64,000 nt of DNA from Manduca sexta (lineage: Eukaryota; Arthropoda; Insecta; Lepidoptera; Sphingidae): NCBI RefSeq assembly GCF_014839805.1, contig NC_051118.1, forward strand, positions 1,240,001-1,304,000, given 5' to 3'. Positions 1-64,000 of this stretch are shown here, piece by piece (the stretch's first letter is position 1; each line of letters begins with the position of its first letter). Both the position numbers and the translations under genes were made by a program. The notes below the pieces were generated by a model. It saw nothing but the letters and a program-made list of their open reading frames with translations, did not search any database and was not told where the DNA came from.

Positions 1-733
1 ATTTAGTAATGGGTATTAAAATCCTTCCTTGATTTGGGGCTAGTTTCGAAAAGTAGCGTTCCTACATCAGCTAGTATACATTGGGCAAAATTGTTTTACT
101 ACTGACCGACTAACACAATATTGGTATTCATTATAAATTTCGAGATAATATAATGTAAAGAGTATCAGCCAGCGCGGCTCGGACTAAAAGAAATATAAAT
201 GGTTAGATTTACTAAAATACATAGATGTAATGAAAACACGGGCCAAATCAAGTAATCTGAAAGTATGGGATGAGAGAAATATTATGTAAGGTGTAATAAA
301 GGATTATAAACCGCCAAAGTAAAATAATATTAAAATGTCAACCAGTTTGCACTCATTCAAATTGACATAATTAAATCCCTATACAAATGGAAATGGCAAA
401 TAGACCAAAATACCTGCCCTGGGCAGATATTTATCAGCAGGAAATATTTACAAAAAGAGGTTGTTAACAAAGAAATCCCACCAATTAGAAATATTAAGAT
501 AGGTTTACGATATTATCCCAGCACGCTATACCATGGTACGTTTCAGTGGCGATGGGAAATTTTACGAAAAGGAACCCGAAGCAACATATAGGTACTAATA
601 TGCATAAGTACAGAAATTTTTCTCAAGATAAATAGATTCTAAATAAAGAGAAGCCTGCAGGAATCGGGGTATAAAAACCTTTCGCCACTAGTATGTTTAA
701 CGTGTCGTTTACTCCAGGAAAATGAATGAATGA
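1..733. other. Intergenic sequence without recognised features
   Basis: AT-rich sequence. I see no splice-flanked coding stretch, RNA gene or repeat family that recurs elsewhere in the window. The short open frame on the - strand near its end runs into the repeat that follows. Confidence 0.5.
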
Positions 734-895
734 ATCCTTCCTAGCCGAATTTCGGCCACGGCGGCTAATCTCAACGGATATCAGCCACGAAGGAGATATT
801 ATAGTGCACAAGTGTGTGCGCAATACACAGGTGCACTCTCTGTAACTTCACTCTCATAATCCGGTGAGACGGCAGTTCGGTCTGGCGCAGGACCA
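734..895 (-). repeat. SINE-like repeat, family 3, partial
   Basis: Matches, in reverse orientation, the 3' half of the best copy at 44986-45325: the 'ggctaggagg' end, the 'tgcactataatatctcctgcg' region and the 'gccgtctcaccgg' block. The tRNA-like head is missing, so this is a truncated copy. Confidence 0.6.
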
Positions 896-1548
896 ACGAC
901 ATTATGAGCTTTTCCAGGAAAATACTTTCTTAGCAAGCTGGCAATCTTTTAAATAAACACATTCAAGCGAGATCAAACTGAGGATTTAAAACATAAAATC
1001 GTTGAGTTGTGAGATTTTTGAAAGGACTAAATGAAGGATATTCTTATGAGCAATGTAACAATTATGTACTGTGATATACAAAAACAAAGATATTGGGAAT
1101 GTGTCTTTGTGCGACCAATTGGAGGACTTAGAGTTATTAGACAGTTTTAGTTTTAGTGGGGAAAGAACTGTGATAAAGAAAAAACATCAAAAGAGTCCTC
1201 GCTAATGTTAATTTAATTATTTTATGGATCTCCAGAAATATACGCGGGTATGTATCTTGATATAACATATAATCAAATATATATTCGAAAACTCAGTTTT
1301 ATTTGATAGGGTTTTTGATCCAGCCTCCTCCTTATAATAAAACATTTCACAAAATGTTAACAGGACATTTTTAATTATCATCTATAACTGATGATACTAT
1401 TTTAACGTGAAAATTATATTAAATATGCTAAGTTTCTTGCTACGCATTCATTTCATTCAAGATTCTCATTTTTATCACTTGAGGTCTATAAGAATATGCC
1501 TTACGAATTCCAAAACCTATGATAATTATTTTTTAATTTCTAAAGATT
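896..1548. other. Intergenic sequence without recognised features
   Basis: No coding exon, RNA gene or repeat recognised; AT-rich. Confidence 0.45.
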
Positions 1549-1780
1549 GCCTCGGTGGCGTTATTGTTTGATTACAATGCTGAGGTTCCGGGTTCGATTC
1601 CCAGGTTGGGGGAAGTGATAGTATGCCTACTCAGTATCAGCCAGGAGTTTGGAATTTGTACCGTATATGGTAATAGGTTCGCTCCTATCACGTCATGGGA
1701 CGGAACACACACGGCAGAAAGTGGATGTATTAGTTGCGCCACTGAAGTACCCCTTCGGGGATAATAACCGTGTGTGTATT
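1549..1780 (+). repeat. tRNA-derived SINE, family 1
   Basis: Begins with 'gcctcggtggcg' (A-box-like) followed about 45 bases on by a B-box-like 'gggttcgattccc', so the head is tRNA-derived. The body has the family block 'catgggacggaacacac' and ends 'ccccttcggggataat...gtgtgtatt'. The same order is seen at 8706, 39694, 40655 (-), 44471 and 52731 (-). Confidence 0.7.
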
Positions 1781-1946
1781 ATTTTCTAAATAAATAACTG
1801 AAAGAAATAAATATTATTAAAAAAATAATATAAGTTAATATAAATACTTATATTTAATCTTAAATTTAAGAAGGACCAGCTTATGCATAATATTTACTTA
1901 AGATCGTGTTATTTTTTGGAGAAGTAAAACATTATTTTGTTTCTAG

Positions 1947-2101
1947 AACCTGATCCTGTTAATATCAAATATTCTGGACAATTATCTATTCTGGATAAGG
2001 AACTATTAATACAATTTGAAGAGCCAAGAACGAGACGAGTCGGTTCGCCAAACCGGAATCATCTCCTTCAACAACTAATCAACATGAAGAATTTGAACTA
2101 A
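1947..2101 (+). CDS. Gene A: terminal coding exon of an 8-Cys-cluster paralogue
   Basis: A 3' splice site (tttgtttctag) is followed by an open stretch of about 50 codons ending in TAA at 2099-2101. The translation is nearly identical to the last exon of gene B at 18272-18429: both carry SGQLSILDKE, IQFEEPRTRRVGSPN and HLLQQLINMKN. The RTRR is a furin-like dibasic site. As in gene B the exon needs one base from the preceding exon (phase 1). No matching upstream exons are visible at 1-1946, so the rest of the gene lies to the left or this is an orphan duplicated exon. The flanking 3' sequence is duplicated as well. Confidence 0.6.
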
Positions 2102-2660
2102 TATTTTCAGACTTGACATTTAAGTACTTACAATTTTGTATTTTTATATTATATTTCGAATATAATATTTTGTATTATTTCGTTATTTTATTTGTTTTCT
2201 AAATAACCTAAGTAGTAAGTGGAAGCTTGCAGAAACTATACAATTTGAACCTTTCTGTAATATCTACAAAATATATAATGGTATATAAAAATGGTTCCAA
2301 CTTCCTTTGTACTTTTTAATCTATACTATTATAATATAACGCTAAAGAATTTGTTTGTCTGCATGTCTGAAAGCGATAAACTCAAAAACTACTCAACGGA
2401 TTTCGGTGTAATTTGGTATGCAGATAGTTTGAGACCCTGGGAAGGACATAGGTTACTTTGTATCCCGGGAAATTTATATCGGGACATTTAGTCCGGAAAA
2501 CTTTTACACGCAGGCAAAGCCACGAGCAAAAACTAGTTAAGATATTCTAATGCTAAGATTAACATTACTACAAAATTGATTTGTACGTGATTTAAATGTG
2601 TTTGATTTTCAAGTTAATTTTGAATTTGTTGTAGTTTTAACGGTTTTAGGATGCTTTGAA
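2102..2660. repeat. 3' flank duplicated with gene B (cf. 18430-18790)
   Basis: Downstream of the stop codon the sequence still aligns with the 3' flank of gene B, for example 'atataatattttgtatta', 'cttgcagaaa' and 'atttgtacgtgattta'. The alignment is interrupted by a repeat insertion at about 2318-2537 and ends at the palindrome at 2635. The duplication was therefore at DNA level, not a retrocopy. Confidence 0.6.
2318..2537 (+). repeat. Interspersed repeat, family 7 ('actcaacggattt')
   Basis: Contains 'aaaaactactcaacggattt' and 'gagaccctgggaaggacatagg', then 'gccacgagcaaaaactagt'. Related copies are at 3600-3775, 28722-28880 and 28985-29350. It interrupts the gene A/gene B flank homology, so it was inserted after, or lost from one copy since, the duplication. 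I assign no transposon class. Confidence 0.5.
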
Positions 2661-2695
2661 TGTTATACATTCAAAGCATCCTAAAACCGTTAAAA
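2635..2695. repeat. Perfect 29-bp inverted repeat, 3-nt loop
   Basis: Positions 2635-2663 are exactly the reverse complement of 2667-2695, with TAT between them. The left arm belongs to the gene A/B duplicated flank; in the gene B copy (near 18760-18790) only one arm is present. It would form a very stable hairpin or cruciform. Confidence 0.9.
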
Positions 2696-2699
2696 TATA

Positions 2700-3599
2700 T
2701 AAATATATAAATATGATTGGTGTAAAAAATATAGGTAGATATAATGTGTTGAAAAAACAGATCACTGTCATGAAGGTTCGTTGTGATATACCAGCGCGCG
2801 CGCCACCATAAATGCCGTACGTGTCTGCTAGTCATAGAGCCACCATTAAGTAAATCTTGTTGCTAATCCCCTACCTTCGAATGGAAAACCTCTGGGGGTT
2901 CGCGTACCCCACTTTGAGAAACCATGACCTATAATATTATATAAAAAAATAAAAATGCGTATGCAGGTTTCTTTAAAACACCTAAACGAATGGAGCGATT
3001 TTAATATATTTTTTTTAGGTTATCTTCAGATTAAGCGCAGCCGGTGATCCTGTGAAGGTTGGTATTGGACCACTAGTCTAACTGAATATAAATAATTTAA
3101 AGATAATTATTACTATTATTGGTTGTTGGTTAAAGACTTTACGGGAAAAGCAATGGCAATTTTTATGAAACTGACTTTTTAATGCTATCAGTTGACTTTT
3201 TTGACGTATTTATTTATTCACTTGGAAGCGTCATAGTCAATCATAAAAAATCTATTTGTGTGTGTTAATGTATCACAATAATTGCAATAAACAGAAATGT
3301 TCGCAAACTGAACATCAAAATAAAATAAAAATTTCTTTAAAAAAATATGTTTATCTCCACATTGCATTGCTAAATAATACACACTTGTCTTTTCTTTTGC
3401 CTACAGCATGCCAAAAATTACCCATGAATAATCAATATTTTCGACAATAATCACGGTTTTAGTTTTCTGTATTTTTATATAATTTGGTGGTTGAGTGTGA
3501 ATGGCAGTAGTAGTATGTCGAAAAGTGCACTAATTGTGCCTCTATGTACCATTTTGGACATAAAAGCCGTGAGTATACGAGGCAATTTTATGTATAGTA
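2700..3599. other. Intergenic sequence without recognised genes
   Basis: No coding exon with splice signals or homology seen. A small open frame at 3256-3450 has no recognisable features and AT-rich composition. Confidence 0.45.
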
Positions 3600-3775
3600 C
3601 CCTAACATATAAAACGAAGTCCCCCGCCGCATGATTCGATGAAATTTGGCATGGAGATAGCTTGATACCCTGGGAAGGGTATAGGCTACATTTTATCCTG
3701 AGAAAATATATAGCGTGACTTATAATTTGGAAAAAAAAAACTCAAGGGGCGGGGCCGCGAGCAAAAGCAAATTAC
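3600..3775 (+). repeat. Interspersed repeat, family 7
   Basis: Shares 'gataccctgggaagggtatagg' and the terminal 'gggccgcgagcaaaag' with the copy at 2318-2537; diverged. Confidence 0.5.
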
Positions 3776-3900
3776 TTATATCATATAGAAGTATGACACT
3801 TTTAAAGTATAAAAAACAGTTTTTCTGTGAATAAATATTTTCTTAAGACAAAAACTAACTAAATCGTCAAAATGGTATGTCAGTTTGTTTAAATTTAAGG

Positions 3901-4154
3901 CCCATATTCACAAACGTTACTTAGCTAAGTATGGACCAATGCAATGATGATAAGGTTGTTTTTCATGGTTCACGGCATGACAGCCATCGGTGCGTATGCA
4001 TAGGGGGACTGTGATTGGCTAATATTGGGATACAACTTCACGTCAGTTGGCTGTCAGATAAACAAAGCTGAACATAGCCACAGAAAACTATGAATTTGTC
4101 GACACAACGTTGGGGAGCACTGTACGTCCTCATAGTATTGTTTGTGAATATGGG
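3901..4154 (-). mobile_element. MITE, Harbinger-like family, copy 1
   Basis: A perfect 15-bp terminal inverted repeat (cccatattcacaaac / gtttgtgaatatggg) bounds about 254 bases. Its interior, read on the - strand (aagttgtatcccaatattag..., ccaatcacag), matches the interior of the element at 47718-47989, which has a clear TAA target duplication. No transposase is encoded. The target duplication of this copy is not clear. Confidence 0.65.
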
Positions 4155-4303
4155 TGCTAGTCAAATTGATGAATGTAGCGAGGAACCGCGCCTACTGTCA
4201 TAAGGGTCTTTTTTATCTGACTAGCTCGTTATAAATTCACATATTGTGGCTCGCCCAGTGGCCTAAAATCTGACCATTAAAGTAGAACCATTTAAATTCT
4301 TTT

Positions 4304-7300
4304 ATGTTTCCAGGTCGTAAGAAGTTGGTTGCGCTGCTGTTGGTGTTGTGTTGTGTAGCGATGTTGGTGACTGTTTGGCTGCTTGACCAGGTCTGCGCGG
4401 CACTGGCTCTCCCTCCACCGCCCGTGAAAGACCTCAGCCACTTCAGGAGGGACCGCAGTCTCGCTCATTACCTTGATAATGTGTTAGTATTGAGGTAGTG
4501 GAGAGGTTATTTACGAGAAGAAATGTCTCATATGCAGGGTGATTTTGATATTGCGTGACTAAATGAAACCAGCGCTCGACACGCTGAGGCTTAGGTTGTT
4601 AAGTTTCATAGTGCTTATGCCTATATTTTACGGAAGAAGGGAGTGCCTACTGCCTATAGATTAGCATTGTGAACGATCCTCACACGCCTTAATATCTATG
4701 TCAAACACCATAAATTTCAATTCCAAGAATTCCAAGTCGGGAAAAGTGATATGGGGTTTTTCTGTTTATTATCAGCCCGGATTCTGGAATTCATTGGGAG
4801 TGGAACAGGCTGCCGTCACGACTGTCCACAGGTTCAAAACTCAAGGGCATGCACCTCTAAGTTCTCTATAAGTTGTGTGTTTTCTTTCTGAATTTTTGGT
4901 TGATGTAACTGTGAAGGAAAACATGCTCTACAAGAATTTTGAGGGTATGTGAAGTTTGCCAATCTGCGCTAGGCCACCGTGTTCGACTAAAACCTAACAC
5001 CTTTCGACAGTAGAGGAGACCCGTGCCCAGCAGAGGGACAATATATAATACAGGGTGGCGATACGCTCGCCCTATATAACAATAGGAAGGAACACACACA
5101 GTGGATACACTAGTTGCCTCTCTGATTACCCTTTCAGAGTTCAAAGACGTTACTGTATATAGGAAAAAGAAATTAACCCTTTTTATATCGAGAGTTCTAA
5201 AATACAAGTTTTGTTTTCAGACAACTGCTCATAGAACCATTATCGACGCACTGCAGTGGTGTAGAAGAGATTCCTTTATTAGCATTAGTGGCCACTTCAC
5301 CTTCACGCTACGACCACAGGGCGGTGGTCAGAGAAACATGGGGGAAGTACCAGCCGACATATTTCCTGCTAGGCCTAGACGGAGATCACGTCGATGAGGA
5401 TTTGGTAAATGAATAAGTTATTTTGAGACAATGTCCAAGGTAGATACTTGAATAAAACATTTTTTAAGGAATCAGTTGAAGAAGTATTTTTTTTTTATTT
5501 TCTAAATAAGTTGCGAAAGGTTGTTGGTTCTGGTAGGGCCCATTCGCCCGAAAAGCGACCGTGCACAAGATGTAATGTCATAGATGCCTATATGTGTCGC
5601 GATCCGGGAACAGCCTCAGTATATCCGGCTTCTAACAGCCATAATTGTGACTGGTGTGGGATAAACTTTCTTCAATATTCTATGGATCCCACTTTTACCA
5701 TCAGGAGCAGTGGGGTCACCTTCCCGTGGTCCAATTAATATTTTAATGAAATATTAATTGAAAAGGAGGCTTTGACAGCAAAATAAAATATACTCTGCAT
5801 TACAAGAGCAACCATAGCAACTAGCAAAGCCCTGAAATACCATCACTTGTTTTACTAAATTTGCATAAATAAAACACATACTTAAAAGGTCTTTTCAACA
5901 AAGGAGATCAAGTGTATTATCGTATATTACATTTATTATTTAACATGTTTCATGTTACACCTCCAGGTATCAACATATCTAGAAGCTAAGCTGTATAGAG
6001 ACATGATAGTGTATGACTTCCGTGACCACTACCAGAATCTGACGCTGAAGACGGCGCTGATGCTGCAGTGGACCCTGGAGAGATGTCCGCAGGCCAAGCT
6101 CCTTTACAAGATAGATGATGATGTGTTTCTCAATCCCTGGAGGTTGAAGGATGTCCTGAAAGATCACGAGGATGCGAAGTTGTTAGGTTTGTGTCATATT
6201 CTTTGTGTCGAATGTGAAAGTCGGCACAAAAAAGTGTTGGAAGTAGAGAAGGGTTCAGATCGTGTCGATTAACGTGAGATGATTACTCTTCAGCAGTCGA
6301 CACAATTATGCCGGCCTGTTGGAACCGGATATACACGGGCTGATCCCGGAACGCGTCACACGTGGGCGACTATAGTGGGTTTTACTCTTTGTGTTACCAC
6401 ATAAAAATTGGAATTGATATTTTGTGCAGGATACAAAATATCGAACAACTGGCTACATCGTGACGAGTATAACAAATGGTACATACCGCGGTGGCTGTTC
6501 CCGCGGGACGTCGTCCCGGAATACTTGAGCGGGCCGGGATATATTTTTAATAGTGAGTAGAATTGATAATGATTTATCAATTATGTAACTAGTTGATTTA
6601 TTCGTCGAAATCTAATGTGAATCTAAAATAAATCTCGTCGAAGTCCTGCGCCTGATCTCTCTCCGCTCATGTTGGATTGCCGTCTCACCGGACTATGAGA
6701 GTGAAAGAACAGAGAGCGCACATACTTATGCACTATAATATCTTCTGCGTACCTAGCTGATCTCCATTGAGATTGGCCGCTGTGGACGAAAATTCGGCTA
6801 GGAGGATTAATATTCATAACCTATAGCCTTCCTGGATGAATGGGCTATCCAGTACTTAAAGATTTTTTCAGTTCGAGCTAATAGTTCCTGAGATTAGCGC
6901 GTTCAAACAAACAAGCACTTCAGCTTTATATAATGGTATAGATACATCATATTAGCCCTATATTATATACTGTTCCACTGCTAGGCACGGGTCTCTTCTA
7001 CTACTAAAAGGAATTAGGCCTTAGACCGCCACGCTTACTGTGGATTGGCAGACTTCTCTTACCCTCAAAATTCCTATAGAGAACTTCTCATGTATGCAAG
7101 TTTTCTCACGATGTTTCCTTCACCGTTAAAGCAAGCGATAATTCACATATAACTTAAGTCAGAGGTGCCTGTCCTGGGGTTTTGAACCAGCGAACATTCG
7201 TCTCGGCAGTCCGTTCCAATCCCAAATAAGCTATTACCGCCATACATATGTTGTTAACCTCTTTTTATTTTAAAGGTCTTAAATTATCAATAAAATATGT

Positions 7301-7672
7301 TACATTAGTAAATAGCACGGCAATAAATAATAACCAAAAATATTACTAGATGGCGCTACTACAAACGTAAATTTTTTTACAGCTAAATACATTAATGAAA
7401 TCCTGAAGACTGCAAGAAAGATACCCATGATTAATTTAGAAGATATTTATTTTACATTTCTAGTGTCTAAAGAGGCCTTAGGATTAGAATTAAGTGATGA
7501 CAAAAGAATGAATGTGTTTAAGCCCCTTTTGCCTTTCATCTGCAATTATTGGTCTCTTGCGTCAGCACACAGCCTGACTCCTCAAGAGTTGGAGACCTTG
7601 TGGAAAAGAATAGAGAATCTACCAACAAAGAGTAACCCTTGTAGTTTCTATAATTATTTTGAGTTTTTTTGA
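4304..7672 (+). CDS. Beta-1,3-galactosyltransferase-like protein (GT31), five exons
   Basis: Coding exons 4304-4494, 5221-5404, 5967-6186, 6430-6552 and 7383-7672 join in frame across four GT-AG introns to give about 335 residues, a normal GT31 length. The chosen ATG at 4304 gives a short basic tail and a membrane span at about residues 8-27 (KLVALLLVLCCVAMLVTVWLL), a type II Golgi topology. Alternatively 'tttccag' just before 4314 is an acceptor and an upstream exon exists. Diagnostic GT31 motifs follow in order: RAVVRETWG in exon 2; FRDHYQNLTLKT and the metal-binding KIDDDVF in exon 3; NKWYIPRWLFP and PEYLSGPGYIF in exon 4; NLEDIYFT in exon 5. By family it should transfer a hexose from a UDP-sugar in beta-1,3 linkage to glycoprotein or glycolipid glycans in the Golgi. 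The exact donor and acceptor cannot be told from sequence. Introns carry several SINE fragments. Confidence 0.88.
4729..5056 (+). repeat. SINE remnants in GT31 intron 1 (families 1 and 2)
   Basis: Positions 4729-4800 match the middle of family 1 ('gtgatatggggtttttctgt...tcagcccgga'). Positions 4810-5056 match family 2 without its head ('gtccacaggttcaaa', 'gtgaaggaaaac', 'gtgtgaagtttgccaat', 'agtagaggagacccgtgcccagcag'). Confidence 0.55.
6270..6405 (+). repeat. Interspersed repeat, family 4
   Basis: Carries the family core 'cagtcgacacaattatgccggcctgttggaaccggatatacacgggctgatcccggaacgcg' in part, then 'gtgggttttactctttgtgt'. It lies in intron 3 of the GT31 gene. Full family description is given at 9197. 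Confidence 0.6.
6637..6812 (+). repeat. SINE-like repeat, family 3, 3' part
   Basis: Matches 45175-45325: 'cctgatctctctccg', 'gccgtctcaccgg', 'tgcactataatatct', 'ctgatctccattgagattgg', 'ggctagga'. Lies in GT31 intron 4. Confidence 0.6.
6955..7240 (-). repeat. tRNA-derived SINE, family 2
   Basis: Reverse-orientation copy from the tail ('tattatatactgttccactgctaggcacgg') to the tRNA-like head ('gaaccagcgaacattcgtctcggcagtccgttccaa'). Lies in GT31 intron 4. Best copy is at 50508. Confidence 0.65.
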
Positions 7673-8261
7673 AGAACTTTATATGTGACACTTTTAAAGA
7701 AAACTATAAATAATATTTTACATGACTTTTTTATGCTATCTTGAAATTATAACTGCGCTTCAAAATGAACAAAAAATTATGATACATTTTGTTTTGTAAC
7801 AGTTTATCTTTATAGGTATGATTTATTATACGTTTTATTATTTTTCTTTTTACTAATATTATATTGCCAAAGTTTGTGAAAATGTTTCGAGGTTTGTGTT
7901 TGTTAGAAGAAGTAAACGCTGAAATAGCTCTTTCACTTAATTTCTATATTTCTGTATTGTATATATAGAAATTAAGTAATTTAAAAAGAGAAAGTATATT
8001 TTGCGTCGTCTCAAATTATTTGCTTTTATAATAATTGTATATAGTATTGTCTTTTTATAATATCTTTGTATCAATAGATATATTATTTTTTAGCGTATAG
8101 GACAGCATGGCAAATCCATCTAACTATGTCAGTCAAAGGAAACATAACTTTAAGATGAGATAACACAATAAACATTTTTTGTACTAAATTAATCGTCCAC
8201 CACTGTGAATAAATTGTAAGATAATATTTGCCGGCACAACTAGCTTGATAAAAGAAAATCA
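7673..8261. other. 3' flank of the GT31 gene
   Basis: AT-rich sequence directly after the stop codon, probably the 3' UTR and flank. A short inverted repeat (gaaatagctctttcactt...taagtaatttaaaaagag) is present near 7930-7990. No clear single poly(A) signal was chosen. Confidence 0.35.
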
Positions 8262-8393
8262 GCCTGTGTATATCCGGTTCCAACAGGCCAGCATAATTGT
8301 GTCGACTGCCAAGGAGTAATCATCTCTTGTCAGTGGACATTCTATTGGAACCCACTCCACTTACCCTCAGGTGCAGACAGTCACTGTGCCTTG
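8262..8393 (-). repeat. Interspersed repeat, family 4
   Basis: Reverse-orientation copy: 'cagcctgtgtatatccggttccaacaggccagcataattgtgtcgac' in part, then 'ggaacccactccacttaccctcag'. Confidence 0.6.
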
Positions 8394-8705
8394 CAAGTAT
8401 AAAAAATGTTAGTGACTAGCTAGGCGATTGATTCAGGATCATTGAAGTAATGAGAGAGATGGAATGGATGTTAATTTTATAGGAAAGTATGAAGGAATAA
8501 ATAATAATATTATAGGACTGTATAAGGCAAGTATTTATTTTTTATGGGGATGCAAAGTATCTGATGGTAAATGGTATAGTGATTTTTTTTAAAGCAGTTA
8601 GTTACTGGGCACTTGCAAAAGGGTTTTGGCGACCATTTAAAATCCTGGAGGAAAAGCGAGGATAATTTTAAAGAAATCCCATCATCATCATGCCTTTTAT
8701 AATAC

Positions 8706-8951
8706 GCCTCGGTGGCGTAGTTGTATTGTGTGCTCGGTACGGCAGTGCTCTGAGGTCCTGGGTTCGAATCCTGGGTCGGGCAAAGTGGTATTTGGGGTTT
8801 TTCTGTCCAGTATCAGCCCGGAGTCTTTGAACCCGATATGGCGATAGGCTCGCCCCCTATCACATCATGGGACGGAACACACTTGGCGAAAAGTGGGTGC
8901 CCTGATAGCGTCTTTGCGTACCTCTTTGGGGATAAATGCGTGATGTGTATT
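8706..8951 (+). repeat. tRNA-derived SINE, family 1, nearly complete
   Basis: Clear tRNA-like head with A box 'ggtggcgtagttg' and B box 'gggttcgaatcc', then 'tcagcccggagtc', 'gatggcgata...'-like 'gatatggcgataggctcg', 'catgggacggaacacacttggcgaaaagtggg' in part, and the 3' end 'ggggataaatgcgtgatgtgtat'. A good reference copy for the family. Confidence 0.75.
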
Positions 8952-9196
8952 TTTGTCTTTTATAATATGTAAGTTCGTTTCAGCGATAAGTGCAGATGTG
9001 TCGCGCAGCTGTGCGACGAGCGATAACGTTTAATGACTGATCGGTTATTTTGTTTTCTTTAGTTAACATTGTGTCTACACAGGTGTGGACTCAGGACGAG
9101 ATATGTCGTCGGTGATATTTTGACGCCGAAGCCAATGCAATTATATTTACGGGAAAGTAAATCAGTGAGGTAAAATAATTGATAAAAATGTACCAC

Positions 9197-9412
9197 TGCA
9201 CCTGAGGTGGAGTGGGGTCCAATTAAATGTCGACTGACATGAGAAGATAACCGCTCGACAGTCGACATAATTATGCCGGCCTACTGGCATCGAATAAACA
9301 CAAGCTGATCCCGGAAAGCGACACACTTACGTGGACCATTATGGCGGGTTTTAACACCTTGTGTACGGTGGTTGCTATCCGGGCCGATATAAAATTTATC
9401 CTTCCATCCGCA
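9197..9412 (+). repeat. Interspersed repeat, family 4, long copy
   Basis: About 215 bases running 'cacctgaggtggagtgggg...', 'gtcgactgacatgagaagat', 'cgacagtcgacataattatg', 'ccggcctactggcatcg', 'gctgatcccggaaagcgaca', 'actatggcgggttttaacac', 'gtggttgctatccgggccga'. At least ten further copies occur in the window. The two GTCGAC blocks around 'agagatgattactc' can pair. No tRNA-like head or coding capacity is seen, so I leave the class open (non-autonomous element). Confidence 0.6.
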
Positions 9413-9872
9413 AAAGTAATTACTAGAGCCATGTTTAACATTACAACGACCTATTCGTTTTGTCACTTTATTGTATTTCTTATTACAATTTTATATTTCA
9501 TTCTAATTATTTTGAATTTTTTATAGATTTTTCTAGTTCAATTATTTTGTATTTGACTTTAATTAGGTATTAATATAAATTATATACAATTGTGAAAGAT
9601 TTAGGACCTAATTAAAGTTTTATAATTTTTATATTTCAGTTTTTTATTGGCTGTTAAGTCTTGATTCCTTAGTACATGACATAGGAAGGTATTGGTATAA
9701 TAAATATTTTGAAAAAGCATTGCTATATTTACAGACGTTGCGCTTACTATGCGACGAGTTACCTCGTCAAGTCATAAACTGTACAAAACTTAAAACATTT
9801 ATAATTATTGCCCTAACTCCGTCCCCCAGTATCTGTAAAACGAAGAATCAAACTCGGTCATCTATACATCGC
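9413..9872. other. AT-rich upstream region of gene B
   Basis: No coding exon, RNA gene or repeat recognised between the family 4 repeat and the gene B core promoter. Confidence 0.4.
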
Positions 9873-9905
9873 TATAAAACCCATGAGCCGTGGCATTACC
9901 TCAGT
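9873..9905 (+). promoter_or_regulatory. Core promoter of gene B: TATA box plus Inr
   Basis: TATAAAA at 9873-9879 and a TCAGT initiator at 9901-9905. The distance from the first T of TATA to the likely +1 A (9903) is 30 bases, the classic arthropod spacing. The ATG at 9914 follows only 11 bases after +1, giving a very short 5' UTR. The signal-peptide exon directly downstream supports this being the real start. Confidence 0.7.
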
Positions 9906-9913
9906 CTTTCATC

Positions 9914-12649
9914 ATGCGAGCGAGGCTGTTCCTGTTGGCGCTGGTCATCCTTTGTCTGACTTCAGGATGCGTGGATGCTGGTAATGTATTTATATTTCTA
10001 CGTGAAGTAATATTATCGAAGTTCAAATTTAATGAATTTTATTGCAAAATTTAAAAGGTATGTTAAGTCTGCCTTCGTTGTAATACCCGCCTAGATACTG
10101 GTAAAATATAGCTTTACCATGCAATTAATGAATGAGTTTGTGTAATATTTACAGACTAAGATATTTTAATACTGCGAGGTCCTAGGCTCGATTCCGAGGT
10201 CGCAACATTTTGTTTAGAATTTCAAAAGTTATTTGCCCGGGATTGGGGCATCCAATGAGCTTGACGCCACGTAAACTGTTAATCGTAAAACCGAATAGGT
10301 TATACAATTTAGGTAAAAACGTGTGTTCGGATAACTTTAGAATGTAGTAGTATGTAAAGGAGAAAATAGAAGAAGAGAAGAATATTGTTTAAATAAGCGT
10401 AAAAATACAGTTTAATTTTTCTATACACCATCTACCTCAAACATCCACCAATTCTAGATTTCTGGTTCAACCGAATAACCCCTAAAAAAGAAGATCTGGA
10501 CCGTCTTAAACTTAAATGCATTCCGGGCCGCACCGTAATCCGCGTACAAACACAAAAAGTTCAGATCGAAAAGACCTCGAGCTCTGAAGAAGATGATTAC
10601 GTAGCAACTGACGGTAGAAGAACCCACATGAACTACCCTCCAAAAGACGATTTGTGTCAAGTCTGTGTGTGTTCTGTGGAGGGGAAAGACGAATACTGCA
10701 GCAAAAGACCAGCCATGAATGTCAACGAATGCATGAGGATGGCGATGCTGATGGACAGGTTTAAGAAGAATATACCTTTTGAACATGAGAGAGACCTTTC
10801 GTACAGGATTCGGAGAGGTGGGTCGGTGGCAGATACGAGAAATTCAAAGTGCAACGTGAGGTGGTGCAATGGTGCTAATCAAATATATTTATAGGGTTAT
10901 AAATTGACGTTAATATTTGCCGTAACTATGTCAATCGTTTTAGATGTACTGATTTAGAAGATATTTTAGGGAAAAAGTAAAGCGAATTCTCACCGTGTTT
11001 ACTTGGTAAAGTCTTTAAAATTATGCAATTTTATCCTTAATCTTTAGGCTAATTAAGTTCTTTTTACTCAACGCAAGCCATCTAACCTGACAGACTACAT
11101 CTGGCACAACGACGAGATCCCGTACGAGGCCAAAGCCCGTTGCAGACGCGGCCATTCCTACTACAGTAACAGCATTAATGCTAACGACACCGACATTGAC
11201 GTCGCCTCTGAGATCGAAAGTCTCCTTGACTATTCCAATCGGGACATCTGCTATTATTGCGTCTGCGCTGTCCACGGAAGAGGAGCAGGCTGCATCAGTA
11301 GAAGCCCTTGGTTCTGCGAATACTATAGGGTTATCAGAGAAGGCGGTGCTGCCAGGGATATGTACAGACAGACGTTCCAACAAGACAGGCCGACGTATTT
11401 CAGGCAGTTGTCGTATCGGTTGAGAAGGACCATGGATACTGGCATGTTTGATTTGCTAGAGACTGGTAGGTTTGGTTTGGATGAAATTGTGTTTTTTTGG
11501 TGATGTGTTTAGGTTTTTTCTAATTGTGTGGGGGATAGGATATTGAAAAATAAACTCTTAAAAATTAATTGTGTTAAATTGGAATTAATAAATAATGCTA
11601 ATTATTTGTGTTTCGAGAACAGATCATTTTGTAATTAAGCTCAAAAGGTAGTAGTGGAGGTAAGCAGGCGAATACGTCGTCGTATTCATTGACACTTAGC
11701 CCTATTTAGTAAAACTCGAATTTCATAACGAGCAATTACTTATAAATTTTGACTAACTTGAAAGAGAACCCGAGTTAGCAACAACTTCATAGACTAAGTA
11801 GACTGTCATTAGAATAATGAGTGACATTAGGAGGTTATTAAGCCAGCTTGGAATGTAACCAATATGAATAGCCAAGTAGACGATGCGAAGAAAATCGATC
11901 ATAATGAGATATACCTGTATATGCGATGATTGGATTTTAATGGCACCAATTCGTCGAAGATTTCAAATGATTCGACACAATATTATGTACTTCAATTTGC
12001 GAGGACACGAAGTCAAAGTTAAGACAACAAATCTGGTACTAAAGAGAGAAACACCACAAAAATAACAGCAAGAGTTGAACGAGAATGAAATGAAAACGAT
12101 CGCGGCATGTTTATATTATCAGTGTTTTAATATCAATTATTGAGATAATTAAAATAGGTATAAATAAAATAATTCCCCTTCCTCGCCACCGGAGGGAGAT
12201 TATTGTTTTTTATATGTATTGATATTTAGAAGATATATATGAAAAAGTAAGAGATACCTTTAAAAATGCACAGTATAACTATAATTATATTACAAAAATA
12301 AGTTATTATTGAATGTGACGTGAAGTGTTGTGTGACAAAGTGATTGTAACAAAATTAATTTTAGATTAAACAATTTAACCTCTAAAAGTTTTATTTAACC
12401 TCTGTCGTTTCCTGCAAGCCAATCTTGCTGTCTGCCAAATTATTCCAGATTTCTATATGTTATTGACTAAAGATTGGTCTTGCAGGAGGGGACACGTTGT
12501 GCTGTGGACATCCAGATGGTCATCGAAGAAACTTTCACAACCAAGTGAGGAACAAAATACGACAGCTGAAGAAGAAAGTTCCGAAGGAGAACCTCCTTTC
12601 TGGAGCACCTGGAGGAGATTATGTTGATTTCATTGTTAATAATGATTAA
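9914..12649 (+). CDS. Gene B short form ending at alternative terminal exon 12486-12649
   Basis: Exons 1-3 of gene B can also splice to 12486-12649 (acceptor 'tcttgcag'), in phase 1. This exon adds about 54 residues (GGDTLCCGHPDGH..., a basic KIRQLKKKVPK stretch, then GGDYVDF) and stops with TAA at 12647-12649. The total is 999 nt, about 332 residues: signal peptide plus two cysteine modules, without the eight-Cys module or helical region. A poly(A) signal lies 218 bases downstream. It may be an alternative 3' end, or a separate small gene with gene B's later exons belonging to another start. The shared phase makes both joins possible. Confidence 0.5.
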
Positions 12650-15600
12650 TGCGATGATGCAATGGAGGATTTTAATGATGATATAATTGATTTTATGGTT
12701 AACAATTGAAGATATAGAAATGAAATTGCAATGGAAATTAAAATAACGAAGGGAAATTTAATTTTATAGTTTGATGTTTTAAATGAAATTGTTTCGACAG
12801 TAAAAAAAATGTGTTATTACTTTTTTTATTATGTTAAAGTGAAGTGCCGTGTTTTGTATTTTTATAAATAAAATATTTCTACGTATTTGTTGTGTATATT
12901 TTACTGTTACATACTTACGACAGATTTCAACATAAATAAACAACAAAAAACATTAATAGATAACGTTAATATTGGGGATAGAAATATGGAGACGCCACAA
13001 ATACATGAAATTATTTTTGAATGGAGTTTTAGGGAAATATGAAATACGAAATAATCTGTTGTGGGAGAACAATTTTTCAAATCTTTATAAATTACTAATA
13101 ATGTTGTGATAGTATACTTTTTTTTAACATCAATGGATGTCGTAGATGAGTTATTGCACCGATGATAAACCGCACGCCTTTATACTGCACCACCTCACGT
13201 TGGCATTTTTTATTATGATTTATCCGCACTGATTTTGAACACTTTTTTCCACACTTGTGTATATTTATAAGGATAATATTCAGTTGTATGGCTCATGCGA
13301 TTTGTTTTAGTTACTATTTAAGGGTAATTATAAGGGAAAACTGTATGACAGACTATGAAGAAAGTTACTTTTTAATTTGGGATGGCTTAATAAAACTACA
13401 ATGAAATTGATGTGAAATTATGAGACGATTAATAAGAGACAGCGTCCGTTAAAAACATAAGAAAAAAAAAATTAAGCTGATTCATTTACATAATAAAAAA
13501 ATTGTCAGTGTACTTATTTGAAATAAGATGCAATTAGTAATAGGAATATGTTTGAAAATTTATTTCAACATTGAAGTAAAGCAATAGTATTTAGTAAAGC
13601 TGATCGATTTGCTTTAAATCAACTTCACATTACAGTGGGAACTGCGCCTGGAGGTCCTAAAAAATGTATACCTTTTGTATCGGAGTATACTGATTGCACT
13701 GACGGTGAGTCATACATAATTATTTTAAAGGTTAAAAGTTTTCATTACAGAATTTACGTAAGATTTTTGCTAGGTAAGTTAAAGTGAGAGAGTAATGCTA
13801 CTTTATTTGTTAAATATGGAAAGAATGTATTTGCGAACTGGTGAACATAGGCTTTACTTTGCCTGAGATTAATATTTTTATTGTAGCTTTCGTAGAGATT
13901 ATTGGAGGACCAAAAAATATCCATTCTCCAATGTTTTCTTCATCCTCAATACTTTTCTTTTAAAGTGGAGATTACACCGATGGGTTTCATAAAATTGCGG
14001 TGTCTGGGTTCCTTGGAACCCATTCGAAAATTTGCATATTTTCGGCCTTAAGCAATTTCTGTGTGCCATTTGTCATTTTAAAGCTAGTAAGTTGAAGTGG
14101 CAATCGCTTGGCTACATATATCGTAGAACAGATAACCGCTGGAGTAAGCGTGTTCTAGAGAGGAGACCGCGTCTTGGCCAACGTAGCGTGGGACGCTCGC
14201 TGGCCAGATGGCGAGACGACTTGTACAAGAGGTCCAGAAGCGACGAGATGCATAAAGCTGCAGACCGGTCTCTGTGGCGTACCTTGGGAAAGGCCTATAT
14301 CCAGCAGTGGACTGCAACGGGCTGACAATTTGATGATTTGACATTTTCACGATTTTGTTCTTAGAGAACCAATGTTCGGGATGTACGAAGTGCACGTGCA
14401 CTGTAGAAGGCACCTGGTCTTGTACGAATGTCAATAAATGTGAAGACATGTTCCGGAGCACTCCTGTTGATGACAATGACATTGAGACTGCCTTGCTAAT
14501 GATGGATAGTGGTGAGTTAACATGATAATCATTTTACTTTATATGTTATGAAGATGTTATTGATGACATAGTCGCAGAATACGGCCCGCTTCAAATAGGT
14601 CGATCTGGAAATCTTTGGGGGAGGCCCAGGTTTAGCAGTGAACATCCGGCGGCTGATGATGATAATGATTGATGACATTTTTGTTTATTCGGAATCCGCA
14701 AAGTTAGCCTATTGAATCTGATGGTAGGGCTATGGGTTCAGTCAGAATGTCGACTGTCGAGAGATCACCTATCGATAGTCAACATATTTATGCCTATTAG
14801 ACCATCAACATTCCATTGAGGGATGTATTTCTCTACCTGCATGAGTATTTTTATAAATTTATGATATAACGCATCAAGTTACGTGTAATGAATCTCTATG
14901 GTTCAAATAATAGAAGAGCTATCTATTTATGTTATTTATTATGTACAATTATCTTTATGCATGTTTGAAAGTTTCTATATGAGAACCTTTTGACACTTCC
15001 AGAGATGAAAAGAGAAAGAAAGAAGAAGGCTACGTCTTCAAATTTCCCGTTCGTGCCGCAGCCGACGACACAAAATAGTGTTTTAATAGGTAGCCCATTA
15101 ATTTTTATAGAAATCTATTTCTTTTTTTATTAAATTTTCTTTGTTCAGTCTAGTTACTTTGTCTAGCGCTTTATTTTGAAATAATATTCTTTTTGTTTTA
15201 TCTTTTTCAGGTTATATTCTAGCTGTACCTAAACACCGTTAATCGCACTGTATTTTTTATTTAACATGCACTTTTTTTGCACAAAGTTCTTTTATTTTTG
15301 ACTTACTTCTTTAAAAAGGTGAGTGTTAATTTTTTTATATTAAAGTTGAGAAAGATATTATATAAGTTAATGTTTCAGAGAAAGATGATAATCATAAAAT
15401 CAATATAGCCGATGAAATCATGGATTTAATGCGACCCAAGAGATCCGTGGATAGGCTTAAAGAAAATAATAATCATTCAGTCATGTTTTATCATACATTG
15501 GATGAAGTTAATGAAGGTAATGCTGTTTTGTTATAACATTGAATTATATTCTTTAATATTTTTGAAAAATAACGTAAGACAGTTAATTTGATAAAAGCGG

Positions 15601-18429
15601 GTTCTTAGAAAAACTTTAATACATACAAATTTAAATTATTTTTTAAATCCACAGACACGTTAAAAAATACAAACGAATCTGGTACAGTGAAAGCCAGGAA
15701 ACTAAATGTAGATTTACCCAAACTATCAAGAAGAGCTGGCGTCTTGCTAAACGATAATACTTCGAACCCATTGCACATAGAATATAATAAAGCAGACATG
15801 TACCCACACATAAATGATAATAAAATAGATGCCTCACCTCACCGTGAAGATAAATATGATATTCACGAAGTAATAGGAAACTACAGTCAAAGGCATAAAG
15901 ACAGGGAACTTTCTAAAGTGATTGTAAAAGAAATGAAAAGTGGTGTTGAAACTATTGGTGATAAAAATGCTCCGGTAATGTCTAACGTGTCGTTTACACC
16001 AGAAAACGAGACGTTTGCAGCAATGACGTATATTGCTGGCAATCTTTTAAATAAATTATGGAACATGGAGACAGATTCCAGTGAAACAATTGAAACTGAA
16101 GTTTTAAAACATGAGAAAATTGCTGAGTTATTAGATTTGTTTAAAGAACCATTAACTATAAACCAGGAAATGTTATTGAAAAATGCAATTGAACAATTAT
16201 CTACCGCTATTGATAAAAATAAAGATATTAGGAATGTATCTTTATGTGAACAATTGGGAGAGGTTAAACAGTTCTTGAACCGTTCTAATTTAGGTGCAGA
16301 AAAGAAAACAAAAGAGTGTGATAAAGAAAAAACAGATGCAAAAGAGGTTATTGGTAATGTTAATAATGTAATTAATTTAGTCAAGAAACTTCAATATATA
16401 CAGTCACATATGGAAACAATCTCTAAAGACCAAAGTGGAAATATACAAAAAACACCAAATAATGAGTTTTCTGGAGTAATTAAGGGCGTGAAAACGTCAG
16501 ATAATTCGTTTGGAGGAGTTTTGGGTCAAATAATTAGACTACTTTTACCAGTGAATGCTAATAAAAGATTAACTAATAGGATGAAAAAACTAAATATTTT
16601 CGAAAAAGATTACGACTTTAATAATAGATTCAAAAATATTTTCCATATTGCTCTAGGAAATATTACAATGACAATTAAAGACAAAATTATTTTAGATTAT
16701 CTAACTCACATTGAGAATAGCCCTGATTGTTTATTACATGAAAAAAAATCAAAGACTAAATTCAAGCCAGTGCCTAGTATAGAAGGAAATATACTACTGA
16801 ATTTATCTGAGTTCTTCAAAATGAAATCGTTAACTGATTTATTACAATTGGTAGGGTCAGGAAAAGTAAATGGTACAAAAACTTTAGAAAAGAAACAAAT
16901 TATTTTACGTAGCTCAGAATCTACTACCAAACAACCAACGAGCACTGAGGCTTATACAGCTAAGACAACAGATGCAACAATTAGCGCATCAAATAAACTA
17001 GCAGCTACTAAAGCAAAACTTAAAGCTCATTTAAAGACAATTTTAGAAGATCTAGTAGAGATGCAAAATGCTAGGGGATTACCGAAAAACAGTGATATAA
17101 AAATAACTGACGTACTTCCTTGCATTTATAACATTTTGAATGCAGATAAAGCGGTACAAAGAAATGAACAACAAGAACCAGCAGATAAATTGTCAAGCAT
17201 TTTCAATAATTTGAAAAGGGAATTAAAATACGCATCTTATCGGAGAAGTAGTCCAGCCACTGAAAGACCTAAATCAGCAATAGTATGGGAGAGATTAGTA
17301 AGAAGTTTAAATCAAAAGCAAAAGACGACTCGAAGAAATATGGATCAGAAAGCACCTAAATCTGTCAATGAATTGAAAAAAATGATGGATGATCGAGAAG
17401 CTGGTTCTAATACATATAAAAATATTGCAATTTTGGCAGACATTCCGGCCGCTGATAGATTGACTTTACTAAAAACCCTTGACGTTGATGTGAAAAAGTA
17501 TATTACAGTTTTGGAAAACATTAAGGTTTCTTTAGAAGCTGGCGTTATACCTGGAAATAAGATTAGTGAATTCAACGAATTTGTTGATAACGTGGCAAAT
17601 AATATTAACATAAATGGAAAAGTGATTCAAAAAATAAACAAATCTAAGTTCAGTACTATACTGAATACGGATTTGAGGAAACGAAAATTAAATAAATTAA
17701 GTTATAGCCAAGCATCGGCCCAAGTATTTTCACTACCCAAAGAACCAGTTGCCTTCAATACTAAAATAACTAGAGATCAAATAATTAATCAACTTATTAA
17801 AAATCGTATTAATATGTATATCAGGATAAAAGAAGCCGAAGGTCATGATCTAAGAGATGATATCAACTATGATATTGCTAAAAAGATTCAAGGGTATTTA
17901 GAATTAGGTAATTATGGACTCGCGAGGGAAATGTACAATATATTTGCAAATCGGCAGAGGCAAATTGAAGGACCTCCAGAAGTGTATCCGGGTAAGTTCT
18001 AAGTTTAATTTAACCTTATATATTTCTAATTCGGTCTCATAATTATAACAAATCCTTATGATATTATTGATGTTTTATGACTTATTGATTTTTGCATATC
18101 GACTATATCAATACTGAAATTTTTGAAACTTGAAAATTATTTTAATGTGCCTATTTCGTGCTTTACGTGAGTTTAATCTTTAATTCTTACTCGTATGATG
18201 TTTATTTTCTAACGTTTTATATTATAATACGCATCTCGAATTATATTTCATAAACATTCTATTGTTTTCAGAACCTGTCCCTAATCATACCAAATATTCT
18301 GGACAATTATCTATTCTGGATAAGGAACCATTAATACAATTTGAAGAGCCAAGGACGAGAAGAGTCGGTTCGCCAAACCAGAGCCATCTCCTTCAACAAC
18401 TAATCAACATGAAGAACTTGAGAATTTGA
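9914..18429 (+). CDS. Gene B: secreted eight-cysteine, Lys/Asn-rich precursor (long form)
   Basis: Exons 9914-9980, 10458-10817, 11058-11465, 13636-13704, 14365-14511, 15003-15089, 15379-15516, 15655-17991 and 18272-18429 join in one frame of 3771 nt (about 1256 residues). Every intron is phase 1. Exon 1 is a signal peptide (MRARLFLLALVILCL...). Exons 2 and 3 hold cysteine modules (CQVCVCS; CYYCVCA then C-x7-CEYY). Exons 4 and 5 form the eight-Cys module: CIPFVSEYTDC plus C-x2-C-x2-C-x-C-x3-G-x-W-x-C-x5-C. Exon 7 has a furin-like RPKRSV and the last exon RTRRVG. Exon 8 is a large Lys/Asn-rich, helix-prone region. It is probably secreted and cleaved by a proprotein convertase. I do not recognise the family: the modules recall pacifastin/VWC domains, but the spacing differs. 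The acceptor at 11058 is chosen to keep phase; 'caag' at 11077 would break it. Confidence 0.72.
11678..12420. other. Gene B intron, no recognised feature
   Basis: Intron sequence between exon 3 and the alternative terminal exon. A 60-codon open frame at 11883-12065 has no splice signals, motif or homology within the window and is not called as a gene. Confidence 0.4.
12867..12872 (+). terminator. Poly(A) signal AATAAA for the short gene B transcript
   Basis: AATAAA 218 bases after the stop codon at 12649, in AT-rich sequence. This supports transcript ends here and therefore the short isoform. Confidence 0.45.
12873..13635. other. Gene B intron, nothing recognised
   Basis: AT-rich. No exon with phase-1 splice sites, no repeat family from this window and no RNA gene recognised. 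A signal-peptide exon that would make the downstream part an independent gene was looked for and not found. Confidence 0.4.
14071..14325 (+). mobile_element. LINE fragment, C-terminal end of a reverse-transcriptase ORF
   Basis: An open stretch encodes a motif series familiar from the C-terminus of insect non-LTR ORF2 proteins: LKWQSLGYIYRRTDNRWSKR, VLERRPRLGQRSVGRSLARW and WRTLGKAYIQQWTATG, then a stop followed by a 'tgatgat' tail. It sits in the intron between gene B exons 4 and 5. Severely 5'-truncated and not functional. Confidence 0.7.
14572..14680 (+). mobile_element. LINE 3'-end remnant
   Basis: 'ggaaatctttgggggaggcccaggtttagcagtg' in part, then 'ctgatgatgataatgatt', which repeats the end and TGATGA tail of the LINE fragment at 14071-14325. 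A second dead copy in the next intron. Confidence 0.5.
14732..14803 (+). repeat. Family 4 repeat, short remnant
   Basis: 'cagaatgtcgactgtcgagagat' in part, 'atagtcaacatatttatgcc': diverged core of family 4. Confidence 0.4.
15655..17991 (+). CDS. Gene B exon 8: 2.3-kb Lys/Asn-rich helical domain
   Basis: One uninterrupted coding exon of 2337 nt (about 779 codons) with acceptor 'aaatccacag' and donor 'g|gtaagt', phase 1 at both ends. The product is highly charged, rich in Lys, Asn, Ile and Leu, with only a few cysteines, and looks mainly alpha-helical. A stretch around nt 17430-17640 (DIPAADRLTLLKTL...VIPGNK...VIQKINK) has counterparts in gene C (TPIHDRLHAMKLL...) and gene D (NPRDRRLLDAKV...DIPTDN). 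This indicates a shared domain rather than mere low complexity. The intact frame over 2.3 kb argues that the gene is under coding constraint. Confidence 0.8.
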
Positions 18430-18790
18430 ACGAATATTTTCTTATTGATATTCAAATATTTATAATTTTGTATTTTTGCATTAATTTTGGATATAATATT
18501 TTGTATTAATTCGTCATTTTATTTGTGCCCTGAGTAACCTATGTAGAAAATTTGAACTTGCAGAAAACCAAAACACGATAAAATGTTAAGTTGTACAGCA
18601 ATATATTATAAAAGTGTATATAAATAAAATAAAATCAATTCCAAATTGTAATTTATTAGTAAAGATCTAAATGAAGGTTAAAATTAACATTTACTAGTAA
18701 AATTATATATTTGTACGTGATTTAGACGTATTCGGATTTGCAGTTAATTTTGATTTCGTTGTAGTTGTAACGGTATTAGAATGCTCTGAA
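18430..18790. repeat. Gene B 3' flank, duplicated at 2102-2660
   Basis: Contains the likely 3' UTR. Homology with the gene A flank continues to 'gtaacggtattagaatgctctgaaa', where the hairpin begins in the other copy. Confidence 0.55.
18623..18628 (+). terminator. Poly(A) signal AATAAA of gene B
   Basis: AATAAA about 195 bases after the TGA at 18427-18429; a second overlapping AATAAA follows immediately. Confidence 0.5.
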
Positions 18791-18847
18791 AACATAAAAA
18801 TAATACATAAGTGGAATATATTATAACACTATGGAATATTATATTAG

Positions 18848-19150
18848 GACTGCCTCGGTGCAGTAGTTTAATGCTTACGCGGTATGAGTATGACTACAGA
18901 GCTGCCGACTTGCGTACGAATCTTGGGTCCAAAGTCCAAACATAATTATGTCTGGGTTTTTCCATCTTAAAAATTACTCAGTCGCAGCCCGGAGTCAGAA
19001 GGTTGCTGGTATGAGAGTGAAGGAATAGAGAGTGCATCTGTGTATTGCGCACACACTTGTGCACTATAATATCTCCTGCGTACCTGGCTGATCTTAGTGG
19101 GGATTGGCCGCTGAGCTGGTAGCCGAAACACGGCTGGGAGGGATTCATTA
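18848..19150 (+). repeat. SINE-like repeat, family 3
   Basis: TRNA-like head ('gactgcctcggtgcagtag', 'gtacgaatcttgggtcc'), then 'ccaaacataattatgtctgggttttt', 'cagtcgcagcccggagtcag' and the 3' end 'ggctgggagggattcatt'. It fills the gap between the converging genes B and C. Confidence 0.65.
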
Positions 19151-19232
19151 CATATCTCGTAATGTATTCTGGCCACAAATCTCAATTATTCTTACAAAAA
19201 GATTTTCACGGGGAAATTTAATCAATACTTAC

Positions 19233-22200
19233 TTTTTTGTTTTTCACGTGTTTTGGACTTCTTCGCAGCTATAACTGGTTTAACTTTACCCCTTAAATAC
19301 TTAGGAAGTATGTTTTTCATATGACTTTTATAATTGTCATCTCGTGCGAATCTTTTATCTCTCGGAACTAAGTTCAATTTACTTTGCCATTTCCTCATGG
19401 TGTCCTCAAATTCCATATATCTCCGCCTGGTAAGTTCATCAATCTTCTTCTTTGCCAATCCTTTTACTATCTCTTTCTTTGGCACCTTTTTCTTTAACAA
19501 GCCAACGATATCGTTTTTGGACGATCTTAATATCTTTTTAAGCTTCTTTAAAAATGATTCTTTTTGGACCTGTTTAGTCACTTCCACATTCTTCAGGTTC
19601 TTGATTTGTCTATTTTTATGTAAATTTATGATAACTTTGACTTTTTCGTTTATTGCTTTCAGCCCTTTGTTTATTCTATCCATAATTTCTCCACCTAAGT
19701 TACCTTCTATTAATATCATTCTTCGGTTATAAGCAAAGTCTAATAATGCCAGTGCATCGTTCATTTTGGTGATATCGATTGATAATATGAGATGCAGTAG
19801 TTTCATGGCATGTAATCTATCGTGGATTGGGGTTTGTGCTACAATATCTGTCATTCTGGGCCATTCAGTACCAATTTTCTTTATATCATTGGTTAAATTG
19901 TATTCTGGGTCAAATACTCTCAGTCCTATTACTGAGAATTCGTCTATATAATTGTTTTTAATAACTCTTTGAATAATTTTTCTTGATGTTGGCGAAAGGG
20001 AAGCCAATGCGTTACTTTCAGGCAAATTTTTGTCAATAACTTTTAAAATATTAACCATTTCAGTAACTAAGGTTTTTTTAGTTGCATCATTCTTTGTATC
20101 GGCAGGCGTACGTCGACTATTTAGGTTTTCAACATCCGATTTCTTTTCTTTGTAATTCAATTTAGCTTGGTTTCGTACGTAACGTTTCATGGCACGCAGT
20201 AATATTTTTAAGTCTACAGGAATATGCGCTTCTCCTTTTAGTTTTTGTATACCAGCAATATCTCTTATAACCTCATAAATATCTCGTTTCAGTTTTAATA
20301 AATATTTCTGAAGTAAATTCTTGTCGCTTCTTCTAAATTCATTTTCTAACTCCGGCGCTATTTCAAAGTTGTAAATAGATATAGTTGAGTTCGTATCATT
20401 ATACCTATTTTCTTTAACACTTGTTTCAAACGAATTGTTATAAGTTCTCATAATTTTTATTAAGTTTTCGCTAACTCGGAGTAATTCTTCCAATTCTTTT
20501 TGTTTATCGTTAATTATATTACTTAATGGTAGCAGGACATTATTTCGTAATTCATTGACGTTGTTGGTAATGTTTTCTTTTTCTGTACTTATTTTTTTAA
20601 TCGAGGTATCTCTTTTCATGATATTTTTGAGCCAAGTACAAAATTATCAATGTAATCTAATGCAGTATCTATCATGTTTATTTTATTGTCAGTTTCCGTG
20701 TAATCTGTTATAATATAAATATTAAATTGAGTAATTTTTTAAAACTAAATACAAAGGAGACTCAGTCCCCACAAGCTCGGGTCGGATGTTATATAATAGA
20801 TACACATAAGATTTTTAAGTATGGATTGAGGTATATGCCCCTGTAGTATATAGGGTCCTTTTGACATTGCGTTTGTGAATGAACCCCCGTATTTATACTC
20901 TCGAAAATAACATTTTATAAGAAGTTATTCGAACTGTAGATGGAATATAAACAAGTGTAAGTTTTAAACAAAATAAGCATTAATAAAACGCAGTTTAATG
21001 TTTTGCGTCCAAATATCAATACTCTTAGAGAATACAGTCAGATACATCCGTTCACTCGCCATATTCACACTAAACTACAAAAGGACCAAGCAATCTGAAA
21101 AGCAAAACCGAGATGTTTGATGCTAACATTCATTATTCATGGCTGATTTGGAATATTGTTAGCAGAGGTAAAAAAGAGTTGTGGTTTCATTTATTAACGC
21201 AATATCACAATGACCCTGTCTAAGACTTAACAACGTACCGGTCCAGTTAGTTGTAAAATTTCTTGATTCTTTTAGCTGATTCTAGTAAATCAATAACTAT
21301 GTCTGTTTCTTCAGCTGGTTTAGGCGGAGCATAATTGTTCTCCCATTCTTCATTCCCAGGTGTGTTAGTAGTAATGTCTGTTGCATTATCTTCATCAAAT
21401 ATCATGTAATCAAATGTTGTAGAATCATTGTGTTTATCTAGAGGTTTTCTACGAGAGTAAGTTTTGCTATCAACTGCGATGTTGTTTAGCACTTCTTCAA
21501 AATCTAGATAGTCTACTCTAGCACTAGTTTCTGGGCTTGTTTTGGTTCGTGTGGTGGTTTCTGTAAGATGAAGTGGATTTTAGTGCAGTTATAAGATTTA
21601 ACATAACAATATTTTATACGGTAAGTAAGGTTCGTTATATTGCCATTGGCGTTTGATTCCTTTACACCTGTTGGTAATTGGAGTAGCGTTCAGATAGTGT
21701 GTCGACTGACGGAATATGGTCATCCCTCGCGAGTCTACGTAGTTATGCTGGCCTGTGTGGATTTAGATATACACATGCTGTTCCCGGAACGCGACACATT
21801 GATGTGAACCACTAAGCGGGATAAAGATAGTGAGATGAAATTTTACGTTTAAGATTTAGTTTGTTTATACAATTTATAATAGTTATAGTAAATTTAGGTG
21901 CCTTGAATTTATAAAAAAAAATATTATAATAATTGTCTTACCTGTAAATGAAGTAATATTATTTATATTTTCAGTAGCCGATGAGATAGCACTGTTTTGT
22001 GTTGTTTCTTTTGAGTTTAAAGGTGGTACTCCAAACATCCATTGTGAAATTTGTGCAAAACTTATTTTATTCGTGGTCAGTTTGTTTAGATTTTCCTCTG
22101 TGTTCCGTTTTGTCCTCTTGTTAGTTTGAGCTGTGAATTTTTTGGGGTTTCTTATATTTTATTAGTGATTTTATTTAAGCCATGACAAAAGCGTGCGCAT

Positions 22201-24864
22201 TATTATTCGTAAAATGTGTTATTGGCACAATAATCCTTATAATATTTACTCTTAATTTAGAAGATATTTGTTAAAGAGAACTCCACTGAGAAACTATTAA
22301 ATCCAAAATAACAACACACAATTTTTCCAGCTTTAAGGGTTTGTTTCTTTCTGAGTAAATACTATTATTAAAGTCACACTAATAAAATGTATGCTCTCAA
22401 ATATCTGGCAAAATATGGCTGTTCACTATGAAAAAGGCTCTAATACTTGTTTATTATATTATTTTACTAGCTGACCCGACAGGCGTTGTCCCGTCTTAAC
22501 TATGAATTTGCAGCGCGCATTCTGTCAATCGCTGACAGTTATTTCAAATAATTGACAGTTCTATAAAATTAATATTAAGTTTTCTTAAATTTTCAAATTT
22601 TCCGCGCAATAACAAACACTACAAAAAAAATAGTGAAGTCGGTCCTGCCGTTCACGCGTGATGGCGTGACCAAGGGAAATAGGGATTCATTTTTATATAT
22701 AGATTTAAATCATGGATAAACCTACCGTTCATAAGATTCTCAATGATGAAGACTAGCATGCGATGGTCGATGTCGGTGACGACGTCAGCTCGGCACCGGC
22801 TCACCGTGGTGCAGTTCCAGCTGCCGCTAAGGTCACAGCTGCAAGTCTTGCAACCGACACATATGTTTTCTGAGATTGAAAATATAAGAATGAACTTTCT
22901 CTTAAAATTAAGTCCCGAAAAGGAAATGTTATAATACCAGCTGTCCATTGCTCAACACGGGCCTCCTTAGTCCTCTACTATTGACAGGGTTTTGCCTTTA
23001 GACCACCACGCTCGCTTAGTGCGGATTGGTAGACTACACACACTTTCAGATAAGTTACAAAGATATAAAGAATATTTTTTAAAATAAGGGTAAACATTAA
23101 AAAAAATGAAAATTTAAAAGGTTTCTCTCCGGCGGGGAATCGAACCCCGGTCTCCCGCGTGACAGGCGGGGATACTGACCACTATACTACCGAAGACTTG
23201 TTAAATGAGACATATTAAATAATCGTATCACAATGCAGCCACAAGATGCAATTCGTATTACAAGATTACATAATAATTTTATACGGCAAAGTGAGATTAC
23301 TGCATTTAATGATTAGGGAGTAGGGGCAAGATAGATCGACAGACGAGAGATCACAACTCAGGCAATTTTATTTTATTTTATTATGCCCGCCTGTTTGAAG
23401 CCAGATATACACGGGCTGATCCCGAAACGCGACTAACTTATATAGGCCAGTATGGAAGGTCTGAGCAGATATAAATATCCTATGTACAATCATCTAGGAG
23501 TAGACCGAAGGATCTAATATTACTTACCTTTAGTGCAATCCGTATATTGAGATACTAGTGGTATACATTCAGTGTTGGCATCAGATGCTGTAACAAATAT
23601 GATAATTTCAAATGATTAATTTGGTAAAAATCCTCATTAATTTTCCACCATTTTAAGATTTCATTATTAGTCTCAGAAGGTATCACTATAAAAGTCTGCA
23701 TTCATTTTGTGCTAGGCATCCGTAAATCCTAAATTATAGTCCTTAAAGCTTTAAGTCTCTAAATACGTCTAAGAACATCTAGATTGTGAATAACCTTATT
23801 ATTATTTTTGCCGCTGTATTAATATATAAATTTGCATGCTGTGGTCTCCTATAATTGAAGAGGCACGTCACATTGCTAATTGTACAAATACTACGACATT
23901 GTATTTATTATAAGCCGTGCATCCTACGTTGGAGGTCCTTAAATAAATCAATAAATAAATCACCTTTCTCCATAAACCGGTACATCAATCGATCTACTTC
24001 CTCCCTCATCTCATGATTATCAACTTCCTCGATCTTTTCTTCATGCAGTATCTCATCTGTTTCCACGTAGTACTCGCACCTTGCCTGGTTCATCTGCAGG
24101 CAGTCTTCCCCATAGCATATCTTACAAGGCTCATTGCTTCGACGATAGGGCTGATATTGAAATGAGAGCTCGGTTCCTGGAAGAAGGTATGCGTATTTTG
24201 AATAGTTTAGTATCTGAGAGTAAAGAACATTGCCAGGGTTAGCTTCAGGGTCTACGTCAGTTTTGTAGGTGTCAATGCGAGTTTCAGAGTCCGTGGCTGT
24301 GTCAATATTAGGGTCTGTCAGTGTGACGTGTAATTGGACAATGGGCAATGGCATTCGGCAAAGGGGTAAAAAGCATCAGCACACAATACGCTGTACACGA
24401 TTTACATATTACAAAGGCTGCAGCAGTAATTGCATAAAACACAATTATAGTTAATAAGAGCTAAGCTAAGCTAACTTCTATTTGGCTGTTTTCCGCAAGT
24501 CTTCGGTAGTATAGTGGTCAGTATCCCCGCCTGTCACGCGGGAGACCGGGGTTCGATTCCCCGCCGGAGAGGTTTTGTTTTATTGATTTTTGCATCCTGA
24601 TATATTTTGGTTCTCATAATTGTAATATAAGAATATAATAATCTTGGTATCACTGATATGAATCAATCAGAAATACAAAATTTCGCAAGAATATTTCAAG
24701 TTTGGTACAATATATTAGATCAGACAAACATTAAAGCTGGAATTCGGCAAATGATACTTCCTGCGGATGATAAACAGAAAACAATGTAAAATGCAAGTTA
24801 TTCCAAAAATTGCAGTAAACTTACCGGACACGAGCGAACAGACGAGCAAGCAAGCACGCAACAT
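19233..24864 (-). CDS. Gene C: paralogue of gene B, eight-Cys secreted precursor (partial, indels)
   Basis: Exons, in transcript order: 24864-24825 (signal peptide MLRACLLVCSLVS), 24314-23928, 23587-23528, 22869-22726, 22150-21942, 21560-21239 and 20704-19233. Exon 2 has C-x2-C-x4-C-x7-CEYY, as gene B exon 3. Exons 3 and 4 give the eight-Cys module (CIPLVSQYTDC; then ENICVGCKTCSCDLSGSWNC). Exon 5 has RTKRNT and exon 6 SRRKPLD, aligning with gene B's RPKRSVD exon. Exon 7 is a 1.47-kb Lys/Asn-rich helical exon with a DRLHAMKLL block. The frame is continuous only if single-base indels are allowed near 22138-22143, 21255-21261 and 20624-20628, all A/T runs. The last exon ends at a strong donor (A|GTAAGT at 19232, phase 1); ignoring it gives a stop at 19222. 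The terminal exon was not found. Function unknown; likely secreted. Confidence 0.66.
20705..21238. other. Gene C intron 6, no recognised feature
   Basis: AT-rich intron between exons 6 and 7, with a good donor (CCG|GTACGT) and acceptor (ataacag). No repeats recognised. Confidence 0.4.
21672..21829 (+). repeat. Family 4 repeat in gene C intron 5
   Basis: 'gtgtcgactgacggaatatgg', 'atgctggcctgtgtgg', 'gctgttcccggaacgcgaca', 'accactaagcggg'. Confidence 0.55.
22465..22706 (+). repeat. Interspersed repeat, family 5
   Basis: Begins 'actagctgacccgaca', carries 'atgaatttgcagcgcgcatt' and ends 'ccgttcacgcgtgatggcgtgacc...gggattcatttttatatatagat'. A second copy is at 27844-28083. Resembles 3' ends of non-LTR elements, but no ORF is left to prove it. 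Confidence 0.55.
22932..23052 (-). repeat. SINE family 2, 3' fragment
   Basis: 'ttgctcaacacgggcctcc', 'gaccaccacgctcgcttagtgcggattggtagact' in part: the tail half of family 2, reversed. Confidence 0.5.
23125..23196 (-). tRNA. tRNA-Asp (anticodon GTC)
   Basis: 72 nt folding as a standard cloverleaf. The acceptor stem TCTTCGG pairs with CCGGAGA and G is the discriminator; the anticodon loop is CTGTCAC and the T arm has GGTTCGATTCC. A run of four T follows on the - strand. It lies inside gene C's intron between exons 3 and 4, on the same strand. The sequence equals the three other copies at 24500, 25832 and 27545. Confidence 0.95.
23325..23475 (+). repeat. Family 4 repeat, diverged
   Basis: 'agatcgacagacgagagatcac', 'tatgcccgcctgtttgaag', 'gatatacacgggctgatccc', 'ggccagtatgg'. 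An 'ttttattttatttta' stretch interrupts it. Confidence 0.5.
24500..24571 (+). tRNA. tRNA-Asp (anticodon GTC)
   Basis: Same 72-nt sequence as the copy at 23125, opposite strand, followed by TTTT. It lies in intron 1 of gene C, antisense to it. Flanks do not resemble those of the other copies. Confidence 0.95.
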
Positions 24865-25231
24865 GGCGGCGAAACGACGTTTAACGCGCTGTTTACTTAA
24901 GATATTGTTACCAGACGATGGGACGGATTTGGAGGAGTACCACATGTTCACGCCTTTATTGATAACGGGTTAGGTAAGGACGTAGTAAACTATTTCACAG
25001 ACTTTGTCAATAGTAACATGTGATAGGCTTTATTGGTATATCTAACGCAATTTTAATTCAAAACTACTTTGATGGTTCCTTCAAAACATTTTTTTTTTCA
25101 TAGATATCAACCATATTCCCCTTTCCGCTCAAACACATTGCCACTGCATTGATGAGATGACGTTGATCTATGAAAATGTAAGGTTTTGTTTATGAAACAG
25201 CGTCTAGTTAACTTTTATAGTTTTGAAAGAC

Positions 25232-25392
25232 GAGACGAGCTTGAACAATAGAAACACCATTCAACACCTTGAATTAAAAGTATTATTTGATATTCCACTG
25301 CGCTTGCCATCCTTAGACATTGGCTACAAAGGTCTTCAAACCGGACCACAATAAGGACTACACACTGCTGCTTGGAGGCAGTAATAGAGCAT
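25232..25392 (-). repeat. Interspersed repeat, family 6
   Basis: 'caccattcaacaccttgaatt', 'tattccactgcgcttgccatcc', 'cacactgctgcttgg' match in reverse the copy at 40325-40572. Confidence 0.55.
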
Positions 25393-25831
25393 AAGCTCAT
25401 AAATGATTACTTAAGTTTGGCGTATTAAGTAACTCAACACATTAAATACCTACTTGAGATTTTACTCAAAGGAGAGACATATTAACAGCCAGAGATAGTA
25501 ATAACACTATTTGCATTCATATGATAGAATTTGAGGTTTGGTAATTCCTTGTAGGAAAATTATGTTGCTTACTTAAGACATACATGCTTATGGCGTGGAG
25601 CAAGTGATGTAGGCAGAGTTTTTACACCAGGGTTTTCAACACAGCGCCTTATTCTTCGCCAATCTGTCACTTATGAACCACACGGAGCAAATTGGCTTAA
25701 ACGTGACAAATGGATATTCAATTCAATTCAATTTTTAGATTGTGGCTCCATCGTTGGCAGACGATGATTTTGCAAATGGATATAAATTGAAAGTTAATGA
25801 ACTGACATTCTAATATGTCAGTATTCTCTAG

Positions 25832-25903
25832 TCTTCGGTAGTATAGTGGTCAGTATCCCCGCCTGTCACGCGGGAGACCGGGGTTCGATTCCCCGCCGGA
25901 GAG
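25832..25903 (+). tRNA. tRNA-Asp (anticodon GTC)
   Basis: Same 72-nt sequence as at 23125 and 24500, followed by a TTTT run six bases on. Between the divergent starts of genes C and D. Confidence 0.95.
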
Positions 25904-26324
25904 AATCTTTTGACTCGTGCGAATTATATTTCCGGTATCTGATTAGCATTTTTGTTTTGTACTTAATTATTGATTTTTTGTAGCTTGCCATCTTTAATTG
26001 TTTTACGAATTATTTATTTTGGAAACAGAATGTTCCCAACGTGAAACAGCAAAAAAGTAATCTGTAAGCATTTAATATTTTATTTCGGCACTATGCATTT
26101 TTCGGGATAAAAAGATCTGTATTCCTTTAAGACCAAATATTTAATTATTCAAAGCATCTTTGGACCCTTTCCTTTCACTGTTCATCTAAGTTTCTTCATA
26201 CTCAATTCCTCCACATAAATTGGGACTCAAGCTTACATCCCCTAACTCCGCACCTGCCATCGTGCTGTATTTCCTCCAATGTTTGTAAACACCCTCGCGG
26301 CGGCACGGCAGCTCGCTCGTCTAA

Positions 26325-26329
26325 TCAGT
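26325..26329 (+). promoter_or_regulatory. Initiator (TCAGT) of gene D
   Basis: TCAGT 19 bases before the gene D ATG at 26348, analogous to the Inr in gene B. No TATA box is seen 30 bases upstream; the sequence there is GC-rich. Confidence 0.4.
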
Positions 26330-26347
26330 CGATCATCGAATTTGACC

Positions 26348-29125
26348 ATGTTACCGTTGTTGCTGTTACTTCAGGCTTACACTGCAGGTAAGTTCTATAA
26401 CGGAGCTCAAACGAATTGTGGAAAATAATGCGTAATAACAATCGACCAATAATATACGTCTATGAAAGGAAAGCAGATGCTGGTGTTCTTGAATGTATGA
26501 CATTGTAGCCAGTGTAACTACTGGACATAATAAGACTTAGCATCTCAAGTCTCAGGATGGCATTGGAACACCGAACAATACTTTGTAATTCAAGACATTG
26601 GATGGTGTTTCTACTCTTTATGGGCGGTCGTATTACTTACCATCAGGCGAACAGCAAGTTAGTCTCGGCATTCACAGCAATAAAATAAGAATATCTGATG
26701 ATGCATGATGAAATATAGGCAAATACTGCACTAAATCTTTTATAAGACATTACAGTATTGAAAACATGAAAGTGTAAAGGAAATAGTTATCTGGAATGAT
26801 GTGGGATATTGCATTCTTCGGTAGTTAGTATAACCTGGTTTTTCTTACTGACCACTGACTACTAAATACTGACTAGTGACTTGACCTAAAGAACATCACT
26901 AAGGAATCGATAGGATTTACCATAATTGTGTGTACGGTTGTGTCTGCCAGGGGATCAATTGAAGTAGACTAAGAAGTACTATCCAGAGCCTGCTAAGAGA
27001 CCACCTTTATGAAATGTGAAGTCATTGCCTTCTCCAATGGGATACAATAGTTATGTAGATGCGAGTCGATGCTGTTGTTATCCATTTGGATTTATCTTGT
27101 TCTCCATCCGTTACTTCTTCGCGCCTCGATACCTCATCTAATAATGTTTCAGAACTGTGTCAGTTTTATTGTGAGATCTAAGGATTTCTTCTGGACTAGC
27201 ATGTGGAGTGAAGTCTTGTCAGTCGCCAAGCAGATGCAAAGCACTGTAGTTTTGGTTATCCAGTGTTATTATTAATCATGAGACTTGTAATGTTTCTATG
27301 TAGATCGAAGTTGTAATGTTGGTGATCATTATATGATGCTATTCACAACCAAGCGACTATTCTTGTGATTAAGTTTTATAAAATTAGTTTTGTATTATTT
27401 TACTGGTAAAGAAAATATTATTGTCTGGTTTCAGATCATGGTTTATGGAATCTTAGGATTTTTTTTAATAATTATTTTTTTTATTTTATTACTATTATAT
27501 CATAATTGATTATTTATATAACTAAATTTGTCAGTATTTTCAAGTCTTCGGTAGTATAGTGGTCAGTATCCCCGCCTGTCACGCGGGAGACCGGGGTTCG
27601 ATTCCCCGCCGGAGAGAACCTTTGTAAAACCTGTCCTGCGGTAGCAATTTTTTACAATTTATAATATTAAAATAAAATATTTTTAACTTGCGATGGGACC
27701 ATCAATGAATGCTCGCCGTGTCTCTGGGAATACGAATCTGTCCTTACCAGCAATAATACTCAAATATTAGCTAATATTTACAACTATTGGAAACATTAGT
27801 TATCTACTTCCTATCATAGTGACATCATACAATTTTATATTACTAGCTGATTCGACAAAACTTGTTCTGTTTAACTATGAATTTGCAGCGCGCATTCTGT
27901 TAATCGCTGAAATTATTTTTCTTAAATTTTCTAACGTTCCGCTCCACTTCCTTCATTTTCTTTCATAAGATCCTTCTCCTGACAATACCAAACAGAACAA
28001 AAAAAATTGTGAAATCGGTCCAGCCGTTCACGCGTGATGGCGTGACCAAAGGAAATAGGGATTCATTTTTATATATGTAGATAAACAGCAACTCTGCAAA
28101 GTTTATAATAAGTTTACGTCTAACAGTGTTTTAAAACATTAAGAATTAAGTATAGAATTTTAATATTGTATTAAAAAGGACTTAAGTTGGCAGTTTTGTC
28201 TAATCTTTACACTTATTAAAATTAAATATTAATACATCGTTTGTAATAGTCATGATTTGGGAAGTAAATAGTCATTTTTATATGTTTTGATTGTATTCAG
28301 CATGTGTCCTAAATAAAAAAAAATTGTAAAATATAGTTTCATCAGGATAGTTTAACCTAAATAGTTTGGTAATGGATGATCTCAGTTGAATTGTTTGTTA
28401 CACTTATTCGTACGTTACTCACGTCATATGAAACCTAGCTCTGTTTTAGATTACGTAACACCAACGGGTTTGTTTTGTCTGCCTTTATAATTGTTAGGCG
28501 ATTGCATTTTCATTACCTTACGCGTTACTTAAAGATCTTTAGTTAAAAATTATATATTATAGTTATATTATAAGCGATAGATCCTCTGACAGATTGGCGT
28601 AGTTCTAATGACTTGGCGATTTCATTCGTGCATCGAGTTTAAATATATTTAGGCTTTAAGTATCGTTCGTTTCTGCCAGTTTGTTTGGGAAATTAGGTAG
28701 ATATCTTCTTCCTAATATAATAAAAGGGAAAGTTTATGAACATTTTTGGATGTTTGTTAAGTAAAGGCAATAACAGTTTAAAGGATTAGGATGAAATTTG
28801 ACAGACGGAGAGACGATGTCCTGGACTAACGCAGGCTACTTTTTATCCCGCTAATTTGTTCGTATGGGAAATAATAGAAGATTTAATCTGGTTTTTAAAT
28901 AGATGGCACTGGAGTCGTACAGGTGGCGCTAGGTGCTATGAATCGTCACAGTGTTTTAGGGAATTTGATAGCAAGAAAGGCTAATCTTTATCTATATCTA
29001 TATTTATAATAAATCTGTAGAGAGGTCAATTCTGTACATGAAATATATTTCCAAAATAACTATCAGGGGGTGATTAGGGATCAATACTGATGCCAAAAAT
29101 GCAATTAGTAAAATTTTTGTCTGCC

Positions 29126-29156
<31 letters not shown>

Positions 29157-32100
29157 ATAACCGTTATAGAAACAAAAACTACTCAACGGATTTTAACGAA
29201 ACTTGGTACAATTATTTGTCATACTCCTGTGCTGGTTATAGTATACTTTTCATCACGCTACAATTAATAGGAGCAGAGCAGTGAAGGGAAATGTTGGGAA
29301 AACGGGAGAAGTTACTCCATTTTTAAGCTTCCGTCGCGTGCAAGCTTAATGGTTAAAGCTACACAGAAATCATGTATGACGGAAATGTTCTCCTTAAAAT
29401 TATGTAAAAATATCCCACCACAGCATATGTCTATCTTTTATGGTTGACTCACAATAACACGTGTAACTCCCGATAGCTTAGCAGTTCGGAGCTTTCTCAT
29501 TATATTTGTCTACTCTTACGTTTATAACACTCTCAGTCATCCCTAATTATAAAAGTTAACATTATTAAATATTCCATAAAAAGAATCATAGAAATCGGTA
29601 TAGAAACACCAAAGTTATACATGAAATACGCTAATAATAAGCCATCATGCGTGAATACTGAATCATGCTATAAGGATTATTTTGTATATGTCTATCTGCC
29701 ATAAATATTGTAATAAAGAAAAGAAAATTGTTAACTNNNNNNNNNNNNNNNNNNNNNNNNNNNNNNNNNNNNNNNNNNNNNNNNNNNNNNNNNNNNNNNN
29801 NNNNNNNNNNNNNNNNNNNNNNNNNNNNNNNNNNNNNNNNNNNNNNNNNNNNNNNNNNNNNNNNNNNNNNNNNNNNNNNNNNNNNNNNNNNNNNNNNNNN
29901 NNNNNNNNNNNNNNNNNNNNNNNNNNNNNNNNNNNNNNNNNNNNNNNNNNNNNNNNNNNNNNNNNNNNNNNNNNNNNNNNNNNNNNNNNNNNNNNNNNNN
30001 NNNNNNNNNNNNNNNNNNNNNNNNNNNNNNNNNNNNNNNNNNNNNNNNNNNNNNNNNNNNNNNNNNNNNNNNNNNNNNNNNNNNNNNNNNNNNNNNNNNN
30101 NNNNNNNNNNNNNNNNNNNNNNNNNNNNNNNNNNNNNNNNNNNNNNNNNNNNNNNNNNNNNNNNNNNNNNNNNNNNNNNNNNNNNNNNNNNNNNNNNNNN
30201 NNNNNNNNNNNNNNNNNNNNNNNNNNNNNNNNNNNNTGAGGAGACCTTTTACATAGATCTTCAAAATTAAAGTCTATTTTTAATATACAAAGTTTGTTTC
30301 GGTGTTTATGTAAGGAGACAAAGATTTTAATACGGGTGAATTTTTAAAAATGTTAATGACCTTTTTCAGGGATACTAGAATCCGTCGCGGCATTGGACTT
30401 GGTGACGTATTTTTCCGCGACGCCACTAGAGACGGTAAGCCCTTCTTTATTTCTTACATCTGAATTGTCAGATAGGTCAAACTCATTACATAGCACATTA
30501 CGCTTGCTGAAGATATCTTCTATCTGACAAACAATTAATATTTACCCGCAATAGTTAGTAATTTTTTTTTAAGTTACACTTATACTACTTTCTTGTTTCA
30601 ACTTTTTGACTATACACAGTACACAATAGTCTTAATTTATCTAAGTCCGCACTTTAAGTAAATAACTAGTATAAGGGCGCAATGTTTAGGAATACAATCT
30701 AGTTTTATGCTTGTATATTTTATAATTAGCTTTAATTTTGATTGTAATCTGTTTTGCGTTTTAATTTTATTAAATAAAATATACAATACCAATCATTATG
30801 GATGTTTTCAGTATTCAACAAAAATATGCCGGAACAATGCAAGCCTTTTGAGTCGAGTTTCAGCGACGGATGCCCACCCGGTATGTATGTTTTACAATAC
30901 AATTGTAATTTCGAAGCATTATCCTAACATTTGTTATATTTATTGAAGAGCTGATATTAATAAAAAAAAACCCGCCTGATTAAGAATTTTAGCGCTAAAA
31001 TTCTTAACCAGGCGAAAAACGGGAGAAAAATAAAACACAACAAACCGCGATAGAATCCAAAAATTAGTTTAATTTCAATGTCTAACATTCGCGTAAACAT
31101 AAGAAATAATTATATGATGAACTCTTCATTAAACGTAATTATTCATATGATAAAATTTAAATAATAAACAGGGGCAACAATGGAGCTAACAGTTTTTCAC
31201 ATTGTTTTTTGGTAGGGATCAGTCTTCAAAATATTTTAAACATATGCATACATATGTTGTACCGATCCTACATAGAGGCGAATAATAGCAGGATGATTAC
31301 TAAATCTAAGGTTTTTTTGTAGAGGACTGGTGCATCGGCTGTACGGTGTGTGACTGCGACGCCAATGGCCGCTGGGACTGCCACGTGCTCAGCTTCTGCG
31401 ACAGTAAGATCTACAACACATCCACCATTAACCATTTTATGTTTGCTTTCCTTTTAGTTCCCTAAGGTTTCATGAAAGAAATGTATCTTTCCATAGTAAA
31501 TTGCAAAACGTATTTTATGCCATAGAAATAAATTGTTTACAGAAACTACAAGGAAACCTTCAAAGAAACGCAAAGGTAACTACAGAAGGACAGTCATCAG
31601 AAAAACACAAGTGAAACCTAACAACACAAGTAAAGCCGTCACCATCAAGCCGATAGCTAAACCGCCGCCAAAGATCATTAGAAAGGTTATCAAGAAACCA
31701 GCAATCCTCAATACTCGGACGAAAAGACAGCCGCAAACACACAAAAATATCAATAAAAAAGATCCAAAAAACATTAATAGAAGCAAACCTAATAAGGTAA
31801 TAAGGAGGAAGGTTCCTCAAAAGAAAATCATCAAGAAAGATGTAGCAAGGAAGCCTATTAAAATAAACAACGGGCCAAACCAAATAGTATTGCCTACTAC
31901 TCCGAAGTTTGCTCAGGCTGTAGTTCAACAAATGCTAAAAGCTGTCCAACAACTGATGAAGAATGATGTGAAGAAAGGAAATTCATCGAAGATCTTAAAA
32001 GCAGTTGATAAGAAACGGCCAAATACACAGAAACAGGACAAGAAGGCTCTGATGAAAAGGTTTTCGACTATAATTAGACAAAGCGCGAAACAGATCAAAG

Positions 32101-35100
32101 TGAATACAGATAATGTTAATAAGAAAAAAACTGCGCGAACTAAGAGAGAAGTTGATGATAGCGAACATTTGAAAGTCATTAGCGTCGTACCAATTGTTAA
32201 AGGTTTGTTCTATTTAAAGTATAATTTAAATTGACTTTGTAAAATAAGTGTATTTAAAACAATATTCAAAATGAAGTAAATTTTATGAATTTTAAATGAT
32301 GGTAAAATTATTGCTTTCAGAGAACGTAACCGTGTCAGATAAAATAATCCCTATAAAGGAAGAAGAGACATCCACTGAAAATCCAAGAAAGCTTTTAAGT
32401 ACCTTCAGCCTTCCAAATGATACTACGACTAGTCCCATTCCCACCACTACTATTACGACAGAACCAACGTTCTTCTATGAAGTGACAGATGATCAAACAA
32501 GCATTAAAATAGATTCGACCACTAATACACCTTTAATGACGCATACGCTAAAGCCAGAAAACAATGTAACTCTGCATAATACCACAAGTGAGAAATGGAG
32601 ACAAATTATGAACATCACGAAATATGTTCCAGATTTTAAAATTGCTACTGAAAATATTATACATTTGTTAAACAATATGACGGGTGCCAATGATTTAAAA
32701 TTCAAAAATGGTACCAGATAAAACTTTTAAAAGATAGGGAGAAATATTTCAAAATAGGACAATTTAAAGAGAAAGAAATTAATATGTTCTATAATAACAA
32801 CAAATCTAGAAATAATACATTCGTTCATTTAAAGCCAAATGTTTATTCTCAAGATATAAAAAGAAAGATCGATATGCCAAAGAGAAATAAAATAAGGAAA
32901 ATTATTTTAAGTCCAAGAATAATTAAAGATAGTGTAAATACAACATACCTGAACAAAAAAGTCAGTAATTTACAAAGCATATTTAAAAATATATTGAAGG
33001 AATTTAATAAGAATACAACTAAAACAAAATCAGGAAGCAAAAAATTATATGGTCAAATACATGAGAAATCTATTTAATAATTTACTACGTAGAGGTAAAT
33101 CCAACATGACTAGATCAAAAACTGAAATACTTCTAGAAAAGCAATACACTATTAACATGCTCTGTGAAAATATTGGCTCCTGCAATCTAAATCCTAGAGA
33201 TAGGAGACTGTTAGACGCCAAAGTGACGCAACTAGGCGTTGAAACTGACAAGGTTTTGAAAATAATAAAAATAATTAAAGGTCTATTACATCTCGTCGAT
33301 ATTCCAACGGACAATCAAATTATAAACACCATAAATAAGCCAAAATCTAATTTGAAAGATGACGTTAATAAGCTCAACATCATACTACGTGATTCATACA
33401 TAAACGATTTAAAACCAAAGTCACTATCTCAGACACAAGCAACACAAATTGACTACATAAAGAAAAACACCCAAGAGTTCATCCACGCAGTGGCAAATTT
33501 TGGTAAAATACTCAACGAAATCATATCACTTTTAAAGAAAAACAACAGAAATGTTAAAAAACGTAAAGTCAACGAGGTGCAAGAACATAAATTTAGCAAC
33601 TCTGAAGCGTTTCAAAATTTAAGAGATTTATTAATAAGATATGATATTACACAGAACTCATTTTTTAAGAAGATCTACGATTATATGACTGTGTTTGAAC
33701 TGAAATTAAAAAAGGACAATCAGAAGACAGCAAGCGTTGACAGAGAACTAAAGAATATGGCTAACATAGATAACTTTTCGAGAAATATAGTAACAAATTT
33801 ACGAAAATTGACACAACTTGCTCAAAATATAAATTCTCGGACGAAGAGAGAGGTAATGAGAGACAATGACGCTGTTGAATATTTGTTGATGTTAATGGAG
33901 TACTTGTTGAAACAGAACTATTCTTTGGATGCAGCACCTGGTGAGTATCCCGTGAAAATAAAGCGCAATCAGATTTGACAAAGAGGACGAGTAATGAGTT
34001 CATTGTGAAATTAAGCTTGCGAAACACGAATTCTGTGTTTGTATATCGCGGTAATTTCTGATATAATTTATCGATCCAGTATTAAAGTAAGTATGGTAGG
34101 TTGTAATGTGTAGATATATATTTATGTACTTATATATACATTAAATATAATAAAACTTGAAAGTTACCATTTAGTTTTTATAAAATAGCTACTAAATATA
34201 ATCAAATATATTGTAATTTTTTTGTCCTTAAGTAGTATTTTATCCAATTGTAAACTATACCTTTGCAGGACCACATTACATAGGCAGGCAAATACATATA
34301 CTTTTCAATAAAAATACTAAGAGTTCTAATTTTAGCAACAATCTAGAATAGACAGCAAAAGATATTGTAGTTTAATAATATTTACTTGTCGGAAATAAAT
34401 AGCATAAAGTCACGGCACGACGTGACTCGAACTGACGCCAGTACTCGAAGTGAGAGGTGTCTATTGAAACTAAATATTGTTAGTGTAACGCCTGTATACA
34501 CTTGCAATATTCATTTCTCAATAAAGTTCACCAGACCGGAAAATATCTAGAACTTTTAGCAATACTGTCTTACGTTTCAGCAAACGACGGCATCGATATG
34601 CTTATAGAAGCTATAAAAAACGCTCCGGATATTAAACCGATAAAGAAAAAAGTACTAGAGTACACACCAGCTATATTTCCAACAAGAACCGTTCCTGAAA
34701 AAAATAAAAGAGGGTCAAAGGCAAGGCGAGAAAGACAACTACAATAAAAAAACAAGTTGTAACATCGAGGTTAGATAATCCAAAATTTGTAGAGGCTGTC
34801 GAGGAAGATAAGGATTATGAAGATAAATTCATGTATACGAGACGTGCCGTTGATAGTGAGAGCGAAGGAATGGAAAATAATGTTAATACTGTTACCAGCA
34901 AAATTGATTCTATCCCTGAATATTTAAAAGAAAGCGACTCAGAAGCAATAAATGATAATAAAATAGAAAAATAGAAATAAACGATAACAGCGAAAGTAAA
35001 TTAGATAAATCAAATACAAAAGAAAGAGTCCAAGAAAAGAAATATGACATATTTAAGGCTGATCTTGGTGACTTTATTGTTTTCGTTTCTTCGACAGCTC

Positions 35101-35489
35101 CACCGACGCATCCTACTGCACAAGTTACTGCTAAAGCAACTGTCACAGTTGCAAAAACTACAGAAACGTCACCAGAAATTGCTGACAAAAAGATAGAGTG
35201 GATCGACGAGAGTTACGAGAAAGATATCAAAGAAGAGCAGAAAGCAGAAACTACGAAACCGCCTGTAGTGGTAACGAGAACTAAAAAGGCCACTAGTAAA
35301 GAAGAAAACATAAGTACCATGACAAAAGAAATAAAGACAGAAGTAAAGAAGAAGACTACAAGGGCAGAAGATGTGGCGTATAAAAAACAAATGGATTTAC
35401 TGAACTCACTAGACTACGTGACAGAGAAAACAGAATTCGACATAGAATCAAAGGACATAGAAGATCCATTCCCATCTTATTTTGGTTAA
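26348..35489 (+). CDS. Gene D: third eight-Cys secreted precursor (apparent frameshifts)
   Basis: Exons 26348-26387 (signal peptide MLPLLLLLQAYTA, phase 1, same 40-nt length as gene C's), 30370-30434, 30812-30880, 31323-31403, 31543-32202, 32321-33940 and 34581-35489. Exons 3 and 4 make the eight-Cys module (CKPFESSFSDGC; then EDWCIGCTVCDC, GRWDC, CHVLSFC). Exon 5 is very basic (KPSKKRKGNYRR...) with RTKRQ and RTKREV. Exon 6 is Lys/Asn-rich with an NPRDRRLLDAKV block and RTKREV. The last exon is acidic and Thr-rich, with YTRRAV. Likely secreted and processed. The frame breaks by one base near 30408-30412 (exon 2), 32704-32708, 33039-33044, 34698-34745 and 34967-34971. These are in or next to A/T runs, and coding-like sequence continues after each. 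Either assembly error or a decaying gene. Intron 1 contains the 500-N gap, so exons could be missing. Confidence 0.62.
26509..26700 (+). repeat. Interspersed repeat, family 6
   Basis: 'gtagccagtgtaactactgg', 'tttgtaattcaagacattggatggtgtttctac' in part, 'cttaccatcaggcgaacagcaag'. Lies in gene D intron 1. Confidence 0.6.
27545..27616 (+). tRNA. tRNA-Asp (anticodon GTC)
   Basis: Same 72-nt sequence as the other three copies. It is followed by only TTT, so its terminator is the weakest. Lies in gene D intron 1, same strand. Confidence 0.94.
27844..28083 (+). repeat. Interspersed repeat, family 5
   Basis: 'actagctgattcgacaaaac', 'atgaatttgcagcgcgcatt', 'ccgttcacgcgtgatggcgt', 'ttcatttttatatatgtagat': second copy of the 22465-22706 element. 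Confidence 0.6.
28722..28880 (+). repeat. Interspersed repeat, family 7, diverged
   Basis: 'aaagggaaagtttatgaac', 'aggatgaaatttgacagacgg', 'ggctactttttatcccg' resemble the 2318 and 3600 copies in order. Confidence 0.4.
28985..29350 (+). repeat. Interspersed repeat, family 7, with (CTGT)n microsatellite
   Basis: A CTGT tract at about 29119-29156 is followed by 'aaaaactactcaacggattt', the family hallmark, and ends near 'cgtcgcgtgcaagc'. Confidence 0.55.
29737..30236. other. Assembly gap, 500 N
   Basis: Exactly 500 N, a conventional scaffold-gap size. It lies in gene D intron 1, so any exon there is unseen. Open frames drawn across it are meaningless. Confidence 0.98.
30973..31014. repeat. 42-bp near-perfect palindrome
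   Basis: Two 21-base arms (cgcctgattaagaattttagc and its reverse complement) with one mismatch and no loop. Followed directly by a repeat shared with 38845-38935. Possibly the structured end of a mobile element. Confidence 0.85.
31020..31112 (+). repeat. Repeat shared with 38845-38935
   Basis: 'gggagaaaaataa', 'aaccgcgatagaatcc', 'tttcaatgtctaacattcgcgt' match 'gggagaaaataa', 'aaccgtgataaaatcc', 'tttcaatgtctaatgttcgcgt' at the second site. Confidence 0.6.
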
Positions 35490-36183
35490 GATTATATGTT
35501 GTAAGACTGGTATTCATGTTTGAAATTATGTTTGATTGCGATTGCTCTGTTTAGACGTCCCAGAAGATATATTGCATGAATCTTTAAATAATTAAATTTT
35601 GCGTCATAATGCCCAGTAAATATTATGCCAGCATGTTCAAAGTTTACTTTGTTGAGAGATAGCGTTATTTGGTGGTAAGATATTTGTATTCGGCCGGATA
35701 ACGTCTATATCCAGAGTTTAAAACCAGCAATAGTGGCCAACTTGACTGTCGCGTTCCGGGCTCAGCCTGTGTTCAAACAGGCCGGCATAGTGTGTCGACT
35801 GGCGAGGGAATCGTCTCTCGTCAGGCACTTTACTGTGCCCGGATAAAAAAACATAATTCACACTTATCATCTCCCTGTAATCATTTTTATCCTTGTATGA
35901 TGACGTAGTTTCTCCAGTAGGTACGCTATATCTGTAAATCCATCTTTATAAGGGTCTCTGGAGCCTGAGCAACAAATGTAATGCCCTAAAAGTCCAAGGA
36001 AAATAGCAAATTGTGCTATCATCAATCTAAGGAAAAAACATCTATATTAAGAATGAATGAATACGAATGAATGTATATTATTTATTTCGTTGTTTGTTGT
36101 AATTTCATATTTATAAGTTTATTATGTGATTTATTATCTATATCGCCATATTAAATATTAATAATTGTAAATAGTTCAATAAA
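35490..36183 (+). other. Gene D 3' flank with poly(A) signal at 36178-36183
   Basis: AATAAA at 36178-36183 is 0.69 kb after the stop codon. A reversed family 4 repeat lies between them (35745-35848), so the true mRNA end may be earlier. Confidence 0.35.
35745..35848 (-). repeat. Family 4 repeat
   Basis: 'gtcgcgttccgggctcagcctgtgttcaaacaggccggcatag' in part, then 'gtgtcgactggcgagggaat': reversed core. Confidence 0.55.
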
Positions 36184-37131
36184 CGCGTTATAGACGATGC
36201 CAGTAATGTAAGCTAGTGGGCGCCACTCGACTACCTTTAAAAATGGTGGATATCATTTGAATTTAAACATTTATGGTTCGATATTGCGTCACTTTGATTT
36301 TTTTTAAACAAAATATTTTTTGGTTCATATTTGCATTGAATCATATTATATTTAGTTTTTAGTAAATTCATAAGATGATAAAACAATTACAATAATTTCA
36401 TTAGAGTATAATTTAAAGAAATTCTAAGCTTACAAAATGTACACTAAAAATGATAAAATAGAATTCTTATTTAAACAATTAATAGTACTCTACTATCACA
36501 GCTTAGTCACTGGCATCGTGTAAATAATAACATATGTTTTATTTCTGAGATCCTTTCACAAGCGGCCATGGATTTGTTGGCCCTTCTACACTAGGCCTTT
36601 TGGAAACACATTAACACTGTTTTTGTTGTTCAAGTAATGGTTTAGGATAATTTGTTAGCAATATAAATGTTGGCCGGAGTTTTAACATGTTTAGATTGAA
36701 TTGTAAATTGCTAGCCTTCTCGGTTTAGTAGTATATGTGGGCCGTGTTGGATTCCCGAGTCGGGCAATTATGCGAGTTAAAAATGATTTGGTTAGGAATG
36801 GATGTTCCAGAGAAATTGCAGGCTGCCGCGCAGTGTACGTGAAAACTGCGCCCAATAAATCTTGCTACACACCCATTTTTTGCCATAATGTCAAAACACT
36901 GCTAAGCAGATTTATAATACAAATATATGTCTAATTTTTCACGACGCGATAAATGACGTTGTGCAAGAGAAACAGGAGGTTTCGGAACAGGAGACGCTAG
37001 TAAGAGCAGTGTAAATCCGCAGCGTAAGGTCGACGGTCGAAGGCGGCCGCCCGGAACGGTTTGCAACACTGATTGTTACGAACCGCGTGGTATGAACAAT
37101 TTCGATCGCTGGTCTGAGAACATGTTACCAG
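36184..37131. other. Intergenic sequence, no gene recognised
   Basis: AT-rich to 36920. A tRNA-like SINE remnant is suspected near 36720-36775 ('ggattcccgagtcgggcaa'). Then a short GC-richer stretch at 36940-37125 that matches nothing else here. The small open frame at 36737 covers the SINE remnant. Confidence 0.35.
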
Positions 37132-37190
37132 CCCTCTATTGTGTACTGTCCCACTGCTGGGCCTCTACTACTGAGAGGGTGCTACTGAGA
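37132..37190 (-). repeat. SINE family 2, tail fragment
   Basis: 'tattgtgtactgtcccactgctggg', 'ctctactactgagaggg' match the reversed family 2 tail. Confidence 0.4.
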
Positions 37191-37284
37191 GAATATCTCA
37201 CAATAGGAAGTTTATGTTTGGTGTTTAGAAATAGGGCACTAATTGGGTTAACTATAAAATATTGCTGATTACTGATATGGCTGA

Positions 37285-37445
37285 CAGGAGATGATGCCTC
37301 GTCAATTGACACAATTCTGCCGGCCTGTTCGAAACTAAATATACACAGACTGATCCTAAAACGCGACATATTTATGTGGCATACTATTGTAAGAACACTT
37401 CGTGTCCTGTGGTCGCAATCCGCATGGACACAAAAATCAACTCTA
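37285..37445 (+). repeat. Family 4 repeat
   Basis: 'tgacacaattctgccggcctgttcgaaac' in part, 'atacacagactgatcc', 'gcgacatatttatgtgg', 'gtggtcgcaatccg'. Confidence 0.55.
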
Positions 37446-38660
37446 ACGTGCGAAACAGTGTAGGCTGAACCCACATTAGAGTAGGATAAGGGCATGTCAA
37501 ATAGGCTGGCATAATACGGTATTTTTATATGCTTGATTTTGTACATTATTTTATAATGTACCTTAAATAATACGAAAAAGAAATTCTGTGAAATCAGCTT
37601 CAAAATTGTTTGAAAAATAAAGCAGTTATACACAATTTAAATATTGTTGTGAGAAAAACGGCGTGGTGGGATTATAGCGCTATCTCTTTTTCACGTACGC
37701 AGCTTTCTGCCTGTTGATACTCGGTGACGTCATAGTTTGCTATAACTCTTATTGACAACTACCACTTCTCCCGAATTTCAAAGTTTTATAACTTATTTAT
37801 TATTCAGTGGATTTTGAAAATTGTTTCGCCGCTAGATGTGGGTGACATACATTTTTGATAAATGTTAAAAAAGTTGTCAATTACCCAATTGTGTCAATTG
37901 GTGAGGAATAAATTCTTCATCAGTAAATATGGTCGTCTATCTGAACCCCACTCCACTTACCATTACGTGAAATGGGGTGACTGCCATGCTCGTACTAAAA
38001 ATAGTGTGTAGAGTTAACCCCAAATTAAAACGGTATGTTTATGGTCTATATCGAGGGGCTCCTTTACCGCACTTAGCCCGTAGGAAGTCTGGCCGTTGTT
38101 CGTGATATGCCAGCTATATGTCTAGTCAGCCTTTCCAGAAGTAAAGGATCTTCCTGGTTCCTCTATAGGCCTCTCGGAATGATCCTGGTGTACCGAGCAT
38201 TTCAGGATTAGAACGACAATTGAAGAAGAGAACTAACGTGGCTCTAAATACATTTTATATTAATCGTTTGCTGTGAGCATTAATTGCCTTGAAGTTTTGT
38301 GTCAAGGCGTACATTTTCGGAATGTTATTTGAATTGTGGCCGCGGTTGCGATACGATACGTTAGGTTTATATTCGGTTTCCATTATCGATTATTCTAGTA
38401 TTCGGTAATTTGAGTAAATGTCTCGAATGATATCGTATGTTTTTGTCCTTTTGCAGAGGCATCAGTAGGTCATAATTAAAATCATAATTTGTATGTGTTA
38501 ACCGAATCTATACAGAAAGTTTACAATACAGAATATAATAAAAAGAATAACACACCCATTATATAATATTTATATCCTCATAACTAGTAGTTTTTATATG
38601 GTGATTATTTTAACTATTTAAATTGAAATAAAACTGTTTCTTGGATTTTAGGCAGTTATT
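37446..38660. other. Intergenic sequence, no gene recognised
   Basis: Contains a family 4 fragment near 37930-37995 ('ctgaaccccactccacttacc') and a GC-richer stretch at 38040-38230 that matches nothing else in the window. No splice-flanked coding sequence seen. Confidence 0.35.
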
Positions 38661-38935
38661 ATATTATAATTTTTAACCGACTTCAAAAAAGGAGGAGGTT
38701 CTCAATTCGACTGTATGATATTTCGAAGGCTGCAGCCTTCGTGGTGACGATGCGGACTGAGGTGTAGGTCATCTGAAAAGTCAAAGTTACAATATCTACC
38801 TACATTTTACAAATACACAAAATTTAAAAAAATTGGAAACGTTGGGAGAAAATAATAATATTAAAAACCGTGATAAAATCCGCAAAATAGTTTTATTTCA
38901 ATGTCTAATGTTCGCGTCAACAATAATCATTGCTT
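38661..38935 (+). repeat. Repeat with 'aaccgacttcaaaaaaggagga' motif plus 31020-type block
   Basis: 'ttttaaccgacttcaaaaaa' and 'ggaggaggttctcaattcg' form a motif I know to be widespread in lepidopteran DNA. Positions 38845-38935 repeat the block at 31020-31112. Confidence 0.45.
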
Positions 38936-38967
38936 CAACTATTTGTTAAATTATAATTACCTAAACC

Positions 38968-39492
38968 AACCCGAATTCACAAATAATACTATAAGGACGC
39001 ACACTGCCCCTGAGCGCATAATGTCCGCAATATCATTATTTTCTTTGAGTCTATTTTGCTTTATCTGACAGCTAACTAAAGTAAGTTGTATCTCAATAGT
39101 AGCCAATAACAAATTCCCTATGTTTGCTTACTGCAAAGGCTGTCTTATTTTTTTCCCGTGGGGTAAAACGCGTCATTGCTACCACCACTTGGAGGGAGGG
39201 AGTTGAGTGGAACGGTTATGTTGGTTTCACCGGTCTTACGGACCAATGTCACTCGGGAGTATATCACAGAGCGAGCATTGGACCGAGTCCCTAACCCCTG
39301 TACCTTACACCATACCAACCAAAATTCGCGGTGGCCTTCTTCGACGCATACGGGACGGCCCCGGGGTATCTTGTTGCACTAACTGCGCGGAACCGTTCCT
39401 GCGCCTGCCAAGGTTGTCATGCTGAACTAACTGAGAAACAGACGTATTATCATAGTATTGCTTTGTTCTTATCTAAGTAAGGTGAATAAGGG
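38968..39492 (+). mobile_element. Harbinger-like MITE, copy 3, with internal insertion
   Basis: Outer parts match the 47718 element: 'cccgaattcac', 'aagttgtatctcaatagtag', 'ccaataac', 'actgcaaaggctgtct' on the left; 'actgagaaacagac', 'gaataaggg' on the right. About 280 bases of GC-richer unrelated sequence (about 39150-39425) split it. The ends are diverged and no target duplication is clear. Confidence 0.5.
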
Positions 39493-39693
39493 CCTAATTT
39501 ATTTCAATAACTTTAGCAATGCTCCGCCCACGTGACAAATCTCATTGCTTAATTAATCAATGTATTGTAGATTAGCATTTTTGTTTTTTTACCGCGTTGG
39601 CATTGCTTGTTAGACATAATATTAGCAAACTCGGTATTGAATTCAGTTTTAACTTCCATATAAATTGAGTATACAATTTTACTGGCTATATTA

Positions 39694-39913
39694 GTTGTAT
39701 AGCGTGCGTGGTACATCTTTCTGAGGTCCCGGGTTCGAATCCCGGGTCGGTAAGAGTGATATTTGGGTTATTCTCACTCTCAGCTCGAAGCCTGGAAAGT
39801 GCATCCGATATGTAGCCTGGCAACATTACATTATGGGACGGAACACACTTGGGGTAAAGTGGATACCCTGTTAGCACTTCTGCCTACCCCTTCGTGGATA
39901 AAGGCTTGATGTG
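39694..39913 (+). repeat. tRNA-derived SINE, family 1
   Basis: B box 'gggttcgaatcccgggtcgg', then 'gatatttgggttattctcac', 'tatgggacggaacacacttgg', 'ccttcgtggataaaggcttgatgtgt' in part. Confidence 0.65.
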
Positions 39914-40324
39914 TAGCTTTCAATCTTACCACCTAATACTATTGTAAACGAAAAAGTTTGTTGGCCTTGTATGTTTGAAGAAAACACAAAAATTGCTGAA
40001 CAGATTATACTGAACATATTTGGATAATACCACTTACCAGGCCATATCTATTTTTTATCCCAGAATACACGCGACACTTTTATTCTGCGAAAGATCTTTC
40101 TCACGACCGGAGCTGACAACATCTAGTGACATCTATTCACGAAGGCCTCGCCTCTGTTACCAAATTCAGATCTTATCACTCCCGACTCGTCGTTAACCTA
40201 GAGTACTGAATGATACTTTGATGTTTTGGGTAGTTGGAAGAATATGTGCCTTACTTTTCATTTAAAAAAGATTGCACTTACTTGGCATGTCATGCTGTGT
40301 TAGTAACAATTTATTGTATTTTCT

Positions 40325-40572
40325 ATTTCTGCCGCCAAGCAGCAGTGTGTGGTCACTGTTATGTTCCGGTTTGAAGGACATTGTAGCCAGTGTAACTACT
40401 GGACATAATGGGACTTAACATCTCATGTCTCAGGATGGCCAGCGAATTGGGATACCAAACAATATTTTGTAATTCAAGGTGTTGGATGGAGTTTCTACTG
40501 TGTATGGGCGGTGGTATCGCTTACCATCAGGAGAACGGCAAGCTGCTCGTCATTTGAAGGAATAAAAAAAAT
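40325..40572 (+). repeat. Interspersed repeat, family 6, best copy
   Basis: 'gccaagcagcagtgtgtgg', 'tgtagccagtgtaactactgg', 'catctcatgtctcaggatgg', 'ttcaaggtgttggatgg', 'cttaccatcaggagaacgg', A-rich 3' end 'aataaaaaaa'. The A-rich end suggests a retroposed element (SINE or LINE 3' end). Confidence 0.6.
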
Positions 40573-40654
40573 CTATACTATATAACTGCATATATTTTCA
40601 TACGCATTCAGGACTTTTACGTGGCACAGGTTAATCACTCACACACACTCAGCA

Positions 40655-40878
40655 CCATTCACCTTTAATCCCTGAAGAGGAAGGTAGGGACGTAACTGGT
40701 GTACCCAATTGTCGCCGTGGCTATTCCGTCTCATGATATGATACGGGGTGGTCCTACCGTTATATAGGGCACAGATTCCAGACCAGGTTGATACTAAGTA
40801 CAAAAACCCAATATCCCTTTGCCCGACCCGGGAATCGAACCCGAGACCTTACAGTCGTGCCGTACAACTACGGCTCTG
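40655..40878 (-). repeat. tRNA-derived SINE, family 1
   Basis: Reverse copy; B box visible as 'gacccgggaatcgaaccc', with 'aaaaacccaatatccctttgcc' adjacent. Confidence 0.65.
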
Positions 40879-41101
40879 GCAGTCATTAATCATATTATTG
40901 TAATAGTTCACAACCATACTACATCCGCATCGCACATGTACTTTATCATGATCACCTATTCTGAGCTCATCAGTTAAAATGCAATTTAAAGTTTTTTAAT
41001 TATACAAGTCAAGTGGGTCTACGAACAGTAACCCAACAGTAACATTACGCGTGTATAATAAATGCCTGCAATAAAAGTAACCTATATACCTTTTTTAGTA
41101 C

Positions 41102-41396
41102 TCGCGATAGCCTAGTTGATTGTGGATTATCGAGACGAATGTCCGCAGGTTCAAAACCCAAGGGCACATAACCCTGACTTTCCCAAAAATGATGGTTGTA
41201 TTCTTTGTGAATTATTGCTTGCTTTAACGGTGAATATAAACATCGTGAGGAAACCCGCACATTTGAGAAGTTCTCTATAGGAATTTTGAGGGTGTGTGAA
41301 GTCTACCAATACCCACTAGGTCAGCGTGGTGGACTAAGGTCTAATCCCTCTCAGTAGTAAAGAAGACACGTGCCCAGCAACAGGGCTGATATTATT
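41102..41396 (+). repeat. tRNA-derived SINE, family 2
   Basis: Head 'cgcgatagcctagttgattg', 'gacgaatgtccgcaggttcaaaaccc', then 'gcttgctttaacggtgaata', 'catcgtgaggaaac', 'gtgtgtgaagtctaccaat' and tail 'gggctgatattattatta'. Confidence 0.7.
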
Positions 41397-42390
41397 ATTA
41401 TATACCTTATTATTTACATGAAGAAATTCATTTATAGATTTTTGCCTTACTCACCGATCTAAATTGTCCGAACCTAACCCACCACGCTACTCCCTTCCTT
41501 ATGTCGAATATCGCGGGTTCTCCATTGCATGCAACCGCAAATTTTGCAAGAGTCGTCTCTCAGAAAGAACCTCTCGTCACCTTACTGCAAATCCGCTCTG
41601 TTTATGCGGTTACTGCTAATAAATATGCAAACATTTTACAAGCTTTCGCACTTATAATATTACTCAGAAATATAGTAGGAAGTAAGTTATAAGACAAGAA
41701 TATTTATCATCTATAAGAATTGCAGTCAAATTGTAATATCAATAAGGTCTATAACACTTGTAAAGCCACAAATAAAATCAAGTTAAATAATATTATATTG
41801 AATGCGTTATAATCCAGTATTGTTTTTTTACGTATGAAAAAGTAATTTTATATTTTTATGGAAATTTAAATAATTAACGCATTAATTGTATTGCACAAGC
41901 AATTTGAGAGACCTCGTACGAGATGGTGTAAAGAAATACCTTTACCAAAAAACCAAGGTAAGAGTCCTTCCGAGGTGGCCTCGGTAAATAATTCGCGAAG
42001 GCAATTATAGTGAGTACATTTATTTATAGAATTTGGACAAAACTATTTAAAGACTTTTGAAGCATGTAGTCTATGTTTTAGAGTGATGAAACAGTCTTTG
42101 GTGAAACAATTTATGAAATTTTTTTGTAGTTGATGACTGAATTCTTATACTGATGAAAATGTTTTTGATTATTTTCTGGTTGGTGCTTGATTTATTAATA
42201 AACAAATAAGAAAATAAAATTGTAAATAGTCTACAAGTTCCCCAACTAATCGTCGTTTAATATCAGGATTCTCTTTCGAATGTTTTTTCCATCCGTTTAT
42301 GTAATAAAATAGCGTATTATTTAGCTATAAAAAATCGTTTTATTCGAATTCTCACCATTATATTTACATTACAAAATATTAAATACAAAG
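41397..42390. other. Intergenic sequence, no gene recognised
   Basis: A remnant near 41575-41690 resembles the 46500 repeat ('gctaataaatatgcaaacat...cttataatatt'). The remainder is AT-rich without recognised features. Confidence 0.35.
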
Positions 42391-42539
42391 TCATAATGGT
42401 TGACTCCATTTATTTTTGTGTCCTTTCAACTTTTGCGTAACAGACGCACAATATTTAATCCCACACTTTACTTTCGTTTCATAAGAATGTAACGTGAGCA
42501 AAACCGCACGCATTAAGGCTGTATAAAGTAAATATAACA

Positions 42540-42848
42540 ATAACAGTCCGCCCCGCCAAACGCCTTTCCCGCGCACCGCCATAGTTTCTAGTTTGACACT
42601 CGATGTTTTGGCGCCAAGTGAGCGCGCCGCACGCGATTCAACTTTTTAATTCGTTATGCAAGTTGCCAGTGACAATGAAATAATCTGAAGCTATTAAAAA
42701 TAAAATAACACGAACGTTCTTAATTCGAAAGTTTATTTTTCTAGTGGCTTTTTAAGACATTTGTGGCCAGTGAATATATTTTGTGACTTTAGTCGATTGT
42801 TATCGATTTTGCAACTGTTTCTAATATTGTCATCAATTTCGTTAACAA
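42540..42848 (+). promoter_or_regulatory. Possible promoter and untranslated first exon of the phospholipase gene
   Basis: A CpG-rich island (about 42545-42650) in otherwise AT-rich DNA is followed by transcript-like sequence ending at a strong donor (CAA|GTAAGT at 42849). The first coding exon of the phospholipase gene at 53506 has an acceptor immediately before its ATG, so at least one upstream untranslated exon must exist on this strand. This is the best candidate I see, at the cost of a 10.7-kb intron. It could equally belong to an unrelated transcript. Confidence 0.3.
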
Positions 42849-43964
42849 GTAAGTAATTTAAAATTAATTATCGCTTTACATAGGTATTTTCATAAATTGT
42901 TAATCATTTATAAAAATATATTATTAGTTAATTAAGTAATAATAAATTAGAACTCTATTAGTTTGCCATCGAAATACAATTAGCTTTGCGGGCAAAATAT
43001 TTATTCTTATTTATTATCACATTGATGAAACGCGAAAGTTGTTTTTGTTACAAGCGTCTATTATTTATGAACATAACAGCGGTATTCACAAATGGACCTT
43101 CATGAACATAATTCGCACTTAATTAAGCAATTTGTCAATATATCGAGATATCAACAAAATTTCTGCAACATGTGTTTCTTACCCGTTTTGTGTGTTTCAT
43201 TTCTGTTCCGACACAGCGTTGCACAATCGAGATTGCTGACTGATTGCATTAGACATTGCTTTAATTTGAATACTCGAAGTTTCTAATAAAAACAGAGAAA
43301 TTTTAAGACGGAGTAGTTTCGAATTTGATTTTCATACATAACCATGAGATTGAGCTAAATGGTTCCAAAACTCCACATCTGCTTGTAAACAATAGTATTA
43401 CTATGTGTCGTGAATTTCGACACTGCAGAGCTCTCATCTTCTTTCTAACTTCCCATAATGACAAAGACAGTCGAGTGCTTGACGTTAAGTCCCATGATAC
43501 CTAGTAACAATATGATGCTTAGTGATAGATTTAGCAACATGTTTGGCTTGGTTAGCAAATAAATTCGTCACCTATACTTACAATCACAATATTTTGAATG
43601 TCCGTGTCTCTCATAGGTTGAATAGGAACGAATACATTCCGTATGAATGTATTCCTTGTAGTAATTAGTTGTATACGGAAACCTTCACGCCTTTATCATA
43701 TACGGGTCGGCACAGACTACTGAAGTCTACATTCCACATGCTACGAACTTGACACGTCGCTTTCAGCTCCACATTCATAATTCTCCTCGTATGAAGGGTT
43801 CTCTCTTGACCTGCCCTTTTCGGAGCAAATTATTAATTTGATCTATGTGCGGTCTCTGGATTGTATCCACATTTTTATATATTAGATAAGGTGGAGTGTA
43901 ATTTGTTTAAAGAGTTTTAGCTAGAACCTGAAATTTCTGCTGGCAATCAAGAGGTATGCCGCTG
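42849..43964. other. Non-coding sequence, no feature recognised
   Basis: AT-rich. Small open frames (for example 43092-43286) lack motif or splice support. Confidence 0.35.
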
Positions 43965-43990
43965 ATTTATTTATTTATTTATTTATTTAC
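43965..43990. repeat. (TTTA)n microsatellite
   Basis: Six or more TTTA units. On the - strand this is the (TAAA)n tail typical of some LINE 3' ends, as at 52023-52050, so a reversed LINE end may start here. Confidence 0.6.
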
Positions 43991-44470
43991 TATAATAGAA
44001 ACATCAACAGTACATATATTCAACAGTCTAATACACTTTACACAGGCATAATAACTAGTACATGTACCAATTAAAGATGTACACAACATTGCTTGAGAAA
44101 ATTGTATGCTTAGCTTAACCGCGAATAACTGAGGAATACAATATAATATAAATGTTATAACATGCCATTAAAAAGAACTTCTACATTTTTTTATAAATCT
44201 ATTAAGGGAATCGAAAAATATATCAATATCTGGCACTTTTGTACAAACTTCATTATAGGTAGCGGAAATCCTACGTATGATCACGGACTAACAAAAATTA
44301 ACAGATTTGCATTAAACTCTACCATGAGAATAAATAGTTTTAATTATACCAGCTCTGTGATAACGCTATCCTTCTAGTGGTAACGCGCTTTCACTACTGA
44401 GAAGGTTATTCCATGCGGCATAGTGTTGGTTGGAGGACATGTAAATTCTTTACGTAGCATTCTCAAGTCT

Positions 44471-44716
44471 GCTTCGGTTGCGTAGTTGTACTGCATGCGC
44501 AGTACAGCAGCGCTCTGAGGTTTGGGTTGGAGTCCGGGTTGGGCAAAGTGATATTTTGGTTTTTCTGCTCAGTACCAGCCCAGAGTCGGGAATTTGTCCC
44601 CGATATGGCGATAGGCTCGTCCCCTATCACATCATGGGACGGAACACTCTTGGCGAAAAGTCGGTGTCCTGGTTACGCCTCGCATATCCCTTCGAGGATT
44701 AATGCGTGCTATGTAT
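44471..44716 (+). repeat. tRNA-derived SINE, family 1
   Basis: 'gcttcggttgcgtagttg', weak B box 'ggttggagtccgggttggg', 'gatatggcgataggctcg', 'catgggacggaacactcttgg', 'taatgcgtgctatgtat'. Confidence 0.65.
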
Positions 44717-44985
44717 TCTCAACTATATAGCTTTCCACAAAATTTTCCTTCACCGATAAAACGAGTTTAAATTAGAAATGTAATTGAAAAATCAGCGGTG
44801 TGTATCTTGATTTTTGGACCTTACCATGCGTTACTAAAACATCATTCCGCACTCATGATAAATAATTACAAAACTGTATCTTATTACTTGCAATTGGTTT
44901 ACGTAACCTACTAGATGTATAACTCATGTAATAAACTAGTTTTTTTCATCCTTCCCAGAGATGTTTATAAATAAACAACTAGATG

Positions 44986-45325
44986 ACTGTCTCGGTGGTA
45001 TTGCATGCGCGGTACAACCACCGCCCAGAGGTCCTGGATTCGAATTCCGGGCAGGCCAAAATAATTGTGACTAGGTTTTTCATTTTAAAAACATCACTCA
45101 GTCACTGCTCGGAGTCAGGAAGTTGGCGGTGTGACATCCCCGTGCCTCGGATAGCTCATAAAGCCATTGGTTCAGCGCCTGATCTCTCTCCGGTTATGTC
45201 GGATTGCCGTCTCACCGAACTATGAGAGTAAAGGAGCAGAGAGTGCACCTGTGTTTTACGCACACATTTGTGCACTTTAATATCTCCTGCGTGGCCGAAA
45301 TTTCGGCTAGGACGATTCATAGGTT
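44986..45325 (+). repeat. SINE-like repeat, family 3, best copy
   Basis: A tRNA-like head ('ctcggtgg...gcggtacaacc', B box 'ggattcgaattccgg') is followed by 'caaaataattgtgactagg', 'cactcagtcactgctcgga', 'tctctctccggttatgtcgg', 'tgcactttaatatctcctgcg' and 'ttcggctaggacgattcat'. The head resembles family 1 while the body is distinct. Confidence 0.65.
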
Positions 45326-45449
45326 TTCACATATCTTCAAATTTTTTATATATTATAGGTTTTCTTCTGATATTTGCCTTTACCGTTAAAGCGAATGATA
45401 ATTGATAAACAGTATATATACGTAAATAATAGTAAAAGTAATAAAAAAC

Positions 45450-45755
45450 GGCGATAGCCTAGTTGGGTGTGGAACGGACTGCCAAGACGAATGTCCGCAG
45501 GTTCAAATCCCAAGGGCACACACTTCTGACTTTTCTAAAATCATGTGTGTATTCTTTGTGAATTATCGTTCGCTTTAACGGTGAAGTAAAACATCGTGAG
45601 GAAACCTGCACATCTGAGAAGTTCTCAATAGGAATTTTGAGGGTGTGTGAAGTCTACCAATCCGCTCTAGGCCAGCGTGGTAAACTAAAGGCCTATTCCC
45701 TCTCAGTAGTAGAGGAGGCCCGTGCTCAACAGTGGGCAAGTATATAATACAGGGC
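45450..45755 (+). repeat. tRNA-derived SINE, family 2
   Basis: 'ggcgatagcctagttgggtg', 'gtccgcaggttcaaatccc', 'gctttaacggtgaag', 'catcgtgaggaaacctgcac', 'cagtagtagaggaggcccg', tail 'aatacagggctgatatta'. Confidence 0.75.
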
Positions 45756-45781
45756 TGATATTATATTTATATTATATATAT

Positions 45782-45880
45782 TATATACGTAAATCGAAAA
45801 GTCAGAGGTGTGCGCCTTGAGTTTTGAACGTGCAGACATTCATTACGGCAGGCCGTTCCACTCCCAACTAGGCTATCATA
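45782..45880 (-). repeat. SINE family 2, head fragment
   Basis: 'aaaagtcagaggtgtgcg', 'gaacgtgcagacattc', 'cggcaggccgttccactccc', 'taggctatc': reversed head, head-to-tail inverted against the preceding copy. Confidence 0.55.
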
Positions 45881-46239
45881 TAAAAAAATTAGAACTGGCA
45901 AAATCCTAAACATATTTTGTCGTAAAACTTTCAAATTTTTTGCTAATAACTGCAATATAAATATTTGACAAAAGAACGACAATAACTGTCATTATAACAG
46001 TTAATAGGGTTTGTGTCGCGTTTCTAGTGCGTGAAATGAGATGGCGTTTGAATTGGATGGGAATGATTGTATGATGACATTGTTAGATAAGTGGTAATAC
46101 AATTGTAATTTTTGGCTGCAGAATAATATGTGACATATTAGGTATGTAATTTTTGCGCAATAGAGGTTAAAACTGATTTAAATAAAGTAGAATACCGTTT
46201 AACCCGGGACTATAGACTTTTTTATAATACGTGCATGGC

Positions 46240-46405
46240 AATGATTGATGATTACCCCTCAGCAGTCGCCTCAATTATGCCGGCCTGTTGGAATTGGATA
46301 TATACAGGTTGATCCCGGAACACGACACACTTACGTTGGCCACTATAGCAGTTTTTAACACATTGTGTACAATTTGTGTTGTACGCTATCAAAGCGGATA
46401 AAAAG
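46240..46405 (+). repeat. Family 4 repeat
   Basis: 'tgattacccctcagcagtcgcctcaattatgcc' in part, 'ggcctgttggaattgg', 'ggttgatcccggaacacgaca', 'cactatagcagtttttaaca'. Confidence 0.6.
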
Positions 46406-46429
46406 AGTTAGCGCCATTTATTTAAAAAC

Positions 46430-46700
46430 CAGATATACAAATTCAAATATTTCCTACGGGAAAAAGTTTATCGGGATGAAAAGTAATCTATGTCTTAATT
46501 TAGAGCATGTTCAATGTGTGTAGAAAATGTCATCCAAATATGTTCAGCGGTTGCTGCGTTTATTGCTAACAAACATACAAAACAGCCAAACATTTTTTAT
46601 AATATTAGTAAAATAATATAATACGTAGGATTCACGTTTATTGTTAACAAACATTTTCACAAACTTTGGCATTCATAATATCAGTAAAATAAAGTAATAA
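46430..46700 (+). repeat. Interspersed repeat ending 'cataatatcagtaaaataaa'
   Basis: 'ccaaatatgttcagcggttgc', 'gctaacaaacatacaaa', 'ataatattagtaaaataat', then an imperfect second copy of the end. A fragment recurs at 63315-63420. Confidence 0.45.
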
Positions 46701-47714
46701 GTACGTTTTATTTGGGGTTGTTTGTATATGTGATATGGTATTGAAAGTGCTTGATTTTCCGATTGGGGTCAAGATCGACATTACAGGGATGTTGAAAGGG
46801 TCCACAGACCTCAACATATTTGTTAATCCAGTTAAGATATTTTCGTCAGAGTACCTTCGCTCGTGACCTCAGAAGTAATTGCTGATGTATCAACTAACAT
46901 TAATGTGGACTGGTTGACCTCAGTTTATAATTTGAAACCGGATTAGTTAGAGAGTGTAGAAGAAAAATCTTGAAGGTGACACCTTCGGGCCATCTAGCAT
47001 ACATACGCGCATCACGCCTTTCCCGTTTTAGGGGTAGGCAGAGTTTATCAAATTTTCATTTCACATCATTTTTCGCACACTACGTCAGATTCTAGGTATG
47101 GGTAAATTCTTTCAGTATTGGATAGCCTTTTTATCGAGGAAGGCTGTAGTTATATATCACGTTATGACCAATAGCTGCGGAGCATCAATTTCCTTCTATG
47201 GAGTAAAGTATTTTCTAGGCGAAGCTGCTAACATGTATATAAATTATTATTGCACAGATGCAGCGCCCATTTGACAGTTTCCACCATATTTCACAGATAC
47301 AAGTGTATTGATCAGCAAATAATGTTGAAAGTCCGGAGCAAGAAAATGTCAAGGCTCTGTCGCAACTGTAACGATAGACCCTCGTTTTGTACAAGTTTTT
47401 ATCATATTACTTAATGGTATAAAGTTTCGTTTCTTGAATCTATAAATTTAATCTTAGTTATAATATAGTAAAGAATTAATCCAAATTTTACGAAAATATT
47501 TTTGTAATAAAAAGGAACGAATTCACTTGAATTTGGTATTAATGATATAGCTAAGTGGAAACTTGATATTATAAAAGAATCAATATCGAAAAGCATCAAT
47601 GTTTTACTTATTTCTAGTCTGCAAACATTATTGTTTTCTTCTAGGGCATTATTACTGGCTAGTATTTGTTCACTATGAGAGTTAATATCTATTACCTCCT
47701 TGGGGATTACAGAC
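46701..47714. other. Intergenic sequence, no gene recognised
   Basis: Includes a short SINE-like stretch near 46975-47040 ('ggtgacaccttcgggccatc', 'gttttaggggtaggcagag'). No coding exon supported. Confidence 0.35.
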
Positions 47715-47717
47715 TAA

Positions 47718-47989
47718 CCCCCTTATTCATAGACGTTATTTATCTAAGGACGGAACATTGCTGTGATATCAAGTCTATTTCTCAGCCTTTTTTAATCTGA
47801 CAGCTTGCTGTTTGTTCAGATTTGTTTATCTGAAAACCAACTAGATTCAAGTTGTATCTCAATATTAGCCAATCACAACGGCCCTATGTCTACGCACTGC
47901 GAAGGCTGCCACGCCGTCAGCACTGAGAAACAGACTTGTTATCACAGCAAAGATAAAGCTTAGATAATTAAAGTCTATGAATAAGGGGG
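47718..47989 (+). mobile_element. Harbinger-like MITE, copy 2, intact ends
   Basis: 272 bases bounded by perfect 17-bp inverted repeats (cccccttattcatagac / gtctatgaataaggggg) and flanked by TAA on both sides (47715-47717, 47990-47992). A 3-bp TAA/TTA target duplication is typical of PIF/Harbinger elements. No coding capacity: a non-autonomous MITE. Two relatives are at 3901 and 38968. Confidence 0.8.
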
Positions 47990-48023
47990 TAAGTATATAA
48001 TTTACCTGTTACTGAGCAACAAG

Positions 48024-48300
48024 CAGCCCCGGATCTAGGGGGGGGGGGGGGGGGCAAGCCAGGGCCCGTGCCCCGGGCGGCGAATTTAGAGGGCAGCAAA
48101 TTCAAACTTGGCAGACGAATACACATCTCATCATTAACGCAACTTGACTACTGAGACATCCAGTATATAACACACATAAATTATTTCCCGCGGGGCGCGA
48201 AGTGATGATGATGATGATGACAAAAGTAAAAATATAGGTGGTTGGGGGCGGCAGTATCCAGATATTGCCCCGCCTTCAAAAAATTCAAGATCCGGGGCTG
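48024..48300 (+). mobile_element. hAT-type MITE with 17-G run
   Basis: 277 bases between cagccccggatct and agatccggggctg (13-bp inverted repeats; the interior side is less exact), flanked by an exact 8-bp duplication GCAACAAG (48016-48023 and 48301-48308). An 8-bp target duplication with CAG..CTG ends is the hAT signature. A run of 17 G follows the left end (48038-48054), and a (GAT)n tract lies inside. No transposase. Confidence 0.82.
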
Positions 48301-48308
48301 GCAACAAG

Positions 48309-50162
48309 GCCTAGATTTCCAAATAACTATTAGATACTACGCATAAGGACTCGCGAAGAATGCGGCAGGTTGCGTTAAAACCTGTCCAAAGTTCCTTGTC
48401 CTTTCTCTTTGAAATTATAATTCTTATAATTTCATTACATAATGCTGTAAGATAGGATTGACGACTTAACACACTTTTTACCTGGCTTTTATTTAACTAA
48501 AGTTTGCATATGTTTTTGAGAGGTTCGTCGCATTGTTATCATCACAATTGGTCTTCTCCCTCTCTTGAAACTCTGCCGTGCCCAACAGAGTCCATGATTG
48601 TCACGTGTATTAAAATGTAACATCTTATGTATAAAATGATTAGCTTCTGCTGGGACTTCACCCCCCTGAAGGAGTTTTCCGGGATAAAAGTCCCGCTTAA
48701 AAATTATCCCATGTAATTATATTTATGGCTCACTATTTTGGTCATAGTGACTTCGACATAAAAGATAGATATATGCTGTCGAGTACTAGTATTTAGAGTA
48801 ATAGTATTTAGAACTGTTAAGACAAACAATCCTACGGTACATCATCTTTGTCTAACTCCAACGGTATAGGCAGCATACGCCGAGATAGCAATTATTTTTC
48901 CGACTTACTTGATATGTATTGTTATATTATGACCAAATTGCACAAAATTATTACATATATCCATACATCCATTCTCATAATTTTCGCATTTATAATATTA
49001 TTAGGATTGTGAAGTGCAATAAACTTTGAATTTGAATTTAAATAATAACAAAAGAACAGCATGCGAACTCTCTATTACATCTATAGCTCTATAGGCCATA
49101 TAAATACACGAAGGTCACCTTTGAGTCGGATCTTAAGTAGACATTTAATGTATTGAACTATTTAATAAACCAAGCTTAAGTTGTCACTTAAAAGCTCTTT
49201 CTCAGCCGAGTCGCGACTGTGAAATAAAAAAAAAACTCAGTCATCAAAATCCGACATATACTGAGACTTAAGATAGCAATTGAGATGTTGATATCTGTTT
49301 ATAAAACAACAACAAACTTAAGATGCTCACTTTAACTAGATAGTGCCTCAGCTGATATTGCACTTTAGGACAAAACTGTGTTCCGTCAAACTCCGGCATA
49401 TGCACAGCTCTGTGAAGTAAGTTATCATTGGAGATATTCATATTTGTTCAATAGCAATCTTAAGATTCTGAATTTATTTTAACAGCGTCTCAGCTGATAT
49501 CGCACTACAGAGCGAAGTTACGTTGCATCTATTAATACAGCTCTATATATCGCTGCATTGCCTTTCTAAGATAGATGACATATTACTACCCTGTAACTCG
49601 ATGTACTTATCTTTAAAACAGAAGACAGCAGTCCTTTCCTTATTACCTTTTCCACTTCCCTTTGAGGCTGTTGCAGTTGCTAAGCCAATGGTTCGGCTCT
49701 AACCCATTTGCATGGCATCCTGGTAAAAACGACAGCGATTCCTTAATAAAAACAGAACTCTTCTTTGAAAGCAATAGCTCTGCATTCCTCACTCCAATTA
49801 TGTTAAGTAATGTCCAAAACCCGTTGGGTTATATTTGTCCCTTTCTATTGGTAAAATAAAATATAGTCTCCAATATAACTTATGCAATAACTGTTGAGTT
49901 GTTGAAGTATTGAATTGGGACATGTTTATTTTAGCAATGCATAGCTTTACTAAACTCTTGAATTTGTGTTTGAAATAATGACGGTAAATAACTTCAAGCT
50001 CAATAGGGGCCTTATTCTATATGAGAGTGTAAAGTCGTAATGTGGCCGTGTTATCGTCGTGAAATTAACGTGGTATTCTGGTACGGTATTCTGTATGCCA
50101 ATTTCAGTTGTTATAAACGCGACAAGGTGCGTTATGAACTATTGTTACGAACTGTAAATTTT
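48309..50162. other. Intergenic sequence, no gene recognised
   Basis: Moderately AT-rich. Around 49310-49510 two similar segments ('tgcctcagctgatattgcac' and 'gcgtctcagctgatatcgcac') repeat about 150 bases apart. No coding exon, RNA gene or known repeat family supported. Confidence 0.4.
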
Positions 50163-50364
50163 ATATGGTCACTGGAAAGTGACCCAGCACCTGATGGTTA
50201 GTGCAGTGGGGTCCAACAGAATGACGAGTGACAAGAGATGATTATCTCTCGATAGTCGATACAATTATTCCGGGCTGTAAGAACCAGATGCACACAGGCT
50301 GATCCCGAAACGCGACATACTTATTTGGGACACTATGGCGGGTTTTAGCACTTTGTGTATTACA
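50163..50364 (+). repeat. Family 4 repeat with adjoining (AC)n tract
   Basis: 'gtgcagtggggtccaacag', 'gagtgacaagagatgattatc', 'attccgggctgtaag', 'gctgatcccgaaacgcgaca', 'cactatggcgggttttagc'. An (AC)n/(CACACG)n microsatellite runs on to 50412. Confidence 0.65.
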
Positions 50365-50507
50365 CACACACACACACACACACACATCCACGCACACGCA
50401 CACGCACACGCATTTTTTAATCATGTCATCACAAAATTACATGAGTATATATCTTGCAAAGAAATATTAACAAAATCATATTTACAATAGTATTTTATTG
50501 TAAAAGC

Positions 50508-50837
50508 GGCGATAGCCTAGTTGGTTATGGTACGGACTGCCGAGACGAATGTCCGCAGGTTCAAATCCCAAGGGCACACACCTCTGACTTTTCTAAAAAA
50601 ATATGTGTGTATTCTTTGTGAATTTATCGTTCGCTTTAACGGTGAAGGAAAACATCGTGAGGAAACCTGCACATCTGAGAAGTTCTCTATAGGAATTTCG
50701 AAGGTGTGTGAAGTCTACCAATCCGCACTAGGCCAGCGTGGTGGACTAAAGCCTAATCCCTCTCAGTAGCAGAGGAGGCCCGTGCTCAGCAGTGGGCAAG
50801 TATGTAATACAAGGCTGATATTATTATTATTATTATA
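50508..50837 (+). repeat. tRNA-derived SINE, family 2, reference copy
   Basis: Head 'ggcgatagcctagttgg' (A box) and 'gcaggttcaaatccc' (B box) place the family among tRNA-derived SINEs. The body includes 'cgctttaacggtgaagg', 'catcgtgaggaaacctgcac', 'gtgtgaagtctaccaatccg', 'cagaggaggcccgtgctcagc'. The 3' end is 'ctgatattattattatta', a short tandem tail. Confidence 0.78.
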
Positions 50838-51179
50838 TATTTTATTGTAAACGAATTATTCCACGAACGATATGGCGGGAAACATTGAAATGTAAATTTC
50901 AAGTTCCCACGGTTTAGTTGCGACAACTCCGTCCGTTTCTCAGACCACAAGGTTCTTATAATGGGATTAACTTTGTGAAACTTTCGCAATCCCTAAGGCG
51001 CTGCGCAGACTGCTAATTGCACGAAAACATATGTACCTACTTCAATAAATCTAGGTCATAGGGTCAATATCAAAATTCGCTAGAACATCGTTTTAATTGT
51101 AGGTATTATACTAAAAAGCATAACGACTCCGTCTTGTTTTTATTGGATTTTTAGAATTTAGAATTTTTATTCATTATGA

Positions 51180-51286
51180 TGATAGGTTCGCCCCGGCCAA
51201 ATAACATAACGGGACAGAATAAGTATGGTGTAAAGTGGGTGCAGTAGTTGTATCTCTACCGATCCCTTTAGGGATGAATATATAAG
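51180..51286 (+). repeat. SINE family 1, 3' fragment
   Basis: 'gataggttcgccccgg', 'acgggacagaataag', 'gtaaagtgggtgcag', 'ccctttagggatgaa'. Confidence 0.5.
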
Positions 51287-51299
51287 CAGAGCTGGGCAA

Positions 51300-52050
51300 A
51301 ATAAATGCTTTGCTTTAATTAAAATACAAAATAGACAATACTCTCTCGCATGTATTTAAATTACAAATAAAAATATTTTTAAGTCGTGTATTAAAAATAT
51401 AATAAATTTGAAACGAATTTGAATAAATTTAAAATGTTATCGCTCACTAATCGTCGTAAACTCCAGAACATGTGTCAGCTTCATAAGATTATAAACGGTA
51501 AAACTAATTGTAACCATATACTCGAACGTTTCAGCCTTTCAGTTCCGCGAAATCACCCACGAACTCCAACGCGCAACATTCTTTATACTCCATTTTCTAA
51601 AACTAACTTGGGTCTTCAATCGCCCTGTACTAGAATCTGCAACCAGTACAATCAGTTTTTAATAGATTGTAAGGAATTAGACGTGTTCCATGACTCTTAC
51701 CCGATCTTTAAACGCAAGATTTACGAATTACTTTCATAACCCTCACAATTACATGGTTTATCTCATATTATTTTTTATTTTTTTGTCATAGAAGTTAAGT
51801 TTTTGTTTTTGTTTTTTTATATTGTATCTGTAGTTTAAAAAATTGTTCATTATTATTAATATTATGTGTACCGTATTGAGGCCCCATAAAAATATGCTAC
51901 TCGCTGAGTGCTGTGGCGAATGTTATGTACGCCGTACTTGTTGTACATATCAGCGACTATAATTATTGTTTAAAACTAGTGTAACTATGTGTAACTGTTA
52001 TTATATGTACAATGTGGCAGTGCTAATAAATAAATAAATAAATATCAAAT
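51300..52050 (+). mobile_element. LINE 3' end (Jockey/CR1-like), 5'-truncated
   Basis: The open frame at 51419-51739 resembles the extreme C-terminus of non-LTR ORF2 proteins: KMLSLTNRRKLQNM, LHKIINGKTNC, FSLSVPRNHPRTPTRN, and YPIFKRKIYELL before the stop. A 3' UTR and an (AAAT)n tail at 52023-52050 follow. Severely truncated, so inactive. Confidence 0.7.
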
Positions 52051-52730
52051 ACAAAGTACATACTGTATTTTAACTATTTTTATTTAAAAACAAAATATAG
52101 TAATGTGTTAGGTAATGTAAATAGAACAGAACGAATCCCCAAAACTACCAGTAAAAAAAGAATTTACGCCATGGAAAAAAAAAATATAGTTCTATAGTCA
52201 GAGAAACAGTCTCTTGTTGAGGAATAACTAATACTTTCTTCCCAACCCTGGATATAGTGTATGTATGTTTGATGTCCAAATCATATAATACAGCAAGTTA
52301 TAAACCAGTACGTAAGAATTGCAGTATATTTAGCGTATCAGTGTAACAAAACAGATGAGCATGAAACCGGTATGATTACTGCGCGGGTCGGTGGCGGCTA
52401 ATGTAGTGACAATTTGTGACGTAACTGACACGCTGGCTGCCCTGATGCCTCTTCAGTTACACAACTTTAGGGTAATCATGGATATTTTCTATTGTTCACT
52501 TAACCAGTATAAGAACAATCTCTTGAAACATTTGAAATGGAAGATTAACCCGAAATGGTTTTTGGTGTTGTAGGAGTTTGGGATTCATGCGCTCGGTTTT
52601 CGTCATCTTTTGCTCCAAAAATGTGGTAACGTATTGACAAAAGTTCACATATAAGTTAGTAGAAATCATATTATAGGGAGAAGGGATCATTCGTCATTGC
52701 TTTTTAAGAAACACACACACATACAACATC
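52051..52730. other. Intergenic sequence, no gene recognised
   Basis: No splice-flanked coding stretch or repeat family recognised. Confidence 0.35.
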
Positions 52731-52917
52731 ACGCATTTATCCCCGAAAGGGTATGCAGAGGCGCAACCAGGCACCCACTTTTCGCTAAGTGTGTTCCGTC
52801 CCATGATGTGATGGGGGCGAGCCTATCGCCAAATCGGGCACAAATTTCGGACTCCAGGCTGATACTGAGCAGAAAAACCCAAATATCACTTTGCCCGACC
52901 CGGGATTCGAACCTAGG
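52731..52917 (-). repeat. tRNA-derived SINE, family 1
   Basis: 'acgcatttatccccgaaagg', 'cacccacttttcgctaagtg', 'cccatgatgtgatggggg', 'gcccgacccgggattcgaacc': reversed, cut within the tRNA-like head. Confidence 0.65.
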
Positions 52918-53505
52918 AAACAAGAAACACTGTTTAAAAAAATGCCGATTCATAACTGATTTTACTCGGGTACAATCGCAGTACTTCGTCGATTGTTTAT
53001 TCAAATAGTCTTTGAAAATGTCCCTGAGATATTCTGTTTGACAAGAAATAGCCAGTAATATTTGCTTCTAAAATTGCCATACAAATATCTAGTTAAATAC
53101 TTGTTTTTCTTGAGGTCAAAATAGAAACTAATTCGTCAAGGATAAACGTAGTAAGATTAAGAAACGTGTCCACGACCAAAATCCAAGCAATATGCAAAAT
53201 GTATGTAATGAGCTTGCAACACTAGTCTAGTTTTCCGTTATACGTGCAGAAGAAATTAACGTATAAAATTTGGCTAGCTGGTTTGTTTTGTTTAATACCC
53301 GAAGTACGTATGTTCTTTATATTAGATTGCAATTTTTTTGTTCCAACTTTGAAAAAATGTGTTGCGTCGACTTAGGCCGTCAACACATTGGTGACATAAG
53401 AGCAGGCAAAAAAAGAGATAAAGATATTTTGTCATATATGAATATATCATATGACATGAATATTATATTGACAATGTTATGTTAATTATTATATTTTTGT
53501 TTCAG

Positions 53506-56500
53506 ATGAACTACGCAAAAATGTATCATCCGGTCCGCAAAAAACTGTATAAAATACTTGCAAGCATCATTCTCCTAACTTTAGTGATATACACGTTACC
53601 GATCCATACGAAAACAGTTAAGAAAACCGAAAAACCGATTCCCATCGCAGAAGAACTTGTAGATAACAACATCATAGAATTCGACGAAGATTATTCCACT
53701 AAGTTTAATAAAAAATACGGCACAGTGCCATGGCATGACGAGAGTTATGATAAAGAAACTCTTAAATACACAGTAATTAAGGAAAATAAAGATAATAATG
53801 ATGATACAAATGTACAAATGATAGATGAAACAACTACTCAAGATTACAGTGTGATACCACTAGAACTAATAAGTACGACACAAGATGCATTAATAAGTAT
53901 TATAGAAAGTACTACAGAGCCAGATTTGTCAGTCATTCCACTGTCAACAACACATAAAGTGCCAAAAATAGAAATCAAACAAACAGTTACTCTTCCTACA
54001 TCCACCGAAAATGCCGAAACTACAACCGACTTTACAACCACTGTAAGTGTTGAAGAAAAGTTTGACCAGAAATATACAGTAATCCCTTTAGATAGAAATA
54101 AAACGAATGAAACAGACATATTGAGCGTTAAAGCGATAAAGCGAGAAACAACTACAGTATTGATAACTGAGAACACAGCTACAGAAAAAACTACAACTAT
54201 TGACTCTATTAGTCTAGAAACTACTACAACTGAAGTAAAGAACACTACAAGAGGCAAATTTGCTAAATTAAGATCTAAAATCGATAACGAATCTATAGAA
54301 ATTCTAAACAATACAAACATCCAGACCAATGAATCCGTAATAAGTTTTAACACAAACTCCACCCAAAACCGCGCGAATAACAGCAGAGCGGACTTCTCAA
54401 GCACAGAACGAGATGAAGATGTTCCAATATACACAGAGTTAGATACAGAAGATCAGATAGACGTTCCAGAAGATTATTATGATACTAAAGATGTAGTGCC
54501 AACAACTGCTCCTAGAAACGACGCTATATCTGTGATTTTCGGATTGGCAGGCAGTGTGGTGGAGAGTGTAGTGGAGACAGTAGCAGAGAGAGTTGTGCCA
54601 AAGAGTATTTATGATTTATTTAAAAGGATGCAGAGGCAGAATGAGGCTTTAGAGGCGGAGAGGTTAAGGAGTAGAGAGGAAAATGGCGGAATTGGTAAGT
54701 GTGATCATAGTTTATAAATAAGGAAAGTAAATGGCTTCTTATGTTGCTGCGAATGTTCGACTTAGAAATAATACTAATTTTCAATTTTTTATATATCTTA
54801 AATGAAGGTACCTACGGTATTTTTTTTCTGGACGACCAAAGAGTCCGCCTCGTGACAATCACAGCTATAAACTCTTCGAAACATTAGAAAAAAAATTCAC
54901 GCAAAGTCGTGATAACATTTGTAAACTATGTAGATTTATTTCAAAGAAGGTGAAATTATTTAATTGATTCGTATGTATATGAAAGAAGGCCAAATTTTAT
55001 ACACGGGTAAGGCTAGATTGGGTTAGAGTTGTTTTCTATCTGTTATTCAGTCAATATTAAAGCTAATGGCAAGGTTATTAACATCACTAAACGAAATAGC
55101 AAATGATAAATATGTATAAGTATAATTATTACTCTAGTATTACATATATTTACGTGCAAATTTGCTAACATATATTATGTATTATGTAAAAATATTTATA
55201 ATTGTACATTCACGAGAAAACGTTGAGTTTATTCATTTACAACATTTGCATGTTTATTATCCGAGATTGTGTAAATTTCGTACGTACGTAGTTCGTACGT
55301 CAATTTGTTTTTGATTAGTAATACGACCGCCCATAGACAGTAGTAACACCTTCCAACACATTGAATTACAAAGTATTGTTTTGTATTCCACTGCGCTCGC
55401 CATCCTGAGACATGAGATGTTAAGACTTGTTATGTTCAGTAGTTACACTGGATATAAGGTCTTTCAAACCAGAACATTGACTACACATTGCTGCTTGGCA
55501 GAAATAGACATTGCGGTGGTACCTACCCAGGCTCCCACATATGAGAGACCTACCACCAGTAACTCTATTTACCCACTCGCAGTTAACCATTACCCAAGTC
55601 TTGTTTCAATAAACGCGACCTCAATCAATTTTCTGGCTGGTTTCGGTCACCGACCGCAATAGACATTGTTAAATAGTTGAAAGTAGATAATAGAAACAAG
55701 TACTTATTTATATGCGTTAAATTTGTCAAACTGGACAAATTCATGGCTTAATCAGTCTTGATTGATTTTTTCTGCTACTTAAAGACTGATATTACCTTCC
55801 TGATGATAGGCGTCACGATCATCTATAAATATTTCCACTACCAATAGTTTAAATTGTAAGCACCACCTGGTATTACACAATTTTCATAGAATTAATCTAA
55901 CCACATCTCGTCATGGGACGGAACATATATGAAAAGTGGGTGTCTTGATTGCAGCCCTTGACCTCTTCGGGAATGCCGGCTTGATGTGTGTGTAGACCCG
56001 AGGATCCTCGACAAACTACTATGTGTTAAAGGCATGACTGTATCTATTCCACAGGCCAGTTCACCCGAGGCATTATCAAGAGTATATCAACCGGTATCTA
56101 CAGACCGCTCAGCCAGTTGATGGCTGGTGTCCGCGACATCGGCTCTCTGGACACCGACCGAGGGTTTGTCTCCAGCCTTGCATCAGGAGTGACCAGCGTC
56201 GCCAACGTCGCTAACTCCGTCGTCGACGCCTTTAAAGATCGGGTGCAGGCTATTTATCCAGGTAGGTGGTTGGGTTTTTTATCCGTATAGGGTTGGTGCA
56301 AAACGTTTACTGTATGGTTTACGTTTACGAGTCGCCGCCGTTCTCTTTTCGTGGGATCTAGTTGACGGTAAAATGTGTTAGAAAAACACAGTGTTACTAC
56401 CTGGAATTCCCAAAACCTCTTGGTCTATAGCCCATGTAGGCTGCATCAGAATTCAGATTGCTAGCCAAAGAACCTAAAGTAAGGACCTGTTTAAAATTAG

Positions 56501-58198
56501 CTTGTTCGAGACGAGATTTGTGTCTGACGTGGTAATATTATGATAGGTTTCCTGTCATGGTACAGTACTATTATAGTATATTATATTGTTATAGTACTAT
56601 TATATAGTACTATTATATTGTTAGCTGTGGAGATTTGCATTTCTGTCTGCCCTTCAACAGTACAGGGATGTAACTATATTTGAAAGTATTGCCTTGGCAT
56701 TAACACTAGATTTATCGTGTTTAAGTAAAGGTTAAATCTTAATAAATATTTATTGATACAACCATTATGTTACTTTGAATTGAATTTGAACTTTAAATAT
56801 CATATGATAATTTGAGTTATCCGGTTCAAACTGTATCTTTATTTAAATAAAAATATTGTATGCAGTAAAACGATGCTGAATCAAAGGTGACGCGCAGACC
56901 CTGTCAGCTGTAGAGTCCAACAAATAACTTAAAATGGCGGCAACGTTCTGTTAATATTTAAATTTGTATTCATATAACGGGGATGTTCGTCGCGTAGTTC
57001 TAAATAGGGCCGCTGTAAGCTAGGGGAATTTGTCAATCATAAAACATCAACATAGAAATCGACTCTAAGTGAATAATCTTAGAGTTCGTGTTACATTATG
57101 TCTTTCGAAAATGTACGTGTCAGAATACATTTAAATCAAAGCTTTTGTTGCAAAAGGCGTGACAATTTTCAAGTCATGATTTTACTATGAAAGTGAGAGT
57201 CAAATTCGTTTTCACTATGCTGCTGAACGAATTCTTCAAGATTTCCAGACCGGTTAAAACTGAACTGCATCCAATTAAATTGATAAAATAAAATGATGTA
57301 ACGTAGGGGTGGCTGCGGATGACAAGTTAGTCCATTCCGTTGGAGGAAGCCTGCAGCCGTCCCTAATGCGTCGAAGAGGGCCACCGCGGAGTTTTAGTTG
57401 ATATACCGTATGTTGTATATAGACTTAGGAAATCGGCCCGGCGGTCGCCCTTGTTGGGCTTCGAGTCGCCCTTGCAGAGTAAGTGTGGAAAGTAAACCAG
57501 GTTTTTCGTAGAATAGGAACTTATATTTTAATAGAGTTAACACGTTAGACAACCGTATTAGACTAGCACACATTGCTTAGTAACAGTACATTGTTATTTC
57601 ATTCCAAATACAATAATTCAAAAAGATACATAATATTACGCGGCCAGTTAACATTACATTATAAAAGAGGATTTGTATTTGTCTATGTAAACCTCAACAG
57701 CCCTAAGGTCTACATCAAATTCAGGCTGCACAAAGCCGGGTAGTAAGGCACAGTGACCCCAACTTAACCGTTCAGTCGCCCTCTGCGAAGACTGAGCGGT
57801 AATAAGGCACTTTCTCTGCAAAATAAAAAAAAGGATACAAAGAAACTTACATTAAAATTTTATGTTTATATTATATGCAATTTTTCACTTGTGCACTATA
57901 GTATATCCTGCGTACCTGGCTGATCTCCGTTGAAATTGGACGCCGTGGCCGCAATTCGGCTAGGAGGGATTCATTCATTCATTCATATGCAATTAAAGTA
58001 TTCTGATTCAATAATGAAAATATCATTTCAACCAGGTACAGTATGGTGCGGCGACGGACGCTCTGCTACAGCGCGGTCCAGCGACTTGGGCCTCTTCTTC
58101 TTCACTGATACCTGTTGCCGGCAGCATGATGCCTGCAAACTCTACATCAAGGCTGGAGAGACCAAATACGGACTTACCAACACTGGGCTATTTACTAG
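53506..58198 (+). CDS. Group III secretory phospholipase A2-like protein with membrane anchor and Thr-rich stalk (3' incomplete)
   Basis: Exons 53506-54694, 56055-56261 and 58036-58198 join in frame (first two introns phase 1), about 520 residues so far. The ATG follows directly on an acceptor (tttcag|atg), so a 5' untranslated exon must lie upstream. Residues about 16-31 (KILASIILLTLVIYTL) form a signal-anchor. A long Thr/Ser/Glu-rich stretch follows, with degenerate repeats YTVIKE, YSVIPLE, LSVIPLS and YTVIPLD and many N-x-S/T sites. Exon 2 encodes an amphipathic segment (FTRGIIKSISTGIY..., ANVANSVVDAFKD). Exon 3 has the calcium loop VWCGDG and the catalytic CCRQHDAC of group III (bee-venom-type) phospholipases A2, then YGLTNTGLFTR. 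By family it would hydrolyse the sn-2 ester of phospholipids in a Ca-dependent way. Activity cannot be assumed because the C-terminal part of the domain is not found here. Confidence 0.75.
55322..55560 (-). repeat. Interspersed repeat, family 6
   Basis: 'acgaccgcccatagacag', 'caacacattgaattacaaagtattg', 'gcgctcgccatcctgagacatgagatg' in part, 'acacattgctgcttgg'. Confidence 0.6.
55905..55995 (+). repeat. SINE family 1, 3' fragment
   Basis: 'catgggacggaacatatatg', 'aaaagtgggtgtcttgat', 'cttgatgtgtgtg'. Confidence 0.5.
56262..58035. other. Phospholipase gene intron 2
   Basis: 1.8 kb. A family 3 fragment lies at 57887-57980, and a short 'atagtactattatat' repeat near 56560-56625. No additional exon recognised. 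Confidence 0.45.
57887..57980 (+). repeat. SINE-like repeat family 3, 3' fragment
   Basis: 'cttgtgcactatagtatatcctgcg', 'ctggctgatctccgttg', 'ggctaggagggattcattc' in part; ends 55 bases before the catalytic exon. Confidence 0.55.
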
Positions 58199-58479
58199 GT
58201 AAAAATATTTCTTTAGAACATATTTGTTGGTAGATAATTCTCATCATGACACACTACAACTCCTTGAAGTCACGGTCAACAGTGGCAAGCATTTTATGAC
58301 GCTGACTGGTGAAGTTCAGAGAGTCTTGGTAGACTTATTTGTAATTATCCCGCAACGAAATTAATCGACTAGAAAGACAGAGAGTTATATCAGTTCGTAT
58401 TATTAATTGTTTACTTTCCTTCATAGCAAAGCGAGAGAAATATAATGAACTAAAGAGGTATTTTAACATCATTTACTGT

Positions 58480-58645
58480 TGGTATATCATACTGGCCTGT
58501 TGGAACCGGATATACACAGGCTGATCCCGGAACGCGAGGCACTTACGTGGGCCACTATGGCAGGTTTTATCACGGTAAAACTCGTCATAGTGGTACGGTG
58601 GTCGCTATTCGGGCGGATATAAAATATATCCAACCATCAGCAAAT
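58480..58645 (+). repeat. Family 4 repeat
   Basis: 'tatcatactggcctgttgg', 'accggatatacacaggctgatcccgg' in part, 'gtgggccactatggcaggtttta', 'ggtggtcgctattcgggcgg'. Confidence 0.6.
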
Positions 58646-58970
58646 GTGCTTAAAACAGGGTACAAAGTTTTTTCTTCACGTATTAATGTATAATTAGCTG
58701 AATGCAGTGAAAACTACCCAGCCATGCTATAAGTAATGAGTAAACAGATTGCATAATTAATTTTTGTCATTTTAAATAACTTTACAAATTATATACTTAA
58801 ATGGAAGCGGAAACGGTCTATTCATAAAATTTTCCGGTGTTTAATAATTTAATTGTAAACTTATGTAATAAGGTAATGTAACTACTTTCAAAAATGACCC
58901 TCGGCTTAATAGTACTGCTCATGCCTTTCGATATGTTTTTAAGGTCTAAATTGCCATGTTTGTATTTTAG

Positions 58971-59028
58971 GGCTTTTTATGGTAAAACTAGATATCAAAG
59001 AGCCCTAAATGAATGTAGCGATCCATAG
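58971..59028 (+). CDS. Possible alternative last exon of the phospholipase gene
   Basis: An acceptor (tgtattttag) precedes one base plus 18 codons (AFYGKTRYQRALNECSDP) and a TAG at 59026-59028. It is the correct phase to follow the exon ending at 58198. It does not contain the Cys-rich segment normally following the catalytic helix in group III enzymes, so using it would give a truncated protein. The match of phase may be chance. Confidence 0.2.
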
Positions 59029-59073
59029 CACCGTCTACGCGACGTCAGTGCTTCGTATTTAAATAATAATAAT

Positions 59074-59250
59074 TGTTGTAAATATGGTATATGTTCTTAG
59101 TAATTAAATAAAGTTAGTAAAAAGATGTTATTGACATGAGTGTTTATTTCGGACTAAAGAGAAGTAACTATGGCAAACAAAATACAATTAGTTCTAAAAA
59201 TAGAACATATAAAAAATAATAAGTCACGACGAAGGTTACAATCTCCAACA
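59074..59250 (-). repeat. Copia 3' LTR
   Basis: 177 bp, TG...CA ends, identical to the other LTR. Next to it inside the element is a purine-rich tract on the - strand (aagggcggc), the likely polypurine tract. Confidence 0.9.
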
Positions 59251-59297
59251 GCCGCCCTTAATCGCAGTTGTGACAGAAACAAAAACAAATAAAATAA

Positions 59298-59802
59298 TTA
59301 AGTTTCTAAACCTAAGTTAACTACACATCGTTTGTGTGCTAGAGGTCCGAGGGCCTTCGTTAGTACATCAGAAGACATATCGTTACTTTTTATATATTCT
59401 AACTTAACAATATTATTAGATACCTTTTCCCTAATAAAGTGAAACCTAGTATCTATATGCTTTGTCCTGCTGTGGTGTACAGGATTTCGAACAAGATTAA
59501 TGGCACTTTGGCTGTCAGAAGCTAAGTTAACTGAACAAAGTATACCTGTTATCTCGTATATAAACCGACGTAAGTAACACGCTTCCTTCGTGGCAGACGC
59601 TAATGCCATATATTCTGACTCGGCCGAACTTAACGCAAGTAGGTTGCTTCTTGGATTCCCATGATACTGGACCTCCACTTAACTTGTAAACATAACCGGT
59701 GTATGACCTTCTGTCGATTGGACAGTTTGCCCAGTCTGCGTCACAAAAACCCTTTAAATGGTTCTTCATTCTTATGACTTGACCATCCGTTCTTCTTGCC
59801 AT
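59298..59802 (-). pseudogene. Copia RNase H region
   Basis: Two overlapping frames (59802-59527 and 59678-59298) cover the pol C-terminus: GFCDADWANCPIDRRSYTGY with SGGPVSWESKKQP, then SSAESEYMALASATKEACYL and HIDTRFHFIREKV. These are the conserved Copia RNase H blocks. A one-base shift between them breaks the frame. Confidence 0.85.
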
Positions 59803-60531
59803 ATTATTTTAAACTAATGGAGTATCCACGGTCTTACACTCCTTCATATTAAACTTTTCTAATATAGAAAGAATATAATTCAGAGATCTTTTAATGAAAA
59901 ATATCTCGACAAATCTTCTCAAAAATTCAAATTCTTGACAGTGTCAAATGTCAAATTAGATTTAAAGAAGACTATTATGTCATCAACAAAATTCCCAATA
60001 TCATAAGTTCTTTACCATAGAGTTTGGTAGTTTAATTTTGTAAATCCATTTACATGGCATAACCTTTTTTTAGGCTTATCTACTAAATTCCATGTATGGA
60101 GTTTCATTAAAGAACTATACTCACCAGCCATATTATGGTGCCACTTATCAGCATCATCGGCATGAGTAGCTTCGTAATATGTCGTAAGTTCATTAGAATC
60201 TACCATTGACGTATTGTAAGCTTTATAAAAATTTGTTGTTTTTCTGTCTCTGGAAGGGTATCTGCGCTCAGGGTGCGATTCCTGTTCCAAATTCGCTGTC
60301 TCTTCTTCCACACTAGGCAGCCTTAAGTCACTGAGAGACTCTCGCTCTTCCAGAGTCACTGACTCTTTTGCACTTTCTAGATTTACTGGTAAAGTTGCTT
60401 CAGCCGCCGGGCTGATATTCTCATCACAGTCATAGAATTGACAGTCATGATCAAACTCAGACTCAATCTCTTTTGCTCATCAAATAACAATATAGATTCT
60501 GACTGTGCGACAGACTCAGATTGCTTCTGCT
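59803..60531 (-). pseudogene. Copia reverse transcriptase remnant and linker
   Basis: A frame at 60359-60012 carries the linker region ('YPSRDRKTTNFYKAY', 'WNLVDKPKK'). Then only a short piece with VDDIIVF, the polymerase active-site block, is left near 59970-60000, out of frame and followed by stops. Most of the palm and fingers is missing compared with a normal Copia RT: an internal deletion. Confidence 0.75.
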
Positions 60532-61446
60532 TTAGCGCTGTAAAGCAATTTTCAAAAAGGTTGCATCTCTGGATATAATAACTTTTCGTGGGTTAGCAGG
60601 GTCCCTAAAAATATAAGTGCCTGGATTTTCAGAATAACCGACGAAAATTGCTTCCTGTGCCTTGACATCTAATTTCTTCCTGTGACACGAAGGTATATGG
60701 ACTAGAGCTCTACAACCAAATACTTTTAGATGGCTAAGATCACCTTTTCGTCCATACCATTTGTCATAAGGAATTTGTCCACCTAAGGCTCGATGAGGAG
60801 ACCTATTCTTAAGGTAAATGGCAACTTGGAATGCATCTTCCCAGAATGCTTTCGGTAGTGAACTTTCAGCTAGCAACGTTCTTGCCTTTTCTGTAACCGA
60901 ACGATGGGTGCGTTCCGCTACTCCAACTTGCTGAGGACTATAAGGCGTCGTTGTTTGATGTTCTATACCTTTTGAAGCAAGATAATCAACAAACTCTTTA
61001 TTCACGAACTCCTTACCTCCATCAGTCCTAATTGCTTTAATTGTTTTATCTAACTGATTTTCAACAAAACATTGAAACACACAAAATATATCTTTGACTT
61101 CTGTTTTAGAAGAAATAAAATAAGCAAACACTTTTCGCGTATAATCGTCTACTATTGTCAACATATATCTATTTCCTTGAAAAGAAGTTGTAGACACCGG
61201 TCCCATCAAATCCATATGGATCAGTTCCAAAGGGGAAGTAGCCCTATTAAACGCTAACCTTTTGAAAGGTTTTCTTGCTTGTTTACCTTCCACACAAGCG
61301 ATACAACTAGTTTTATCTACTCCTGTATACTTTATACCTACCTTGTGATTTTTCAGTTGGTTCATGCCTATACGACACAAATGTCCTAACCTCTTATGCC
61401 AAATTTGATAACTATCCTGACAGCCAGAGTGCACATCTTGTGTCAA
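60532..61446 (-). pseudogene. Copia integrase region
   Basis: Contains the zinc-binding HKRLGHL...CIACVEGK block, the catalytic core around HMDLMGPVS and RTDGGKEFVN, TPYSPQQVGVAERTHRS, and the C-terminal block GYSENPGTYIFRDP. It reads uninterrupted for 304 codons, but its frame differs from that of the upstream protease by a 1-nt shift at an A5 run (about 61445-61449). Confidence 0.85.
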
Positions 61447-61973
61447 AAATTATCCGCCACATTCTCGGAAACATTTACAGTACCATCTAAAACGTACAGT
61501 CCACCACAGGGCGAGGCATGAGCAACAGATTCACCTGTAAAATTAAAAGTATCAGATTTATAAAAGTTACATCCATTTTTATCAAAAACACAAATAAAAC
61601 CCTTTTCAACAGTTTTATATACAGATAACAAACTAGCTTTCAAATCTGGTATATAAGCAACATCACTAATATTGTTGACCACGTTCTCGGGCGTGTTTAT
61701 TGAAATATTTCCAATTCCGCAGCACTTAATCTGTTCTCCATTTGCGACAGTAACAGTACCTTGATTCTGTATCGAGATATTCTGAAACCAGTCCCGTCTA
61801 GAAGTCATGTGTCTAGTACAACCTGAATCTACATAAATTATGTCCTTTCTTGGGTTTCCAGAAGTATTAAGACTTGTAAATATCGTATCATTGGTATTTA
61901 CGCGCATTGCCTTTCTCCTTCTTGTTTCTCTGTGGACAGTCTGGTCTCTTATGTCCAGGTGTCTTGCACTCAT
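61447..61973 (-). pseudogene. Copia protease region
   Basis: YVDSGCTRHMT is the aspartic protease active-site motif (DSG), followed by typical Copia protease-to-integrase sequence. It is frame-shifted against gag upstream and against integrase downstream. Confidence 0.8.
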
Positions 61974-62646
61974 AACAAACTATATTCTTCTTCATTGACT
62001 TAGGCTTCTTCTTCGCATGAAAGACAGAGTCTAATGATGTAGCCACATCTTTGGACATTTCATTAAGCAGTTTTGTTTTCACCAACTCTGTAGTCACGTC
62101 TACATTGCAATTTTCTAAAGCCATAATGAGAGGTTCATACCTTGGAGTTAGACCTCCCAAAAGTATTGCAGCAATAGACTTGTCCTCTATGACTACATCA
62201 ATATCCGCAAGATCCTGTGCGGTTGACATAACTGCGTTAATATATAGTTCAATATTTTTGAACTCTGATAGACTCAACCTGTACAGTCTACGCTCCAAAA
62301 ATAATCTTCGTCCTATTCCCTTATCTTCAAAGGCTTTTTGCAAACAAGTCCATGCCTCAGATGCAGTTTTCGCACATCTTATATGGGTTATCGCTGCACC
62401 TTCTACTGATAAGCATATCTTTGCTAATGCCTTTGCGTCTTTGCGTACCTTTGTAGAGGCAGGGGTTGTGTCTCCATCTCGGTATCCACTAATTGTTTCC
62501 CATAAATCCTCATGGATAAGGTAATTTCGCATCTTGAACTTCCAAGTTGGATATCCATCTTTTATCCTCAAACAAGGAAATGGAAAAGATGTGATCGACG
62601 CAGGGGAATTTTTCACACTCGAAACATCTCCAGATTCATGTGACAT
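61888..62646 (-). CDS. Copia gag
   Basis: 252 codons beginning MSHESGDVSS. The N-terminal part has the Copia gag blocks GYPTWKFKMRNYL and AWTCLQKAFEDKG; near the end is a CCHC zinc knuckle, CYECKTPGHKRPDC. It forms the capsid of the retrotransposon particle. The frame ends at a stop just after the knuckle, overlapping the protease frame. Confidence 0.85.
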   Translation of the reverse strand: MSHESGDVSSVKNSPASITSFPFPCLRIKDGYPTWKFKMRNYLIHEDLWETISGYRDGDTTPASTKVRKDAKALAKICLSVEGAAITHIRCAKTASEAWTCLQKAFEDKGIGRRLFLERRLYRLSLSEFKNIELYINAVMSTAQDLADIDVVIEDKSIAAILLGGLTPRYEPLIMALENCNVDVTTELVKTKLLNEMSKDVATSLDSVFHAKKKPKSMKKNIVCYECKTPGHKRPDCPQRNKKEKGNARKYQ

Positions 62647-62754
62647 TTTCAGACTATTACTATTTCCTAGTCACACAAAAAATATATTCAACTTTATTTT
62701 ACCAAAAAATGTGAAAAAAAAAAAACTAAGAACTAAGCGTTCGTGCTGATAACG

Positions 62755-62931
62755 TGTTGTAAATATGGTATATGTTCTTAGTAATTAAATAAAGTTAGTA
62801 AAAAGATGTTATTGACATGAGTGTTTATTTCGGACTAAAGAGAAGTAACTATGGCAAACAAAATACAATTAGTTCTAAAAATAGAACATATAAAAAATAA
62901 TAAGTCACGACGAAGGTTACAATCTCCAACA
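62755..62931 (-). repeat. Copia 5' LTR
   Basis: 177 bp, identical to the 3' LTR. The adjoining internal sequence on the - strand starts 'cgttatcagcacgaacgc', the likely primer-binding site. The ATAAT target duplication follows at 62932-62936. Confidence 0.9.
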
Positions 62932-63254
62932 ATAATAATATCAGCCCTGTATTATATACTTGCCCACTGCTGAGCACGGGCCTCCTCTACTACTGAGAGG
63001 GATTAGGCCTTAGTCCACCACGCTGGCCTAGTGCGGATTGGTAGACTTCACACACCTTCGAAATTCCTATAGAGAACTTCTTAGATGTGCAGGTTTCCTC
63101 ACGATGTTTTCCTTCACCGTTAAAGCGAACGATAAATTCACAAAGAATACACACATGATTTTTTAGAAAAGTCAGAGGTGTGTGCCCTTGGGATTTGAAC
63201 CTGCGGACATTCGTCTCGGCAGTCCGTTCCACACCCAACTAAGCTATCGCCGTT
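62932..63254 (-). repeat. tRNA-derived SINE, family 2, host of the Copia insertion
   Basis: Full-length reversed copy: tail 'aataatatcagccctgta', 'gcccactgctgagcacgggcc', 'gcggattggtagacttcacac', 'cacgatgttttccttcaccg', B box 'gggatttgaacctgcgg', head 'ctaagctatcgcc'. Its (AAT)n tail continues on the other side of the Copia element (59061-59073). Confidence 0.78.
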
Positions 63255-63314
63255 TCCTAATTAATAAGAATAAATAATCAGATTAAATTCAAATACTTAT
63301 ATTAATTCAGACAT

Positions 63315-63420
63315 AGTCTAACCATGTGGAAAATTTCAACCATATTCGTTCAGCTGTATCTGCGTTTACTTCTTACAAACATCAAAATATTTGCATTTAT
63401 AATATTAGTAAGATAATATC
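63315..63420 (+). repeat. Repeat fragment shared with 46430-46700
   Basis: 'catattcgttcagctgtatctgcgttta' in part and 'atttataatattagtaagat' match the 46500-46620 region. Confidence 0.4.
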
Positions 63421-63603
63421 CGAATTATGTAGAATTTCAATGGAGTGTTAGTGGTTACACAGGCTGGCATAATTATGTAGACCACTTAGAGATACAAAAT
63501 TGTTCGCTGGCCGATTTAATGTGTAAATTGCAATACATAGTCGACGAAGCAGAGTTGACATAACTGATATATAAAAACAAATTATTCAATTTATCATAAT
63601 TAT

Positions 63604-63731
63604 AGCCTGACCGGCATAATAATACGCCTCGCCATGTTGTGGTAAAAGGCGTATTTTTTTTGTAATGACAATTTTAAAACGAAAAATCAAGTGGCGTCTT
63701 CAAAGTAAGGTTTTAATTCCTTGGTCAGGCT
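63604..63731. mobile_element. Small inverted-repeat element (possible MITE)
   Basis: agcctgacc at 63604-63612 is the reverse complement of ggtcaggct at 63723-63731; 128 bases, non-coding, with an inner 'aatacgcct...aggcgtatt' inverted repeat. Target duplication not clear. Confidence 0.4.
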
Positions 63732-64000
63732 TTACTAGTCACTTTACATCTCGTTGGCTATAAAAAAGTTCTATGTTATTTTTTATTTATCTTGGAAATA
63801 TTGAATTTAAAATTATCACGTTTGTAAAGATTTGAAAAGACGAGAATTCATGGTACCATCTTTACATATCTTTCAGGATTTTTTAAATTTTTACTAAACA
63901 ATACATCGAACCATGTGATATATTGTATATATAACTTAATTTGTGCAGAAAATATAAAATACAACAACCTTGTTATAGTGAGTCAGCGATCTGTTTCATG

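What the first reader, a model, noticed from the sequence alone, without database searches (positions are those of the whole stretch)
1947..35489. Cluster of paralogous secreted eight-cysteine/Lys-Asn-rich precursors, family not recognised
Genes B (+), C (-) and D (+), plus the terminal exon of gene A, share architecture. They have a 40-67-nt signal-peptide exon, a small exon with C-x9/10-C, an exon with C-x2-C-x2-C-x-C-x7-C-x5-C, exons with RxKR sites, and a 1.4-2.3-kb Lys/Asn-rich helical exon. Intron phases are almost uniformly 1. The genes are in mixed orientation within 35 kb, implying local duplication and inversion. The domain set matches no family I can name. Large, fast-evolving, processed secreted proteins in a tandem cluster could be structural (silk, cuticle, egg), reproductive or immune.
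Basis: partly seen in the sequence, partly recalled or inferred. Interest (0 to 1): 0.88.

Follow-up and report, generated by a model that had tools for sequence, protein, structure and literature searches.

The report
Moth precursors with pacifastin-like modules
A hawkmoth chromosome carries three neighbouring genes, with relatives in many moths and butterflies and no named family, whose predicted secreted proteins join small cysteine-rich modules, one of them likely related to insect pacifastin peptides, to long helical chains and would likely be cut apart at conserved basic sites; their function is untested.

Summary
The window is Manduca sexta. Gene B is confirmed exactly: its spliced exons, minus one cassette, equal NCBI LOC115456048 isoform X2 letter for letter. 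C's long and last exons equal LOC119190588, whose database model lacks the N-terminal half read here. D matches O3G_MSEX002951; its signal-peptide and first cysteine exon most likely lie in an assembly gap. 'Gene A' is a decayed relic of a tandem duplication that also copied a galactosyltransferase. B, C and D have orthologs in many lepidopteran species, linked two by two in ten listed ones.

Shared descent is shown only for the cysteine region. The eight-Cys module has a pacifastin-like core (profile score 28.5 against at most 18.5 in 40 Cys-preserving shuffles; Pacifastin_I below cut-off in 7 of 24 members), but breaks the pacifastin spacing and lacks its reactive-site residues. The six-Cys modules do not pass the same control. 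D's eight-Cys module is near-invariant (28 of 40 columns; 21 of 888 elsewhere). Best reading: secreted, likely convertase-cut precursors whose modules likely bind extracellular partners. Expression, cleavage and function are untested. New variant of a known kind.

The parts
9914..9980 (+). Gene B exon 1, predicted signal peptide
   Evidence: Spliced model equals P0001
10458..10817 (+). Gene B exon 6C_a: six-Cys module starting C-x-PG-R-T, ending in RIRR; cassette
11094..11465 (+). Gene B exon 6C_b: second six-Cys module with RLRR; cassette, absent from isoform X2
12486..12649 (+). Gene B alternative last exon (likely 321-aa short form)
   Evidence: In frame after 6C_b; same stretch in Operophtera P0009
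13636..13704 (+). Gene B C-x9-C exon (first two Cys of the eight-Cys region)
14365..14511 (+). Gene B eight-Cys core exon, pacifastin-like
15003..15089 (+). Gene B linker exon 1
15379..15516 (+). Gene B linker exon 2 with conserved RPKR
15655..17991 (+). Gene B long Lys/Asn-rich helical exon
18272..18429 (+). Gene B last exon with stop
24825..24864 (-). Gene C exon 1, predicted signal peptide
   Evidence: not in the NCBI model P0053; a short start, supported only by the ortholog layout
23964..24176 (-). Gene C four-Cys exon (start revised from 24314)
   Evidence: Ortholog comparison
23528..23587 (-). Gene C C-x9-C exon
22726..22869 (-). Gene C eight-Cys core exon
21942..22130 (-). Gene C linker exon with dibasic site
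21247..21560 (-). Gene C exon that is internal in orthologs but runs into a stop here (alternative end, or frame-broken)
19233..20704 (-). Gene C long Lys/Asn-rich exon, frame-broken near its start in this assembly
   Evidence: the stretch from 20619 on, with the last exon, equals P0053
18703..18785 (-). Gene C last exon
29737..30236 (.). Run of N; the missing signal-peptide and six-Cys exons of gene D most likely lie here
30370..30434 (+). Gene D exon with RIRR
   Evidence: Matches P0021 residues 84-105
30812..30880 (+). Gene D C-x10-C exon
31323..31403 (+). Gene D eight-Cys core exon, near-invariant in orthologs
31543..32202 (+). Gene D basic Lys-rich exon with RTKR
   Evidence: Contained in P0021
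32321..33940 (+). Gene D long Lys/Asn-rich exon, two frame breaks in this assembly
   Evidence: open in P0021
34581..35489 (+). Gene D last exon, two frame breaks in this assembly
   Evidence: matches the end of Trichoplusia ortholog P0023
937..2235 (+). 'Gene A': decayed copy of the end of gene B (pieces of the long exon, then a copy of the last exon)
2579..2662 (-). Decayed copy of gene C's last exon

Best explanation
Genes B, C and D are three linked genes, with orthologs in many moths and butterflies, that share an eight-cysteine region with a pacifastin-like core and encode predicted secreted precursors likely cut at conserved dibasic sites into small disulfide modules and long helical chains. 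Shown here: the exon structure of B, orthologs, linkage in several species, conserved cysteines and R-x-K/R-R sites, and cassette use of B's six-Cys exons in annotated models. Inferred: a furin-type convertase cuts after RIRR, RPKR and RTKR; the small modules then act as extracellular binding units and not as canonical serine-protease inhibitors, because the residues of the pacifastin reactive site are not kept. D's near-invariant eight-Cys module would have one conserved partner, and B's cassette exons 6C_a and 6C_b would change which companion module is shipped. The Lys/Asn-rich helical chains would be released as separate mature chains or hold the modules in an extracellular layer. Tissue and partner are unknown.
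For: B's chain equals a database protein exactly; C's long and last exons equal P0053. Orthologs: 20, 32 and 15 proteins, all the named ones lepidopteran. Pacifastin-like core: hhalign probability 90-93%, score 28.5-30.4, 0 of 40 Cys-preserving and 0 of 40 full column shuffles reach 28.5; Pacifastin_I in 7 of 24 members, best E 0.024, other families in 1 each; 5 of 6 PDB chains listed for C's module are pacifastins, best E 0.36. Processing: conserved [KR]R pairs 6 in B (shuffle mean 1.1, max 4), 3 in D (0.5, max 3), 4 in C (0.7, max 5); Arg also at P4 in 92-100% of sequences at two sites of B, three of D and one of C. D module: 28 of 40 columns invariant against 21 of 888 elsewhere. Cassettes: among 19 B models 10 carry 6C_a alone, 3 carry 6C_b alone, 6 both (read; one search counts two cut models otherwise). 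Insect pacifastin precursors have the same plan: signal peptide, domains split by dibasic sites, splice variants, clustered paralogs (PMC2689174, passages).
Against: No family reaches a curated cut-off. In the PDB profile search fibronectin and granulin rank just ahead of the first pacifastin. The six-Cys modules do not pass the Cys-preserving control (7, 12 and 8 of 40 shuffles reach the score); D's six-Cys module lists no pacifastin in Pfam or PDB and 6C_a none in Pfam. The dibasic counts of C and D do not exceed the most extreme shuffles. The long exons are not detectably related between the genes. The structure models are poor overall (mean pLDDT 46 and 48). Secretion, cleavage, binding and expression were not measured.
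Confidence: 0.5

Rival explanations
1. They are true pacifastin protease-inhibitor precursors that have drifted in sequence: the modules block serine proteases of the haemolymph or of pathogens.
For: Pacifastin-like core, C-x-PG-R-T start of 6C_a and 3 of its 4 listed PDB matches pacifastins, best E 0.57, precursor plan as in PMC2689174; 'cryptic' pacifastins missed by profiles are described (PMC13388995, abstract and passages).
Against: Thr after Cys5 in only 3 of 24 eight-Cys modules; the next residue (P1 place) is D, E, N, Q, S, T, G or P in 17 of 24; Cys spacing outside the published pattern.
Confidence: 0.2
2. They are structural proteins of a secreted layer (silk, cuticle, egg coat): the helical Lys/Asn-rich chains form the material, the cysteine modules cross-link it, and the dibasic sites are incidental or mature the chains.
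For: Long helical Lys/Asn-rich exons; secreted layout.
Against: No repeats of a material type were seen in the readings; D's eight-Cys module is far more constrained than its long exon; no tissue data either way.
Confidence: 0.2
3. They are precursors of peptide hormones or growth-factor-like ligands.
For: Convertase-type sites, small disulfide modules, near-invariant module in D.
Against: No match to any hormone family; very large companion chains are unusual (general knowledge).
Confidence: 0.07
4. The cluster is decaying and C and D are pseudogenes in this species.
For: Frame breaks in C and D exons of this assembly; gene A and its C neighbour are clear relics.
Against: D's long exon is open in P0021; C and D orthologs are open in many species; the breaks sit at or next to A/T runs in an assembly whose size matches a Nanopore-based one.
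Confidence: 0.03

Closest known systems
Pacifastin-related precursors of insects (Pfam PF05375, Pacifastin_I)
   Same: Signal peptide, small cysteine domains split by dibasic sites, splice variants, clustered paralogs (PMC2689174, passages); core C-x2-C-x-C-x3-G-x-W-x-C in the eight-Cys module.
   Different: Eight Cys instead of six, or six with a long first loop, or four (gene C); no curated-score match; reactive-site residues not kept; joined to long helical chains.
'Cryptic' pacifastin-like domains (PMC13388995; abstract, outline and passages seen)
   Same: Pacifastin-like scaffold below sequence detection, in multi-domain extracellular proteins.
   Different: That set required the six-Cys scaffold and a structure match; neither could be tested here. 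The words Lepidoptera and Manduca do not occur in its main text.
von Willebrand factor type C domains
   Same: C-x2-C-x-C motif and small secreted domains (recalled).
   Different: No VWC or SVWC model listed; one of 24 members touched a 'von Willebrand factor-like' model (PF23244) at E 0.48; the adjacent Cys-Cys pair recalled for VWC is absent from the eight-Cys and D six-Cys modules.

Membership tests
Pacifastin family | Match to Pfam Pacifastin_I at the curated cut-off | tested here: not met
   Best E 0.024, in 7 of 24 eight-Cys members; not listed for whole proteins
Pacifastin family | Cys1-x9-12-Cys2-N-x-Cys3-x-Cys4-x2-3-G-x3-6-Cys5-T-x3-Cys6 | tested here: not met
   Core Cys2 to Cys5 spacing fits, but Cys5-x5-Cys6, two extra Cys and mostly no Thr after Cys5; pattern from PMC2689174
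Pacifastin family | Sequence relation to pacifastin beyond Cys spacing | tested here: met
   Eight-Cys module: 0 of 40 Cys-preserving shuffles reach the score. Met for this module only; the six-Cys modules did not pass
Pacifastin family | Bridges Cys1-4, Cys2-6, Cys3-5 | not testable with these tools
   Hint only: gene C's module lacks the places of Cys1 and Cys4 together; Cys4 is missing in 12 of 12 orthologs with the module
Pacifastin family | Canonical reactive site between Cys5 and Cys6 | tested here: not met
   Thr at P2 in 3 of 24; P1 place variable, often acidic or polar; D has H-[I/V/L/T]-L-S-F in 24 of 24
Pacifastin family | Dibasic sites between domains | tested here: met
   Conserved RIRR and RPKR in B, RIRR and RTKR in D, REKR in C; the excess over shuffles is clear in B only
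VWC domain family | Match to VWC models | tested here: not met
   No VWC or SVWC model listed

The most novel reading that the evidence does not exclude
A class of extracellular ligands of moths and butterflies derived from pacifastin: a reshaped eight-cysteine module, frozen in gene D and diversified in B and C, is freed by convertase cleavage from Lys/Asn-rich helical prodomains, with cassette splicing choosing the companion six-Cys module, so that an old inhibitor fold became a binding or signalling peptide.
Probability: 0.15. Interest if true: 0.7.

Novelty: new variant of a known kind. Interest (0 to 1): 0.5.

Why it matters
Three large predicted secreted genes found in many moths and butterflies have no family name; database entries call orthologs 'uncharacterized' or give chance names such as 'reticulocyte-binding protein homolog' or 'protein PFC0760c-like'. 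A near-invariant 40-residue cysteine module inside otherwise fast-changing precursors is a small, clear target for structure, cleavage and binding tests. If the pacifastin link holds, it shows an inhibitor scaffold re-used with its reactive site lost.
Full report
What was checked. The finding names genes B (+), C (-) and D (+) and a terminal exon A between 1947 and 35489. The window lies at G000:C4:1240001-1304000 of an assembly of 470,002,661 bases in 4056 contigs; the contig is 10,917,074 bases long, the length listed for P0001, Manduca sexta LOC115456048. Size and scaffold number are close to JHU_Msex_v1.0, a Nanopore-based assembly (470 Mb, 4,057 scaffolds; PMC8022704, passages).

Gene B. 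Nine exons with GT-AG ends and 8 of 8 introns in phase 1 give 1244 aa. Dropping exon 11094-11465 gives exactly P0001 (1120 aa). A short last exon (12486-12649) follows the two six-Cys exons in frame (321 aa); a similar stretch occurs in Operophtera P0009, so a short form is likely. Among 19 B models (P0016 left out because it lacks the N-terminus) 6C_a occurs alone in 10, 6C_b alone in 3 and both in 6. Two of these six are cut at the N-terminus (P0002, P0012); I read this, while the automatic count puts those two under 6C_b.

Gene C. The NCBI model (P0053, 489 aa) equals the window's long exon from 20619 on plus the last exon and holds no more. The window shows upstream a signal-peptide start, a four-Cys exon, the two eight-Cys exons and linker exons; orthologs such as P0054 and P0055 carry the whole chain. 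Comparison with P0054 moves the start of exon 2 to 24176. The exon at 21560-21247 is internal in orthologs but runs into a stop here; it may be an alternative end or frame-broken.

Gene D. P0021 (O3G_MSEX002951) matches the D reading at 99% over the whole query and supplies a signal peptide and a six-Cys module that have no match in the window; they most likely lie in the 500-N gap. The long and last exons are frame-broken here at or next to A/T runs; the long exon is open in P0021. I name no correction.

Gene A. Beside the terminal-exon copy (1927-2235, 84% to 18252-18566) there are only remnants of B's long exon (blastn 937-1224 against 16035-16379, 67%; tblastn 1050-1166, with a stop) and a decayed copy of C's last exon (2662-2579, with a stop). 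In the 20 kb upstream of the window five family proteins find nothing more except a galactosyltransferase copy at window positions -2886 to -990; a second copy lies at 5222-6548. So a block of galactosyltransferase, B and C was most likely duplicated in tandem and one B and C copy decayed.

Orthologs and linkage. Three protein searches returned 20, 32 and 15 proteins. Equal contig lengths in these lists link two of the three genes in ten species beside Manduca: B-C in Dendrolimus; B-D in Colias croceus, Euphydryas and Amyelois; C-D in Trichoplusia, Vanessa cardui, V. tameamea, V. atalanta, Arctia and Chrysodeixis. This is read from listings, not from fetched genomes. The Diatraea model P0005 fuses the galactosyltransferase to B, which agrees with their neighbourhood here.

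What is shared. Between the three M. sexta genes blastp finds only the cysteine region convincingly. In the eight-Cys alignment A5 (24 members chosen by me from the B, C and D sequences in hand, 4 of the C and 3 of the D orthologs among them) ten columns are invariant, seven of them Cys, and the eighth Cys is kept in at least 90%. The long exons do not beat reversed or heptad-block-shuffled controls, so common descent of the long exons is not shown. The plan (late long exon, phase-1 introns) is shared.

What the module is. No Pfam or NCBIfam family matches at cut-off. Below cut-off, PDB phmmer with C's module lists 6 chains, 5 of them pacifastins, best E 0.36. The A5 profile lists 34 chains; 5 of the first ten are pacifastins, the best at E 0.026, just behind fibronectin and granulin at 0.024-0.025. 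Pacifastin_I is hit by 7 of 24 members, best E 0.024. Profile comparison with seven solved pacifastins gives probability 90-93% over 16-21 columns; 0 of 40 Cys-preserving shuffles reach the score. The six-Cys modules do not pass that control: 7 of 40 (6C_a), 12 of 40 (D) and 8 of 40 (6C_b) shuffles reach their scores. 6C_a begins C-x-PG-R-T as pacifastins do, and 3 of its 4 listed PDB matches are pacifastins, best E 0.57; Pfam lists none for 6C_a, and D's six-Cys module lists TRIM5-type chains and no pacifastin. 6C_a and 6C_b match each other at 53-55% probability. Gene C's module lacks the places of the first and fourth Cys together, which are bridged in pacifastin (PMC2689174, passages); the fourth is missing in 12 of 12 orthologs that show the module, and 7 of these have exactly four Cys upstream of the eight-Cys region, the other five having extra Cys mostly in the first 20 residues. 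That is one inherited event and only a hint.

Not a standard inhibitor. The pacifastin reactive site lies between Cys5 and Cys6. Here the Thr after Cys5 is kept in 3 of 24, and the next residue varies (D 5, T 3, V 3, E 2, N 2, S 2, one each of G, I, K, L, P, Q, R); in D the loop is H-[I/V/L/T]-L-S-F in 24 of 24. Therefore I do not file it as pacifastin.

Processing. Conserved [KR]R pairs (in at least 80% of sequences): 6 in B against a column-shuffle mean of 1.1 (max 4 in 300); 3 in D against 0.5 (max 3); 4 in C against 0.7 (max 5). B exceeds its control; C and D do not exceed their extreme shuffles. Several sites have Arg at P4, the furin-type pattern (recalled). B also keeps 6 glycosylation sequons (shuffle mean 0.5, max 3); C and D keep none at 80%.

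Selection pattern. In D 28 of 40 module columns are invariant, against 21 of 888 elsewhere (there counted only where at least 20 of 24 rows have a letter); in B 12 of 39 against 79 of 1081 (at least 16 of 20 rows). So D's module is under far stronger constraint than the rest of D, while B spreads its constraint. By exon in B, mean identity to orthologs is 65% for 6C_b, 54% for 6C_a, 41% for the long exon, 36% for the eight-Cys exon and 25% for the first linker. Against Diatraea P0005 the galactosyltransferase pieces match at 52-57%, 6C_b at 69%, 6C_a at 48% and the long exon at 40%; it is not shown that these galactosyltransferases are the same copy.

Structure. Models of P0001 and P0021 have mean pLDDT 46 and 48. 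D's six-Cys module (block means 66-85) is a small beta fold, and late helices in both (many blocks 70-87) form bundles. Foldseek finds no PDB match at E 0.001.

Reading. The likeliest account is a set of secreted, convertase-cut precursors that deliver pacifastin-like modules no longer built as inhibitors, together with helical chains. Secretion, cleavage, binding and tissue are inferred. Published work describes insect pacifastin precursors with a similar plan (PMC2689174, passages) and 'cryptic' pacifastins missed by profiles (PMC13388995, abstract, outline and passages). None of the 13 gene identifiers queried is in the held papers.

Noticed in passing
23125-23196 (-), 24500-24571 (+), 25832-25903 (+), 27545-27616 (+): Four tRNA-Asp (GTC) genes with identical sequence; two lie inside introns of gene C.
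   Followed up: partly
18703-20704 and 21247-24864 (-): The NCBI model of gene C (LOC119190588) lacks its signal peptide and cysteine exons, most likely because of frame breaks in the assembly.
   Followed up: yes
5222-6548 (+) and 20 kb upstream locus L002: Two beta-1,3-galactosyltransferase copies flank the gene A relic; Diatraea P0005 is annotated as a fusion of this enzyme with gene B.
   Followed up: partly
53455-54717 (+): Open frame of 420 aa, Thr- and Glu-rich with a hydrophobic stretch near its start; no Pfam or NCBIfam family.
   Followed up: no
59298-62670 (-): Open frames that read like a retrotransposon (integrase- and gag-like stretches, judged by eye).
   Followed up: no
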